This document shows, in pieces, positions 1 to 64,000 of a DNA stretch of 64,000 nucleotides. The notes below the pieces were generated by a model that saw nothing but the letters and a program-made list of their open reading frames with translations, did not search any database and was not told the origin of the DNA. The number at the start of each line of letters is the position of its first letter. Positions within the stretch are counted from its first letter, which is position 1. This DNA comes from Halichondria panicea (Eukaryota; Porifera; Demospongiae; Suberitida; Halichondriidae): positions 5,923,651 through 5,987,650 of the forward strand of contig NC_087388.1 in assembly GCF_963675165.1 (NCBI RefSeq). The letters are read 5' to 3'. The position numbers and the translations under genes are program-made.

Positions 1-86
1 TCCATACAAGCGACTTCCTGTGCATGACGGCTGTGTTTGTTTAGTTATATAAAATTAGTAAATATGTGTTCTCACTGTAAAGTATA

Positions 87-2476
87 ATGTGTGAGTCAGC
101 TGAGTACAAAGCATTCAAGGACTGTCATAACAGTCTTCTTACTTGTATTAAGCAGTCTCCTAAAGATGTCTGTGATCATTTACTCCCTTTCGAGATCCTA
201 GCACCGAACGATCGAGATTATCTTAAGAATGACCACCATGATGATGGTGACAAAACTCGACGAATACTTGATGCTGTGCTACTCCAGATAAAAAATGATC
301 CACAGGTTTTCCATTCATTCGTTAGTGCTCTTGAAGCAGCTGGTGGCTTTACGAAGGCTGGTGTACAAGAACTCAAGGATGCATTACAGAGACAACATCA
401 GCAGTGCGATCAAAGTCAAAGAATGGAAGAGAACCGTGAGTTGTAATGCCCCCCAAAAAACCCAACTCATGGTCCATTTGATTGCCATTTGATTGCCATG
501 TGATATAGCCAGTACCTGCATGGATGACATCGTAGATATTGAGTTACATCATGTAGGAGGACCAGCTGCAGGAAGTTATGTGGCCAATTATGGCTTCATA
601 TGCTTTATGTGGTTGCATAACTTTTACCTGGTTGAAGTTTAATATCGCCTCTAAAGCATAACTTTTAATAGTACTTAACAACATTATTATGGAGGCCTAA
701 CTCAACTCATGGTTCGAAAATCTTTGCAGGCTATGAGAACAGTCCAATGAGCCTACTACAACCATTACCCGGGTTAGCTGTGACTGAAGAAGCTGGGTCA
801 GGTATTATAACTATCTCAAACCAAGTGTTAGAGTCCGTTCTTTTCTTCTTGTGTAGTTTTTGAGTTACCTACCATGGACGATGGAGATGGAGGGACACTA
901 CTTGATCCATTAGAGCACCCTCCTGATGACACTGAAGTGGGAGCGGACCTCAGAGCAGCTGCAACAAGTCGACAAGTAGCACCTACTGGTATGTGATACT
1001 ATATAACAATTATGACTGATGTATTATTTACAGTTGATTCATTTGGAGGACGATTGCTACAAACTTTCCAAAGTGAAGAAATTGAACTAGTCATTAAGCT
1101 TCTATCCCAGGCTGAAAGTCAGTCCATTGATCTGATAGGTGTGTCTGATGCAGACGGCAAAACTCTCCTTCATCTTGCTTGTCGCAAAAACTGGATGGAC
1201 TGGCATGGCATTGTGGGTAGCCTTGTCGAAAATCACCATTGTGATGTTGCAGCAGTGGATGAAGATGGGAACACACCCCTTCATGAGGCATATCAATGTG
1301 GCAATCTCCCATCCGTAGAGTACCTGCTTAGCTTACCGACTTGTAATCCTGATGCAGTCAACAAGCACGAGTACACTGTACTGAGAATGGCCCTTGAAAA
1401 GAATGACAGAAAGTCTGTAAGAAATCTTTTAGCGACAGGACGAGTCAATCCTAGGAAAGGTAGCTCATGTGGTCATACATATCCAGAACTACTTGCAATA
1501 AATCAGCTTCAACCACAACCACAAAATTACGATGGCTCAGCTCTTCAAATGGTGACTCAGTTTGCAAAATGTATGGAGAGTAGCAAATGCAGTATTTGCC
1601 CGCCTTTCACTTCTTATTGCTTGCGAGATACCCTCCATAAAATCTTGAAGAATCGTAATCAAGTTTCAATCCCTAAAATAGTAGATTGTATTAAAGAGAA
1701 CATGTTGCCTCTTCCAGCAAACCCAGACGAGATTCATGATTTGCTTGTGGATATTCAAAGCTTGTCAGACGACTTTAACATACGTACTAATGAATTAGGG
1801 GAACTTCAAGTTCAAAGAAGAGACACAGCTTTAAGTATGTTACAGTAGCTCTATTGCATTATAACTATAACTGTGTCATAATTATGTATACAGGATATGA
1901 GAGCTATCCAGTGAGCCTGCTACAACCATTTCCTATGATGTCTGGATTTGTCATAGCTAATGAAACTATATCAGGTACTTATGTTATACAGAAGGCTATG
2001 TAGGAAATTATAACTATGCTGATACAGCTCTTGTGCCAAATATAGTTAGCTATGATGCAGTGCTAGTACTTCTTCTTTTCTTGTGTAGTTCTTGAGTTAC
2101 CTACCATGGGCGATGGGGATGGAGAGACACTACCTGATCCATTAGAGCACCCTCCTGATGACGCTGAAGTGGGAGCGGACCTAAGAGCAGCTGCAACAAG
2201 TCGACAAGAAGCCCCCACTGGTATGTGACTGTATAGTACTTGTGCGATAATTATGACGGATGTATTAACACAATTGCAGTTGATTCATTTGAAGGACGAT
2301 TGCTGCAAACCTTCCAAAGTGGAGAATTTTACCAAGCCATTGAGATTCTATCTAAAGCTGAATGTCAGTCCATTGATCTGAGGAGTGTGTCTGATGCAGA
2401 TGGTAAAACACTCCTTCATCTTGCATGTCGCAAAGGCGGAGTGGACTGGCACCACATCGTGTCATTCTTAAGATAA
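87..2476 (+). CDS. Type A receptor-like gene A1: CARD plus ankyrin modules, 3' truncated
   Basis: Exons read as 87-435, 730-801, 857-988, 1034-1834, 1894-1974, 2089-2220 and 2280-2476; all internal joins are phase 1 and the product is about 587 residues. Exon 1 encodes a helical CARD-like domain starting MCESAEYKAF. Two short linker exons precede an 801-nt exon with ankyrin repeats (DGKTLLHLAC, DGNTPLHEAY) and a CSICPPFTSYC cysteine motif. A second linker pair and the start of a second ankyrin exon follow. That exon stops matching its paralogue (57822-58616) near 2464, where an inverted CARD fragment begins, so the frame ends HIVSFLR. No membrane or extracellular exon remains. Most likely a cytosolic remnant of a longer receptor. 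The sequence upstream of the ATG differs from the other type A promoters. Confidence 0.7.
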
Positions 2477-2608
2477 TCTCGATCGTTTTAGTGCTAGAAT
2501 CTCGAAACGGAGTAATCAATCGCTGACATCTTTAGGAGACTGCTTAATACAAGTAAAAAGACTGCTGTGACAATCCTTGAATGCTTTGTACTCATTTGAG
2601 TCAGACAT
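2464..2608 (-). pseudogene. Inverted 5' fragment of a type A CARD exon
   Basis: Read on the minus strand from an ATG at 2608, this begins MSDSNEYKAFKDCHSSLF, like the A2 and A6 CARD exons. A TGA at 2518-2516 stops it after about 30 codons, and the matching sequence ends at about 2464 inside the A1 ankyrin exon. It marks an inversion breakpoint that also carried the type A upstream region (2609-3065). It cannot encode a full CARD. Confidence 0.8.
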
Positions 2609-3065
2609 GATGCTTGACATTAAATGAACAATCAGCTTTTAGCATTAGCTTTGCGAATGAGCCCACCCCCAATGTGAGAGCCTGAGGTGGTATGACAACC
2701 TGACTATTGGAGCAAAACTATTCATGATCTCTTATACCCTATACACAACCCCTCCTGTACTATTAAATATTCATCAGCCCAATCTCAAAGCGACTTTGTA
2801 CCTCTCAAACAGCTGATGCATTGTGTGATCACTGCATATTGCATCATAACCCACTCCACGCCCACACACTACCCGCCCCCACACGCTCCATCTCAACCTC
2901 ACTGCTCGTAACAAACAGCAGAGATATCGGCAAATCTCGACTGGTTAAGAAGAAGGAAAAAGAACAATAGAAATCCTGAATCTGTCTCTGCCATGCATGA
3001 CCATATAGATAACTCAGCCAGTACAGAGATGTATGAGTACCTCTATGTATATTTACATCACACAT
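2609..3065 (-). promoter_or_regulatory. Inverted copy of the type A upstream region
   Basis: The reverse complement matches the sequence before the A2 (4838-5356) and A6 (54560-55068) start codons in the same order: a block with cgagatttgccg-like sequence, a G-rich gggcgggtagtgtgtgggcg block, then a tgggggtggg block about 50-80 bases before the ATG. It points at the broken CARD fragment 2464-2608. Promoter function is inferred from conservation across copies. Confidence 0.55.
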
Positions 3066-4837
3066 TGTGCCACGGTATAGCTCCCTGCTAAAAAAGCAGC
3101 TGGTTTCTTGTGAATAATATTCATAGTGGGGAAGTTGTGTTTGTGTTCAGCTAATGAATGTAATTCTAATTATCCCAGGTGTGGCATCTGGTACATTGCT
3201 GTAGCCAGGGGGAGTCTGGCCTTGAGACTCTACTCTCACACTCAATCTCAACCGACTCAATCTCATTACAGTGCATGACATGTGACCTTGTAATGAATAG
3301 CTCTTTTTGGGGTATACTAAGAAGTTTAAGTTGCATTATTGATACAAATTCTTAGCTAGCAATGTTCTATGTAGCTAATTATGTGTAGCGATTTTCATGC
3401 AATGTGAGTTAATAACTTATCCGTAAAAACGTATGTTATACACATGCTGCTGCAGAATCAAAGTCAGAGCATGGCCTGTCCAGGAATAGCTATATAGCTA
3501 GAGTATAAGTACGACGAGCAAGTATATAATAAGAGTTTAGATAATGAGATATCACAGAGAAGCACACACTGACTCACAAAGAACATGCAATGCATGCACT
3601 GGTATAGGAACAGAGATTCGCAGGCCCTCTTTACAACAATGAGTATAATTATTGTTTTTATTATATACACGAAGCACAAAGTTTACTTACTCTTAGGCCA
3701 TATAGATATATCTATACGGCCAAATCTACAAAGATAGCTAATAAACTCCAATTAACACTAAACAAGTGTCATTAATTAGCTAATAATTATTATTATTCTA
3801 CACATGCAATCAATGTTAAGACTTAACTTAAGTTAAGTGCACTATCCACCACACCGACTAGAAAAATTAGGACTAAGTCCATTCTGGTTTCTGTGAGCCT
3901 AAGACCATCAAAAGTGGATGGATTATATCATTTGTGCCACAATGGTAAGTACCAACAAGTGAATAGCCATCGTACATGCAGTAGATCAAATTGGAAAAAG
4001 CAACCCGCAATAAGTATAAGGAGTAAACGATATTTTGCTTCAAATGTTCACATTTAGACATACATTGAATTCATACGGAGCCTTTATGCAACGTGCATGT
4101 GCAGTGCAGGTGTAGCAGTGAATAAGCTCTCACACTCAATCTCATGACTGCATGACATGTGACCTTATATCCTTTGTAATGAATAATATAGCTGCTCTTT
4201 TTGGGGTAACTATTGCAATGTATGTTCAAGACATGCCAATTAAGGTCTAAACAAACGCAAATTACGAGTTTACAGTGCATTATAATCAGCCCATGTGCAT
4301 GTGACATCTGGCCATGGTACATTGCTGTAGCAACTACAATTCATCTGCACAGTCATGAGGGATGGAGTGTCTTACTATGCGGATTCTGTATCGTTTAGCT
4401 ATGTACAACTCATGCCATACAATATGTCAAACCGCTAAGTGCCTACATTATGATGTATTAGCCGCACATGTACAGAGCACTTAGTACATTACAAACAAGG
4501 AACTACTGTGGTTAAGACAATTATAGTGAATCCACAGTAAGACGCTCCATCCCCTCATGCATGTGTACTATTGATAGGCCACATGTCTTAATTGAATTCC
4601 ATAATTTGGAGCCTTTATGCAACATGCATGTGCAGTGCAGGTGTAGCAGTGAATAAGCTCTCACACTCAATCTCATGACTGCATGACATGTGACCTTATA
4701 TCCTTTGTAATGAATAGCTATTTTTGGGAAAGAACAACACGGAGAGGAAGCCACCAATGAATATTATTCACACGACCACCTCATGCGTAAAGAACTACTA
4801 TGACAATGTCAAGTACCCTACCACCCTAACAGTATAT
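3066..4837. repeat. Gene-free stretch with duplicated intergenic blocks
   Basis: No convincing exon seen. A block of about 115 bases occurs at 4077-4190 and again at 4608-4720, nearly identical, with a diverged third copy near 3225-3310. The block contains cactcaatctcatgactgca and cctttgtaatgaata. Related sequence lies between the B and A genes near 25.75, 43.9 and 54.1 kb, so this is probably a leftover B-to-A intergenic region whose B gene has been lost. The small ORFs here are artefacts of the repeat. Confidence 0.6.
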
Positions 4838-5356
4838 GTTTAGCAAAGAGTTATACGTAATGTGTGTATACATGTGTACAGAGCTAGAGGGGGACTCACA
4901 CATCTCTGTACTGGCTGAATTAATTACCTGGTCATACATGGCAGAGACAGTTTTCAAGGAATTTCTTTCCTTGATGCTTTTGCTTCTTTGGTTTGTCTTC
5001 TTGACCAGTCGAGATTTGCCGGCATCTCCTCTGTTTGATACTAGCAAGTGAGGTTGAGATGGAGCGTGTGGAGGTTGGTATAGTGTGGGGGCGGGTAGTG
5101 TGTGAACATGGAGTGGGTTAATAGAACAATGACCGTACAATCCATTGGCTGCTTGAGTGGTACAAAAGCCCCTTAATTTGATTGGATGGATGAAAGTTAG
5201 GACAGGAGGAGTTGTGCAGATACAAGAGCTAGTTTTAGTTACTTAATTAATCATAATCATGAATAATTTAGTGAGTAGCACCTCAGGCTCTGCTATAAGA
5301 TTGGGGGTGGGGCTCATTCACTAAAAGCTTATTGTTCATTTTAACTGTCAAGCATC
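4838..5356 (+). promoter_or_regulatory. Type A upstream region of A2
   Basis: Conserved with 54560-55068, 26480-26768 and, inverted, 2609-3065. It contains a cttgaccagtcgagatttgc block near 5008, a G-rich gggcgggtagtgtgtg block near 5088, and ttgggggtggggctcattca near 5302, about 50 bases before the ATG. The last block resembles CACCC/GC-box sites of Sp/KLF factors. The minus frame through it (4826-5140) is not conserved as a protein between copies. Confidence 0.55.
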
Positions 5357-8300
5357 ATGTCTGACTCAGCGGAGTACAAAGCATTCAAGGATTGTCATGA
5401 CAGTCTTTTTACTTGTATTAAGCAATCTCCTAAAGATGTCAGCGATCGATTAGAGATCCTAGCACCAGCCGATCGAGATTATCTTAGGAATGACTCTCAT
5501 GATGATGGTGACAAAGCCCGGCGAATAATAGATGCTGTGCTGCTCCAGATCGAAAATAATCCACTGGTTTTCCAATCATTCATTAGTGCTCTTGAAGCAG
5601 CTGGTAGTTTTACGAAAACTACAGTGCCAAAACTCCATGATGCATTACTAATACAGAGACAAAATCAAGAACAGTGCGATCAAACTACAAAAATAGAAGA
5701 GAGTGGTAGGTTGTATAAGTATAAAAGCTTTCAATCCCTCAGATTGCATTATGAAAACCCAACTCATGGATTACTATGTATACAGCCAATACCCGTAAGA
5801 TATTATTAACTGACCTATTTTTATGATGCATGAGTGTTAATATACATAAACTGCTACAACTCTTCCCTAGCTGTTTGGGTTTGTTATGGCTGATGAAATT
5901 TATACAATAGTTTGTACCCCAATGCATGATTGTAGAATAGTGAGCCAATAAATGGTCACTTCGTCATTGCAGATAACGGAGGTCAGGCAGGTGAAGAGTT
6001 ACAACCAATATCCGTCAGTACAAGCTCTTCTGGATTTGAATCACTCACGGCTTCTGACTTTAATACAGATGGAAAATTCTTTAGCTTCCAATGCGGCTGT
6101 GGAAAGTGTACCATCTTGGGTCATGTCACTGGCAGGGATAAGTGTTTAAGCTCCAAGCCACCTCAAATTAAAAGAATTACTCGTGATACTGCTTGTAGTG
6201 AAAATAGAATATCAGCCACAGAAATCTCTTATAAGAAGTTCATGACAGCCCTACTTGATGAAACACGACACATTCATTCGAAGTTTTGTAGCTTACTCAC
6301 AAACACGATTACGAATCTGGAAAATCAATATGACATCACTAAAGTGAAGCAGTACGTCCAGGCGCTTTTAACACCACGAGAATCGTATTACAGCCCAGTG
6401 TATCGTAGACCTTCTTCTGAACAGATTCTGTTCCGTGATGTTACCAGCTTTAGAGATTTGTCAGTCTTCCTACAGAATAATTTCTGCTCTTGGTTCAATT
6501 ACTCACTGATTTCCGTAATGCGAGAAGAATTTCTTTTCCCATATGAAAATGATCAAGCATTACTGAGATACGAGCATTTGTTTCGGCAGTATGTTAATCG
6601 ACGATGTTTCTTATTTGTTGATGACTTTGGCCCTCAACCGTCTCATATTCAATCAGTGGAGATAACATGTAAGATTGATGTTGACTTTCAAACAATCACT
6701 TATGATCAAATTCAACAATTGGAGCTAGTTTTTATGAAATGCTGGGAACAAATAATACCACACCAAGTTCTGAATTTGAAGAATGTTCGAGAAGGCTGTA
6801 CAGAGCTGGTGTTTCGAGTTCCAGCTTATTTTAAGCATATTTACAGCCAGTTGAGTCCTGAACAGATGCAGTACCTGAAGGAAAATGCATTCATTGAGGT
6901 CAAAATTGGTCAACAAGTAATATTGAAGGTAATAATCATATTCACGTTAGACTTGTATAAAGTGGTAGGTATCTTGTTTTATACTCTGATGCAGCTAGCT
7001 GTACTTCCAAACAATGTATCCGTATTCTATTCTAACACGCACACTTTACAGGCAGAAGATAATTCAACAAAGAAACTGCTAAAAGCGTTTGGCCAAGATG
7101 GTGGTGACCCGACTTCTGCCGTAACCTTACTGATAGGGCTTGATCCGACAGTTGATGTCAGTTCAATCAGGGACAGTGATGGAATGACCCTCCTCCATCT
7201 TGCTTGTCGCTGGGATTGGTCAAAATGGGGACTCTTAGTCACCCAATTGGTCGAAACACACCATCATAATGTCTCAGTTGTGAATGAGGATGGAGACACA
7301 CCTCTTCACATAGCTGCTCGATTCAACAACAGAGGAGCTGCGGAATATCTTCTTGAGCCCAGTGATGCCAACGCTAGAAACAATGTTGGGTTAACTGCCT
7401 TTGACATTGCAGATCAAAAGCAACATCAAGAAGTTTTGAGAGTGTTGGTCGAGTGCGATGAAATATTTGCCAACATTCCAATAATAAGCGTTCCAATAAT
7501 CAGCACTCACGACGATTCTCAGTCAGACGAACCCATACATGGGACAAGCAGTGACTCAGATACATTGCCAATGTCTCCCAGTGCAGGTAAAACATACGTC
7601 AATGATTTTGACCGCACATGCATGCATGTATATTGTGCTCACAGATGAATCCACAAGCACTCAAGAGGACGGTTGGAATTCAACGACTAGTGCATCTACA
7701 GTAGAAGGTGCCTCATCAGCATTGAGTACCAGCTTAACATGTAGGTTACATACACTATCACTATGCAGTATACTTATAGCATACAATGTAATATCAGTAT
7801 ATATATCCGACTCCCATGCACTTCATAGTAATGCACAAGAAACGGTTACAAAAACCTAAACCCATGCATGATCAACAGCCTTCTTTGAGTGAGCATGTTA
7901 CTTGACAAACGTACTACGTGAGCGTAACTGCTGTGTCTGCTTTTCCTCAGGTAATTCTGTAATGGAAGATGTGTGCTTGAATACGGAAGTACAAAGTCAT
8001 GTTCATGATCAGCGCATTACATCTGGTAAGCTGTATCACTTTTTAATAGGATTATGTAATGGAGCATGTGTAAGTAGTAGAGAAGTTCTAACAGGTTATT
8101 TTAAGGTCTATTTGCGTTGAGTTTGCCCTCATAATGTACTTTATCATACTTCGTATACCTTTACACGGATTCCTTAAAATAAAGGCACTTTTGTATTGTC
8201 CATAATTATGCTTTAATATGCTTTAGAGGTAAAAAGTTTCAACCATGTGAAGTTCCTGCGAAGCTAAATTGACATGCACTGTGGCTAAACTCTACGCAAA

Positions 8301-10415
8301 TATTTTAATGAAACATTGATCTAGTGCTTAACATTTTCTTCAGATGAATTGTCCTCTGTTACAGTAATGGAAGATGTGTGTAAGAAGACTGGAGTGAGGG
8401 ACCAACAACTCAAGCAAGAAATCTCTGAGAGTGACATCATCCTATTAGCGGATAAATCTTCTCACCTGGACAAGGTATATAGTCAGTAATTAGTTTTATC
8501 ATCCTAGCTGGCCTTTTAAGGGAGGCTAATGATGCAAAATAATTATGTATAGAGGGGGGTGACATACATGTATCTAGAGGGTTCGTGGCATGCATCCCAG
8601 TACTATACTTACACAACAAAAACACATATGTTATATGGGATGCATCATCGTATTTTAGTGTTAAAATGACAGAAATTTATGTCATTTCTACATTAAATTT
8701 CAAATGATGCATTTTATTTGAGATGTTTTATGTTATTATAACATATCTGTTTTTACTGTGTACATATAAGAAATGTCACCAGTACCACTCAATTTTATTC
8801 TATGAATTATTTCCGAGAGGGGTAATTTTCTCTCTCCTCCCAACGAAACTCAGGCTACAGTGAAAAAACTCAATGATGCATTACAGAGACAACATCAACA
8901 GTGCGATCAAACTCCAAAATTCGAAGAGAGTGGTAGGTTGTATAAATATAAAAGCTTTCAATCCTCAGATTGTATTATGAAACCCAACTCATGGATTACT
9001 ATGTATACAGCCAATACCCGTAATCATAATATCCGTAAGACAATGTTGCATGACTGTCTGCAGTTGAGTTATGCTAGCATTATTGATAGGTGTTCATCAT
9101 ACGTAACTGCATGTGGGACTGTCCCACCTATAACTATTGAAGTTAGTGACATAAAAACCTATTTTTATGATGCCTTTAACCATATATTGAATAGGGGAGA
9201 GGGATTGGAAACGGAAGTTACCTCGAATTATATCCGCGCTACACCGGGGTTTAATCGAAGAAAGTATGGAGGATGACATTCATATTCAAGGCCTGCCAGA
9301 CGAGTTTTACATATCTGGGGGGCCTACTAATGAATTAGAGGATTTTCGTGTTCGAAGAACAGGTATACGTTTTCAAGTGTGTGCAACTTAAGTTTTATGC
9401 CCTTTATCCACAGTGGATAGACTTGCAGCAGATATTTCTGAACGTGATGTTCAACAGCAGAGTATAGAGTTGGTACCAATACTCTCTAAAACTTCTGAAG
9501 TATCAGTACCTGCTGTTAATGACCCTAGTAATGATAAAGATGAATCATCCCCCTTAATTAAATCACCATCTACTAAGTCTAAGGTATGGTAATAATTATT
9601 ATTGTGATCTCTGAATGGTGAGAGTATCCTCACACAATCAATGCTACATACGATCCTTATGACAATCCAGTATTTTGTACTGTATTTACCTAATGCTCCA
9701 ACCTTAACAGGGAGCTCTACGTCTTCGCAGTCTAAAGCGTCTTATTTATAAATTCATTTTAATTATATTATTATTTTTCTTGTTCTTGTTTACACTGGGC
9801 TCGTTCGGTTCACTATTATTCGGTTCACTATTGTACGATAGCTATTCACTCGTCGTTGGTACTACCAATGTGGCACAAATTCACCGGCAATCTGTGCCAC
9901 TAATTGGAATACCTGATAATCCATCAACTTTTGATAGTCTTAGCTTCTCAGAACCAACCAACGGAACAGACTTTGTCCCCATTAGCTTCTATACATTGTG
10001 GAATTGCTTTTATGATGATGCATTTATAGACGTTGAGATCACTGAGACATTGAATGTAAACTTTGACTCTCCAACTGACAAGAGCAAGCCTGTTACTGAG
10101 TTGTATCTCCTTGGAAACACTACACTTACTGTAGATATTACCACCGAAATCGTCCCTAACTATTTAACCAATTCTTGTATTGCATTTCTCCTTGTTTTTG
10201 ATAATTTTAATAAGTTCTGGAACTTCAATTCAAACCCTTTTTTAGTTGAAGATTTCTATTACAAAGAATGTATTGAGAACAACAAATCACAAACGATGAA
10301 TATAACATTCGTCAAACGGTCGTACTACTATATTGGTGTGTACACAGACATTCCCACTGAAGCTACTACCTTCTCTTTACACTTTCTCAGAACCAACTCA
10401 CGTAGTTTCCATTAG
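5357..10415 (+). CDS. Type A receptor A2: CARD, unnamed cysteine-containing domain, ankyrin, membrane segment, truncated extracellular domain
   Basis: Ten exons fit with matching phases: 5357-5705, 5973-6928, 7052-7586, 7645-7740, 7951-8025, 8344-8474, 8854-8932, 9195-9362, 9414-9583, 9711-10415 (about 1087 residues). Exon 1 is the CARD. Exon 2 encodes about 319 residues of a domain I cannot name, with FQCGCGKCTILGHVTGRDKC near its start and GCTELVFRVPAYF near its end; it recurs on the minus strand at 42702-43538. Exon 3 has ankyrin repeats (DGMTLLHLAC, DGDTPLHIAA). Exon 7 repeats the tail of a CARD exon. The last exon has a basic stretch, a membrane segment (about 20 residues around LLFFLFLFTLG) and the first two thirds of the type A extracellular domain, ending early at FSLHFLRTN plus a few residues. 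The intron 6929-7051 is a multiple of three and could be retained. The middle exons are the least certain. Confidence 0.65.
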
Positions 10416-11177
10416 CTTCTATACAATTCATTGCTCTTTATTCGATACACTGTTTGATTTGTGGACGGTTTTTTGGTGTGGCATAAATTGTGATACTATC
10501 ACACTATCACAATTATCATGATATATTGCTATAAGGACTGGTGAAGAATCTACCTGAACTTGAGTTGTCTCCAATTCTCTATAGCCTATATATATAGTGC
10601 TATTATGCAAACTGATATAGACATGTGTAGTCTATATATATATATAGCGTATTAGGGTCTAAAAAAACGAAGTTGACTTTTTTTTTAGAAAAACTGCCAC
10701 TATAATTATACTCGGAGTAAATGAAAAATATATGAACTCAGAGTATAATAAGTCCTCCATTTATATCATTATGTGTATGATAAATACGTCATGCATATAG
10801 ATCTCTATTGCATGAAAGTAATATTATGTAGAAAATTCAACATTTTCCATTTATTATTATGCGTTCACAATTGACAGAATGTTCAAAAAATTAATTAGTT
10901 TCTATTTGTGGAATCATGTAAGGTATATACGTTTGATATAAGCGTTCTCACAATTGACAGAATGTTCACACATTAATTTTTAGTTTATACTATAATTATA
11001 TAATTATAGTTTATACTATATATACAGTATACGTTTGATATAAGCGTTCACAATTGACAGAATGATCACACAAATTTAGTTTATACCATATATATATATA
11101 GTATATATACCTTTGATATAGTATATGTTTGATATAGCTATTATAACATTTCTGTGTGATTAGTTCCCTAATCTTGT
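10416..11177. repeat. AT-rich stretch with tandem repeat
   Basis: No gene seen. The unit gcgttcacaattgacagaat starts at about 10861, 10942 (with two extra bases) and 11044, so the period is about 80-100 bases. The spacers are rich in tata and tttgatata. The first 100 bases after the A2 stop still resemble an earlier part of the extracellular-domain exon (ttagcttctataca). Confidence 0.7.
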
Positions 11178-11356
11178 GTGACGTGCTCCGCTTCAGATCA
11201 CAGCCCTGTACATTGTATACTTACTGTATCTGTGTACAGTACTTTTAGTGCACCGATTAGCTTTATCATGTATTTGCATTATGTACATGTACATGTAATC
11301 TCCCTAAGTATGTTTATCCTGTCTTACACGTACACCTTTGCCCCTTGTGTCCGTAG

Positions 11357-12330
11357 ATTGAAAAGCTAGAGTGTGCTCTGCGTGACAAGGACGATGAGCT
11401 GGGCCGTGTGCGTCGCCAGCACACCGATGAAATGGGCCGTGTGCGTCGCCAGCACACCGATGAAATGTCACAGATGATGGACGAGCTGCGTACCACTCGA
11501 AAGAGCTACGAGGTCAAAATACACGAGTACGAGCAACTCATGGACCTCAAGGTCCAGCAGGACCAGGAGATTGCCACCTACAGGGCACTACTGCAGGAGG
11601 ACACCAGGTGAGGCTCTATTTAAAGCACACTGGGGGGTTTGACCTGGCTTTGCGTAGTTTTATAACCTGTTTTGATGTGTGCAACTGCTTGGGAATTTGA
11701 ATACTGAATCTTTCCCCCACCAGGGGGAATGTGCTGAGGTATGGTCAAATCCCCCATATTACCCTTCCCCCTCCTGGGGGGGGGGCAACACTTTGATAGG
11801 TGCATTACATGTGCAGCACTGTATTACATCAGGGGCTTAGAGAAGAGGGTATGCAACTCAGTCAGAATCAGCACCCTTCATCTGTTACTATTTTTACTTG
11901 ACTTTTGTACAGTACAGTACTGGGATTCTATTTATAGTAAATCCTGCCTCTGATATGAACTATGGTGATTACATAGGGTAGATAGTGCTATGTAGTACCA
12001 GGAGCGCATCCTCACATGCTCCTGATAGTACCAAGTGCATGTATGTGCTGTGTATCTATTACTTGTATGTTCATACAATGTGTAGTCAATTTTTAGGCAA
12101 TGACATGTATCCTAATTCATGTACCATCAGCATTTTTCCATTAATTTTTATACCGCTATGCACATGTGTGTTTGCATGCTCTTACTTTCATTCTCTGTAG
12201 ACTAAACCTGACCCCTACCCCCCGTGAGAAGCGCACCCGCACTCGCACCCAGACTGGGGGAGAGCCTGTCCCCATCCCCAAGAAGATGCGTCTGGAGACC
12301 CCCACACCCATGCAGGCCAAAAAGTCCTCA
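11357..12330 (+). pseudogene. Lamin/intermediate-filament gene fragment, two internal exons
   Basis: Exon 11357-11607 follows an acceptor (ccgtag) and encodes the end of an intermediate-filament rod: EYEQLMDLKVQQDQEIATYR followed by ALLQEDTR, close to the conserved rod-end consensus of lamins. Exon 12201-12330 continues RLNLTPTPREKRTRTRTQ and a basic PKKMR, as in a lamin tail with nuclear localisation signal. It ends at a good donor (gtgagc at 12331) with no later exon, because unrelated minus-strand sequence begins at about 12340. The 5' rod exons are also missing. Codons are GC-rich, unlike the neighbours. The exons join in frame (127 residues open), so it could be part of a rearranged gene, but as it stands it is a fragment. 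Confidence 0.75.
11401..11466 (+). repeat. 33-bp tandem duplication inside the lamin rod exon
   Basis: Two identical 33-base units (11401-11433 and 11434-11466) duplicate 11 residues, GRVRRQHTDEM. Eleven residues is a hendecad, a length that keeps a coiled coil continuous while changing its twist. Confidence 0.9.
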
Positions 12331-12340
12331 GTGAGCTGAC

Positions 12341-13117
12341 ATTGTCGAACTCAAGAGATGATACTGCTTCCTTAAGTTTTTTAACTTCAGTGCGAAGTTC
12401 GTTTATTTTAGTTGAATTACCATGTTTAATGCCTCCAATTTTTGACTTCCAATAACTAGCGCGATGATTTACTCTACCTAATTCTGCCTTCAATTTAGAT
12501 AAACGGCACTCAGTCCTATCAATTTGCTTTTGGTACGCAGTAATGTTTTTTTTTTGAGAAATAAGTTGTTGTTTTTGATCTTCAATGATTTGATCGCGAC
12601 GTCTTATTCTTTTATTAGTATTTCGAGCAATAGCATATAGTTTTTGTTGATATTCACGAGTTTTCATGTTTTTCTTAGCACCAGCCTTATCTTCCTTTCC
12701 TTCCTCTACAACGATCTGTTTCACTGGACTAAAATGCAGTACTCGGCCCCTTTGGACACCAAACTTGGGGAGAGTATAGTTTTCCCTGAGAAATCCAGAT
12801 ATAGCAACTTCCTTGTCAGAGCTCGAGTGCTGCTTCTTGAGTTTAGCCAATTTTGCTTTCAAACGCTCAACACTTTTGGTAAATGCTTGTAAAGTTGGTG
12901 GGTTTTCTTCAGGCCATGTTTCTCCAAACAAACTTTGAATCCACCCATAAAATGTTCGAAACGTACACCCGGGGTTTTGATCCTTGAACATTTCCAATTC
13001 GAAAATTAGTTTGATCGATACTGGGACTTGTGGTAACTGTTGCTTATCGTCAATTCGTGGCACATTATGACAAGAGCATTGACGCACTGATTCCATTTGC
13101 TTGACACTCAGGTCCAA
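12341..13117 (-). CDS. Coiled-coil ORF, unrecognised, ends at a junction
   Basis: A long minus-strand frame with a first ATG at about 13096 (MESVRQCSC). It encodes about 250 residues: an N-terminal part with FYGWIQSLFGETWPEE, then long charged helices (RRRDQIIEDQKQQLISQKK, and RASYWKSKIGG) predicted as coiled coil. The frame runs into antisense lamin sequence below 12340 without a clear donor, so the true 3' part is missing or on another exon. The coil loosely resembles the N-terminus of the kinase gene at 19579 (basic, with K/R-rich helix and a Trp). Function unknown; it may be part of a mobile or amplified sponge family. Confidence 0.5.
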
Positions 13118-14105
13118 GAGATGTGTTAGTGTTCTGCATAGAGTATAATAAGCATAGAATAATGTACTTGTTTTAACTAATGCCCCACCTCCGGGAATAG
13201 GTGGGGAATAGACGCTTCTCTACCGGTAGATACTTAGATTTGGGTATAAAAGTTACTTGCAGATCACGTGATACACACATGGGGTACAATCATCCGCAGT
13301 ACAAGCAGTACAAGGTTTTTCGCATCATACATGCACACAGCCCCTATCGGTTGTACAATAGGGGCTACCAGGGGATTCGACCAGATAACATGCCCATGCA
13401 AAGGTAAGAGAATAGATCATGTGACTAGGTAAATTTGGCAGCGAATAAATTTTGGTGATTTATCGAATCAAGGTGAGGGTCGCCATAATTAAAAATCGCT
13501 AATCAGTCGTACAAGATCAATAATGCCATGCAGCATGATCATCAAATTAAAAATCGCCAATAATAGTTCACTTGCCTTGTTTGCCAAATTTACCCTGGTA
13601 TGGGGGAGGTGGGGAATGAGTTTGACAAGCACATAATTACAATATCATCAAATGTAGTGTACGACAAGCTCTAGTTAGGATCCAGCTGATGAGATCAGTT
13701 ACCTACTGTTACAGTATAGGCATAAATAGACGACACCTAGACGACACCAAAATATTATTATAGTAGGCGTGGCTCAAGCACAGATTCCAATCGACTGGAC
13801 ATGTTCACATCCGGCCAGATACATTCAAAAATTACTCCTTGCTCAGAATTGATCTTCCCTACCGTACATAAAATGTTTGCGCTTTTGCACCTATCAATGG
13901 TAAGCCCCACCTCGATCCCCCAGTATGTGTATAAGTGAGGCCATAGGTAGGGATTTGATCTTGAACTTTGTCCCAGAGACAGGGAAATTGATTTGACATA
14001 ATTGCGCATGCGCATTAACTACTGATCATTGCACTTATACATGGGGATTTGACATCGAGGTTGCGCCCAAATGTGGTACAGTTAAATTATGTATGTTGTA
14101 AATCC
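13118..14105. other. Gene-free stretch
   Basis: I see no exon that can be supported. Short inverted words occur (ttaaaaatcgc and related near 13490-13560), and cccctatcggttgtacaataggg near 13342 is an imperfect palindrome. The minus ORF at 13758-14015 has no recognisable motif. Confidence 0.5.
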
Positions 14106-14424
14106 CTAGTTGGGCGGAGCCCGACCGTCCCTGACAGGAGGTCGGGTTGCAAGCCTATCTGGAATTTGTTCTGCGCATTATGTAGTACTGCTATGAATAT
14201 TATTATTCTCAAGTGGGTGTTAACCGACTTGATGACGTGTAAACCACAGGATGGCACAGCAATACTGCATGCGGTGTTGCAACTAGATGCAAGCGGAAGT
14301 GTAACCAAGCCACGTGAAAAATGCTGCAATCTGATAGGGCGCCACTATAGTGGCGCTAGAACAAATCCCAGATAGGCTTGCAACCCGACCTCCCGTCAGG
14401 GACGGTCGGGCTCCGCCCAACTAG
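14106..14424. mobile_element. Foldback MITE, possibly hAT-like
   Basis: The ends are inverted repeats of about 75 bases (left from ctagttgggcggagcccgac, right the reverse complement ending at 14424). The flanks share taaatcc(c) on both sides (14099-14106 and 14425-14432), a 7-8 bp target duplication, the size typical of hAT elements. The interior has no transposase. Both plus and minus ORFs inside are chance frames. Confidence 0.8.
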
Positions 14425-14919
14425 TAAATCCCGTACTGTACTGGGGGAAGACTCTTACATAGCTGTACAGAACTCACTCTGTCACTTCCCTCTGCCATTG
14501 AGTCAATTATTCCCTCACTGCAGCAGCTGAAGTGGCATAGATTTTTGTAATACTCATAGCAACACTTAAAACAACGCTAAAACAATTGTAATTTCTTCAA
14601 TTTTACCAGTCACAGCTAAATAATATTAAATATTGATTTCTACTTGTTGCAAGATTTGAGACCTATAAAATGCGACTATAGTGGTACATTTTCGATAGAA
14701 ACTAAGTAAAAAATCAAGCTTAGCATGTTCTCTTACCTATATAACCGTATGAAAAGTAAAATCTGTTTGCTGCACTGGCGACAACTGATCAGTAATTGTG
14801 CCACTTTTGGCTTCAATTATAAGGAGAAAAAATATTGAAAAAAAATCCGGAAGTGACATCACTAATGACAGGAAGTAGCTAAACATAGTAGTACAGTTCT
14901 ACAGCGGTTTTCAGAGTAA

Positions 14920-15746
14920 CTTCAGGATGATTGAATGCCTTCAAATTACGTTTCAAAAAGATTTAGCAGGCTGCTGGACTTCTCTGATTCTAGGCCCCAA
15001 CTCATAACTCATTGCTTGAGAAAACGTAGATTCTCTTGATGTCTCTGAGCTACCCAGCAACGCTCGAATGAGCAGGTCATACTCCAGTCCTGTGTCTGTG
15101 AGTATAGGACAATATTAAAAGAAACCAAAGACGGTTAAACCCTTACCTCAAACTGTCCAGTCTCGTCCGTTAGTATAGCCAAGAGGAGCACTGTTGGGAC
15201 AGCTGGATATTAGCCATTGCTCCTGTACAGAGAAGTAGACATTTTAAATACGTGTAGAAATTTCTCGGTTATAGTGTCATTGTCGACGAGCTGATGATGG
15301 CAGCACCAAGTTCTCTAGCTCACACTCTTCACTTGATCCACTATATTAATGATGAAACTATAGTCTACCTACATTCTTGCCAAACATGAACAAGACTTGA
15401 TAGCATAGCCGGCCATAGGGCCCACACAAAAATATCTGACCTTAACAAGCTTGACAAAGCTTTATACCTCTTCCCTTGTTGTTCAGTCTTCAGAATAAGC
15501 TTCAGAGAAGAGAGAAGCTTCAGCTAAGAGCCATTCCAATCGATTCCAATCGATTCCAATAATGATAAAACGGGAACTGACTTCTAGTACACGATAGTAC
15601 ACGAATATAAATGTCACGAAAGTGAACGAGAATATCCATTTGTCAGAATCTGACAAACGACTGACGCATGCGCAGACAACTAGTACCAGGCCCAGTTGTT
15701 CGCCTAACCGTTATAAAAGCGAAAACTCGGCCTGGGATCGAGGCTA
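14920..15746. mobile_element. Partial copy of the Mutator-like foldback element seen at 37211-38312
   Basis: From about 14920 to 15746 the sequence follows 37467-38312 closely and ends with the same terminal repeat (gcgaaaactcggcctgggat, then cgaggcta). The matching left terminal repeat is not present before 14920, so this copy is 5' replaced or truncated. A short unit attccaatcg occurs three times near 15533 but twice in the other copy. Confidence 0.75.
15009..15220 (-). pseudogene. Two exon-like segments carried inside the foldback element
   Basis: On the minus strand, 15220-15147 is bounded by an acceptor (tgtacag) and a donor (gag then gtaagg) and reads through ...LLLAILTDETGQFE. A second segment follows an acceptor near 15095 and reads ...FERCWVAQRHQENLRFLKQ then stop at 15011-15009. 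The same pair, in the same frame, is at 37568-37770. I do not recognise the parent gene. A captured C-terminal gene piece is the simplest reading; random open frames are possible. Confidence 0.4.
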
Positions 15747-16780
15747 CCACAGTACAAAAGAAGACAAAATATGACTTTTCAACACTGGAGAGAGCTTGAG
15801 CAAGAGCAGAACAGAAGTAGAAGCCATCACAACAAAACTAGTCACTAGTCTAGGTCGTAAATATTGTAAGTAGCTGTGTTATTTTATTAAAACTGCTGTG
15901 ATTTGTACAATGACATCATTGTAAAATATACAATAATTATACTGACTAATTTACTAAGATATCTCGATCCCCAAGAATCTTGGGGCAACTGACGCATGCG
16001 CAGACAGTGTATACCAGGCCGTCTTTCTCAACTGAGAGCGGCCTGGAATCGAGGCTATCCGATGGGCTAGAAACCTTCAATCGAACTTTCTATCTACCAT
16101 TGCCAGCAATGACTGGACACCAATTAAAATATGTCAGTAAATCAGTTAGTAATTTTCTGTATATTACGGTATGATTTTATATGTGTTCTTATGAGACCAA
16201 AGGCTATGCTTCCCTTTTTCCCTTGTAGGGAGCTACTTTCAGTTGATTTGCCGATACAAAGAAGAAGAAATACACCTTAGCTAACCTTGGAATCCCACAA
16301 GAAGCTAGCCAGCCAGCTTGTATAAGTTCCCTAACTGCTTTTGTTGATCAATGTTTCAGCGCTTGTCTCGTGTATTGTATTGTAAAATTTGATTATTTTG
16401 TATTTTTGTGTTTGATTTGCGGCATTCTTACACATATATTTTCATTTTTGCCGATTGCCAGCAAAAATATACGGCCTACTCTGCTGCTTAAAGCGGCTGC
16501 TGCTCGATATAAAGTGGACTAAGCGGTTCCAAAATGTGTCCAGTTTTGTCAAAAAATCCACAATTATCAATGACGTATCGCATTATCTACACATACCCAA
16601 GAGCTGCGTAGAGCCACTAATTTGGGGAATTCCCCATTAATCGCAATGTACCAGCAATGTAAAGTGAGTGTATATGGCTGCAAGTAAGTATAGGCTAGCA
16701 GTCATTTACTTGAAGATAGTAAATGTGTACAATCTATCAGGATATATAGTATACTATATTATTATGTTGGGTAGAATTAA
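15747..16780. other. Gene-free stretch with a lone terminal-repeat fragment
   Basis: At about 15988-16056 there is a variant of the same terminal repeat (ctgacgcatgcgcagacagt ... gcctggaatcgaggcta) without a partner. Nothing else recognised; the ORFs at 15980, 16455 and 16668 lack motifs or splice support. Confidence 0.5.
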
Positions 16781-19364
16781 TCATGATTCAGAGTCAAGTC
16801 GTGGCTGTTTGTTCATGTCTACTAAATCTAATGGAGTTTTTCGTATGTACTTTCGTTTCTTTCGCTTAAATTGTGATGTCTCGTCTATTCTCGCTTCAGC
16901 TTTCAGAACCTCCCCCACTGGGTCATGCAGATTACTGGAGAAGTAGTGTCTCTTGGCGTCATCATTATTTTTCTCCACCCCTAGAGAAAAAGGTGATTAA
17001 AATGTTATCTCTTTACACTCGAACTCACCTTGTCCACTAAACATCTTGACATTTCCGTATTTTGAAATAAAGTAAGGGAAGTGAAAGACCAGTGTGTGCA
17101 TATAGGGCGTAATATTCTTTTCCTGAAACCCTTGACACTTGTGCTTCAAGCTCAAGAAAAGCCTTATCCAGTCTTTCGCCTATCATGATAGATTATAGTA
17201 AATTAGATACAATGGTTCTCCCTACTAGTAAACTAACACTATACCTTTTGCTCAACCACTTCACTGGGAGGTGGAGTCCAGCTAGAAACCATCTTATACA
17301 AAGAGAGAAATTCCTATAGAGCCAGACCATATAAATAATTATGTTTGTAAAATGCGAAGGGAAATTTAATTAGTACTCACTGTCCAAAGTTGGGCCATTT
17401 TAGCTTGAATTTCTTCCTTCAGTAGGTCAGCAAACCTCACTGGGAGACGTTCCAGAAACTTCTTGGTGTCGTTCCCCTGCAGTGATGTCCATTCGTAATG
17501 TCCAGAAGCTTTGCCATCTGGACCCCTTGCTTCCCATACCCTGAACGTGATACCACAGTCTTTAACGATCGTCTGTAGTGTTTGTAGGTGAGTGAGTATA
17601 TGTGCGTTTCCTTGTCTGTCTTGTTTAGCAGATGCCACTATCTCTAGAATGAGATTTCTTGTTAAAACGTCAGCTATACGTAGGAGTAGGTGTAGCTCAT
17701 CGGGTATTATATGGTCTGGCTCTATGTTCAGTAGTGGTGTTGTAATTGATCCTAGTCGTACACTTGCTGGTTTACTGCTGGGAAGTGCGCCTTTTGCTTG
17801 TAGGGAACTCAATGTTCTTGCATTTGTTACGGTGTAGTCAGCCCTATCCTTTGACATATCCCACCTATAGCGGCAAATGGGGAAGCTAGGTTTAAGCATA
17901 ATTATAATAATTATAGATATACCTTTCATCCTTCTTGATGGTACACCAGACACAAGCGTACATAGAGGTTGCTTTGTTGAGGCCCATACTCAGTAAAAGA
18001 AACTAATAATGCAATTTTTATAGTCAGTAATTAACTATACATTCTCACCTTGTAATCACTACCCAGGAAAAACTCAAGGCGGTACTCTGTTTCATCAACA
18101 GTGAGTAGTGGGTGTGAAATGATGTCGTTCAACTCCTTCAATACCTCAGATAGTCCTGAACTAATTGTTTCATACGACTCTTCGGCTTTTAGGCCAGCAA
18201 AAGTATGATTGCCTGTATGAATGTCAATATAAAAATATTTTCACCACTTTCTCGTTTAATATTTTTATTGTTAAGCTTACCCATGCCTGATAAAACATTG
18301 TCTTGAATTTCTGGAAATGCAAATGAGAGAAGTATGATATTGGATGATCTTGTGAATCTGGCTCCGTCACCACTGAGTTTTACTTTTACTGGTTGGGTGA
18401 TAGCTTTCCCTGAATGAACCTAAAATAATAATCCATAATAATAATGTATAATTTCTTCTTTACTTACGATCTTAGCTAGCTCTTCCTGGATTGCAGCTTT
18501 CGGTGGTCTATAAGCACCAGGATAAGGACCTTCGAGATGTCGGATGTCGAGAGAGTTGTTAATTGAGAGGCGAGCATCCTTGATTCGGTACAGTGGTGGT
18601 AAATCAGATGCGACGCTCAATTCATGATAAGCTTCGTCACTCACAGCAAACCTGTCAAGTACATAAAGAGCTTGCTGTACCCTCGCAGAATCGTTTGGTG
18701 AAAGAGCTGGCGTTTGATGTTGTGGCTTGTGAGATGGGCTAGATAAAAAATTGAATTTGATGGGAGATCCTGTCTGTTTGCGTAGCTCTAAAGATTCTGG
18801 CTGAAGACCGAATGATTCACAAAACCAAAGCGCTTGCTCTGCAGAGCTCTTACAGTGTGGTAGCTTTCGTTTTACCTGTCGTGGTGATACCTCGTGAACT
18901 TTTTTGCCTTTGTTGATGTGTGCTGTGGTAGGTCTACTTGTTTCGGGGATTGTTGTTGGCTGTGGAGATTCAGTGGATAGTTGCTGCTCAATTTCAGAAT
19001 ACGATTCTGCTTCTCCATCAAGCACGAAGAGGTTGTATTCTCCAGCAAGTACGGCATACCTCCTTCTTCCTTTTAGCCCCCGTATCCTTCTTGCTACCTT
19101 GCTAGCTTGTTCTGCAAGCCTTTTCTCCAGACGATCGCTTTGTGCTAGTTTAACTATTGTTACCATGCTATTAACTAAGCTAATGAATGTCTCTTCTGCC
19201 TTCTTGTTCATGTACCAATGATGCAGCAACTCGATAGGAATAGAGAGAGAGAAGTTTGGCTGTACTTGTGGTTCTGTGTGGCTGAAGTCAGAGTACTTCT
19301 TTGCTGAATTTGAGATGGTGATGGACAGGCTCTCTGCTCTTCTGGACTGCTTGTTTACTGCCAT
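16781..19364 (-). CDS. Transposase-like protein of a dispersed sponge/cnidarian family, 8 exons, intact
   Basis: Minus-strand exons 19364-18468, 18419-18281, 18212-18049, 18002-17923, 17864-17381, 17313-17245, 17179-17029 and 16980-16781 join in phase to 727 residues with no stop. Order of landmarks: a variable Ser/Pro-rich N-terminus; VKLSGDGARFTRSSNIILLS; LEFFLGSDYKFLLSMG; a YACVWCTIKK cysteine pair; LNIEPDHIIPDELHLLLRI; and near the end MFSGQGVEKNNDDAKRHYF, then a basic tail (KRKKRKYIRK). From memory these motifs belong to a repeated, transposase-like family in sponge and cnidarian genomes; the Asp in SGDGA and GSDYK and the Glu in PDELH could be catalytic, which is inference. It lies head to head with the kinase gene, 214 bases apart. 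No terminal repeats are evident around it. Confidence 0.7.
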
Positions 19365-19578
19365 AGCTAGGAGGCCCGGGATAATGGAACAAAAGGTCCC
19401 TTGAGCTGTTATGTAACAAAATTAATTAGCCATGTCAATATGAGTGGGCGGGTGAATAGGCTGCGGTGTTATCACCCACTAAATTAACCACAGTACTCAT
19501 TCAATAGCATGATAACACTTCTCAGATGCATTATGGCGGGTATTTTGCGACCTCTGGTTCTCTTAGACTTATTACAAA

Positions 19579-20709
19579 ATGGCTGACCAGACATTCTCAA
19601 GATCCAAGCTCAAGAGGCTCAATCGAAAAGCTAGAGTTGACAAAATTGGCAAGCAGCTGTGTATGGAGAAGAAGAGCCTTGAATGTGCCGAGAAAAATGT
19701 TCAGAATTGGAAGAAGAAGGCAATAGATTATAAACTGTAAGTTGCTGATTAACAGCCAGTAAATAATATTGTTCATACAGGGAACTCAACGTGTATCGAG
19801 CTAAGCAATTACGGACAGGAACTCTGGGAACATCCTGCAGTCACCAACGACCACTAAAGTTACTAACAGCAGCCATGAAGACGAGTGCAATCAGTCTACC
19901 CAAGGCAACTCCAAGAATGTGTACGAATGCTGATATTATGCGAGGAGTTACTGTAGTTCCAGAGATAAGTGAGAAATGTTTAGCAGATGGGGGTGGTGAT
20001 GTTCATATAGGAAATGGTCGGTTTGGAACATGCTCTCGTATGATTTTTAAAGAGTGTTTTGACGTCTGTGTCAAAACATTTACTTCCGACTCCTCAATCG
20101 AATCGATTAGGCATGAAGCCAGTATATTACTTACATTAAATTCCAGCCCTTATATACCACACTGTTTTGGTATTTGTTCCACCAGGAGAGCTTTAGTAAT
20201 GTCTAATGTAAGCGTGAAGCAGCAACAAGTTTCATTATAATTATTCTGCCTTGTATTCGACTAACGAAATTAAATTAAGCCCTAAGACATGGATGCAAAT
20301 ACTGATCCAAATTTGTGATGGTCTATCATACATGCACAAGCTGAGTATTCTTCACAATGATCTTAAAGTAGACAACGTAGTATTAGGGACTACTTTGTTA
20401 GAATGTATCCGGCCATGTATTGTGGATTTTGGAAAGGCATGTAAAGAAAAGCATGCTAAGAAGTACTGCCTGACCGAGGAACAGAAAGTTATTTACATAA
20501 AAGAACACACTCAAGTAGCTCCAGACCTCCGCGATGGGCTTGTTTTACAGAGCACACAGAGCGATATATACTCATTAGGTAGAATAATGAAGAAGATGAA
20601 CTCCATTGTAATTAAGTCAACTGAACTTGCCCATGTAATTAAGGAATGTCTTTCTTATCATGCTCATGACCGTCCTAGCTTAGAAACCATTTCTCTTAAT
20701 GTTGAATGA
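19579..20709 (+). pseudogene. Coiled-coil N-terminus plus protein kinase domain, one frameshift
   Basis: Exon 19579-19736 (MADQTFSRSKLKRLNRKAR..., basic coil) joins in phase to 19781 onwards. The kinase N-lobe is visible (GNGRFGT glycine loop, VCVKTF lysine, HEASILL helix). At about 20235 the frame changes by one base within ttcattataattattctgc; after it the C-lobe continues: ICDGLSYMHKLSILHNDLK with HND in place of HRD, DFGKA, APDLRDG, SDIYSLG and HDRPSLE. Catalytic Asp and DFG are present. The reading is broken unless the extra base is an assembly error or is removed by splicing; no normal intron fits. Activity if repaired is not assured, because the HRD arginine is Asn. Confidence 0.75.
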
Positions 20710-20997
20710 CTATGTGACTAATTATGTCTTACATTCATTCGTTCATGTTTAAATCTGGTGCTAGCTTTAACTATGACATAGTCTATGTATAATTGTAGGC
20801 AAATCCGTGCTCTCTAATGGAAGGCTGACAAGGTTAGCTGTAAGTCGGGATGCGTGTTGACCCAGCCATTTGTTTGAGAGTCATTAAAAGCATTATGGTA
20901 GAGAATTGGCCTGAAGCAGTTAGTTATGAGTCACATAGTGCGTATTGGCTGCTCAGGTTGGGCCATGCATGCATTAACAATTAACAATTAACAATGA

Positions 20998-21822
20998 TCA
21001 ACAACGTTTTTTCACCAGATTTACACATACAATTTCAGATAGTAGTCTAGGTGACTCTAACATTTCACCATTGCTATTTCTATATGTTTTCGGTCCATAC
21101 TTAATTCTAGGACATACTACAATAGGAAAATCTACTGTGCAGCCATTGCCATATCTATCATACAAAATATACCAACTACCTATAAAATATTCATCGTTAA
21201 AATCAGTTTGTTGAAGTTGGAGCTTTCCGCGGGTCATTTGGGTTCCTCGATCTTTAAATAGGTAACGAAATACATCTAGCCGGAAATCTATAGTTAAATT
21301 ACAGGATTTTACAGTACCTAAATTTAAACTACATTGAATGGACAGAACAAATCTTCTTGTTGCGTCGCTTATAAGCTCGGTATGTGGTGCTTGTGGTGTA
21401 TTGTATGATCTGAAAGGGGGGAAATGTGCAGATATAATTATAGTAATACACAGTGCACTGCCATGCCATACTTAATAATCTTACTGGATAGTAGAGATAG
21501 TCACATCTTCCTTAGCGACCCATGAAGACTGTTCCAATGAGTAACCAGCCCACTTTACCAAATACTCCGTTTTCCCCTAGAAATAGAATCAATCGTATAG
21601 GGCTATATATCATAAAATGTTACGTACCTTAGTTAGTCGATGATGAATTATCCTCTCAACAAGGAAGACCCCTTCTGGCAGACTGTCATCAGACTTACAG
21701 CTCAGAGTGGTTCTCACATCTCGTGCTTCCCGCATGCTAGATAAGTCCATGTCAGCCGAGCTTATATTATGGAGGTAGGAATAGTATCCTTTCTCAGGTC
21801 GTTGCCTCTTTGACGAGTCCAT
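20998..21822 (-). CDS. Chromodomain protein
   Basis: Minus exons 21822-21628, 21576-21485 and 21409-20998 join in phase to 232 residues. The end of exon 1 and exon 2 together give a chromodomain: FLVERIIHHRLTK, then GKTEYLVKWAGYSLEQSSWV. Aromatic cage positions (Tyr in TEYLVKW, Trp of KW, and Trp of SSW) are present, so methyl-lysine binding is plausible. The C-terminal 137 residues are unrecognised, with FIGSWYILYDRYGNG. The ATG at 21822 (MDSSKRQRPEKG) is 15 bases from the plus-strand frame opening at 21838; the pair with 21988 is divergent. Chromodomains also occur in transposon integrases, but no integrase is seen here. Confidence 0.75.
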
Positions 21823-21987
21823 AACAGGTCGATCTGCATGAACAGGTCTGCTGGAAGATTAATAATTAGTGACCATAAAGATTTTATCTCTATTCATTTG
21901 ACACACTTTACTACCATTGATTGCATGCTATTACTGTCATGTGAATCAGTAAATTACTATACAAAAAAGAACAGAGAAAGAATTGAG

Positions 21988-22365
21988 ATGGGAAATTGCT
22001 GCCACTTCCACCCGTACCCGTACTACATCGACTCCGACTTACGAGAGATCAGGCACCACAGGAACTCCTTTCCTATTGGGTCGCTAGTAAAGATGGGAAC
22101 TGAGGGAAAACAATTTTATTTTACAACAGCAGATGATACTGGAACACATTATTTTCCGATGGGGTCTCAGAAAAAGGCCCAGAACTATTTAAAGAAAGTT
22201 GTGAGGCTCAGCCAAACATACGATGTCCAGGTGTCAGAAGTTTTAAATCCAGACTACACGTTGCTAGGATTTAGAGCCAAAAAAACAAAAGAAGAAAGCA
22301 CAAAAGAAGCGGACAACAAAGAGCCAAGAAAGAAAGTTAAATTTAATTTAGTAAAAGTGTTGTAA
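21988..22365 (+). CDS. Small basic protein with MGNCC N-terminus
   Basis: I chose the ATG at 21988 over the upstream open frame because it gives MGNCCHFHPYPYY, a standard context for N-myristoylation at Gly2 with palmitoylation at Cys4/Cys5. The product is 125 residues: a globular middle (SFPIGSLVKMGTEGKQFYF, TGTHYFPMG, helix KKAQNYLKKVVRL) and a Lys-rich tail (RKKVKFNLVKVL). Membrane association is inferred. I do not recognise the family. The gene is divergent from the chromodomain gene and single-exon as far as seen. Confidence 0.5.
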   Translation: MGNCCHFHPYPYYIDSDLREIRHHRNSFPIGSLVKMGTEGKQFYFTTADDTGTHYFPMGSQKKAQNYLKKVVRLSQTYDVQVSEVLNPDYTLLGFRAKKTKEESTKEADNKEPRKKVKFNLVKVL

Positions 22366-22435
22366 CTAGAACAGGACTGAGAAGAATATGACTGAGAACT
22401 GACTACTATACTGTACTGTTCTATATAATTATTTA

Positions 22436-22571
22436 CTGTGGTAGATCTCTCTAGTCACTGTTACAGGCCGGTAAAAGTAATAACAAAATACTGAGCTGGC
22501 AGTACTGCATGCTCAGTATTTTGTTATTACTTGTACCGGCCTGTAACAGTGACTAGAGAGATCTGCCACAG
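22436..22571. mobile_element. Near-perfect hairpin MITE
   Basis: Two 60-base arms (22436-22495 and 22512-22571) are reverse complements with only a few mismatches, separated by 16 bases. Arm outer ends are ctgtggtagatctctctagt. No coding capacity. Confidence 0.85.
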
Positions 22572-23636
22572 GATAGAATCTACCACAGAAGTCTACATGA
22601 GCTCAACCAACAGGTAAACAATAATATTACTCACCAGCACCAGTGCAGTGAACGTAGCTAGTTCAGCGAAGATCTTGCGCACGCACTACAATAGTCTATA
22701 GTAGCATTTATTTCCGCAGTAGTTAAAATGATTGAGTAATATTTGAATTTTCATATAAATAGAACAAATATTTAGACAGGATGCTAGAACAATAGTGTCC
22801 AAAATACAATGGCAATTGCTGGCAATGTCCTTCAATCCACTTCCTTTCGTTGTGATGTCATAGTTTTACTGAGCATTTACGATGTTATCCAAAGCCCCCA
22901 GATACCGGGGGTAGAATATACGCCCACCCGCGGCCTCAAATCGAGGTTTACACTTTGCTCTCTTTATTATGTGTATTTTCATTTTAATACACATAGTATG
23001 AACATTTTATTGACAACACAACAATGTTATAAACTAATGCATGAGTATGATTAAAGCATGACAAGAGAATGAACATGAAGAAGTGGACTCTGGCTCTATT
23101 CGTTGCTTGTTGATGTTAGATGTAGCAGAAACTTCTCGAAGGATGGTAGGTCATACTCATACAGAGCAGCTATCAGGTACTTTGTTTCAGAAAACCAAGG
23201 CAAGGTAACCTGAAAAATTAGCCTGTGTGATAACTTTCTTAGACTTTGTGTTTCCTTTCTCAGCATATAGGACTACTTGTTCCCTACATATACATCTTCA
23301 GGGGCAAACAGATCCATACAGAGAAAGTTATAAAAATATGCGGCATTCAGCTACTGCGCATGCTCAACTTCTTACTCTGGGTGGGCTTATAATCGTGTGA
23401 AAATACCCTCATGCAAGCTAGAACTTCGAAGCAAAAGGGGGATGGGCATTTATTCAAGATGGGCTTATTTTCGCGAGGGTACGGTACTAGTGTGTATGTT
23501 TGTGTTTAACTATTATAATTATCTTATAGCTGCACTTACTAGTGTTCTTCAGTTTCTGCAATTATTAATTGTGCTACTGCGTAAACGATTTACACCAAGA
23601 GTTCATTAGGAAGAGTACTCAATTCCAATAGTATAA
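22572..23636. other. Gene-free stretch
   Basis: No supported exon. Around 23330-23480 there is sequence resembling the TA-inserting MITE ends of 57252-57521 (gggtgggcttataatcgtgt ... ttttcgcgagggtacggta). The ORFs at 22809 and 23397 have no motif. Confidence 0.45.
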
Positions 23637-23841
23637 GGAACGCCAATAGGTCAAAAATACATCCCACTCATTCGGGTGTCCCACACATCTATCGGCTACT
23701 TTGCACACATCGATCTCTACCCACGTGTACACTACTAGCTTGACATCTATCGACTACTGGACTTTACATTTATCAACTACTTGACATCTATATATCAACT
23801 ATACTTGACATCTGTCGGCTACTTGACATCTATCTTGACTA

Positions 23842-24154
23842 GTCTCATGAATCAGCCGCACCTTTGGTGTCCGTCTGAGCACTCTTTATGTGAAGTCATT
23901 TCACAATGGAATGTATTACGTCACTGTACAAGCTAACAAAACCATAAAAATGCAACCACATCCGCTATCTCTGCTCAGCCACATCACTGCTTGCTGCTCA
24001 ACCGCATGTAAAGTTTCACTATTTGCTGCCTCCTATTCAAGTCACCTGATGCTTGTGAGCAATCTCATTGGTCACGTTGGAAATCCACCGTGGCCCATGA
24101 GTTCACGTAAAGAGTGCTCAGATGGACACCAAAGGTGCGGCTGATTCATGAGAC
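23842..24154. mobile_element. Inner foldback MITE 1
   Basis: Ends are inverted repeats of roughly 50 bases beginning gtctcatgaatcagccgcac and ending with the complement. Both ends carry the word ggtgtcc/ggacacc and an agagtgctc/gagcactct word. Non-coding. Confidence 0.75.
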
Positions 24155-24193
24155 TATATCTTGACGTCTATAGCTCTACCGTCGACGCTATAA

Positions 24194-24473
24194 TACTGTA
24201 GGACACACCCAGCTGTTCTTAGTAGGGCATGGATTGGTCCAACTTCTTTTAAGTCATGTGACATTCCAACACCACGTGGAGGCTTTATCTATGGTAGAGG
24301 AAAAGAGAAATGACTATGGCTAGCAAGGATATAGAGCTTAAAAAACAGTTCTTCCTTTTCTCTTTTGAAATAGACATTTCTTACTGTAGATAAAACTTCC
24401 ACGTGATGCTGGTATGTCACATGACTTAAAGTTGGGCCATGCCCAACTAAGAACAGCTGGGTGTTCTACAGTA
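24194..24473. mobile_element. Inner foldback MITE 2
   Basis: Inverted ends of about 90 bases from tactgtaggacacacccagc, with matching cacgtg(g/a) and tcatgtgaca words in both arms. Non-coding. Confidence 0.75.
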
Positions 24474-24479
24474 ATAGTA

Positions 24480-24725
24480 GAGCTATATCAAGAGAGTAAG
24501 AGTGTTGAACTGCTAATAACAGCATTTGCTTGATAATAATCATCCCAGAAACCACACATGCTGATTGCGCAGTTCCTGATATGCAGGTGCTACAAACCAC
24601 AGACCATGGTTTACTCAAGAACACTCGAATAGTGCGACAGCTATGACGCAACTTAAGGCAAATGCAAATGCGATTCCACGTTTACTACAAGAGTTTAACA
24701 CTCTTACTCTCTTGTCTATATCTAT
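24480..24725. mobile_element. Inner foldback MITE 3
   Basis: Left arm agagagtaagagtgttgaac near 24492 pairs with gtttaacactcttactctct near 24692. Shorter and less perfect than its neighbours. Confidence 0.6.
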
Positions 24726-25163
24726 ACAGAGACGTCAAGCTAGTAGTTGATAGATGTCAAGTAGCTGATAGATCAAGTATATGTAGTTGATAGATGTCAA
24801 TAGTCCAGTAGTCGATAGATGTCAAGTAGTGTACATGGGTAGAGATCGATGTGTGCAAAGTAGCCGATAGATGTGTGGGACACCCGAATGAGTGCATGGT
24901 ATGTATTTTTGACCTATATATTTGTCGTTCCATACACTAGACTGTACACAAAAGGCATTGTCTGGCCGCAATGAGTAACTATGTTATTCATTGCCTTTCC
25001 TACTGGCAGTTGTAAATGAGTGGTAATTATCACAATCATCATTGTAAATTTGATTTCACTTTATACAACAGCTGAGCATGCATGTGGTTATGATGTAGGT
25101 TGGACGGAACGTCTACTATGAGTTGCGTAACTCTTCCGAATGATCTCTAGATTACACACATAC

Positions 25164-25503
25164 CTGCTGAGTTTGCTTGATCCACAGCTTCTAACTCCTT
25201 GTACTTATCTGTAAGCACTGAGAGAAGGAGGTCATCATGTCGCTCGTTCCTTTCCCGAAGTATTGCAATGAATTCATCATAAGTTCCCGGAAAACTTTTG
25301 ACTTTTGCCTGCAATTCTATCACTAGCATCCTGGCTTTATCCGTGTTTGTCTTGTGAAGCTGAATGATTTTCTGATTTGTTTCGTCTGATATCAGACGGT
25401 TTTGGAACATAACTCCAGCGTTTCCTCCAGGATCTGAAGCGAAGTCAGCAACCAGCTGCTGGTTGCAGCTCACCAATACATTGTAGCCAATATTTGTTGT
25501 CAT
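25164..25503 (-). pseudogene. Orphan type B CARD exon B1
   Basis: From ATG 25503 the minus strand encodes 113 residues: MTTNIGYNVLVSCNQQLVAD ... QANSAG, ending at a donor (gtatgtgt). It is the best-preserved type B CARD in the window, without stop or shift. Upstream it keeps the type B 5' layout: acceptor ggcag 15-25 bases before the ATG and an upstream non-coding exon ending ataa/gtaagtt near 25570. No Death-domain, membrane or extracellular exon lies downstream before the chromodomain gene; nested foldbacks occupy that space. It is either a lone exon or a gene whose remainder was lost. Confidence 0.7.
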
Positions 25504-26479
25504 ATTGCACCTCTCACAGACCTGCCATGCAAGTGAAGCATTATTATACCAATGTTGTCTCAATATTAATAACTTACTTATGCACACAGTCTTTGCCAGA
25601 GTCAGTAGATTGATACAATTATAGTTGAAGTAAGTTGCAGCAGCTAATCTGTAATGCTTCATGTACACTGGCATCAAATTCTTACTCCCAAAAAGCACAC
25701 TTTACAGGTAGATCTATGTAAGGTCACATGCATGTCAGTTATGTATTAAGGTCACATGCATGAGATTGAGTGACCACTGTTGTCCCACACACAGGCATGC
25801 ACTGCACATGCCTGTTGCATAAAGGCTTCATGGAATGGCACAATTCAATTAAGACATATATCAGCCTATTAGTGACAGGCTCTGGGAAAAAGGCCATATT
25901 GGAGCAGGCTACAATTGTTGAGATTTAAATACCAGATGATAGAGCAAAGAATTATCTATGCATTGATACGTTTAGTTTGCACATACCTCTTTTCATGCCT
26001 GAGTTATGTAGATAACTAACTATAAGCCAAGAAAAATTATTATGAGATTATACAGTGTAGTCCATAAATCTGGCTATTGCTCAATACCAATATCTGCTCC
26101 AATATGGCATTTTTCCCAGAGCCTGTCATTATAACAGTTAGCTGACAACGTCCATTCCAATTGGATTGTTCGATTCTTAGAGATTTTTGGAACTTCTGTA
26201 CACGCACGCTCTTTGAATAGAGACGGCAGTTTAGGTGGGGTCAAAGTTCACTCTGAGGTGCTTGTAAAAACCGAAATATGATGTATGCATGACTGTGCAG
26301 ATAGTTGCTACACTATACAGCAACATACTAAATGCCCACCTGGGCTGATTTAATAACAAAAAACGACATTCATTAGCTAAACATGCACAAACACAACTCC
26401 CTCATATAGCCGCTATGAGTATTATTCTCAGACCTAGTCTACAATGCCAACAGCTAGTATTTCAGGGAGTTATAGCAGC
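25504..26479. promoter_or_regulatory. Shared B-to-A intergenic region
   Basis: Contains the conserved order seen again at 43.6-44.7 kb and 53.85-54.56 kb: cactgcacatg...ttgcataaagg, then ttcaattaagacat..tcagcctat, then gctgacaacgtcca...attg, then cattagctaa(a/c) and acaactcc. It sits between a minus-strand B CARD and a plus-strand A CARD. No coding exon seen. A shared, bidirectional control region is inferred. Confidence 0.5.
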
Positions 26480-26768
26480 ACAATCAATGTGTGTACATAC
26501 AGGTACTCACACATCTCTGTATGCTGGCTGAGTTACCTGCATGGAGGCTTGAGTGGTACAAAAGTTGTTTGATTGGACAGATAAATGTTAGGACAGGAGG
26601 GTTGTGTATGGTATTATAAGAGCTATAGTTACTTAATGAGATCATGAATAATTTTGGTCCAATAGTCAGGTTATCACACTACTTCAGGCCCTCTGCTATA
26701 AGATTGGGAGTGGGGCTCATTCTCATGCACAAAGCTTAGTATTAATTGTTCACTTTCTGACAAGCATC
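26480..26768 (+). promoter_or_regulatory. Type A upstream region of A3
   Basis: Matches the A2 and A6 upstream regions (cacatctctgtatgctggct, gagtggtacaaaag, then attgggagtggggctcattc near 26703) but lacks the middle block with the G-rich repeat. It ends at the ATG of the broken A3 CARD. Confidence 0.5.
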
Positions 26769-26973
26769 ATGTCTGGGTCAGCAGAGTACAAAGCATTCAA
26801 GGACTGTCACAGCAACCTTGTTACTTGCATCACACAGTCTCCTAAAGATGTCAGCGATCATTTACTCCCTTTTGAGATCCTAGCACCAAACAATCTGCCT
26901 TGATCGCACTGTTCTTGATTTCATCTCTGTAATGCATCACATCATTGAGTTTTGTACAACAGCCTTCGTAAAA
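26769..26973 (+). pseudogene. Broken type A CARD exon A3 with internal inversion
   Basis: Starts MSGSAEYKAFKDCHSNLV and follows the A6 CARD for about 43 codons (to about 26897). The next about 75 bases are the reverse complement of the end of the same exon (gcactgttcttgatttcatc is the complement of the A6 sequence near 55380). The middle of the CARD is lost. Non-functional. Confidence 0.85.
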
Positions 26974-27490
26974 CTATGGAGTCCAATCAGATTGTTCGAT
27001 TTCTGTACACACTTTTTGAATACAGTATAGACTCGCTATTCTGGCTCTCTAAAGTATGGCCACCTCGATATACCTGCCATTTGGTTTGGCACGGATTGCT
27101 ATAGCTCCTAATTTTATGCAGTTGCTAGGATATGCCCATGCAGTGGTATCACTGTGATAATTCCCTCTGATATTTCTCCAGACATAATTATTTGGTAAGC
27201 AATAAAGACAGCATTGCTGTTTATACGAATAAAGATCAAATAGTTTGATACCATCAGGCATGCATGTACAGCACAAATAACTCCATATTGAAATAACAAT
27301 AGAACATAAAATGAGTGGGCATATATTTGTAGAGTGGGATGTCATTTTCAAATTCAATGGACATCAAAGGAAGGCGAATATTTTCTGCCATATATATGTA
27401 AACTACTTTGTTGCTTTGAAAACGTATATATAGAAACCAGCATAGAAACCCTTGCTGCATATAGACCTATATTACAATTGGTAAACGATA
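26974..27490. other. Gene-free stretch
   Basis: The first 60 bases still resemble the B-to-A intergenic block (tccaatcagattgttcgatt). After that nothing recognisable. Overlapping minus ORFs at 27049-27460 have no motif or splice support. Confidence 0.45.
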
Positions 27491-27682
27491 CAGTATATAT
27501 TGCGTATGTATTTTGTGGGTATTAATGTTTGCGGTTCGCTGATTAAGCATGCAGCGTGAACATTATGCCCACAGATTTAATATCGCATGCATGCTGCAGA
27601 AAGGCTGCTATTCTGCGAAAATCTTTCTAACAGTTAATCTGCGAAAGTTTATATATACCCGAAATATACCCGCTATATACGG
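27491..27682. mobile_element. Diverged TA-inserting MITE
   Basis: The right end (cgaaatatacccgctatata, then cgg and TA) and a degenerate left end (cagtatatattgcgtatgta) match the ends of 57252-57521. The LTR retrotransposon inserted 8 bases beyond its right end. Confidence 0.55.
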
Positions 27683-27690
27683 TATGTAAT

Positions 27691-27980
27691 TGTCATGAGC
27701 CCCCGGCTGCGCCAAGGCTCGCAGTTGACTTAAACAGAACACGATCCAAGTAAATAGGAGTCTTCTATAACTTTAACATGAGAACAGAACTGAACATAAC
27801 TCCTTCTCTAGCTATTTTATACAGACACATGCACCAAAGATCTAGATTGTTCTACAACACCCACAAAGTTCTAGAATACTGAACCTCTGGAAGGTTCTTA
27901 ACACATAAAGTTCTGGTCCTTTACCACGGAATGTTCTAGTTCTTAATTAAACCAGTCACGGAATGTTCTAGTTCACCACA
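27691..27980 (-). repeat. 3' LTR
   Basis: 290 bp, starts tgtcatgagc and ends gttcaccaca on the plus strand. The last codons and the stop of the gag-pol frame (27968) lie within it. The same length and apparently the same sequence as 32658-32947. Confidence 0.95.
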
Positions 27981-30900
27981 TTCCTCTCCCCTTCTCCTGC
28001 GACATTCATGTCGGGGTGAGAAATAGGCAATCGGGAGAGGGCGTCTGCGTTTTGGTTGTCTTTGCCCTTCCGATAGCGGACAGAAAAGTTGAATGGTTGC
28101 AAGGCCAGGCTCCATCGGATGAGACGATTGTTGTTCTCTTTCATTCGCTCCATCCATTCCAGGGAGTGATGGTCCGTCTGGATTACAAAGGGTCGTCCTA
28201 GGAGGTAGACTCGGAAAGCTTCAACAGCGAGTTTAATTGCCAGGCACTCCTTCTCCACGGTCGAGTAGTGTTCTTCTCGGTTAAGGATTTTTCGACTAAA
28301 ATATCCTACTGGGTGTTCAGCGCCATCCCCATCAGTTTGGCTGAGGACTGCCCCTACACCTCGCTGGGATGCATCGGTTTGGAGGACAAAGGCTCTCGAA
28401 AAGTCTGGATTGTGCAATATCGGCTGTGACAACATCTGCTTCTTCAGGGTCTGGAATGCTGTCTCACAAGCTGGTGTCCATATTACTGTTGAGGGTAAAT
28501 TCTTTCGGGTGAGGTCGGACAGGGGGGCGGCAATGGAGGCGAAATCCGGGATAAACCTCCTGTAATATCCAGTTAATCCAAGGAAACAACGCACTTCTTT
28601 TTTCGTTTTTGGTCTTGGAAATTCCCTCATTGCCTCTAGTTTTGTTTCCTCTGGTTTCACCACTCCACTCCCAACGACATGGCCTAGGTATATACAGTGG
28701 GCCATCCCAAACTGACATTTGCTGAGCTTCATGGTTAGGCCGGCATCTTGGATCCGCTCCAGCACCTGACGTAAATGGTAGAGGTGGTCCTTCCAATTGG
28801 AGCTGTAGATTACAACATCATCTAGGTATGCTGCAGCATATTCTTCCAGTCCTTGCAGTACCCGGTCCATTAGCCTCTGGAAAGTTGCCGGTGCGCCTTG
28901 CAAGCCAAATGGCATAACATTGAAGTGATAAAGACCAAAAGGGGTTACAAATGCCGTCTTCGTCTGGGCTTTCTTGGTGAGGGGTACCTGCCAGTATCCT
29001 TTTGTCAGATCCAAAGTGGTGATGTACTTAGCTTGGCCTAGTCTGTCGATCATCTCGTCAATGCGGGGCATTGGGTATGCATCTGCCTCAGAAACTCCAT
29101 TTAGACGTCGATAGTCAACGCAGAATCGCATAGTACCATCTTTCTTCTTCACCAATACAATAGGGGCTGACCATTCACTTGTCGAAGGCTCGATCACTCC
29201 ATGTTCTAGCATTTCCGCAATTTCTTTCTTCACTGTCTCTCGATAGGCATGAGGTAAGCGGTAAGGAGGCAACCTGATTGGGCGTGCCGTTCCGGTTTCA
29301 ATGTCGTGCTCAATGATTGCTGTCCGTCCTGGGGTGTCTCGCATAGCTTCTACGAATTCGTTGGTTAGCTGACGGAGGTCATACTGTTGGGTCTTTTCCA
29401 GTCGCTTGTCCATGACAATCTTCTTTGTGATACCGTCACTTTCTTTCCACAACGGGAGTTCATCCGTTAATTCTCCTCTCTCTTCCTCCGCCAAGAGGTT
29501 TGGGATCGTGGGGGTATTCCACTTTCGCAACATGTTGATGTGGAAGACTCTTCTCCGCTTCTTGTGATCGAACATGCCCACTTCATATGTCACCGGTGAA
29601 ATCACTTTCTTCACGGGGTAGGGACCTTGCCACTTCGCTAGGAGTTTGTTGGTCGAGGAAGGTAGAAGGACTAGTACGTTGTCCTCTACCTGCAGCTTCC
29701 TCTCTCGTGCATTTCGATCATACCACTTCTTTTGGGTTGTTTGGGCCTTCTTCAGATTCTCACAAGCTAGCTCCGACATCTTGGCGAGTTTTTCTTGAAT
29801 CGTCAGGACATAAGAAACGACACTCTCTGTAGATTTCTTGCTAGATTCCCACGTTTCTTTGAGCACATCAAGAGGTCCTCGCACCTGCCTTCCATACATT
29901 AGTTCGAAGGGAGAAAATCCGGTTGATGACTGGGGTACTTCACGGTAGGCAAACAGCAAATACGGAATTAGTTGGTCCCAGTCTTTTCCTTCTTCATTGG
30001 CGGTTTTGCGAAGCATGGACTTCAAGGTTTGATTGAAACGTTCTACTAATCCGTCCGTTTGAGGGTGGTAAGGGCTGGTCTTGATCGGCTGTATCTTCAA
30101 CAAGCGGTAGAGCTCTGCTAGCAATCCAGATGTGAAATTAGCTCCTTGATCAGTCAGGATCTCTCGGGGTATGCCTACTCTTGAGAAAAACATTATCAGC
30201 TCCTTGGCTACGTGCTCAGCATCTATGGTTCGTAGGGGGACAGCTTCTGGGTACCTTGTACTATAGTCGCAAATCACCAGGATGTAGCGGTTTCCCGTGC
30301 GGCTACGAGGAAGAGGACCCACGATATCCATAGCAATACGTTCAAACGGCTCTCGAATGATGGGTAGGGGAATCATTGGTACACGCTGCTTTTTCCCCTT
30401 TGATGTCCTCTGACACTCTTCGCACGATTGGCATAGCTTCTTCACATCTTCGAATACTGTCGGCCAATAGAACCGCTGGAGAATCCGTTCTACGGTCTTT
30501 CGCTGCCCCATGTGGCCAGCCATTGGAATATGGTGAGCAAGGGACATCACTAGGCTACGGCACGACTCTGGTAGCACCAACTGCTGTATCGGGCTGCTGT
30601 CTTCGCCATGGGGTGAGATCCATTGACGGTAAATCAGTCCATTTTCTTCGTGAAAGACCATCTTGCTGGCTCCAGTAGCACCGTTCATTGCTTCTCGAAT
30701 ACCTTTAAGCGTGACATCTTCTTGCTGCATTCGTCGCAACTCAATGGGGGACAGGTCCAAGGGGTGTGTCTGCTTGTTTTGAGCCACTTCACGTCTCTGC
30801 TGCCTCTTCTCTCTCCTAGTTAGTTGCTGGTGTTTCTTTACTTCGAGAAAAAGATCTGGGTCCATCTCTGCGCCAATTGGCATCTCAGCAATTTGGTCAT

Positions 30901-32557
30901 CGGTTACGTCCAAGTCCATTAGCATCTCGGCTTGTTGGTCATCAGGAGTGTTGGGAGTGTTTGGAACCATCTTGGCCACTTGGTCATCAGGCATCTCATC
31001 AGTGGATGTGTCGGACGTGGTAGTAGGCTGTTTGATTCCCTCCTGTTGTTGTATCTTCTCCAGTTCCACTCTTTCTTCTTCGTTTTTCTTGGCCTGGGCT
31101 CTGGTCATTACGGCAAGGGCTTCTTCAGTCCGAACTGTCCCTTCCTTATTCTGTAACATTTCGAGTAGGCCTGCCACATCTCGTCCGAGTAGCACTGGTA
31201 CTGGGAGGGTCTTTGAAATTGCTGCTTCGATTTGGTGTCTTCCTTCTCCGAGGCCAATTTCTACCCTTACGAGTGGATATTCTCGAACGTCTCCGTGAGC
31301 ACATCGGATGCGAACTCGTCCTAGTTGCTTCTTCTGTGGTAGCAGATCACTTCTCACCATCGAACGGGCACAACCGGTGTCAAGGACAATCTCGTCTACT
31401 GCTTTTCCCTCCACTGTGCCGGATCGTGTAATCTGGGGGTTGATTTTCTTCTCCAACTTGTCCTCATTCATGTACACCAATTCAGTTTCTTCTGTGAATA
31501 GATTTGACTTGCTAGGGCAATTTGCGGCAATATGTCCGGTCTCTTGGCAGTTGTAGCATTTGATTTTGTTCCATTCCATCTTTGTTTGGTTGGCCTCCCT
31601 CCGTCCTTTCTCTGTCCTTCGATCAGCCATAGCCTTCCTACAGTCTTTGGCAATATGGCCCTTTATCTTGCAGTAGTGGCACGTTTTGGTTGCTCCGCTC
31701 TCACTGCTGGGCCGACGAGTCTCTCGTGGCGGTAACTCCTTAGGATCAAGTTGACGGGAATGAACATAGCTGTCGGCCAGTCTTCCCGCTTCTTCTCCGG
31801 TAGTGGGCTTTCGGTCGCCCAACCAAATTCTCAGGTCTCTAGGCATCCCCTCCATCAGTTGCTCCACTACAATTTTCTCCTTGAGTGCTTCCATCGTGGT
31901 GCAGCCTGCTGTCCATTTCTCCAGGAGGTCTCTCAGTTTTGTTGCGAGCTCCAGGTACGCCTCCCCTTCGGCCTTCTTCGTAGTTCGGAAGCGTTTGCGG
32001 TACGTTTCTTCGCTAATATCATAGCGTTGCAGTATAGCTCTTTTCACGTCCTCATAGTTCTTAGCTTTCTCTACATCCATTGCAGCAAAGGCCTGCTGGG
32101 CTCTCCCCGTAAGTTGTGGCGCTAACTTATGGGCCCAGTGCTCTTCTTTCACTTCAAAGGCTGTCATCAGTCGCTCAAACGTAGTCAAGTATGCCTCAAT
32201 GTCTTCGTTTTCCGTGAGTTTGGCTAGGTTCAAATGTCGTAGATCTTCCGCTCGTTTCGCCTTGATCTCCTCTCGACTCTGATTTAGGTCCATCCAGTTT
32301 CTCATCATCTCCACCTGACTTTGCATCATTTGCATTCTTTGTTCACTTTCTCTCTCTCTACGTTCCTGTTCTTCTGCTCGTTCTCGCTCTCGTTGTCTGT
32401 TCTCTTCTTCTCTTGCTCTGGCCCTTTCCGTTTCTGCCTCGTCACGGCTCCGGCGATCTTCCAGCAGCATCTGTAGAAGTTCAGTCACTCCAGTTCCTGT
32501 CTCTGCCATCGTTATTACAGCTTGGTCACTCTCCACGTCTTGTTCTGTTTCGTTCAC
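27968..32557 (-). CDS. Gag-Pol polyprotein of the LTR retrotransposon, single frame, 1529 residues
   Basis: From ATG 32557. Residues 1-280 are Gag-like with a Glu/Arg-rich coil. Two CCHC zinc knuckles follow (CHYCKIKGHIAKDC at about 292, CYNCQETGHIAANC at about 334), then a retropepsin motif VLDTGCARS at about 391. Integrase comes next: HH-CC zinc site at about 673-715, core Asp in MDIVGPL near 745, TDQGANF near 803, Glu in GLVERFNQT near 838, and a GPY/F-like KWQGPYPV near 980. Reverse transcriptase has YLDDVV near 1244; RNase H has LQTDAS near 1390 and ends NADALSRLP near 1505. All key residues are present and there is no frameshift between gag and pol. It makes the enzymes for retrotransposition and is probably active or recently so. 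Confidence 0.95.
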   Translation of the reverse strand: MNETEQDVESDQAVITMAETGTGVTELLQMLLEDRRSRDEAETERARAREEENRQRERERAEEQERRERESEQRMQMMQSQVEMMRNWMDLNQSREEIKAKRAEDLRHLNLAKLTENEDIEAYLTTFERLMTAFEVKEEHWAHKLAPQLTGRAQQAFAAMDVEKAKNYEDVKRAILQRYDISEETYRKRFRTTKKAEGEAYLELATKLRDLLEKWTAGCTTMEALKEKIVVEQLMEGMPRDLRIWLGDRKPTTGEEAGRLADSYVHSRQLDPKELPPRETRRPSSESGATKTCHYCKIKGHIAKDCRKAMADRRTEKGRREANQTKMEWNKIKCYNCQETGHIAANCPSKSNLFTEETELVYMNEDKLEKKINPQITRSGTVEGKAVDEIVLDTGCARSMVRSDLLPQKKQLGRVRIRCAHGDVREYPLVRVEIGLGEGRHQIEAAISKTLPVPVLLGRDVAGLLEMLQNKEGTVRTEEALAVMTRAQAKKNEEERVELEKIQQQEGIKQPTTTSDTSTDEMPDDQVAKMVPNTPNTPDDQQAEMLMDLDVTDDQIAEMPIGAEMDPDLFLEVKKHQQLTRREKRQQRREVAQNKQTHPLDLSPIELRRMQQEDVTLKGIREAMNGATGASKMVFHEENGLIYRQWISPHGEDSSPIQQLVLPESCRSLVMSLAHHIPMAGHMGQRKTVERILQRFYWPTVFEDVKKLCQSCEECQRTSKGKKQRVPMIPLPIIREPFERIAMDIVGPLPRSRTGNRYILVICDYSTRYPEAVPLRTIDAEHVAKELIMFFSRVGIPREILTDQGANFTSGLLAELYRLLKIQPIKTSPYHPQTDGLVERFNQTLKSMLRKTANEEGKDWDQLIPYLLFAYREVPQSSTGFSPFELMYGRQVRGPLDVLKETWESSKKSTESVVSYVLTIQEKLAKMSELACENLKKAQTTQKKWYDRNARERKLQVEDNVLVLLPSSTNKLLAKWQGPYPVKKVISPVTYEVGMFDHKKRRRVFHINMLRKWNTPTIPNLLAEEERGELTDELPLWKESDGITKKIVMDKRLEKTQQYDLRQLTNEFVEAMRDTPGRTAIIEHDIETGTARPIRLPPYRLPHAYRETVKKEIAEMLEHGVIEPSTSEWSAPIVLVKKKDGTMRFCVDYRRLNGVSEADAYPMPRIDEMIDRLGQAKYITTLDLTKGYWQVPLTKKAQTKTAFVTPFGLYHFNVMPFGLQGAPATFQRLMDRVLQGLEEYAAAYLDDVVIYSSNWKDHLYHLRQVLERIQDAGLTMKLSKCQFGMAHCIYLGHVVGSGVVKPEETKLEAMREFPRPKTKKEVRCFLGLTGYYRRFIPDFASIAAPLSDLTRKNLPSTVIWTPACETAFQTLKKQMLSQPILHNPDFSRAFVLQTDASQRGVGAVLSQTDGDGAEHPVGYFSRKILNREEHYSTVEKECLAIKLAVEAFRVYLLGRPFVIQTDHHSLEWMERMKENNNRLIRWSLALQPFNFSVRYRKGKDNQNADALSRLPISHPDMNVAGEGERNVVN
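27981..27998 (-). other. Polypurine tract
   Basis: The minus strand reads aggagaaggggagaggaa directly before the 3' LTR. It also codes for the GEGERN end of the polyprotein. Confidence 0.85.
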
Positions 32558-32637
32558 CGATTCTCCTAGGTTGTAGATTACAGATCTACCATTCGCTTCT
32601 CAAATTTGTGGGTCTCGAAAAACCACTGTCTTCGACT

Positions 32638-32655
32638 ATCCCACCGCTGCCACCA
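32638..32655 (-). other. Primer-binding site for tRNA-Leu
   Basis: The plus-strand 18 bases atcccaccgctgccacca equal the 3' end, including CCA, of a typical animal tRNA-Leu as I remember it. They lie 2 bases from the 5' LTR. A tRNA-Leu primer is therefore predicted. Confidence 0.8.
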
Positions 32656-32657
32656 AT

Positions 32658-32947
32658 TGTCATGAGCCCCCGGCTGCGCCAAGGCTCGCAGTTGACTTAA
32701 ACAGAACACGATCCAAGTAAATAGGAGTCTTCTATAACTTTAACATGAGAACAGAACTGAACATAACTCCTTCTCTAGCTATTTTATACAGACACATGCA
32801 CCAAAGATCTAGATTGTTCTACAACACCCACAAAGTTCTAGAATACTGAACCTCTGGAAGGTTCTTAACACATAAAGTTCTGGTCCTTTACCACGGAATG
32901 TTCTAGTTCTTAATTAAACCAGTCACGGAATGTTCTAGTTCACCACA
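32658..32947 (-). repeat. 5' LTR
   Basis: 290 bp; begins tgtcatgagc at 32658 and ends ttcaccaca at 32947, followed by the GTAAT duplication. As the minus-strand 5' LTR it should carry the element's promoter; I cannot point to a TATA box with confidence. Confidence 0.95.
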
Positions 32948-32952
32948 GTAAT

Positions 32953-33445
32953 ATTGCATGGAACCATGCATGCATGTATGCTGCATAGCAAACTTCCCAC
33001 AGGAACCATAAATACCTTAGAAAGAGTCCCTATATAAAGCAATCTTTTGCAGTTTTGGGTGGAGGTCTCAAAAGGTCAGTATATTGCAGTCTGGACAAGT
33101 GACCTTTTTGATATATGCAGCAAATGAGTTTCAAGGCAACAAAGTAGAAGTTACATAATTTCATGTACAACTAATAGCTACATAATAATATTATTATTGT
33201 AAAAATTAAACAAAAATGTATACAAATCACTGAAACTAATTATTGATGTTCGAACATACGTACAATGCACATGAAATAATTATTATGGCATGGGTATTGG
33301 CCAATCCTGTACTTTAAGGTAGGGTCATTGATTTTCCATAATTTAACATGAATAATTAGTTTCAGTGATTTGTATAACATTTAATGTGAATGTGGTGAGC
33401 AAATAGCTATATACGTTTGTGTAAAATGTATTTCTACATACCTAC
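32953..33445. other. Gene-free stretch
   Basis: AT-rich. Two words repeat in inverted form (tacaaatcactgaaactaat near 33222 and attagtttcagtgatttgta near 33355), suggesting a small foldback of about 150 bases. No exon seen upstream of 33446. Confidence 0.5.
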
Positions 33446-34685
33446 ATGCAGATCAAGCTGACACTGGTTCTTCTCGCTGGTGTATGTCTTGTACAACAAT
33501 TAGCCAATGGTGCCAAAGAACAGGAAAGCTTTCAATGTCTGGCTGAAAAAATATCAAACTGTAGTGAGGCGGCATTCAAGGAAAGCACATTAATTTATTG
33601 CTTATATCATGCTTATAATAATTATTTATAGTGTGGAAATCAAACATGCTCCGAAGAAACAGTTCATATTCAAAGTCTAATATCAAACTTTAACAAAACA
33701 ATCGGGGAATGCAGGAATGTCTCATTAGTAAGTTAATTCATCGTATAGAATTTATACTGATCATGCATGCATGCATATATAGTCTCGTTCCCAGGCCGAT
33801 TTGTCTCTAAAATAACGCTAGGGACAAATCTAGCTGGGGACGAAGCTAGCATGCATGCCTGCCATATATTAAATTGTTGAGTGTTCATATTATATATAGG
33901 AGACAAATGAAACTTCATTTATCAACTGCATGTGTACCAATGAACAAGACGGCCTTTCCTGTCTGGCTAAAAGGATACCAAGCACTGATAAAAAATTCAA
34001 GGATTGCAGGGCTCTCGGAATAGTATGTGAATTAGCTATAATTATTTTCGAATTATATTTTACTTATCGTGTATATATAATGCTTTATTGCAGCTAGATG
34101 GGCAAACACAATTCTGCGATAATGACACATGTCTAATGTATTTTTCATCAGCCTACACATACTGTGGCCTATGCAATCCATTTGAGTTAGGTATAAGCCC
34201 ATGCATGCATGCATCATAAAATAATTTTCATTATATCAATTTGTACAGCATGCAATGAAACCGCAAACCTAATCAATTCGAGGTATACTAACTTGACATG
34301 CTTGTTTGAGGAAGCTGCTGGGGATGGCTTGGAAGAGTGCCAAAAAAAAAGATCAGTGAGTTACGAGCTATTTTTAAATATCAGTAACATACCTTCAATA
34401 GGATGAAGGCATCGAAGCATACTGTCTGGATGAGAGTTGCTATTTTGTTGAGGAAGCCTACAACAAGTGCGGGTTTGCTTGGCATGAGTGTAATCCTGTT
34501 CGAGAGAGTAAGTGGAAAATTAAATGAAACATATAATTAATTTCATACTATAATTTTAAACAGCTTGCAATAAGCATTTCAAATCTAGTTCTGTGCTGCA
34601 TCAACAATGCAGCAGTGGAGGAAAACCAGTCACTACAATAACAGTTGTCATGATTCTGGTCATTTGCTCCGTGCTCATGATTTAA
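33446..34685 (+). CDS. Cysteine-rich secreted or membrane-anchored protein
   Basis: Starts MQIKLTLVLLAGVCLVQQLA, a clear signal peptide. Later exons are 33632-33727, 33900-34022, 34094-34190, 34249-34355, 34402-34507 and 34564-34685, with matching phases from the second one on. Each pair of exons repeats a pattern: a CL(A/F) helix with a second Cys, then (D)xCx(D/N)xxC and an (A)Y..CG...C.P....C. The C-terminus TTITVVMILVICSVLMI is hydrophobic and could be a membrane or GPI-anchor segment. The layout recalls GDNF-receptor-like cysteine repeats, but I cannot assign it. The exon 1 to exon 2 join is unresolved: no donor keeps the frame, and the open frame meets TAG at 33629-33631, so exon 1 may be damaged or a start lies elsewhere. 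Confidence 0.6.
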
Positions 34686-35436
34686 GGATATGCATGCCCA
34701 AACTTTGGAAGAACAGTTCAAAATTACTGTAACAATAATTATATCTTAGCATTGTGCATGCATCAAGAACTATAGTATAGACAATTAATTTTAGTTGTTG
34801 GCATACATATTTTAATTACATATTTGTACTTTGCTGAACGGGGAGCATTAATTTCATAGTTGAATGCCTATACAAGTTTCCAGGAAGTGCACCAAATCTC
34901 TATAATAGTTAGACACTGTTTAAGAAGTTTCTATGATTTAGAAGTCCAAAGGGCTGTTTGTAGTATCCCGAACGTAGTGCTTGGCTTGTGTGATCTGCAT
35001 TCATCAGTGCATGCACTGCTATGGCCACCGCCAATTGTACACTATGGTAACCCCTTATTGCCTGGCCGTTATATACCAGTCAGGTGTTCACATCAATCAA
35101 GTTAACGCTGTATACTTTTTACTTTGTCTTGCTTGCCATGCAGGGAATGTTCTGAAGCCTGCTGAGGTAGTCATACTTTTATAGTTAATGTACTGCTACA
35201 TATGTACCGTATAGGTATCCAAGCACTTATGGCATAAGATAGCGTGGGAGTCAGCACACGCAGGGGGTGGGGTTATTTATGTTATGTATTATGTATATTA
35301 TAGATAAGCAAAACAGTTTAAACCACTTATAGGAGTATTAATCAGGATACTTAGACATAATTATTTTGTTGCTCACTGACTCACATTGTATAATAAAAGC
35401 AAATCGCTATAAGTTATACTTAAGTATAATTATGAG
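34686..35436. repeat. Type B 3' flank repeat
   Basis: From about 34930 the sequence matches the flank at 50760-51300: gggaatgttctgaagcctgc, then gcgtgggagtcagcacacgc, then ctcactgactcacattgta. No exon seen. It belongs to the duplicated unit that contains B2 and B5. Confidence 0.65.
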
Positions 35437-37130
35437 CTATATCCAATTGTACATTATTGGGGGTACCAAAACAAAGAAATTAGCAGTGCACTGTTTACAA
35501 TTGTTAGGGGGAGTACAAGTAGGAGCAAGAGGAGATAGTCTCGGAGATACCAGAGCAACAACACACAGTTCATCGTTTTTCTGGTACACATCAGAGAGCG
35601 AATTTATAGTACAGGTGTTGATGTAGTGATGGATAACGGTGCACCTGCTCAATGATTTCTCCGCAATCGCAAGGATATTATATTGGTGAGAAATTCCAGA
35701 GATGCGTAGATTGATGGTATAGTAGGCACAATAGTGGTACAGATCACCAGACCAGCGTATAAATAGGAGTTTTTATCAACAATTATTTTTGTAGACAGCT
35801 CGTCTCGATTGAAGCAAAAGTCAAAGATAAAACCAGTTTGTATACCAGTTTTCTGATTCAGAAACTCGGTATATATTTCCAGGTCATCATATATCGCTAT
35901 AGTAACTGGGCAATCACATGAGCTGGACACATTTGCTTGAGATGGGGTAATTGAATATGTTAGACTGGACCCATCCAAATAATAGCTTTCGTCAACGTGT
36001 TGTATGGTCCAGTCACATCCAAATTATTCACTAATGTATGGTCAACATCTAATTTTTGACAATCGTTGACCGTAAAGTCAATGAAAGCCCTTCGAGGAAG
36101 CCAGCTCCCTCCGAATATAGTAAGGAATCAAAGGTATGTTTGATAAATGAGTCAACGAAGATTGCTGACACTTTAGGCAGTTGATATATGCTGTTTAAAT
36201 TGATGGGTAGGTCTGATGCAGGATTAATTAGAGTTGTGCCACCTGCTACGGTGACGTCTATTGTAGCTGTAGGAAATGTGCTCTCTGAATTAATTGTCCA
36301 TGGGTATTCAGAAAAAGTAGTGGGCGGAGTTGATGTTGGCAATATAATTATATATGATGGGTGGAGGTGAAGTTGACGTATCAGAATGAGATAGCTCTAG
36401 TTTGAGAACAGGCAGTAAGACTGCTAAGACCACCACTGTTAGTACCACAATGACAACCAATAAGATTATTATCGTTAACAACCACGACCATTTACAACGC
36501 CTTGAATGCTGATGAAGAAAGTGAATTTTGCATTCACACGAAAATGTATAGCTCAGTCAATTGGCTGTCCTGCATGCACAGCCATGCACATGAGAGTAAC
36601 TTACCATTGTCACCAGATATTGATTGTCAATGCTGGTGTGCATGCATGTCAGCTTGTTTTCATGATCTACGATAATAATAAAGTTAACTTATGTTTTTTG
36701 TATAGTTAACTTACTTGTAGTGATATCAAGCTGACTTCTCTGATCCACCTCACTGATGTTGGTCATTTCCATTATGCCGCTATCAGATCCTGAGATATAA
36801 TTGCATGCAGGTATATATAATACATACATCCATGGACAAACCATTAATCGCCAGTGAAGATGAACTCAGTCTGTACTCTGTATTTCCGGTAGCTTTAGTA
36901 AAACGTCTTTCGACCACCTTAGCGAGATCATTGTGCCCAACACTAGAGCGTGAGAGAGCCTCAAACACGTCTGTCCAGCTTCTCTCACAACCTCTTAACC
37001 ACTCTGATAGACCCTCAAGATAGCAGTTATCAGGATCTTCACGACATCTTATATTGATAGTTTCAAATAGTAGCATTGTTAACTTGCAGAGCTAACAACA
37101 TCTGCTTCCATTTGGCTCTAGCTTGAAATG
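35437..37130 (-). pseudogene. Type B receptor pseudogene B2
   Basis: All exon types except an intact CARD can be traced on the minus strand: Death domain 37130-36848 (INIRCREDPDNCYLEGLSEW), two small exons near 36786-36715 and 36670-36605, and a membrane/extracellular exon from 36508. It is disabled by a one-base insertion in the Death domain (ctatttgaaac), by shifts in the stalk near 36350 and near 36090, and by a shift or deletion near 36000. The last third (35978-35649) still reads DGSSLTYSITPSQ and SYLYAGLVICTT. It is close to B5, so it arose by a recent duplication. A Mutator-like element sits just upstream. Confidence 0.85.
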
Positions 37131-37210
37131 TTGCTTCATAGACTGCACTAAGATTATTGGTGATTATTTATATCTATAGCTACAAACTGATCCTTTGCAT
37201 GTGAATAAAT

Positions 37211-38312
37211 TAGCCTCGATCCCAGGCCGAGTTTTCGCTTTTATAACGGTTAGGCGAACAACTGGGCCTGGTACTAGTTGTCTGCGCATGCGTCAAATTT
37301 TCATTGTATATTTGTGGTCGGCAAAAATATTTAATAAATCAATAATAGAAATTTGTACACAGAAAATGCACAGAGTGAGTACACAAAAGATGCACATAGA
37401 GAGCTGCTTCACAAAGGCCTGGGGAGTTGCCAGTTGTGCTGCAGCACAATTACAGTGACCCAGGGCAACTCAGGATGATTGAATGCCTTCAAATTACGTT
37501 TCAAAAAGATTTAGCAGGCTGCTGGACTTCTCTGATTCTAGGCCCCAACTCATAACTCAGTTAAATTTTACTTGAGAAAACGTAGATTCTCTTGATGTCT
37601 CTGAGCTACCCAGCAACACTCGAATGAGCAGGTCATACTCCAGTCCTGTGAGTATAGGACAATATTAAAAGAAACCAAAGACGGTTAAACCCTTACCTCA
37701 AACTGTCCAGTCTCGTCCGTTAGTATAGCCAAGAGGAGCACTGTTGGGATAGCTGGATATTAGCCATTGCTCCTGTACAGAGAAGTAGACATTTTAAATA
37801 CGTGTAGATCTATACATATTAAATTTCTCGTATTAAACAGGTTAGTGTCATTGTCGACGAGCTGATGATGGCAGCACCAAGTTCTCTAGCTCACACTCTT
37901 CACTTGATCCACCATATCAATGATGAAACTATACTCTACCTACATACCGGTAGATCTTGCCAAACATGAACAAAACTTGATAGCATAGCCATAGGGCCCA
38001 CACAAAAATATCTGACCTTAACAAGCTTGACAAAGCTTTATACCTCTTCCCTTGTTGTTCAGTCTTCAGAATAAGCTTCAGAGAAGAGAGAAGCTTCAGC
38101 TAAGAGCCATTCCAATCGATTCCAATAATGATAAAACGGGAACTGACTTCTAGTACACGATAGTACACGAATATAAATGTCACGAAAGTGAACGAGAATA
38201 TCCATTCGTCAGAATCTGACGAACGACTGACGCATGCGCAGACAACTAGTACCAGGCCCAGTTGTTCGCCTAACCGTTATAAAAGCGAAAACTCGGCCTG
38301 GGATCGAGGCTA
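37211..38312. mobile_element. Mutator-like foldback element with 10-bp target duplication
   Basis: Terminal inverted repeats of about 85 bases (from tagcctcgatcccaggccga) lie at 37211-37295 and 38228-38312. The flanks are identical 10-mers, gtgaataaat (37201-37210 and 38313-38322). Long terminal repeats with a 9-11 bp duplication are typical of Mutator-like elements. No transposase is encoded, so it is non-autonomous. The interior is shared with 14920-15746. Confidence 0.85.
37568..37770 (-). pseudogene. Exon-like segments inside the Mutator-like element, second copy
   Basis: Minus-strand segments 37770-37697 (ending LLLAILTDETGQFE at a gtaagg donor) and 37645-37568 (DWSMTCSFECCWVAQRHQEN then a stop) join in phase 0. 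The acceptor tcacag is exact. The parent gene is unknown. Confidence 0.4.
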
Positions 38313-38425
38313 GTGAATAAATGTGTTGCAATTGACCCAGTATAAACAGATCCCTAATTAAAGACACAACACAAGCCACACAACCATCATGCAAGCGGTG
38401 GGAGTTAGCTTCGATTACAGGCCAC

Positions 38426-39508
38426 AAAGCATCACAGCTCCTCTCGTCTCTCTAATCCTGGTCCAATCTCACACATACCATAAGGAGGCTTTGGCCTCCT
38501 TATGAACAACTCAATGCCAAGAAAAAAGCAGTAAAAATACGCAAACAATCAGACTCACAAGCAGCGGCAGAGCTGGAAAGCAAGCTATCGAACAACATGA
38601 AGAGGGCAATGCAAGTTTCAACGGAGAAGGGAGCATCAAGTTGGCTCACCACCCTACCCATTGATGAACATGGGTTTGCCCTCCACAAAGGTGCATTTCG
38701 AGATGCCCTCTGTCTACGTTATGGCTGGCAATCTTCAAATCTACCATCACACTGCATCTGTGGTCACCAATTCACAGTCGAGCACTCACTAATATGCAGT
38801 CGTAGGATTCCCTTCAATCCGCCACAACGAACTGAGGGACATTACAGCGGGTTTCCTCACTGAGGTTTGCCACAACGTTGGAACTGAACCACCACTCCAA
38901 CCTCTCTCAGGAGAACAACTCAGACTTAGAACGGCAAACAGAGAGGAAGGAGCCCGCCTAGATATTGCAGCAGATAATTTCTGGGGAAGAGATCGGAACC
39001 GCGCATTTTTTGACATAAGGGTGTTCAGCCCCTTCGCGCAGAGTCATCGACAAACCTCCCTCAGTCAATGCTACAAGAAGAACGAACTAGAGAAGAAAAG
39101 AGCTTACAATGAACGTATAAGAGAAGTGGAGCATGGATCCTTCTCCCCCCTTGTCTTCTCAACGTCAGGAGGAATGGGCCCAATTGCAAATGTAGTCTAC
39201 AAAAGAATAGCCTCAATGACAGCTCAGAAACAAAACAAGACATACAGCAAGATAGTCCATTGGATCAGATGCAAACTGAGCTATTCTCTACTACGCTCAG
39301 CTACAATGTGCCTAAGAGGTGCAAGATCAAGCATTCACAATCCAATAACATCCATCGACACAATGGACCTGGCATGCCAAGAGGGCAGAGTGCCACTGAA
39401 CTGAAGTGAAGCTGAACTAGCAGCAACTCTCAATAACAATAATTATTTACATGACTGTATATATGCATTGATAGCTAGTTGCTTATATAACTTTATAAAA
39501 AAAAAAAA
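38426..39508 (+). mobile_element. 5'-truncated LINE-type retrotransposon insertion
   Basis: Ends in a run of 12 A (39497-39508) and is flanked by an 11-bp direct repeat ttacaggccac (38415-38425 and 39509-39519). Poly(A), target duplication and 5' truncation are the marks of target-primed reverse transcription. Confidence 0.85.
38513..39404 (+). pseudogene. C-terminal part of a retroelement polymerase ORF
   Basis: Reads KGASSWLTTLPIDEHGFALH, then LRYGWQ and a CICGHQFTVEHSLIC cysteine/histidine motif, then a one-base shift near 38808. After the shift: DIAADNFWGRDRNRAFFDIR, RQTSLSQCYKK, and LRGARSS near the end, stop at 39404. I recognise these as the C-terminus of a retroelement Pol family common in marine invertebrates. 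The polymerase core is absent. Confidence 0.75.
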
Positions 39509-39540
39509 TTACAGGCCACCGGCGCTGCAGTCCGCGCGCG

Positions 39541-39582
39541 TAGCCTCGAATCCAGGCTGATTACGGCCTGGATTCGAGGCTA
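39541..39582. mobile_element. Minimal pair of Mutator-type termini
   Basis: 42 bases made of two inverted 17-base ends (tagcctcgaatccaggc and complement) with a 7-base centre. It keeps only the terminal repeats of the family at 37211-38312. Confidence 0.65.
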
Positions 39583-39718
39583 GCGCGACACACTCTTCAT
39601 TATTTGGCACGCCCACTTTCTAAGGTCTCTGGCCCCCCCCCCCTTCTCTACTGCAGCACGAGCCCCACCCCCAAAAGTTAAATGTTTGTTTGTCTAAGTT
39701 GATCTAATACCACAATTT

Positions 39719-41669
39719 ATGGCCCAATTGAAATTAGGTTATGAAGCTCTTGTGAGCTGTCATGAAAAGCTGGTCTCTGAAATTGCTCAAGACCCAAAGC
39801 AGATGGCTGTCTCATTATTCCAGCATCGCTTTATATTTGAAGATACGAAAGCTAAAATCAATGAGCTTGACAGAACCAGAAGAGATAAAGCTATATTGCT
39901 AGTGGATGACATTGAAAGCAAAGTCAAGTGTTATCCAGAGTTCTACGAAAAATTTCTGCTAATTCTCGGTAAAAATGAATTGCTGTATTGCGACCTTGTG
40001 AAGTCGCTCCGGGAGGAGTATGAAAAGATTGAAGCTGAGTCTAAATACGGTGATTTGAATGCCTACCATCACATGCCGGCATGTATACTATGCATCTACT
40101 TCATATAGCTATAGACTACAGTGTGTATAGCTACTACTGCATGAGCTCACTAGATTAGATTTTATGGATGCTATATAAAAACTTTATAATTATACATGCA
40201 ATCACTAATCAACTTTAGCCCCAGTGTATATCACACATTTATGCAGGATACGAAAGCTATCCATTGAGCCTGCTACAACCATTACCTGGATTTGTCATGG
40301 CTGAGGGAACTGGTACAGGTATTTTCGCTATTATTATTATGATAAAAGTCATAAATACAGAACTCAGCATTATTTCTTGTAGGCCTTCCTGAGTTACCCT
40401 CCAGGGACGATGATGATGGAGATAAACTAATCAGAGCAGCTGCAACAAGTCGGCAAGGAGCCCCTACTTGTATGATGTACAGTATATCTGCTATTGATGA
40501 CCCTGGTAATGATATAGATGAGGGAGGACCTGACCATAATACCGATGCAAGTTATTCAGACCCTCATCTGCATAGGTATGGTAATTCAGTGTAACTGATG
40601 ATAATCCAGTATCTAATTAATCTCCAGCATTAACAGGGAGTTCAACATCCAAGTAAACGTGAAAATAAGAAGCCAAACAAAACCTCAACAAAAGCGTGAA
40701 ATTACAAAGCCAAAAGAAAAGCTAACCCATAAAAACAAATGTTACAATTGTTTCTTAAGCTTATTTGTTGGATTCTTGTTCTTGTTTGTACTGGGCTTTT
40801 TAGGTTCACTATTGTACGATGGCTATTCACTCATTAATACTACAATTGTGGCACAAATTCACCGGCAATCTGTACCACTAATTGGAATACTCGACAATCC
40901 ATCAACTTTTGATAGTCTTAGATTCTCAGAACCAACCAACGGAACAGACTTTGTCCCCATTAGCTTCTATACATTGAGGAATTGCTCTTCTTCAGCTTCG
41001 TTCATAGATGTTGATATCAATGAGATTGTGACTGCAAGCTTTGACTCTCTGACTGAAAAGAGCAAGGCTGTTACTAAGTTGTATCTGGCAAGTAATACTA
41101 CACTTACTGTAGATATCACCACTGAAGTCCTCTCAAACTATTCAGTCGGTCATTGTAATGCATTTCTCCTCGTTTTTGATGATTTTAACAATTTCTTAAA
41201 CTTCATTTCAAGCTCTTCTTTAGTCGAAAATTTCTATTACAAAGGATGTATTGAGAACAACAAATCACAAGCTATGATCATGACATTCGACAAACCATCA
41301 TACTACTATATCGGTGTGTACACAGACATTCCGATTGAAGCTACTACTTTCTCTTTACACTTTCTCGGAACATATCTTCAATACAACATTTCAAACGAGA
41401 ATGCTGGTTGCTCTATAGACTCTCGTGACGATTTAAGTTGTGAAATAAAATTATATCCGAATACCAACCAGCAAACCTGTATTGTTGGTTCTGTACCACC
41501 TAGTACTACATTACTTGGAATAAAAGTAACAGCTGTAGACTTTTACGCCGCTGTTAACTCAGACACCAGCATTAATTTTTATTTTTATCTTCCTCTAATA
41601 TTCCTTACGATTGTTATTTGTATTGTGTTTTTTGTTTACTGCTATCCAAAGTTTAGGCTTTTGCACTAA
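39719..41669 (+). CDS. Type A receptor A4: CARD, short linker, two-pass extracellular domain, intact
   Basis: Exons 39719-40049, 40247-40318, 40383-40575 and 40637-41669 join in phase to 542 residues. Residues 1-110 form a CARD (LGYEALVSCHEKLVSEIAQD) more like the type B CARDs than the A1/A2/A6 ones. There is no ankyrin module; the third exon looks like a fusion of the acidic linker with the exon normally before the membrane segment, after loss of the donor at cctacttg. A basic stretch (KPKEKLTHKNK) precedes membrane segment 1 (LFVGFLFLFVLGFLGSLLYD), so the CARD faces the cytosol. The outside part has six conserved Cys, Asn-glycosylation sites and the motif YYYIGVYTDIPIEATTFSLH. Segment 2 (FYLPLIFLTIVICIVFFVY) is near the C-terminus. 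Upstream, gagccccacccccaaaag is the G-rich motif in reverse. Confidence 0.8.
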
Positions 41670-41991
41670 CTGTCCATTATCATGCACCCTATGTTAATTG
41701 GTTCTTAAATTGGTTCATGTTGAGAAAAATATACATTTGCATCTATAGTGAATTAAGTATTAGTTGCAGCTAATATAGCTACTATATATATACGGCTGTA
41801 CTGTCACTAAGTTAAACGAAAATTAATTTCTCCTTCATGCATGTTGGGGTTGGAGGTGAGTCCACTGGACTAATGAAAGCCCCCATTGAACGGGTAGTCA
41901 ATCTACAGCAGAGAGATAATATACTTATAGGAGACTAGCTGTTCTATATATTCAGGTGGATGTGTACTGACTGGTGTATGTACACACATAC
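41670..41991. other. Gene-free stretch
   Basis: 3' flank of A4. No exon or repeat seen apart from AT-rich words. Confidence 0.4.
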
Positions 41992-43538
41992 CTTTTCTTC
42001 CTTGATCTGGAATCAATTCCTGGGCTGGATTTGAGCAGTTCTGATAATTCCTCTGTGCCCCCCAACACTGGAGACCAAGAGTCACTGAGCCTGCAGAGCC
42101 TGAGGGAGAGTATTGCATGGGCATATATTATCAATACCATGCATGCAGTACAAGATTGATACATGTATATATGGCGACAAGATACACTGTATGAAGGTGA
42201 AAATTGTAGTCAACTATATAGAGCCTATAGCTATAGGTGTTTAATAAAGTGATCTGCTGATGGCCAGTATAATTATGGCTCACTCAGAGCTTGACTTGCT
42301 GTCTGTGACCCGGAGTTGAGAGGGAACGTGTGCACGAGCCGGCACAGCTCTAACTCTTGGATACAGAATCTCCTCTGTCGTCTCGCCGAGTCTATCCCAG
42401 CGACAAGCATTGTCAAGGTTCATTCCATCACTATCCTCGATTGAACTCACATCAACTGTCGGATCAAGCCCCCAGTAAGGCTGAGGCAGAAGTTGGGTCA
42501 CCACCATCTTGGCCAAACGCTTTGAGCAGCTTCTTTGTTGAATTACCTTCTGCCTGTAAAGTGTACGAGTTAGACTACGAATATACATGGCCATAGAAGT
42601 ACATCTATATAGCTGCACAGGAAAGCAATTAATAGGTACCACTTTAGTACAAACTACTGTAAATGAGTCTACAATGTATAAAATCCTAATATAGTTATCA
42701 CCTTAAGTAATACTTGTTGACCAATTTTGACCTCAATGAATGCCTTTTCTTTCAGGTACTGCATCTGTTCAGGACTCAATTGGCTGTAGACATTACTTAA
42801 ATATGCTGGAACTCGAAACACCAGCTCTGTACAGCCTTCTCGAACATGCTTCAAATTCAGAACTTGGTGTGGTAGTAGTTGTTCCCAGCATTTCATGAAA
42901 ACTAACTTCAATTGTTGAATTTGATCGTAGGTGATTGCATCAAAGTCAACATCGATCTTACATGTTATCTCCATTGATTCAATATGAGACGGTTCAGGGC
43001 CAAAGTCCTTAACAAATAGAAAACATCGTCGATTAACAAATTGCTGAAACAAACGCTCATAACTCAGTAATGCTTGATCATCATCCTTACATGGAAAAAG
43101 AAATTCTTTTCGTATTGCGGAAATGAGTGAATAATTGAACCAAGAGCAAAAATTATTCTGTATGAAGTCAGATAATTCGCTAAAGCTGGTAACATCACGG
43201 AATAGAATCTCTTCAGAAGTTCTATGATAAATTGGGCTGTAATACGATTCTCGTGGTATTAAAAGCGCCTTGACGTACTGCAATACTTTGGAAATGTCAC
43301 AACGGTTTTCCAGATTCGTAATCGTGTTAGTGAGTAAGCTACAAAACTTCGAATGAATGCGTCGTGTTTCATCACGTAGGGCCTCCATGAACATACTATA
43401 AGAGATTTCTGTGGCTGATATTCTGTTTTCACTACAAGGAGTGTCACGAGTGAATCTTTTAATTTGAGGTGGTTTGGAGCTTAAACACTTATCTCTGCCA
43501 GTGACATGACCCAAGATGGTACACTTCCACAGCCGCAT
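41992..43538 (-). pseudogene. A2-like gene remnant: unnamed domain plus ankyrin, frameshifted
   Basis: Minus exon up to 42702 matches the second exon of A2 almost residue for residue (CTILGHVTGRDKCLSSKPPQ ... GCTELVFRVPAYLSNVYSQL), with the donor in the same place. The next exon, 42553-42284, starts like A2's ankyrin exon, but two bases are lost near 42470 and the ankyrin repeat decays. In the shifted frame it reads on to SKSSS and joins in phase to 42090-41992 (LSDSWSPVLGGTEELSELLK ... RSRKK) ending at a gtatgt donor. The CARD and later exons are missing. Either a pseudogene or a fusion with another gene's exons. Confidence 0.7.
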
Positions 43539-45332
43539 TGAAAGCTAATGAAATCTAGTTACTGCATTGTGTTAACTCTCCACCTGCTTGACCTTTGTAG
43601 TCCGCTAAATGATAGCGACAGAATGCATTTTGAAAGAATGTAGAGGCATGTTATAGTAAATATAGAGGCGATCTCACAATTTATATAGATGCACTCACTG
43701 CATGGTTGGAAGATTCCTCTGTTGTTTGTTGTCTCAATACGTACCTTATGCAGTTTTGTCTGAATGTAGAAGTTTTAAGCGGTTTTGCAGCTAGTCTAAT
43801 GCTATATATACATGCACAAATTCTTAAGTGCATCCCCCATGCAAAAAGAGCTCATATAGTATTCATCAGGGAGTTGTAAGGTCACTGTCATGCAGCTCAT
43901 GAGATTGAGTGGCTGGATTGAGTGTGAGAGCTTACTCACTGCTGCATGCCACACATGCACTGCACATACACGAAAGGCTCCTGGAACACATAATTCAATA
44001 AAGACATTTCTCAGCCTATCAGCAGTATCACTACACAATATTCTTAGCTGACAACGTCCAATCAGATTGTTCGATTCTTGAAACTTCTGTATATACACTA
44101 TAGATCCACATATCTGACGTCAGTTGAAGTATAGGGTTAAAGTTCACTCCGAGCCTGATGCTTGTCAAAGCCAAGTCTGTATATATAAGAGAAACACAGT
44201 GTGTGCATGACAATACTTTACAGTTGGTACAAGCAATTACACTACACAAAGAAATGCTCCAACACAAACATTTGTAGACTCCTCCATGCCGGTATAGATC
44301 ATGCATTCATCATGAATATGATTTAAGATTACCGTGGGTACACTAACATTTAACAGGGGAGGAAATGTGGTATCCTTACCATATGGAACTATAACATTAA
44401 GATAAAGACTGTGATTCCGTACATACTGTGTTGTGTAGTCCATAATTATAATTATGCAATTTTAAAAACCTGACAAGTATAATGTCTAAACCATGCATTA
44501 GTCCTACAAGGCCTACTGTCACAGCATTTTTAGCAGGAAGTTATTATACATACATAAATTATAGTATACATGTGTATACACACACACATGCACATCTGCA
44601 TGTGCATTAGCTGAATTACCAGATCACTGATGGCATGCAGATATACAGTTTTGAAAGTTCTTTCTCTTTGATGCTTTTGCTTCTCACTGTTCTCAGATTA
44701 CATGGAGCCGGGAGTGGCTCATAAAGTAACACGATACTGGAGTGCATACATGTCTGTGCATAGTTTCGAAGCCTAATATTAACGTACTTTAAGTATTATG
44801 CTTGTTAATTGAGCAGCAGCCTGGAGCTAGTGCATGAATACACTCTTCATACCACTCTCCTGAAACCACATGCCTTAGAGTGCATGCATGTGTATACCTA
44901 GAGCACTAAAGTGCAAACCCTCGGCTGGTGACGTGACATGACTATAAGAAACCAGAAGAGTGATATAATACAGCAATGTAGTAATGAAATATCATGTATG
45001 GCTTAACTGTCTAGCACAGCAACTCAGGAGCTAAACCAGACTGGAGGCATGCTAAAACATTTGAGAACAGGGTTTTAGTGGCACATATATATATGCACTG
45101 TGGACTAGGGTCACAGCAAAGAAGCCTGGAGTCTCATGCAGAGAAGTATGGCTCCTGGAATAGGATCCCAGAGTCAGCTAACAGAGACAAACCAGACACA
45201 CAATTCTAGTTTTCTATTGTATCGACCCTGTTCCACATAAAAATAATGAGATTCATAATGCTACTGCGTAACAAAGTTATTGTTTGCTTGGTTTAGGTGC
45301 AAGCTATAGCTAGTTGATTTAATAATTATACC
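43539..45332. promoter_or_regulatory. B-to-A type intergenic region upstream of A5
   Basis: No exon seen. From 43890 to 44110 it has the conserved blocks found at 25.7-26.5 and 54.05-54.3 kb (ctgacaacgtccaatcagat, ttcaataaagacat). Near 44655 there is ttctttctctttgatgcttt, part of the type A upstream region. The rest, 44700-45300, has no repeats that I recognise. Confidence 0.5.
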
Positions 45333-47042
45333 ATGGCCGAATTGAACATAGGTTATGAAGCTCTTGTGAGCTGTCATGAAAAGCTGGTCTCTGAAATTGC
45401 TCAAGACCCAAAGCAGATGGCTGTCACATTATTCTAGCATCGCTTCATATTTGAGGATACAAAAGCTATAATCAATGAGCTAGACCGAACCAAAAGAGAT
45501 AAAGCGATATTACTAGTGGACAACATTGAAAGCAAAGTCAAGTCTTATCCAGAATTATATGAAAAATTCCTGTTCATTCTCGGTGAAAACAAATTGCTGT
45601 ATTGCGACCTTTTGAAATCGCTCCAAGAGGAGTATGAAATTATTGAAACCGAGTTTAAAGAAGGTAATTTGATTGCATAGACTAGGACTTGTGTGTAGAC
45701 TATGTATCTACTTAATGCATAGCTACTAAAAAGTGTGTGCACAAGCTACTACATTATGTACAGTCATGTGATCACTCATTTAGCCCCAGTTTATATTTTA
45801 CTTTGTGCAGGATATGACCCATTAAGCCTGCTACAACAATGCCATTTTGATTGTGGTTTTCACAGTATAAATATTTATATAGGCTTTGGGGAGCTATATT
45901 ACATTAGTATACAGTGCTGAAATTGTGTGTTCGTCTATATAGAAGTACCTATCATGGACGATGGAGATGGAGGGACACTACCTGATCCACTAGAGCACCC
46001 TCCTGATGACACTGAAGTAGGAGCGGACCTCAGAGCAAAAAACCAACAAAAGATTGAAAAGAAGGAAAACAAAAGGACCACTCTATGTCTCATCTTTTTG
46101 TTTGGGGTAACCTTATTGGGTGTAATGAGCACTTTTGGTTTAGTACTGCATTACAACAATCGGTATTTGCTCGTTGGTACTACCAATGTGGCACAAATTC
46201 ACCGGCAATCTGTGCCACTGATTGGAATACTTGACAATCCATCAACTTTTGATAGTGTTAGATTCTCAGAACCAACCAACGGAACAGACTTTGTCCCCAT
46301 TAGCTTCTATACATTGAGGAATTGCTCTTCTTCAGCTTCGTTCATAGATGTTGATATCAATGAGACAATGATTGGAAACTTTGGCTCCTCAACTGATAAG
46401 AGCAAGGCTGTTACTGAGTTGTATCTGGCAAGTAATACTACATTGACAGTAGATATAACCACTGACGTCATCCCAACCTATGCGACCAATCACTGTGTTG
46501 CATTTCTCCTTGTTTATGACGATTTTAGCAACTATATAAACTTTGTTTCCAATTCTTCAGAATTGGAAAATAATTTTTATCACAAAGAATGTATTGTTAA
46601 TGAAGATTCACAAACGATGAATATATCATTCGACACCCCATCGTACTACTATATTGGTGTGTATACAGATATTCCAACTGAAGCTACTACTTTCTCTTTA
46701 CACTTTGTTGGAAATTTTTTTCGATACGACATTTCAAACAGGAACGCTGGTTGCTCTATAGACTCTATTGTTGCTTTTTTAAGCTGCGAATTTTCTCCAA
46801 ATACTAATTCCATGTCCAAGGAAACTTGTATTGTTGGTTCTGTACCACCTAGTATTACATCATTAGGAATAAAAGGATCAAGTGTAAACTTTTACACTGC
46901 TGTCGTTTCAGCCACAAAAAGTGTGATCTATTCTAGTCTTCCTATAATTATTGTTGTTTGCATTATTTGCATTGTGAGTTCCATCTATTGTTGTTGTTTG
47001 TGTTATCAAACGAAGACCAAAGACCGTTATTTTGTACACTAG
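45333..47042 (+). pseudogene. Type A receptor A5, single nonsense codon in the CARD
   Basis: Exons 45333-45663, 45811-45864 and 45943-47042 join in phase (494 codons plus stop). The CARD exon matches A4 closely, but codon 35, CAG in A4, is TAG. Everything after it is open. In the third exon the acidic linker (GDGGTLPDPLEHPPDDTEVG) is joined directly to a basic stretch and membrane segment 1 (LCLIFLFGVTLLGVMSTFGL). The extracellular domain keeps all six Cys, and a second membrane segment (SSLPIIIVVCIICIVSSIY) is followed by a cytosolic Cys-rich, basic tail. A product could start at a later ATG without the CARD. One substitution would restore it, so it may be a recent loss or a polymorphism. 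Confidence 0.8.
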
Positions 47043-47939
47043 TTAACATTATTATGTATTGTATATTGCTTATGTTGAATTGATTCATGAATGTAGTTGT
47101 ATTCTTCAATTGGTAACAAAGAATTTATGACATGAATTAGTATTAAATCAAGTTATCTAGTGACTGTTAACTCTCAAAGCATATGTCTCATCTTATCTAT
47201 ACAGTAGGCCTATTACTACTTAATATCCAATATCCCTTTTCATTTTACCTTATCAACATGCAGAGAGAGTTTCGGAATTTCTTTGTATTTGATGCTTCTG
47301 CTTTTTCGGTTCGTCTTCTTGACCAGTCGAGATTTGTGTCTGTTTGCTATTAGCAGTGAGGTTTAGGAGGGTGTGGGGGCAGGTAGTGTGTGGGCGTGGA
47401 GTGGGTTATGATGGAACTGTGATCATATTATACGATCTATCAACTGCTCGAGTGGTACGAACTTCGTTTGATATATTTGAATTTGCGTTATGGTGACGAG
47501 TGAATAGTATAGGACATGACAAGTAACAAAAGGATGGTATAGTATGATATTGACCTCTAAACTTCTGGTACAATAAAGGGTGCACCATGTACCTTCTGCT
47601 TTGTTGCTAGGTATTATTCCCTATAGCCTGCATGGGTATACTACACATTTCCCTGGTACAAAAGATTCTTGTAGAATACATGATATATATAATATATAGA
47701 TGAAATGTGCATGGATGAAGTTTAAATTTTGACCAAGAATCCACACACACAAGCCCAGATTTTTATTATTCAGTCTATTATAAGGGCAGTGCTACCATAA
47801 TTACTCTTTTTTTATTTTTTTTCTCTGCAGGGAATGTTCTGAAGCCTGCTAAGGCAGTCATGCTTTGCGGCTTATATGCAATTATGCAATTACATTGCCA
47901 AAAGGCATTCAGTATTTTAAGCACTGCTACTGTAACATC
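47043..47939. other. Gene-free stretch with upstream-region remnant
   Basis: 47270-47470 matches the type A upstream region (gatgcttctgctttttcggt, cttgaccagtcgagatttgt, gggcaggtagtgtgtgggcg) but no CARD follows. 47820-47860 has the type B 3' flank word gggaatgttctgaagcctgc. Confidence 0.5.
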
Positions 47940-48300
47940 TGGTACGACTATTTGCAACGCCTTGAATGCTGGTGAAAAAGTTGAATACATGATACATTCA
48001 ATGCATTGCTAGTTTAGGCTTATCGTTGTCATTAGAGACTAATTGCCAGTGCTCTATGATTGGATGTGTTGTCAGCTTAATTGGCTTGTGTGATCTGCAA
48101 TATAAAAGTGCCTCGAGTTAAGATACCTTTGGTGGGATCAATGAAATTTCTTCACTTCACTGAATTGATGCTGGTCATTTCCATTATATTACCGCTATTG
48201 CTCAGTAACTTGCAGAGCTAACAACATCTGCTTCCATTTGGCTCTAGTTTTTCATAGACTGCACTAAGATCATCTAAAGCTGAGAACTTGGAGTCCATGA
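47940..48300 (-). pseudogene. Relic of a type B gene, B3
   Basis: Short pieces survive in order on the minus strand: the start of the Death domain (48295-48208, complement of cttccatttggctctag), the first small exon (complement of gatgctggtcatttccatta near 48170), and the acceptor border of the membrane exon (caacgccttgaatgctggtg near 47956). No coding capacity. Confidence 0.65.
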
Positions 48301-48849
48301 CAGTTTTTATTAGACTGTCTATAGCTATAATTGTTCACGATTTTCGGCATCATGTGAATACATAATGCATGTGTTTACCCAGTGTACACAGAGCCCTAAT
48401 GTAAAAGGGCAAAAATTGTCAATAGATATACTTATATAGCTGCTACTCAGCACATGGCCAGGGTGTAAACACTCTAAGGGTACAAACTAAAGTAATGGAA
48501 TGTTTATTAATGAAGTTTTGTTGAAATTCCACACACACAAGCCCAATAATAGTTGTGTATACTGCAGACTTTAGGGGGATTATTATAAGAACAGCGTTGC
48601 CAACTTGCCATTTGTTTTGCTGCTTGCTCCACATAAAGGGAGTGTTCTGAAGCCTACAAAGGTATATATAGTCATGCCTTGAGGCTTACATGCGGCTATG
48701 TGGATATAGGTATAGCACACTTCCTTGTGGAAAGTCATTGACTCACATTGTATATGCATGCATAAAAATCGCTTCATATAATTATACATGCATACAACAT
48801 TGTACTGGAGAAACTACTAAAAAATGTTTATCATGAAATGGAAGTTATA
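48301..48849. other. Type B flank
   Basis: Contains agtgttctgaagcctacaaa near 48640 and gactcacattgta near 48728, part of the type B 3' flank. No exon seen. Confidence 0.5.
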
Positions 48850-50641
48850 CTATGTATATGCAATAATAATTATGATTGCAAATACCAAAACAAAGAAATT
48901 TGGAGTGCACTGTTTTCTATTGCTACTTGGAGTGGGAGGTACTATAGCAACAACACACAATTCATCGTTTTCCTCAGTCATAGAAATACTAGATAGTGAA
49001 ACAGTACATTGCCTGATGTTGTCGTCATATAATATAACCGTGCACGTACTTATAGATTTCTCTGCAATCTCATGGATATTATATTGATGAGAAATTCCAG
49101 AGATGCGTAGATTGATGGTAGTAGGTACCATAGTAGTACAGATCACCAGACCAGCGTATAAATAGGAGTTTTTATTGAGCACTATCATCGCAGACAACCG
49201 ACTTCGGTTTAAACAAAATTTAAACAAAAAACCAGTTTGTATGCCAGTCTTCTGATTCAGAAACTCGGTATAATTATACTTCCAGGTCATCATATATCGC
49301 TAGAATAACTGGGCAATCACATGAGCTGGACACAATAGCTTGAGATGGGGTAATTGAATATGTTAGACTGGACCCATTCAAATAATAGCCTTCGTCAACG
49401 TGTTGTATTGGTCTAGTTACGCTGAAAGAGATCGGTTTATTCACAGCAACATGGTCAACATCCAGTTCTTGACAATCGTTGACTGTGAAGTCAATGAGAA
49501 ATCCTCGAGAAAGCTGGTTCTTTTCAATTACAGTGAGACTTATCGAGTCATGTGTACTCTTGATAAATGAGTTAACAAAGATTGCAGACATTTCAGGAAG
49601 TTGACATATGCTGTTTACATTGATGTTTAGGGGTGATGCAGGAAGAACAGTATTCATGTCTGTTGTAGAAAATGTAGGCTCTTCAAAACCAGTAGTGGGC
49701 TGAGTGGGCGGAGTTGACGTTATTGTCCATGGAGATTCAGAAACATTAGTGGGCAGAGTTGATGTTGTCCATGGAGGTTCAGAAACAGTAGTAGTTGGAA
49801 ACACTAAAGAATTTTCAGAACCAGTAGTGGGCGGAGTTGACGTATCAGTATGAGATAGCTCTAGTGTGAGAACAGGCAGTAAGACTGCTAAGACCACCAC
49901 TGTTAGTACCACAATGACAACCAGTAAGATTATTATCGTCAAGAGCCACGACCATTTGCATCGCCTTGAATGCTGATGAAAAAAGTTGAATAAATAATAC
50001 ATTAAATATAATGCTAGTTAAGGCTTACCGTTGTTACTAGAGACTGATCGCCAGTGCTGGATATGTCTCCATGATTGGTGTCAGCTTTGCTTGTGTGATC
50101 TGCATTCAGTGCATTCATGTTGTGAATAATTATATAGAAGTGTCTATATAGAGTTAATTTACCTTTGGTGGGATCAATGGAATTTTTCTGCTTCACTGTA
50201 TTGATGCTGGTCATTTCCATTGTGCCGCTATCAGACCCTTAATAGAGTATAATATAATGATTGTAATTCCGAGCAGGTATAGCACTAACCATTAGTAGCC
50301 AGCTGCAGTGAAGAGGAACTCAGTCTGTACTCTGTATTTCCGGTAGCTTTAGTAAGACATCTTTCGACCACCTTTGCGAGATCATTGTGCCCAACACTAG
50401 AACGTGAGAGAGCCTCAAACACGTCTGTCCAGTTTCTCTCACCACCTTTTAGCCACTCTGATAGACCCTCAAGATAGCAGTTATCAGGATCTTCACGACA
50501 TCTTATATTGATAGTTTCAATAGTAGAATTATTAACTTGCAGAGCTAACAGCATCTGCTTCCATTTGGCTCTAGCTTGCAATGTTGCTTCATAGACTGCA
50601 CTAAGATCATCTAAAGTTATTGAGAGTTTGGAGTCGGCCAT
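48850..50641 (-). pseudogene. Type B receptor B4 without CARD, frameshift in the extracellular domain
   Basis: Minus exons 50641-50290 (Death domain from ATG, MADSKLSITLDDLSAVYEA), 50237-50163, 50099-50029 and 49972-48850 join in phase. The last exon starts HSRRCKWSWLL and a long membrane segment, then a stalk of about 75 residues rich in Ser/Thr/Pro with a repeated (V)SE(S/P)PWT motif. At about 49272 four extra bases (within tataattatac) shift the frame and give a stop after AIYDDLEV. The other frame continues YTEFLNQKTGIQTGF to the usual hydrophobic tail. No CARD exon precedes it. The truncated protein would keep the Death domain, membrane segment and half of the outside domain. Confidence 0.8.
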
Positions 50642-51354
50642 AACAATAATTATATAGCTAAAATTAATGATTCACTGTTTCTCTCAGTATGCATGTGGTT
50701 GGCTAACTGTACACAAAGATGTATAAAAAAGGGCATCAGATACAACACAAGCCACACCAAGGCATAACCAGTATACAGTGGCCCAGATGGTCACCCGCCA
50801 CTGCTATGGCCACTGCTATGGCTACTGCCAATTGCAAAGAATCACCATGCATATGGCAGCCCGGCCCCCTTATCTCCTGGCGGTATACCAGTCATGCAGG
50901 TGTTCACATCAATCAAGTTAACGCTGAATATACTTTTAACTTTGTTTTGCATGCTTGCCCTGCTGGGAATGTTCTGAAGCCTGCTAAGGTAGTCATATAC
51001 TTAATAATCGAGTTAAGTACTGCTATACATGCATATGTACTATATAGGTATCCAAGCATGTAGCCGTAACTTATGGCTACATAATTTATGGCATAAGATA
51101 GCGTGGGAGTCAGCAAACGCGGGGAACAGCATGTAGCCATAGGATAGCGTGGGAGTCAGCACACGCAGGGGATGCATAGTCTATAGATAAGCAAAACAGT
51201 TTGTGAAACCACTTATAGGAGTATTAATCAGGATACTTAGACATAGTTATTTTGTTGCTCACTGACTCACATTGTAATAAAAGCAAATTGCTATAAATTA
51301 TACTTACAACTATAATTAGTATACATTATAATGAGCTATACCATAATTAATTAA
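50642..51354. repeat. Flank between B4 and B5
   Basis: Matches 34.93-35.43 kb. The word agcgtgggagtcagca(a/c)acgc occurs twice here (near 51100 and 51143) against once near 35244. No exon seen. Confidence 0.6.
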
Positions 51355-53832
51355 TTAAACTGTAAATAATAGCGTTATTGCAGATACTAAAACAAAGAAA
51401 TTAGCAGTGCACTGTTTGCCGTTGTTAGGGGGAGTACAAGTAGGAGCAAGAGGAGATAGTCTCGGAGATACCAGAGCAACAACACACAGTTCATCGTTTT
51501 CCTGGTACACATTAGAGAGCGAATTTATAGTACAGGTGTTGATGTAGTGATGGATAACGGTGCACCTGCTCAAGGGTTTCTCCGCAATCGCAAGGATATT
51601 ATATTGGTAAGAAATTTCAGAGAGGCGTAGATTGATGGTAGTATGTACAATAGTGGTACAGATCACCAGACCAGCGTATAAATAGGAGTTTTTATCAACC
51701 ACTATTTTTGTAGACAGCTCGTCTCGATTGAAGCAAAAGTCAACGATAAAACCAGTTTGTATACCAGTTTTCTGATTCAGAAACTCGTTATATATTTCCA
51801 GGTCATTATATATCACTAGAATAACTGGGCAATCACATGAGCTGGACACAATATCTTGAGATGGGGTAATTGAATATGTTAGACTGGACCCATCCAAATA
51901 ATAGCCTTCGTCAACGTGTTGTATTGGTCCAGTTACATCCAAAGACAACGACTTATTCATTACTGTACGTTCAACATCCAATTTTTGACAATCGTTGATC
52001 GTGAAGTCAATGAAGGCCCCTTGAGGCAGCCAGCTCCCTCCGAATATAGATAAAATTAAGAAATCGATTGTATGTTTGATAAATGAGTCAACGAAGATTG
52101 CTGACACTTTAGGCAGTTGATATATGCTGTTTACATTGATGGGTAGGTCTGATGCAGGAGTCGTGCCACCTGCTACGGTGACGTCTATTGTAGCTGTATG
52201 AAATGTACTCACTGTTGGAGTCGATTCAGAAACAGTAGTATATACGATGGGTGGAGGTGAAGTTGACGTATCAGAATGAGATAGCTCTAGTTTGAGAACA
52301 GGCAGTAAGACTGCTAAGACCACCACTGTTAGTACCACAATGACAACCAATAGGATTATTATCGTCAACAGCCACGACCATTTGCAACGCCTTGAATGCT
52401 GAAGAAAGTTAAATTAAATTCGCATTCATTGTCATGCATGCACAGCCACATGCATCTGCACATGCACATGAGTACATGAAAGTAACTAGTTTAAGCTTAC
52501 CATTGTCACCAGAGATTGATCGCCAATGCTGGATACTTCTTCGTGATTGGTGTCAGTTTGGTTTTCATGATCTGCATTCATGCAATGTTGTTATAAAATT
52601 ATGTGGCTCCTGATAGTTTGGAGTGTATTTATATACCTGTAGTGATGTCAAGCTGACTTTTCTGCTTCACCTCACTGATGTTAGTCATTTCTATTATGCC
52701 GCTATCAGACGCTTAAGGAGTATAATAATGATTGTAACTCCGAGCAGGTATATGTACCACTAACCATTAGTAGCCAGTGAAGATGAACTCAGTCTGTACT
52801 CTGTATTTCCGGTAGCTTTAGTAAGACGTCTTTCGACCACCTTAGCGAGATCACTGTGCCCAATACTAGAGCGTGAGAGAGCCTCAAACACGTCTGTCCA
52901 GTTTCTCTCTTCACCTTTTAACCACTCTGATAGACCCTCAAGATAGCAGTTATCAGGATCTTCACTACATCTTATATTGATAGTTTCAATAGTAGTATTA
53001 TTAAGTTGCAGAGCTAACAACATCTGCTTCCATTTGGCTCTAGCTTGAAATGTTGCTTCATAGACTGCACTAAGATCATTCAAAGTTATTGGATTTTGGA
53101 GTCCTTCACGATGGTTAGAGCGATTATGCATACCTGCTGAGTTTGCTTGATCCACAGCTTCTAAGGCCTTGCAAAGTCAATTTGTAGTTTCTCAGGCCCT
53201 GCGCTTGGAAATTGACAGCTTTAAAAAAAAGTTAAATATCACGTGACCTCAAATTAAAGGCACTAAAAGAAAAGAAAAGGAAAAATGTTTATGGGTTTTT
53301 GATCATGAATAATTATAATTATGACTAAAATTAATTAATGAAAATTATGCACTTCTGCTTATTAAGGAAGTTAGGGGTGTGTTTTCAATTAAAATTCTAT
53401 GAATATCATTATCATTAATATTTATCAAATGCCTCTTGCTATTTTAGAAATAATAGCTTGAGAAACTACAAATTGACTTTGCTTGGCCTAACTCCTTGTA
53501 CTTCATCCACAGCTTCTAACTCCTTGTACTTATCTGTAAGCACTGATAAGAGGAGGTCATCATGTCGCTCGTTCCTTTCCCGAAGTATTGTAATGAATTT
53601 ATCATAAGTTCCCTGAAAACTTTTGACTTTTGCATGCTTGCAATTTTAGCACTAGTATTCTGGCTTTATCCGTGTTTGTTTTGTCAAGCTGATTGATTTC
53701 CTGATTCGTTTCGTATGGTATTAAATGGTTTTGAAACATAACTCCAGCATTTCCTCCCGGATCTGAAGCAAAGTCAGCAACTAGCTGCTCGTTGCAGCTC
53801 ACCAATACATTGTAACCAACATTTGTTGTCAT
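51355..53832 (-). CDS. Type B receptor B5: Death domain, membrane segment, extracellular domain; CARD exon disrupted
   Basis: From ATG 53131, exons 53131-52765, 52711-52637, 52571-52501 and 52398-51355 give 518 residues without a break. Residues 10-120 are a Death-like helical domain (LEGLSEWLKGEERNWTDVFE). Then a linker, the basic HSRRCKWSWLL, a membrane segment (TIIILLVVIVVLTVVVLAVL), a short stalk, and the outside domain with SSLTYSITPSQ, CDCPVILVIYNDLEIYNEF, and ELCVVALVSP, then a hydrophobic C-terminus (ANFFVLVSAITLLFTV). Upstream, a CARD exon starts at ATG 53832 (MTTNVGYNVLVSCNEQLVAD) but has a 4-base insertion near 53636 and a 312-bp MITE at 53171-53482. A product without CARD, from 53131, would need its own promoter. 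Confidence 0.7.
53171..53482. mobile_element. MITE inserted in the B5 CARD exon
   Basis: 312 bp with inverted ends starting gcaaagtcaatttgtagttt and ending with the complement. It splits the end of the CARD exon (compare 25164-25200); the local word ccacagcttctaa is present on both sides. The flanks aaggcctt and ttggccta are similar but not identical, so the target duplication is uncertain. Confidence 0.75.
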
Positions 53833-54559
53833 ATTGCACCACTCACAGACCTGCCATGCAATAAATGTATAGCATTCTTATACCAATGTTGTCTCAATAC
53901 TTACAGTCTTTGCCAGAGTGTAGATTGAAATAGAGATTCTACTGAGGTTTTAAGTTGCAGCTAGCTTCATATGCACACTGGCGTAACATTTTTAATTAAT
54001 GTATCCCAAAAAGAGCTATAGTATTCATTACAGGGGATTTTTCTTTTCAGTACATGCAGTCATGAGATTGAGTGTGAGAGCTTATTCATGCACTGTTACA
54101 CTTGCACTGCACATGTTGCATAAAGGTTCCATATGGAATGCACAGAATTCAAGTTAAGACATCATGTCTCAGCCTATCAACAGTATTATAACACTCCTAG
54201 CTGACAACGTCCAGTCAGATTGTTGGAACTCTTCAGTCTGTACACATTCTTTGAATAGAGACGTCAGTTGAGGTGGGATAAAAGTTTACTCCGACGGAAT
54301 TTCTCTGTCAAATTATGTATGCGGACACCGAGGTGCTTGTCAAGACCGGAAACACGATCATGGCTGCATGTGCAGATAACTTGCTACAGCAGATGCCACA
54401 CCTGCATGCATGGGATGATTAGAATGACATTCATTAGCTGAACAAACACACAACTCCCCCAGAGCCACTATGAATATTATTCACAGGACCACCATGCTAC
54501 TACGATTTTAATAAAGAACGTGACAATGTTAACTTGTCTACACCATTATCCCTACAACG
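53833..54559. promoter_or_regulatory. B5-A6 intergenic region
   Basis: Holds the type B 5' non-coding exon border (complement of cttacagtctttgccagag near 53902) and the conserved blocks also seen at 25.7-26.5 and 43.9-44.1 kb. No coding exon seen. Confidence 0.5.
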
Positions 54560-55068
54560 CCAACAGTATTTTCAGGGAGTTATAGCAGCACAGTGTGTGA
54601 ACATAGACTCACACATTTCTGTACTAGCTAGCTGAGTTACCTGGTAATGTGGCAGAGACAGTTCAGTGCAGGATTTCTTTCTCTTTGATGGCTTTTGCCT
54701 CTTCGGTTTGTCTTCTTGACCAGTTGAGATTTGCCGACATCTCCTCTGTTTGTTACTAGCAGTGAGGTTGAGATGGAGTGTGTGGGGGCGGGTAGTGTGT
54801 GGGCGTGGAGTGGGTTAGGAACAGTGACCGTACAATCTCTATTGGCTGCTTGAGTGGTACAAAAGTCGTTTGATTGGACGAATGAATGTTGGAACAGGAG
54901 GGATTGGGTATATACCAGAGTTAGTTTTAACTTAATGAGATCATGAATAATTTTGCTCTAATTAGTCAAGTTATCACACCACCTCAGGCTCTGCTATAAG
55001 ATTGGGGGTGGGGCTCATTTTCATAATAATAATGCTAAAAGCTTATTGTTCACTTACTGTCAAGCATC
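54560..55068 (+). promoter_or_regulatory. Type A upstream region of A6
   Basis: Full-length version: cacacatttctgtactagct, then gaccagttgagatttgccga, then gggcgggtagtgtgtgggcg (near 54788), then attgggggtggggctcattt (near 55000), 50 bases before the ATG. The order and spacing match those before A2. Confidence 0.55.
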
Positions 55069-58000
55069 ATGTCTGAGTCAGCTGAGTACAAAGCATTCAA
55101 GGACTGTCACAGCAGTCTTATTACTTGCATCAAGCAGTCTCCCAAAGATATCTGTGATCATTTACTCCCTTTTGAGATTCTAGCACCAAACGATCGAGAT
55201 TATCTCAAGAATGACACTCATGATGATGGTGACAAAGCACGACGAATACTTGATGCTGTACTGCTCCAGATGGAAAATAGTCCACTGGTTTTTCATTCAT
55301 TCGTTAGTGCTCTTGAAAAAGCTGGTAGTTTTACGAAGGCTGGTGTACAAAGACTCAAGGATGCATTACAGAGACGAAATCAAGAACAGTGCGATCAAAG
55401 TCAAAGAATAGAAGAGAGTGGTAGGTTGTATAAATATAAATCCTAGATTGTATTATGAAAACCCAACTCATGGATTACTATGTATGCAGCCAATATCCGT
55501 AAGACATTGTTAACTGACCTATTTTTATGATGCCTATACTGGACTATAGCGGGTTCCGAATTAAAGAAGCGTATGAAAGGATTGAAGCCCAGATCTAGAG
55601 TCAGCGATGCATGAAAGCATACCCAACCAATCAAATAACTGTATAATTATATTATAGACTCTATATAATTATATCTAAATCTACAACAATTTTCACCTCA
55701 CTAGTCTAGCTGGAATTAAAAGGAGAAATCAGAGTACACTAATTGACCTTACGTGCCAATGTGTATATAGAATAGTGTATAGAGCAATCTCACTTCACAC
55801 TCTGTATAGTAGTTGATTTTAATAATTTAAGGCTTACAAAGGCTTGCATTTCACGTGAGTTGAAAAGTGACTTAAGTGTGTGAAAAGCAAATTAATCTCA
55901 GTTCACTGATTTTGTATATACAGGATATGAGAGCTATCCAATAAACCTGCTACAACCATTTCCTATGCCGTTTGGATTTGTCATGGCTGACGAAACTATA
56001 TCAGGTACTTTCTTTATAATTATAAAGGCTCTATTTATAATAGGAACTGTACTGTAACACAATAGTGGTACTGGCTTCTTTTCTTCATACATGTACTGTA
56101 CTACTATATACATAGGCATTCTTGAATTACCCTCCGTGGATGATAAAGAGACACTACCTAATCCATTAGAGCACCCTCCTGATGACGCTGAAGTAGGAGC
56201 AGACCTCAGAGCAGCTGCAACAAGTCGACAAGAAGCCCCTACTGGTATATATGTGAATGGAATTAACAGTTGTGCTATAATGTGTGTTTACTAATTGCTA
56301 CAGTTGATACATTTGAAGGACGATTGCTACAAACCTTCCAAAGTAGAGAATTTGAACAAGCCATTGAGCTTCTATCTCAGGCTGAAAGTCAGTACATTGA
56401 TCTGAGAGGTGTGTCTGATGCAGATGGCAAAACTCTCCTTCATCTTGCATGTCGTAATGACTGGATGGACTGGCATGGCATTGTGTGTAGCCTCATCGAT
56501 AAACACCATTGCGATGTCACAGCAGTAGATGAAGATGGGAACACACCTCTTCATGAGGCATATCAATGTGGCAATCTCTTATCAGTAAAGTATCTGCTTA
56601 GCTTACCGACTTGTAATCCTGATGCAGTCAACAAGCACGAGTACACTGTGCTGAGAATGGCCCTTGAAAAGAATGACAGAAAATCTGTAAGAAATCTTTT
56701 AGCGACAGGACGAGTCGATCCTAGGAAAGGTAGCTCATGTGGTCATACATATCCAGAACTACTTGCAATAAATCAGCTTCAACCACAACCACAAAATTAC
56801 GATGGCTCAGCTCTTCAAATGGTGACTCAGTTCGCAAAATGTATGGAGAGTAGCAAATGCAGTATTTGCCCGCCTTTCACTTCTTATTGCTTGCGAGATA
56901 CCCTCCATAAAATCTTGAAGAATCGTGATCAAGTTTCAATCCCTAAAATAGTAGATTGTATTAAAGAGAACATGTTGCCTCTTCCAGCAAACCCAGACAA
57001 GATTCATGATTTGCTTGTGGATATTCAAAGCTTGTCAGACGAGTTTAACATATGTACTAATGAATTAGGGGAACTTCAAGTTCAAAGAAGAGACACAGCT
57101 TTAAGTATGTTACAGTAGCTCTATTGCATTATAACTATAACTGTGTCATAATTATGTATACAGGATATGAGAGCTATCCAGTGAGCCTGCTACAACCATT
57201 TCCTATGCCGTCTGGATTTGTCATAGCTAATGAAACTATATCAGGTACTTACCGTATAGCGGGTATATTTCGAGGGTACAAATGTTCGCGGTTTTCGCGG
57301 ATTGAGTCTGTACCGCGAAAATTTATACCCACGAAAATTTATGAATAGTAGGCGTGTTCAGTATTATGGATTCGAGGCTAACGGTGTGGCGGTACAGCTG
57401 CATGTTGATGTGCGCATGCGCCAAAAGGCTGGAACTCAGACCACGAAAATAAAATCTGCGAAATCCTTTGTAGAGGTCCATCCGCGAAAATTTATACCCT
57501 AGAAATATACCCGCTATACGGTATGTTATACAGAAGGCTATGTATAGGAAATTATAACTATGCTGATACAGCTCTTGTGCCAAATATAGTTAGCTATGAT
57601 GCAGTGCTAGTATCTCTTCTTTTCTTGTGTAGTTCTTGAGTTACCTACCATGGGCGATGGGGATGGAGAGACACTACCTGATCCATTAGAGCACCCTCCT
57701 GATGACGCTGAAGTGGGAGCGGACCTCAGAGCAGCTGCAATAAGTCGACAAGAAGCCCCCACTGGTATGTGACTGTAGTACTTGTGCGATAATTATGACG
57801 GATGTATTAACACAATTGCAGTTGATTCATTTGAAGGACGATTGCTGCAAACCTTCCAAAGTGGAGAATTTTACCAAGCCATTGAGATTCTATCTAAAGC
57901 TGAATATCAGTCCATTGATCTGAGGAGTGTGTCTGATGCAGATGGTAAAACACTCCTTCATCTTGCATGTCGCAAAGGCGGAGTAGACTGGAAGAGCATT

Positions 58001-61000
58001 GTGTGTAGCCTCATCGATAAACACCATTGCGATGTTGCAGCAATGGATGAAGATGGGAACACGCCCCTTCATGAAGCATATCAATATGTCAATCTCTCAA
58101 TAGTAGAGTACCTCCTTAGTTTACCGACTTGTAATCCTGATACCATAAACAAACAGGAGTACACTGTACTGAGAATGGCCCTTGAGTTAAATGACAAAAG
58201 GACTGTGAGAGATCTTCTAGCGACAGGACAAGTCGATCCTAGAAAAGGTAGCTCACGTGGTCATACATATCCAGAACTACTTGCAATGAATCAGCTTCAA
58301 CCACACAATTACGATGGCTCAGCTCTTCAAATGGTGACCCAGTTTTCAGAGTGCATGGAGAGTAGCAAATGCAGTATTTGCCCGCCTTTCACTTCTTATT
58401 GCTTGCATGATACACTCCACAAGATCTTGAAGAATCGTGATCAAGTTTCAATCACTGAAATAGTGAATTGTATTAAAGAGAACATGTTACCTCTTCCAGC
58501 AAACTCAGACAAGATTCATGATTTGCTTATGCATATTCAAAGCTTGTCAGACGAGTTTGACATACGTACTGACGAATTAGGGGAACTTCAAGTTCAAAGA
58601 AGAGATACGGCTTTAAGTATGTAGCTCTATATTGTGATTATATGTCCATATAATTATATACAGGATATGAGAGAAATCTGCTACAACCATTTCCTATGCC
58701 GTCTGGATATGTCATGGCTGATCAAACTACATCAGGTACTTTCGTTATATCGAAGGCTCTATACAATTGTACTGTATGATATAACTCCTGCGTCAAATGT
58801 AGGCAGTCATGCATATATACACATGCAGTGCTGGTTTCTCTTCTTTTCTTGTAGACATTCTTGAGTTACCTACCACGGACGATGGAAAGACACTACCTGA
58901 TCCATTAGAACACCCTCCCGATGACGCTGAAGTGGGAGCGGACCTCAGAGCAGCTGCAACAAGTCGACAGAAAGCACCTTCTGGTATGTTTACAGTATAC
59001 TTGTGCAATATAATGGATATATTTAAACAATTGCAGTTGATTCATTGCTGCAAACCTTCCAAAGTGGAGAATTTGAGCAAGTCATTGAACTTCTATCGCA
59101 GGCTGAAAGTCAGTCCATTGATCTGAGAGGTGTGTCTGATGCAGACGGCAAAACTCTCCTTCATCTTGCATGTCGCAAAAACTGGGTGGAATGGCACCAC
59201 ATCGTGTGTAGCCTCGTCGATAAACACCATTGCGATGTCGCAGCAGTGGATGAAGATGGGAACACACCCCTTCACGAGGCATATCAATGTGGCAATCTCT
59301 TATCAGTAGAGTACCTACTTAGTATACCGACTTCTAATCCTGATGCAATCAACAAACACGAGTACACTGTACTGAGAATGAGCCTAGAGGCAGATGACAG
59401 AAAAACTGTAAGAGATCTTTTAGCGACAGGACGAGTCGATCCTAGAAAAGGTAGCTCACGTGGTCATACATATCCAGAACTACTTGCAATGAATCAGCTT
59501 CAACCACAAGATTATGATGGCTCAGCTCTTCAAATGGTGACCCAGTTTTCAGAGTGCATGGAGAGTAGCAAATGCAGTATTTGCCCCCCTTTCACTTCTT
59601 ACTGCTTGCGTGACACCCTCCATAAAATCTTAAAGAATCGTAATCAAGTTTCAATCACTGGAATAGTGAATTATATTAAGAAGAACTTGTTACCTCTTCC
59701 AGTAATCCCAGATGAAATTCATGGTTTACTTCTTGCCTTGTCAGACGAGTTTGACATGTGTGGGGAGCCTACTAACAATTTTGGAGGAATTCAAGTCAAA
59801 AAGAAAGGTATTAAAGTGGGTATATATTTCATGTGCACAGGCATGTATAGCAATTGTTACACGCTTATAATTATATTCCACAGGAGCTAGATCTGCAGCA
59901 GCACACTTTCAACATGATATTCAACAGCAGAGGGCAGGGCAATCTCCTGGGAATTTCGAATTGCTTGCAGCTAGCAGCTTCACTGAAGTTGAGGTGCCAG
60001 CTGCAGCCAAAAATATCACTGAAGATGAAGAAACACCTGACTACCACTCCGATGCAAGTGACGCAGTGCCCCTTTTGCAACAATCACATACAGAGGTATA
60101 TAATACCAATACTAGCTATGGCAAAAAGGCAAAAAGGCATACTAAACGAAATTCTAGCCACGCATCTTCTGATAGGAGCTTAGTACTTTAATACGTGTAC
60201 ATTTTAGAACCTATATTTTCTTAAACAGGTGCAGAAATCAACACGAAGTTGTAATATAGATGAGTCCGACGTTTACTGTGCATATACAATGTGCTTATTT
60301 TGTTACTTTTGTTGGTTTGTTGTCTTCTTGATTCTCGGAATATGTGGTGCAGTATTGTACAATGGCTATTCATTTGTTGGTACTACTGATGTGGTACAAA
60401 TTCACCGGCAATCTGTGCCACTAATTGCTATTCATAATTTATCAGCTAATTTCATTCGGCTCACAGAGATCAATGAAACAGACTTAGTCCCCATTAGCTT
60501 CTACATGTTAAACGATTGCTCTTCTAAAGATGTATTTATAGACATTAAGATCAATGAGATTGTGACTGTAAGCTTTGACTCTTCGACTGACAAGAGCAAG
60601 GCTGTTACTGAGTGGTATCTCCTTGGAAACACTACACTTACTGTAGATATCACCACTGTTGTCATTTCTAACTTTTCAACCAATCATTGTATTGCGTTTT
60701 TTCTTGTTTTCGACAGTGTCAACAAGTTCTCAAACTTCATTTCAAGTTCTTCTTTAGATAAAGAATTCTATTACAAAGAATGTATTGCAAATGAAAAATC
60801 ACAAACGATGAATATAACATTCAACAAACCATCATACTACTATATTGGTTTGTACACAGACATTCCCACTGAAGCTACTACTTTCTCTTTACACTTTCTC
60901 GGGACATATCTTCAATATGAAATTTCAAACGGGAACGCTGTCTGTACTATAGACTCTCTTGATAATTTAAATTGTGATTTTTCTCCAAATATACTAAATA

Positions 61001-61209
61001 CCAACCAGCAAAGTTGTATTGTTGGTTCTGTTCCACCTATATATACTGATACACAATTTGGAGTAAAAAGAGCAACTGTAGCCCTTTACACTGCTGCTAA
61101 CTCAGACGCAGCAATAGATGCGTATTTTTTTATTCCTCTGTTATTGTCTGTTTTCTCATTTTGTACTGTGACTATATGTTTTTGTTCCAAATTTTTTTAT
61201 GATAGTTAG
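55069..61209 (+). CDS. Type A receptor A6: CARD, three ankyrin modules, two-pass extracellular domain, intact
   Basis: Twelve exons join in phase to 1511 residues: 55069-55420, 55924-56004, 56116-56244, 56304-57104, 57164-57244, 57633-57764, 57822-58616, 58664-58735, 58855-58983, 59037-59807, 59884-60095, 60229-61209. Residues 1-117 are a CARD (SAEYKAFKDCHSSLITCIKQ). Then comes a module used three times: a GYESYP linker exon, an acidic linker (LPDPLEHPPDDAEVGADLR) and a large ankyrin exon with DGKTLLHLAC, DGNTPLHEAY and CSICPPFTSYC. Exon 11 is Ser/Ala-rich. Exon 12 has membrane segment 1 (CYFCWFVVFLILGICGAVLY), six-Cys outside domain (IHRQSVPLI, YYYIGLYTDIPTEATTFSLH) and segment 2 (FFIPLLLSVFSFCTVTIC). 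By charge the CARD is cytosolic. Role inferred: a sensor that recruits CARD partners. Confidence 0.8.
57252..57521. mobile_element. TA-inserting MITE in A6 intron 5
   Basis: 270 bp with inverted ends ccgtatagcgggtatatttc. It is flanked by TA on both sides (57250-57251, 57522-57523). The paralogous A1 intron at about 1981 has the empty site ctta-tgttatac with one TA, which proves the insertion. TA target use is typical of Tc1/mariner. Confidence 0.9.
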
Positions 61210-62007
61210 TGATTTATGATTCATGTTTTGAAATTATTGATCTCGCTAATATTGGTCTTATAACACGGACAATATTTTTAATTTATACTTATAATTATAT
61301 ACGATGCATGAATGAATTAATATAGATCAGTACTGACCCTATAGTACATAATTATTGTGCTGCACATGCACGTACAAGTGCATATCATTGTTATATGTAC
61401 CCTGTACTCCCCCTATGCAATGAGCCCTTATCATTCTCCCAAAAAATGTGACATAATAATTTTAAGACGTAGACATAAGACGGTAATCTTCTATTGAATA
61501 TCCACTATCAGTGAAACAATCAATTCATAATAATCACAGAAGATCACAGTTCTGCGAAAACACTTCTAAGTGTTTACGATATAGAGAAGATTGCCGTCTT
61601 ATAAATACAACTGACACAAGCATGATTCTCTTATGACAAGCCATTTTTGTGATTATGTAAAACTTAATGTAATTGTTCTTTAATTAGAATTATTTTCTAT
61701 AAGTGCAAAGATTAAAGGCGTGGCTTCCGGTAAGCAGTCATTTCCATGAACATTGTGCAACGAAATGCTTTTAGAGGCCATGATAATGCATTCCATGAAA
61801 TATAAGTGCCTCAAAAACTTTGCGCTATACTGTATATATAGTTGCTATGCCAATTTTTAAACAAAACAGTTAGTCGGCTATAATTTAATATAATTATATA
61901 TGAAAAGTATGGGCATGTAACACAATATGACATTTCCTTGTATAAATCATTGACTCACATGGCATGAAAATCTCAGTCTAACATATATAATTTTAACGTA
62001 TACATAA
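61210..62007. other. A6/B6 tail-to-tail interval
   Basis: No exon. It contains one small hairpin MITE (61475-61602). The end (61930-62000) matches the type B 3' flank (tcattgactcacat). Confidence 0.5.
61475..61602. mobile_element. Small MITE
   Basis: 128 bp; ends ataagacggtaatcttct and its near-exact complement (one mismatch). Non-coding. Confidence 0.7.
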
Positions 62008-63980
62008 TTATAGTATATACAACAGTATCTTAGCAACTACCATGAAGTTGAATATTGCACACACCAAAGCAAATAAGTTTGGAGTGCTCCGTTTGCCATT
62101 GCTGACACTCACACCAATTACACTAGTAAGATTAACAGGAAATACTATAGCAACAACACACAGTTCATCATTGTCCTCAGTCATAGTGATACTAGTAGAT
62201 AGTGAAATGGTACATTGCTTGATGTTATTGTCATATAAAATGAAGCAGGATTTCTCACTAATCACATGGATATTATACTGGTGAGAAATTCCAGAGATGC
62301 GTAGATTGATGGTAGTAGGTACAATAGTAGTACAGATCACCAGACCAGCGTATAAATAGGAGTTTTTATCGACCACTATTTTTGTAGACAGCTCGTCTCG
62401 ATTGAAGCAAAAGTCAACGATAAAACCAGTTTGTATACCAGTTTTAAGAAACTCGGTATATATTTCCAGGTCATCATATATCACTAGAATAACTGGGCAA
62501 TCACATGAGCTGGACACAATATCTTGAGATGAGGTAATTGAATATGTTAGACTGGACCCATTCAAATAATAACCTTCATCAACGTGTTGTATTGGTCTAG
62601 TTACATTCAGGGAGATCGATTTATCCACAGCAATACGGTCAACATCCAGTTCTTGACAATCTTTGACTGTGAAGACAATGAGAGATCCGTGAGAAAACCG
62701 GATTTTTTCGAATACAGTGAAAGTTATTGAGTCGTATGCATGCTTGATAAACGAGTTAACAAAGATTATATACCCCCCAGGCAGTTCGTATATGCTGTTT
62801 ACAGTGATGTTTAGGTTTTTTTCTGATACAGGAAGGACAGTAGTCATGTCTGTTACAGCAATTGCAGGAAACACTAAAGAATCGTCAGAAACATTAGTGG
62901 GCGGAGTTGATGTTGTCCATGGAGATTCAGAAACAGTGGTGTATACGATGGGTGGAGGTGAAGTTGACTTATCAGTATGAGATAGTTCTAGTGTGAGAAC
63001 AGGCAGTAAGACTGCTAAGACCACCACTGTTAGTACCACAATGATGACCAATAAGATTATTATCGTCAACAGCCACGACCATTTGCAACGCCTTGAATGA
63101 TGATGAAAAAGGTTGAATACATGTATACATTCAAGTTTAGGCTTACCATTGTCACCAGAGACTGATCGCCAGTGCTGGATATTTCCCCATGATTGGATGT
63201 TTTAGCTTGGCTTGCGTGATCTGCATACATCAGTGCATGTTGTAAATAGAATTGGTCCCTCGGTGCATTAACTTACCTTTGGTGGGATCAAGCTGACTTC
63301 TCTGATCCATCTCACTGATGTTGGTCATTTCCATTATGCTACCAGACCCTTAATAATTATGATCAAAATTATTGCTTATACATGCAGGTACCACTAACCA
63401 TTTGTTGAACTCAGCCTGTACCCTTTAGATACTGTATGTCCAGCATGTCCACTAAGACGTCTTTCGACCACCTTAGCGAGATCACTGTGCTCGACACTAG
63501 AGCGTGAGAGAGCCTTAAATACGTCTGTCCAGCTTCTCTCTTCACCTTTTAGCCACTCTGATAGACCCTCAAGATAGCAGTTATCAGGATCTTGACGACA
63601 TCTTATGTTGATAGTTTCAATGTTAACTTGCAAAGCTAACAACATTATGCATACCTGCTGAGTTTGCTTGATCCACAGCTTCTAATTTCTTCTGTAAGCA
63701 CGGAGATGAGGAGGTCATCATGTCGCTCATTCTTTTCCTGAAGTATTGTAATGAATTTATCATAAGAAAACTTTTTACTTTTGCTTGCAATTCTAGCACT
63801 AGCATCCTGGCTTTATCCGTATTTATCGTGATAAGCTGATTGATTTTATGATTCATTTCGTCTGATATCAGATGGTTTTGAAACAAAACTCCAGCATTTC
63901 GTTTTAAATCGAAAGCGGTGAGTAACTATATCTTCTCGTTGCAACTCACCAATACATTGTAACCAATATTTGTTGTCATA
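62008..63980 (-). pseudogene. Type B receptor B6: extracellular exon open, 5' half broken
   Basis: The CARD exon starts at ATG 63980 (MTTNIGYNVLVSCNEKI), then meets TAG at codon 18. The Death domain (63645-63399) lacks its first helix: the CARD end and the middle of the domain are fused out of frame by a deletion at about 63650. The small exons 63348-63277 and 63220-63147 are fine. The acceptor before the membrane exon is AT instead of AG (plus strand gaatgatgatg where B2, B4 and B5 have gaatgctga). The membrane/extracellular exon (63098 or so to 62008) is fully open: TIIILLVIIVVLTVVVLAVL, stalk with VSESPWTTSTPP, SSLTYSITSSQ, CDCPVILVIYDDLEIYTEF, hydrophobic end. At least three lesions make normal expression unlikely. 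Confidence 0.8.
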
Positions 63981-64000
63981 TTGCACCTCTTATACAGACC

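Follow-up and report, generated by a model that had tools for sequence, protein, structure and literature searches.

What family of proteins is encoded by a cluster of exons in the demosponge Halichondria panicea that combine CARD or Death-like domains with membrane segments, and how is it related to known Death-fold receptors? We analyzed a 64,000-nt stretch of NC_087388.1 (assembly GCF_963675165.1), hereafter the window, of which positions 39719..63980 had been described by an initial annotation as a clustered superfamily of membrane proteins with cytosolic CARD or CARD-Death ends, and extended the search for the outside domain of these proteins to the genome.

Extent and classification of the cluster

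A total of 49 outside-domain units were identified across ~305 kb of C12, and one further outside-domain gene, unlinked to this cluster, was located on C6, so that the proposed superfamily was largely borne out and is larger than described, extending far past 39719..63980. The 20 A units lie on the plus strand, and the 19 B and 10 C/D units (8 C and 2 D, counted together as C) on the minus strand, with A, B and C/D units interleaved. An upstream CARD or Death-like exon on the same strand and before the next unit was recorded in 45/49 units, and an unbroken one in 29 of the 34 unbroken units, "unbroken" meaning a single match without a stop and not a proven gene, with the fragments of one broken copy merged; this pairing is more than chance. 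The genome-wide Pfam CARD search returned 27 matches and no cluster CARD, though at least one cluster CARD scores over the cut-off, and the genome-wide family counts are therefore lower bounds. The window itself contains eight outside-domain units (4 A and 4 B), five of them unbroken (A4, A5, A6, B4 and B5); the 12 loci initially counted there are reached only with the orphan CARD, ankyrin and TRADD-N-like exons included (Table 1).

The placing of A and B in one family was confirmed by the homology of their outside domains (hhalign probability 92.5, E 5e-7). A tree built from 22 outside domains placed the 12 A rows and the 5 B rows in two solid groups, with an unresolved root and with long branches meeting. 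Because L064 (5915933) grouped beside B and apart from the three C rows, this unit and its near-copy at 6024906 were called type D; the remaining five C units were placed outside the tree, by search matches and the TRADD-N-like exon. Median pairwise dN/dS was 0.56 for A (78 pairs) and 0.64 for B (14/15 pairs, one pair with dS <=0.01 being left out), and the outside domain is under net purifying selection. Pairwise comparison of A and of B did not show positive selection on the outside domain as a whole; within A, pN/pS was 1.20 in a single 30-codon block, at reference residues 271-300.

Table 1. Exons and units of the family in the window, by gene (window positions)
Feature	Positions	Strand	Evidence or remark
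Orphan CARD exon	87..413	+	followed by ankyrin exon at 997-1848
A3 CARD exon	5357..5683	+	
A3 TRADD-N-like plus ankyrin exon	5936..7648	+	
A3 TM1 and outside domain	9708..10415	+	cut short
A4 exon 1, CARD	39719..40049	+	Pfam CARD 25.0 bits, AF2, Foldseek, splice model
A4 linker exons (40247-40318, 40383-40575)	40247..40575	+	splice model
A4 exon 4, TM1, outside domain, TM2, short tail	40628..41669	+	splice model, AF2 beta-sandwich core
A5 CARD exon	45342..45647	+	broken, in-frame TAG
A5 TM1, outside domain, TM2	45921..47042	+	open frame
A6 exon 1, CARD	55069..55420	+	Pfam CARD 22.5 bits, just below cut-off; splice model
A6 exons 2-10, three tandem three-exon cassettes	55924..59807	+	one ankyrin exon in each; splice model
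A6 exon 11, linker	59884..60095	+	splice model
A6 exon 12, TM1, outside domain, TM2	60229..61209	+	splice model
B-type CARD exon	25162..25503	-	stop-free; neither Death nor outside exon found downstream in window
B relic, outside domain and Death-like exon	35440..37070	-	outside domain broken, Death-like exon partial
Orphan TRADD-N-like exon	42672..43544	-	no outside unit downstream in window
B3 outside domain	48853..50017	-	broken into two frames
B3 Death-like exon	50348..50638	-	used as search query
B4 TM1, outside domain, hydrophobic C end	51355..52398	-	splice model
B4 linker exons (52637-52711, 52501-52571)	52501..52711	-	splice model
B4 Death-like exon	52765..53131	-	Pfam Death 14.1 bits, below cut-off 22.6; splice model
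B4 CARD remnant	53499..53832	-	split across two frames
B5 TM1, outside domain, hydrophobic C end	62011..63201	-	open frame
B5 Death-like exon	63454..63645	-	partial
B5 CARD remnant	63653..63979	-	TAG and second frame

Death-fold domains and exon order

The Pfam cut-offs were 23.9 for CARD (PF00619) and 22.6 for Death (PF00531). Among 11 CARD exons scanned (2 broken), two scored over the cut-off (39719-40105 at 25.0 bits and L015:656-952 at 26.3), one equalled it (L011, 23.9) and two had no CARD match at all, and the exon at 55039-55443 reached 22.5 bits (E 1.2e-4), under the cut-off; the matches at 39719-40105 and 55039-55443 bear out the proposal that type A carries a CARD N-terminal to its first membrane segment. 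The AF2 model of the A4 CARD (mean pLDDT 86.5) has the six-helix fold with the first helix broken into two pieces (3-13 and 15-22). In Foldseek, CARDs or CARD-bearing chains made up 46 of the 50 PDB matches listed, with a TM-score of 0.72/0.79 against Apaf-1 and a best E of 0.27 among the matches listed, so that the CARD fold claimed for type A withstood structure prediction. The best PDB match of the CARD profile was ICEBERG, deposited as a protease inhibitor (E 0.0017). The Death assignment, as read from profiles, is weak: in six Death-like exons scanned, Pfam Death was below the cut-off in two (B4 at 14.1 bits and the C6 gene at 13.1 bits) and absent in four (50285-50671, 63394-63681, L031 and L032), and the Death-like profile matched FADD chains in the PDB (E 0.072-0.59) mixed with designed helical proteins (best E 0.053).

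Joining exons at GT-AG sites gave stop-free predicted frames of 545 aa for A4 (4 exons) and 1511 aa for A6 (12 exons, with a Pfam ankyrin match in the third cassette), and B4 has an open predicted spliced frame of Death-like-TM-outside order (518 aa). CARD exons precede A, C and D units, and Death-like exons are found in B and in the C6 gene; a B-type CARD exon was found before both A and C outside domains. Type C and the C6 gene begin with a Death-fold, which is followed in turn by the TRADD-N-like domain, ankyrin, membrane and outside domain. The TRADD-N-like domain occurs in type C, A3 and the C6 gene and is absent from other A and from B; it gave no Pfam match and no TRADD match in the PDB. 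Gly-Cys is invariant at its turn in 4/4 copies, with the strand placement read from the sequence and not predicted, and the hallmark of TRADD-N is a tiny residue plus Ser, at times Cys, at the turn between strands 2 and 3 (excerpts of PMC8195603).

Type B is, on its predicted exons, a Death-like-membrane-outside protein, with the Death-B exon 516-1280 bases upstream in 18/19 units. The N-terminal CARD initially assigned to it did not hold up: both copies in the window are broken (a TAG in B5, two frames in B4), and a CARD-Death end fails for unbroken copies, as no B unit of the cluster has an unbroken CARD, Death and outside part together. The CARD-Death-TM order was likewise rejected for the unbroken copies of the cluster, since among 10 B units with an unbroken outside part four had a nearby CARD-B exon and all four exons were broken (5977149, 5987303, 6059949 and 6097863, ~0.5 kb or less from the Death exon). 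At 6087529 and at 6130278 an unbroken CARD-B exon is followed, 4-6 kb on, by a Death exon that is partial and an outside part that is broken, and an ancestor with both domains is therefore possible.

Membrane topology and the outside domain

Two membrane segments, the second near the C end, were found in A, C and C6 proteins, so that both ends should be inside, and a single-pass receptor was rejected for these types on account of the second segment. In A4, five K/R occur among the 15 residues before TM1 and none after it, and all seven NxS/T sites of exon 4 lie between TM1 and TM2. Across the 13 A, C and C6 frames holding both segments, 2-8 NxS/T sites were counted between the segments and 0-1 in the flanks, and 10 of the 13 have six Cys between the segments. 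In most of the A, C and C6 frames, hydropathy, charges and NxS/T sites all point to a predicted inside N-terminus and outside loop, and they do not support an outside N-terminus. The basic pattern before the segment, from which an inside CARD had been deduced, stands for A4 and most frames and is weak or absent in L023, L024, L025 and 60208. The A, C and C6 frames end 6-35 residues past TM2, and no RING was found in Pfam scans or in these tails. B proteins have a C end that stays hydrophobic as far as its last residues; this stretch may either span the membrane or act as a GPI signal.

The outside domain comprises ~250 residues with conserved cysteines and a beta-sandwich core in the AF2 model. 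A profile search of the PDB with 22 outside domains gave one chance-level match (E 0.53), and assignment to a known family was rejected, since Foldseek against the PDB and a viral library gave generic beta-sandwiches (TM-score by query <=0.26 among the matches listed). APD1-4_M (PF16041) matched 4/22 outside domains, all under the cut-off of 25 (best 22.3 bits, E 1.5e-4, profile positions 7-107 of 108), on the second half of the domain and TM2. Twelve exons of this genome, on C8 and C17, score over the cut-off for PF16041; three APD frames read share the TM-outside-TM arrangement, and among the matches listed no CARD or Death-like match lay within 10 kb of the 12 exons. Unlike the APD1-4 E3 ligases, the cluster family has no RING and stays below the Pfam cut-off. 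The membrane-outside-membrane module is the new part, and the outside domain is perhaps a distant relative of APD1-4_M.

Relation to known systems and possible function

Death receptors of the TNFR/p75 type have an outside domain, one membrane segment and a C-terminal Death domain inside; the cluster proteins share these parts in reversed order, with the Death-fold N-terminal. The closest systems known to us in print are recorded in excerpts of PMC8195603. In Crassostrea virginica, ~50 proteins carry an extracellular Cys-rich domain, a TM and then DED and TRADD-N, an expanded family likewise combining an outside domain, a membrane segment and Death-fold plus TRADD-N inside, but with the outside part N-terminal and one TM, where the Halichondria proteins have an N-terminal Death-fold and an outside loop between two TMs. 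In Amphimedon, 357 TRADD-N proteins, an expansion of the NCOA6 clade, were reported; in most of them 1-3 N-terminal Death-like domains precede TRADD-N, and the C-terminus varies, ankyrin repeats or SH3-LRR being the commonest. Such a Death-like, TRADD-N-like and ankyrin order is shared by type C, A3 and the C6 gene; they differ in the C-terminal TM-outside-TM module, which those excerpts do not mention for Amphimedon. The statement that no described family has this architecture stands for the whole (Death-fold, membrane, outside domain, membrane), which was not found in the literature searched, and fails for the inner half; since intracellular relatives of that half are described in Amphimedon, the family resembles a known expansion in a membrane-anchored form. 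The NLRs of the sponge Dysidea avara, as given in an excerpt of PMC12909245, also form an expanded family with N-terminal CARD or Death, but the window exons scanned contain no NACHT or LRR, and membrane segments and the outside domain stand in their place.

Our preferred reading, held without great confidence, is that the genes probably form a tandem family encoding Death-fold sensors that are anchored in the membrane and work by clustering. A cytosolic N-terminal CARD or Death-like domain, followed in some members by TRADD-N-like and ankyrin parts, would be linked to a TM, an outside beta-sandwich domain and a second TM with a short inside tail. Once something at the surface (or in a lumen) bound or clustered the outside domain, the CARD or Death domains would be brought together beneath the membrane and would seed homotypic assembly, which is established for such domains, with soluble partners of the CARD or Death kind; signalling towards cell death or defence would then start. 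For this reading we infer the splicing, surface location, ligand, homotypic recruitment and output.

Other explanations have to be weighed against it. The proteins would be membrane-bound decoys or brakes if they held CARD or Death partners and damped soluble Death-fold signalling, with the outside domain mainly an anchor; no effector or enzyme domain was recognised in the scanned exons of A4 and B4, and the ICEBERG match also fits, yet the coding constraint and conserved cysteines of the outside domain, and the TRADD-N-like and ankyrin parts of C and C6, go against a mere anchor, and we hold this to be improbable. A role in organelles or trafficking, with the outside domain facing the lumen of the ER, Golgi or endosome as in APD1-4 or p24/TMED and the Death-fold only oligomerising, is suggested by the weak APD1-4_M matches and by structural matches that include p24/TMED GOLD domains (TM-score by target 0.61-0.67). 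However, comparing profiles with the APD genes of this genome gave nothing significant (probability 0.5%, E 0.11), the structural matches are generic and the short tails lack RING, which leaves this role quite improbable.

The gene models could also be mistaken, the CARD/Death and TM-outside exons being separate adjoining genes that are not spliced together. The distance from N-terminal to outside exon is up to 10 kb in some units, and the small linker exon of A4 and A6, found by pattern search (26 sources) with an AG acceptor and open frame in six places, has a stop in two other A loci (L015 and L016); but the order is kept in 45/49 units and in the unlinked C6 gene, the three predicted spliced frames (A4, A6 and B4) are open and A6 exons 1-10 every one end in phase 1, and such a mix-up appears most unlikely. 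The cluster would also seem larger than it is if the assembly had placed two haplotypes next to each other, a reading suggested by eight compared locus pairs with 95.7-99.0% identity over the longest match and three matched pairs with a common offset of 44156 bases. This is very unlikely, as the A outside domains are mostly 50-72% identical to each other and the A, B and C/D units are intermixed; such a doubling would reduce the counts and leave the architecture unchanged.

Sponges reject non-self tissue and tell microbes apart, and to our knowledge few candidate sponge surface receptors have a direct line to cell-death signalling. For the membrane-anchored sensors we infer immune or self-recognition sensing. 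A more far-reaching version, possible but rather unlikely, would make them an undescribed two-pass receptor class with N-terminal CARD/Death signalling, in which, within demosponges, a TM-outside-TM module was grafted onto a Death-fold/TRADD-N/ankyrin scaffold and the class diversified by tandem duplication, N-terminal exchange and possibly alternative splicing of phase-1 ankyrin cassettes, for self or microbe recognition with cell-death output. The cluster combines, within a single predicted protein, a CARD or Death-like domain with the outside domain, at a compact locus in which this can be tested, and if the TRADD-N-like reading is true, it adds a membrane-bound branch to the Death-fold/TRADD-N/ankyrin expansion of Amphimedon.

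Extent and membrane layout of the family

The window spans C12:5923651-5987650 of a genome of 131.5 Mb in 39 contigs. The genome was searched with one type A and one type B outside domain, the domain between membrane segments TM1 and TM2, and matches were confined to C12:5874318-6179464 and one place on contig C6. After pieces were merged, a total of 49 units were counted, of which 20 of type A all lie on the plus strand and 29 of types B, C and D all on the minus strand; 34 were unbroken (15 A, 10 B and 9 C/D). Going upstream on a unit's own strand, a CARD or Death-like exon was met ahead of the next unit in 45 of the 49, and in 29 of the 34 unbroken units this exon was unbroken as well (CARD in 13/15 A and 7/9 C/D, Death-like in 9/10 B). 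Among units with an unbroken outside part, the B-type CARD precedes an outside domain of type A once and of type C three times. Eight pairs of loci share 95.7-99.0% identity, representing either recent duplication or haplotypes placed side by side. The copies, with median dN/dS of 0.56 and 0.64, are under net purifying selection.

Membrane layout was examined in 20 family frames. Both TM1 and TM2 were present in 13 (types A, C and the C6 gene, an unlinked member on that contig), 248-293 residues apart, with 2-8 NxS/T sites between the segments, 0-1 in the flanks, and six intervening cysteines in 10 of the 13. Only the C-terminal segment was seen in L064, TM1 was not found in L015 and L049 in the frame used, and in type B TM1 is very hydrophobic and the C end hydrophobic. 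Lysine or arginine ahead of TM1 was clear in A4, A5, L013, L014, L019, L032 and others, and weak or absent in 60208, L023, L024 and L025. These residues and the NxS/T sites suggest that the initial annotation was probably right in placing the N-terminus inside; its number of membrane segments was wrong, given TM1 and TM2 in the 13 frames. Its description of type B as CARD-Death also fails for the unbroken copies, the spliced model of B4 being an open frame of 518 aa in the order Death-like, TM and outside domain. The spliced models of A4 (4 exons, 545 aa) and A6 (12 exons, 1511 aa) are open too, A6 having phase 1 at the end of each of its first ten exons and three ankyrin cassettes in tandem.

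Features located in the window and elsewhere in the genome
Feature	Location	Strand	Content
Type A CARD exon	window 39719	+	Pfam CARD 25.0 bits (cut-off 23.9)
Type A CARD exon	window 55039	+	Pfam CARD 22.5 bits (cut-off 23.9)
C6 gene	C6:5879273-5883193	one strand	Death-like, TRADD-N-like, ankyrin, TM-outside-TM
Type C locus	C12:5987611-5995600		CARD, TRADD-N-like, ankyrin, second Death-like, TM-outside-TM
TRADD-N-like domain, type A	window 6029-6952	+	92% identical to next row
TRADD-N-like domain, type C	L072:1730-2677	-
APD1-4_M genes	C8:5481986-5610812 (L069)		TM-outside-TM, tandem copies
APD1-4_M genes	C17:1898537-1915762 (L070)		TM-outside-TM, separate tandem copies; the C17 one with PPPYNP tail, ankyrin frames upstream on same strand
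Type B Death-like relatives	C1:15.49-17.36 Mb; C6:0.002-1.2 Mb		many, 38-57% identity (150 of 525 candidates scored)
Short repeat beginning TATAGCGGGTATATTTCGAGGGTA	window 57253-57526		in A6 intron; inverted copy of its beginning at other end
Same repeat, two insertions	C12:5991301-5995600 (L072)		near type C gene
Like open frames, GFPSIRHNELRD...	window 38456-39404; L069:4000-4329		second in C8 APD cluster
Retroelement open frame	window 27968-32599	-	1543 codons; zinc knuckles, protease-like motif, integrase-like part, then reverse transcriptase and RNase H (order read by eye)
Protein kinase-like, two overlapping frames	window 19767-20709	+	HNDLKVDNVVL, VDFGKA

Domains predicted on either side of the membrane

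The CARD of type A in the initial annotation was borne out by the Pfam scores, one on each side of the cut-off, and by a structure model of the A4 CARD built from five window rows (pLDDT 86.5), for which 46 of the 50 PDB matches listed were CARDs or CARD-bearing chains. The lowest E-value among those matches was 0.27, so the weight lies in their uniformity. The five-row profile matched ICEBERG (E 0.0017), caspase-1, NOD1 and caspase-9 in the PDB, as well as unrelated helical proteins.

Exon order in the C6 gene and the type C locus was read from unspliced exons. A TRADD-N-like domain lies upstream in 8 of the 10 units first counted as C, the remaining two being type D. Gly-Cys is invariant in all four copies compared, at the apparent place of the TRADD-N motif, given by Kaur et al. 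(PMC8195603) as a tiny residue with Ser, at times Cys. Since no Pfam family was recognised and no TRADD appeared among the PDB search matches, the domain is named only TRADD-N-like. The near identity of its type A and type C copies points to a recent exchange between types.

The second Death-like exon of type C was not recognised by Pfam Death, and its closest relatives among the matches listed are on C13 and C10, at no more than 80% identity. Many copies 64-80% identical to it were seen on these two contigs (150 of 558 candidates scored), as if the exon had been taken from another large family. The many relatives of the type B Death-like domain on C1 and C6 point to a very large Death-fold repertoire in the genome.

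The A and B outside domains are homologous. APD1-4_M was the sole Pfam family matched by more than two of 22 outside domains (4/22, all below cut-off), with matches that lie in the latter half of the domain and, in L013, extend into TM2. Twelve APD1-4_M exons elsewhere in the genome exceed the cut-off (10 on C8, 2 on C17), and three APD1-4_M frames read have the same TM-outside-TM layout as the A, C and C6 frames. Profile comparison of the outside domain with this APD group was not significant (probability 0.5%, E 0.11). The structure model was poor overall (pLDDT 57.8), with a beta-sandwich core at residues 101-200 (76-91 per block) whose matches were generic, including calpain, p24/TMED GOLD domains and a collagen-binding domain. 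Kinship with APD proteins is no more than possible.

Other elements of the region

The TATAGCGGGTATATTTCGAGGGTA repeat looks like a MITE, and the GFPSIRHNELRD frames resemble the final stretch of a retroelement protein. An integrase before the reverse transcriptase is unusual among Ty3/gypsy-like elements and is found in Gmr1-like elements. A silicatein probe matched two loci in which the catalytic Cys is replaced by Ser (GDCGASYAF, QCGSSYAF), which fits a siliceous demosponge. Both stretches also contain a stop close to one end that may mark an intron border, so the fit is support rather than proof.

Possible role and relation to known sponge families

CARD and Death domains are known to assemble homotypically. 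Placed next to a membrane, together with an outside loop that carries cysteines, they would suit a sensor acting by clustering, and this combination of assembly and position favours such a sensor, with a decoy or a trafficking role as less likely alternatives. The loop may be turned to the sea water, to an adjacent cell or into the lumen of an organelle.

In the literature, searched mostly outside subscription journals, no N-terminal CARD or Death domain fused to a TM-outside-TM module was recognised; with coverage incomplete, absence in print is weak evidence. The initial annotation knew of no described family of this kind, which holds, as far as searched, for the architecture as a whole and was too strong in denying kin. 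The membrane branch is real and sizeable, undescribed as far as searched, and looks to be built on the known sponge Death-fold expansion. If the TRADD-N-like reading is right, its inner half would be the layout known from Amphimedon (PMC8195603), and types A and B would be cut-down forms.
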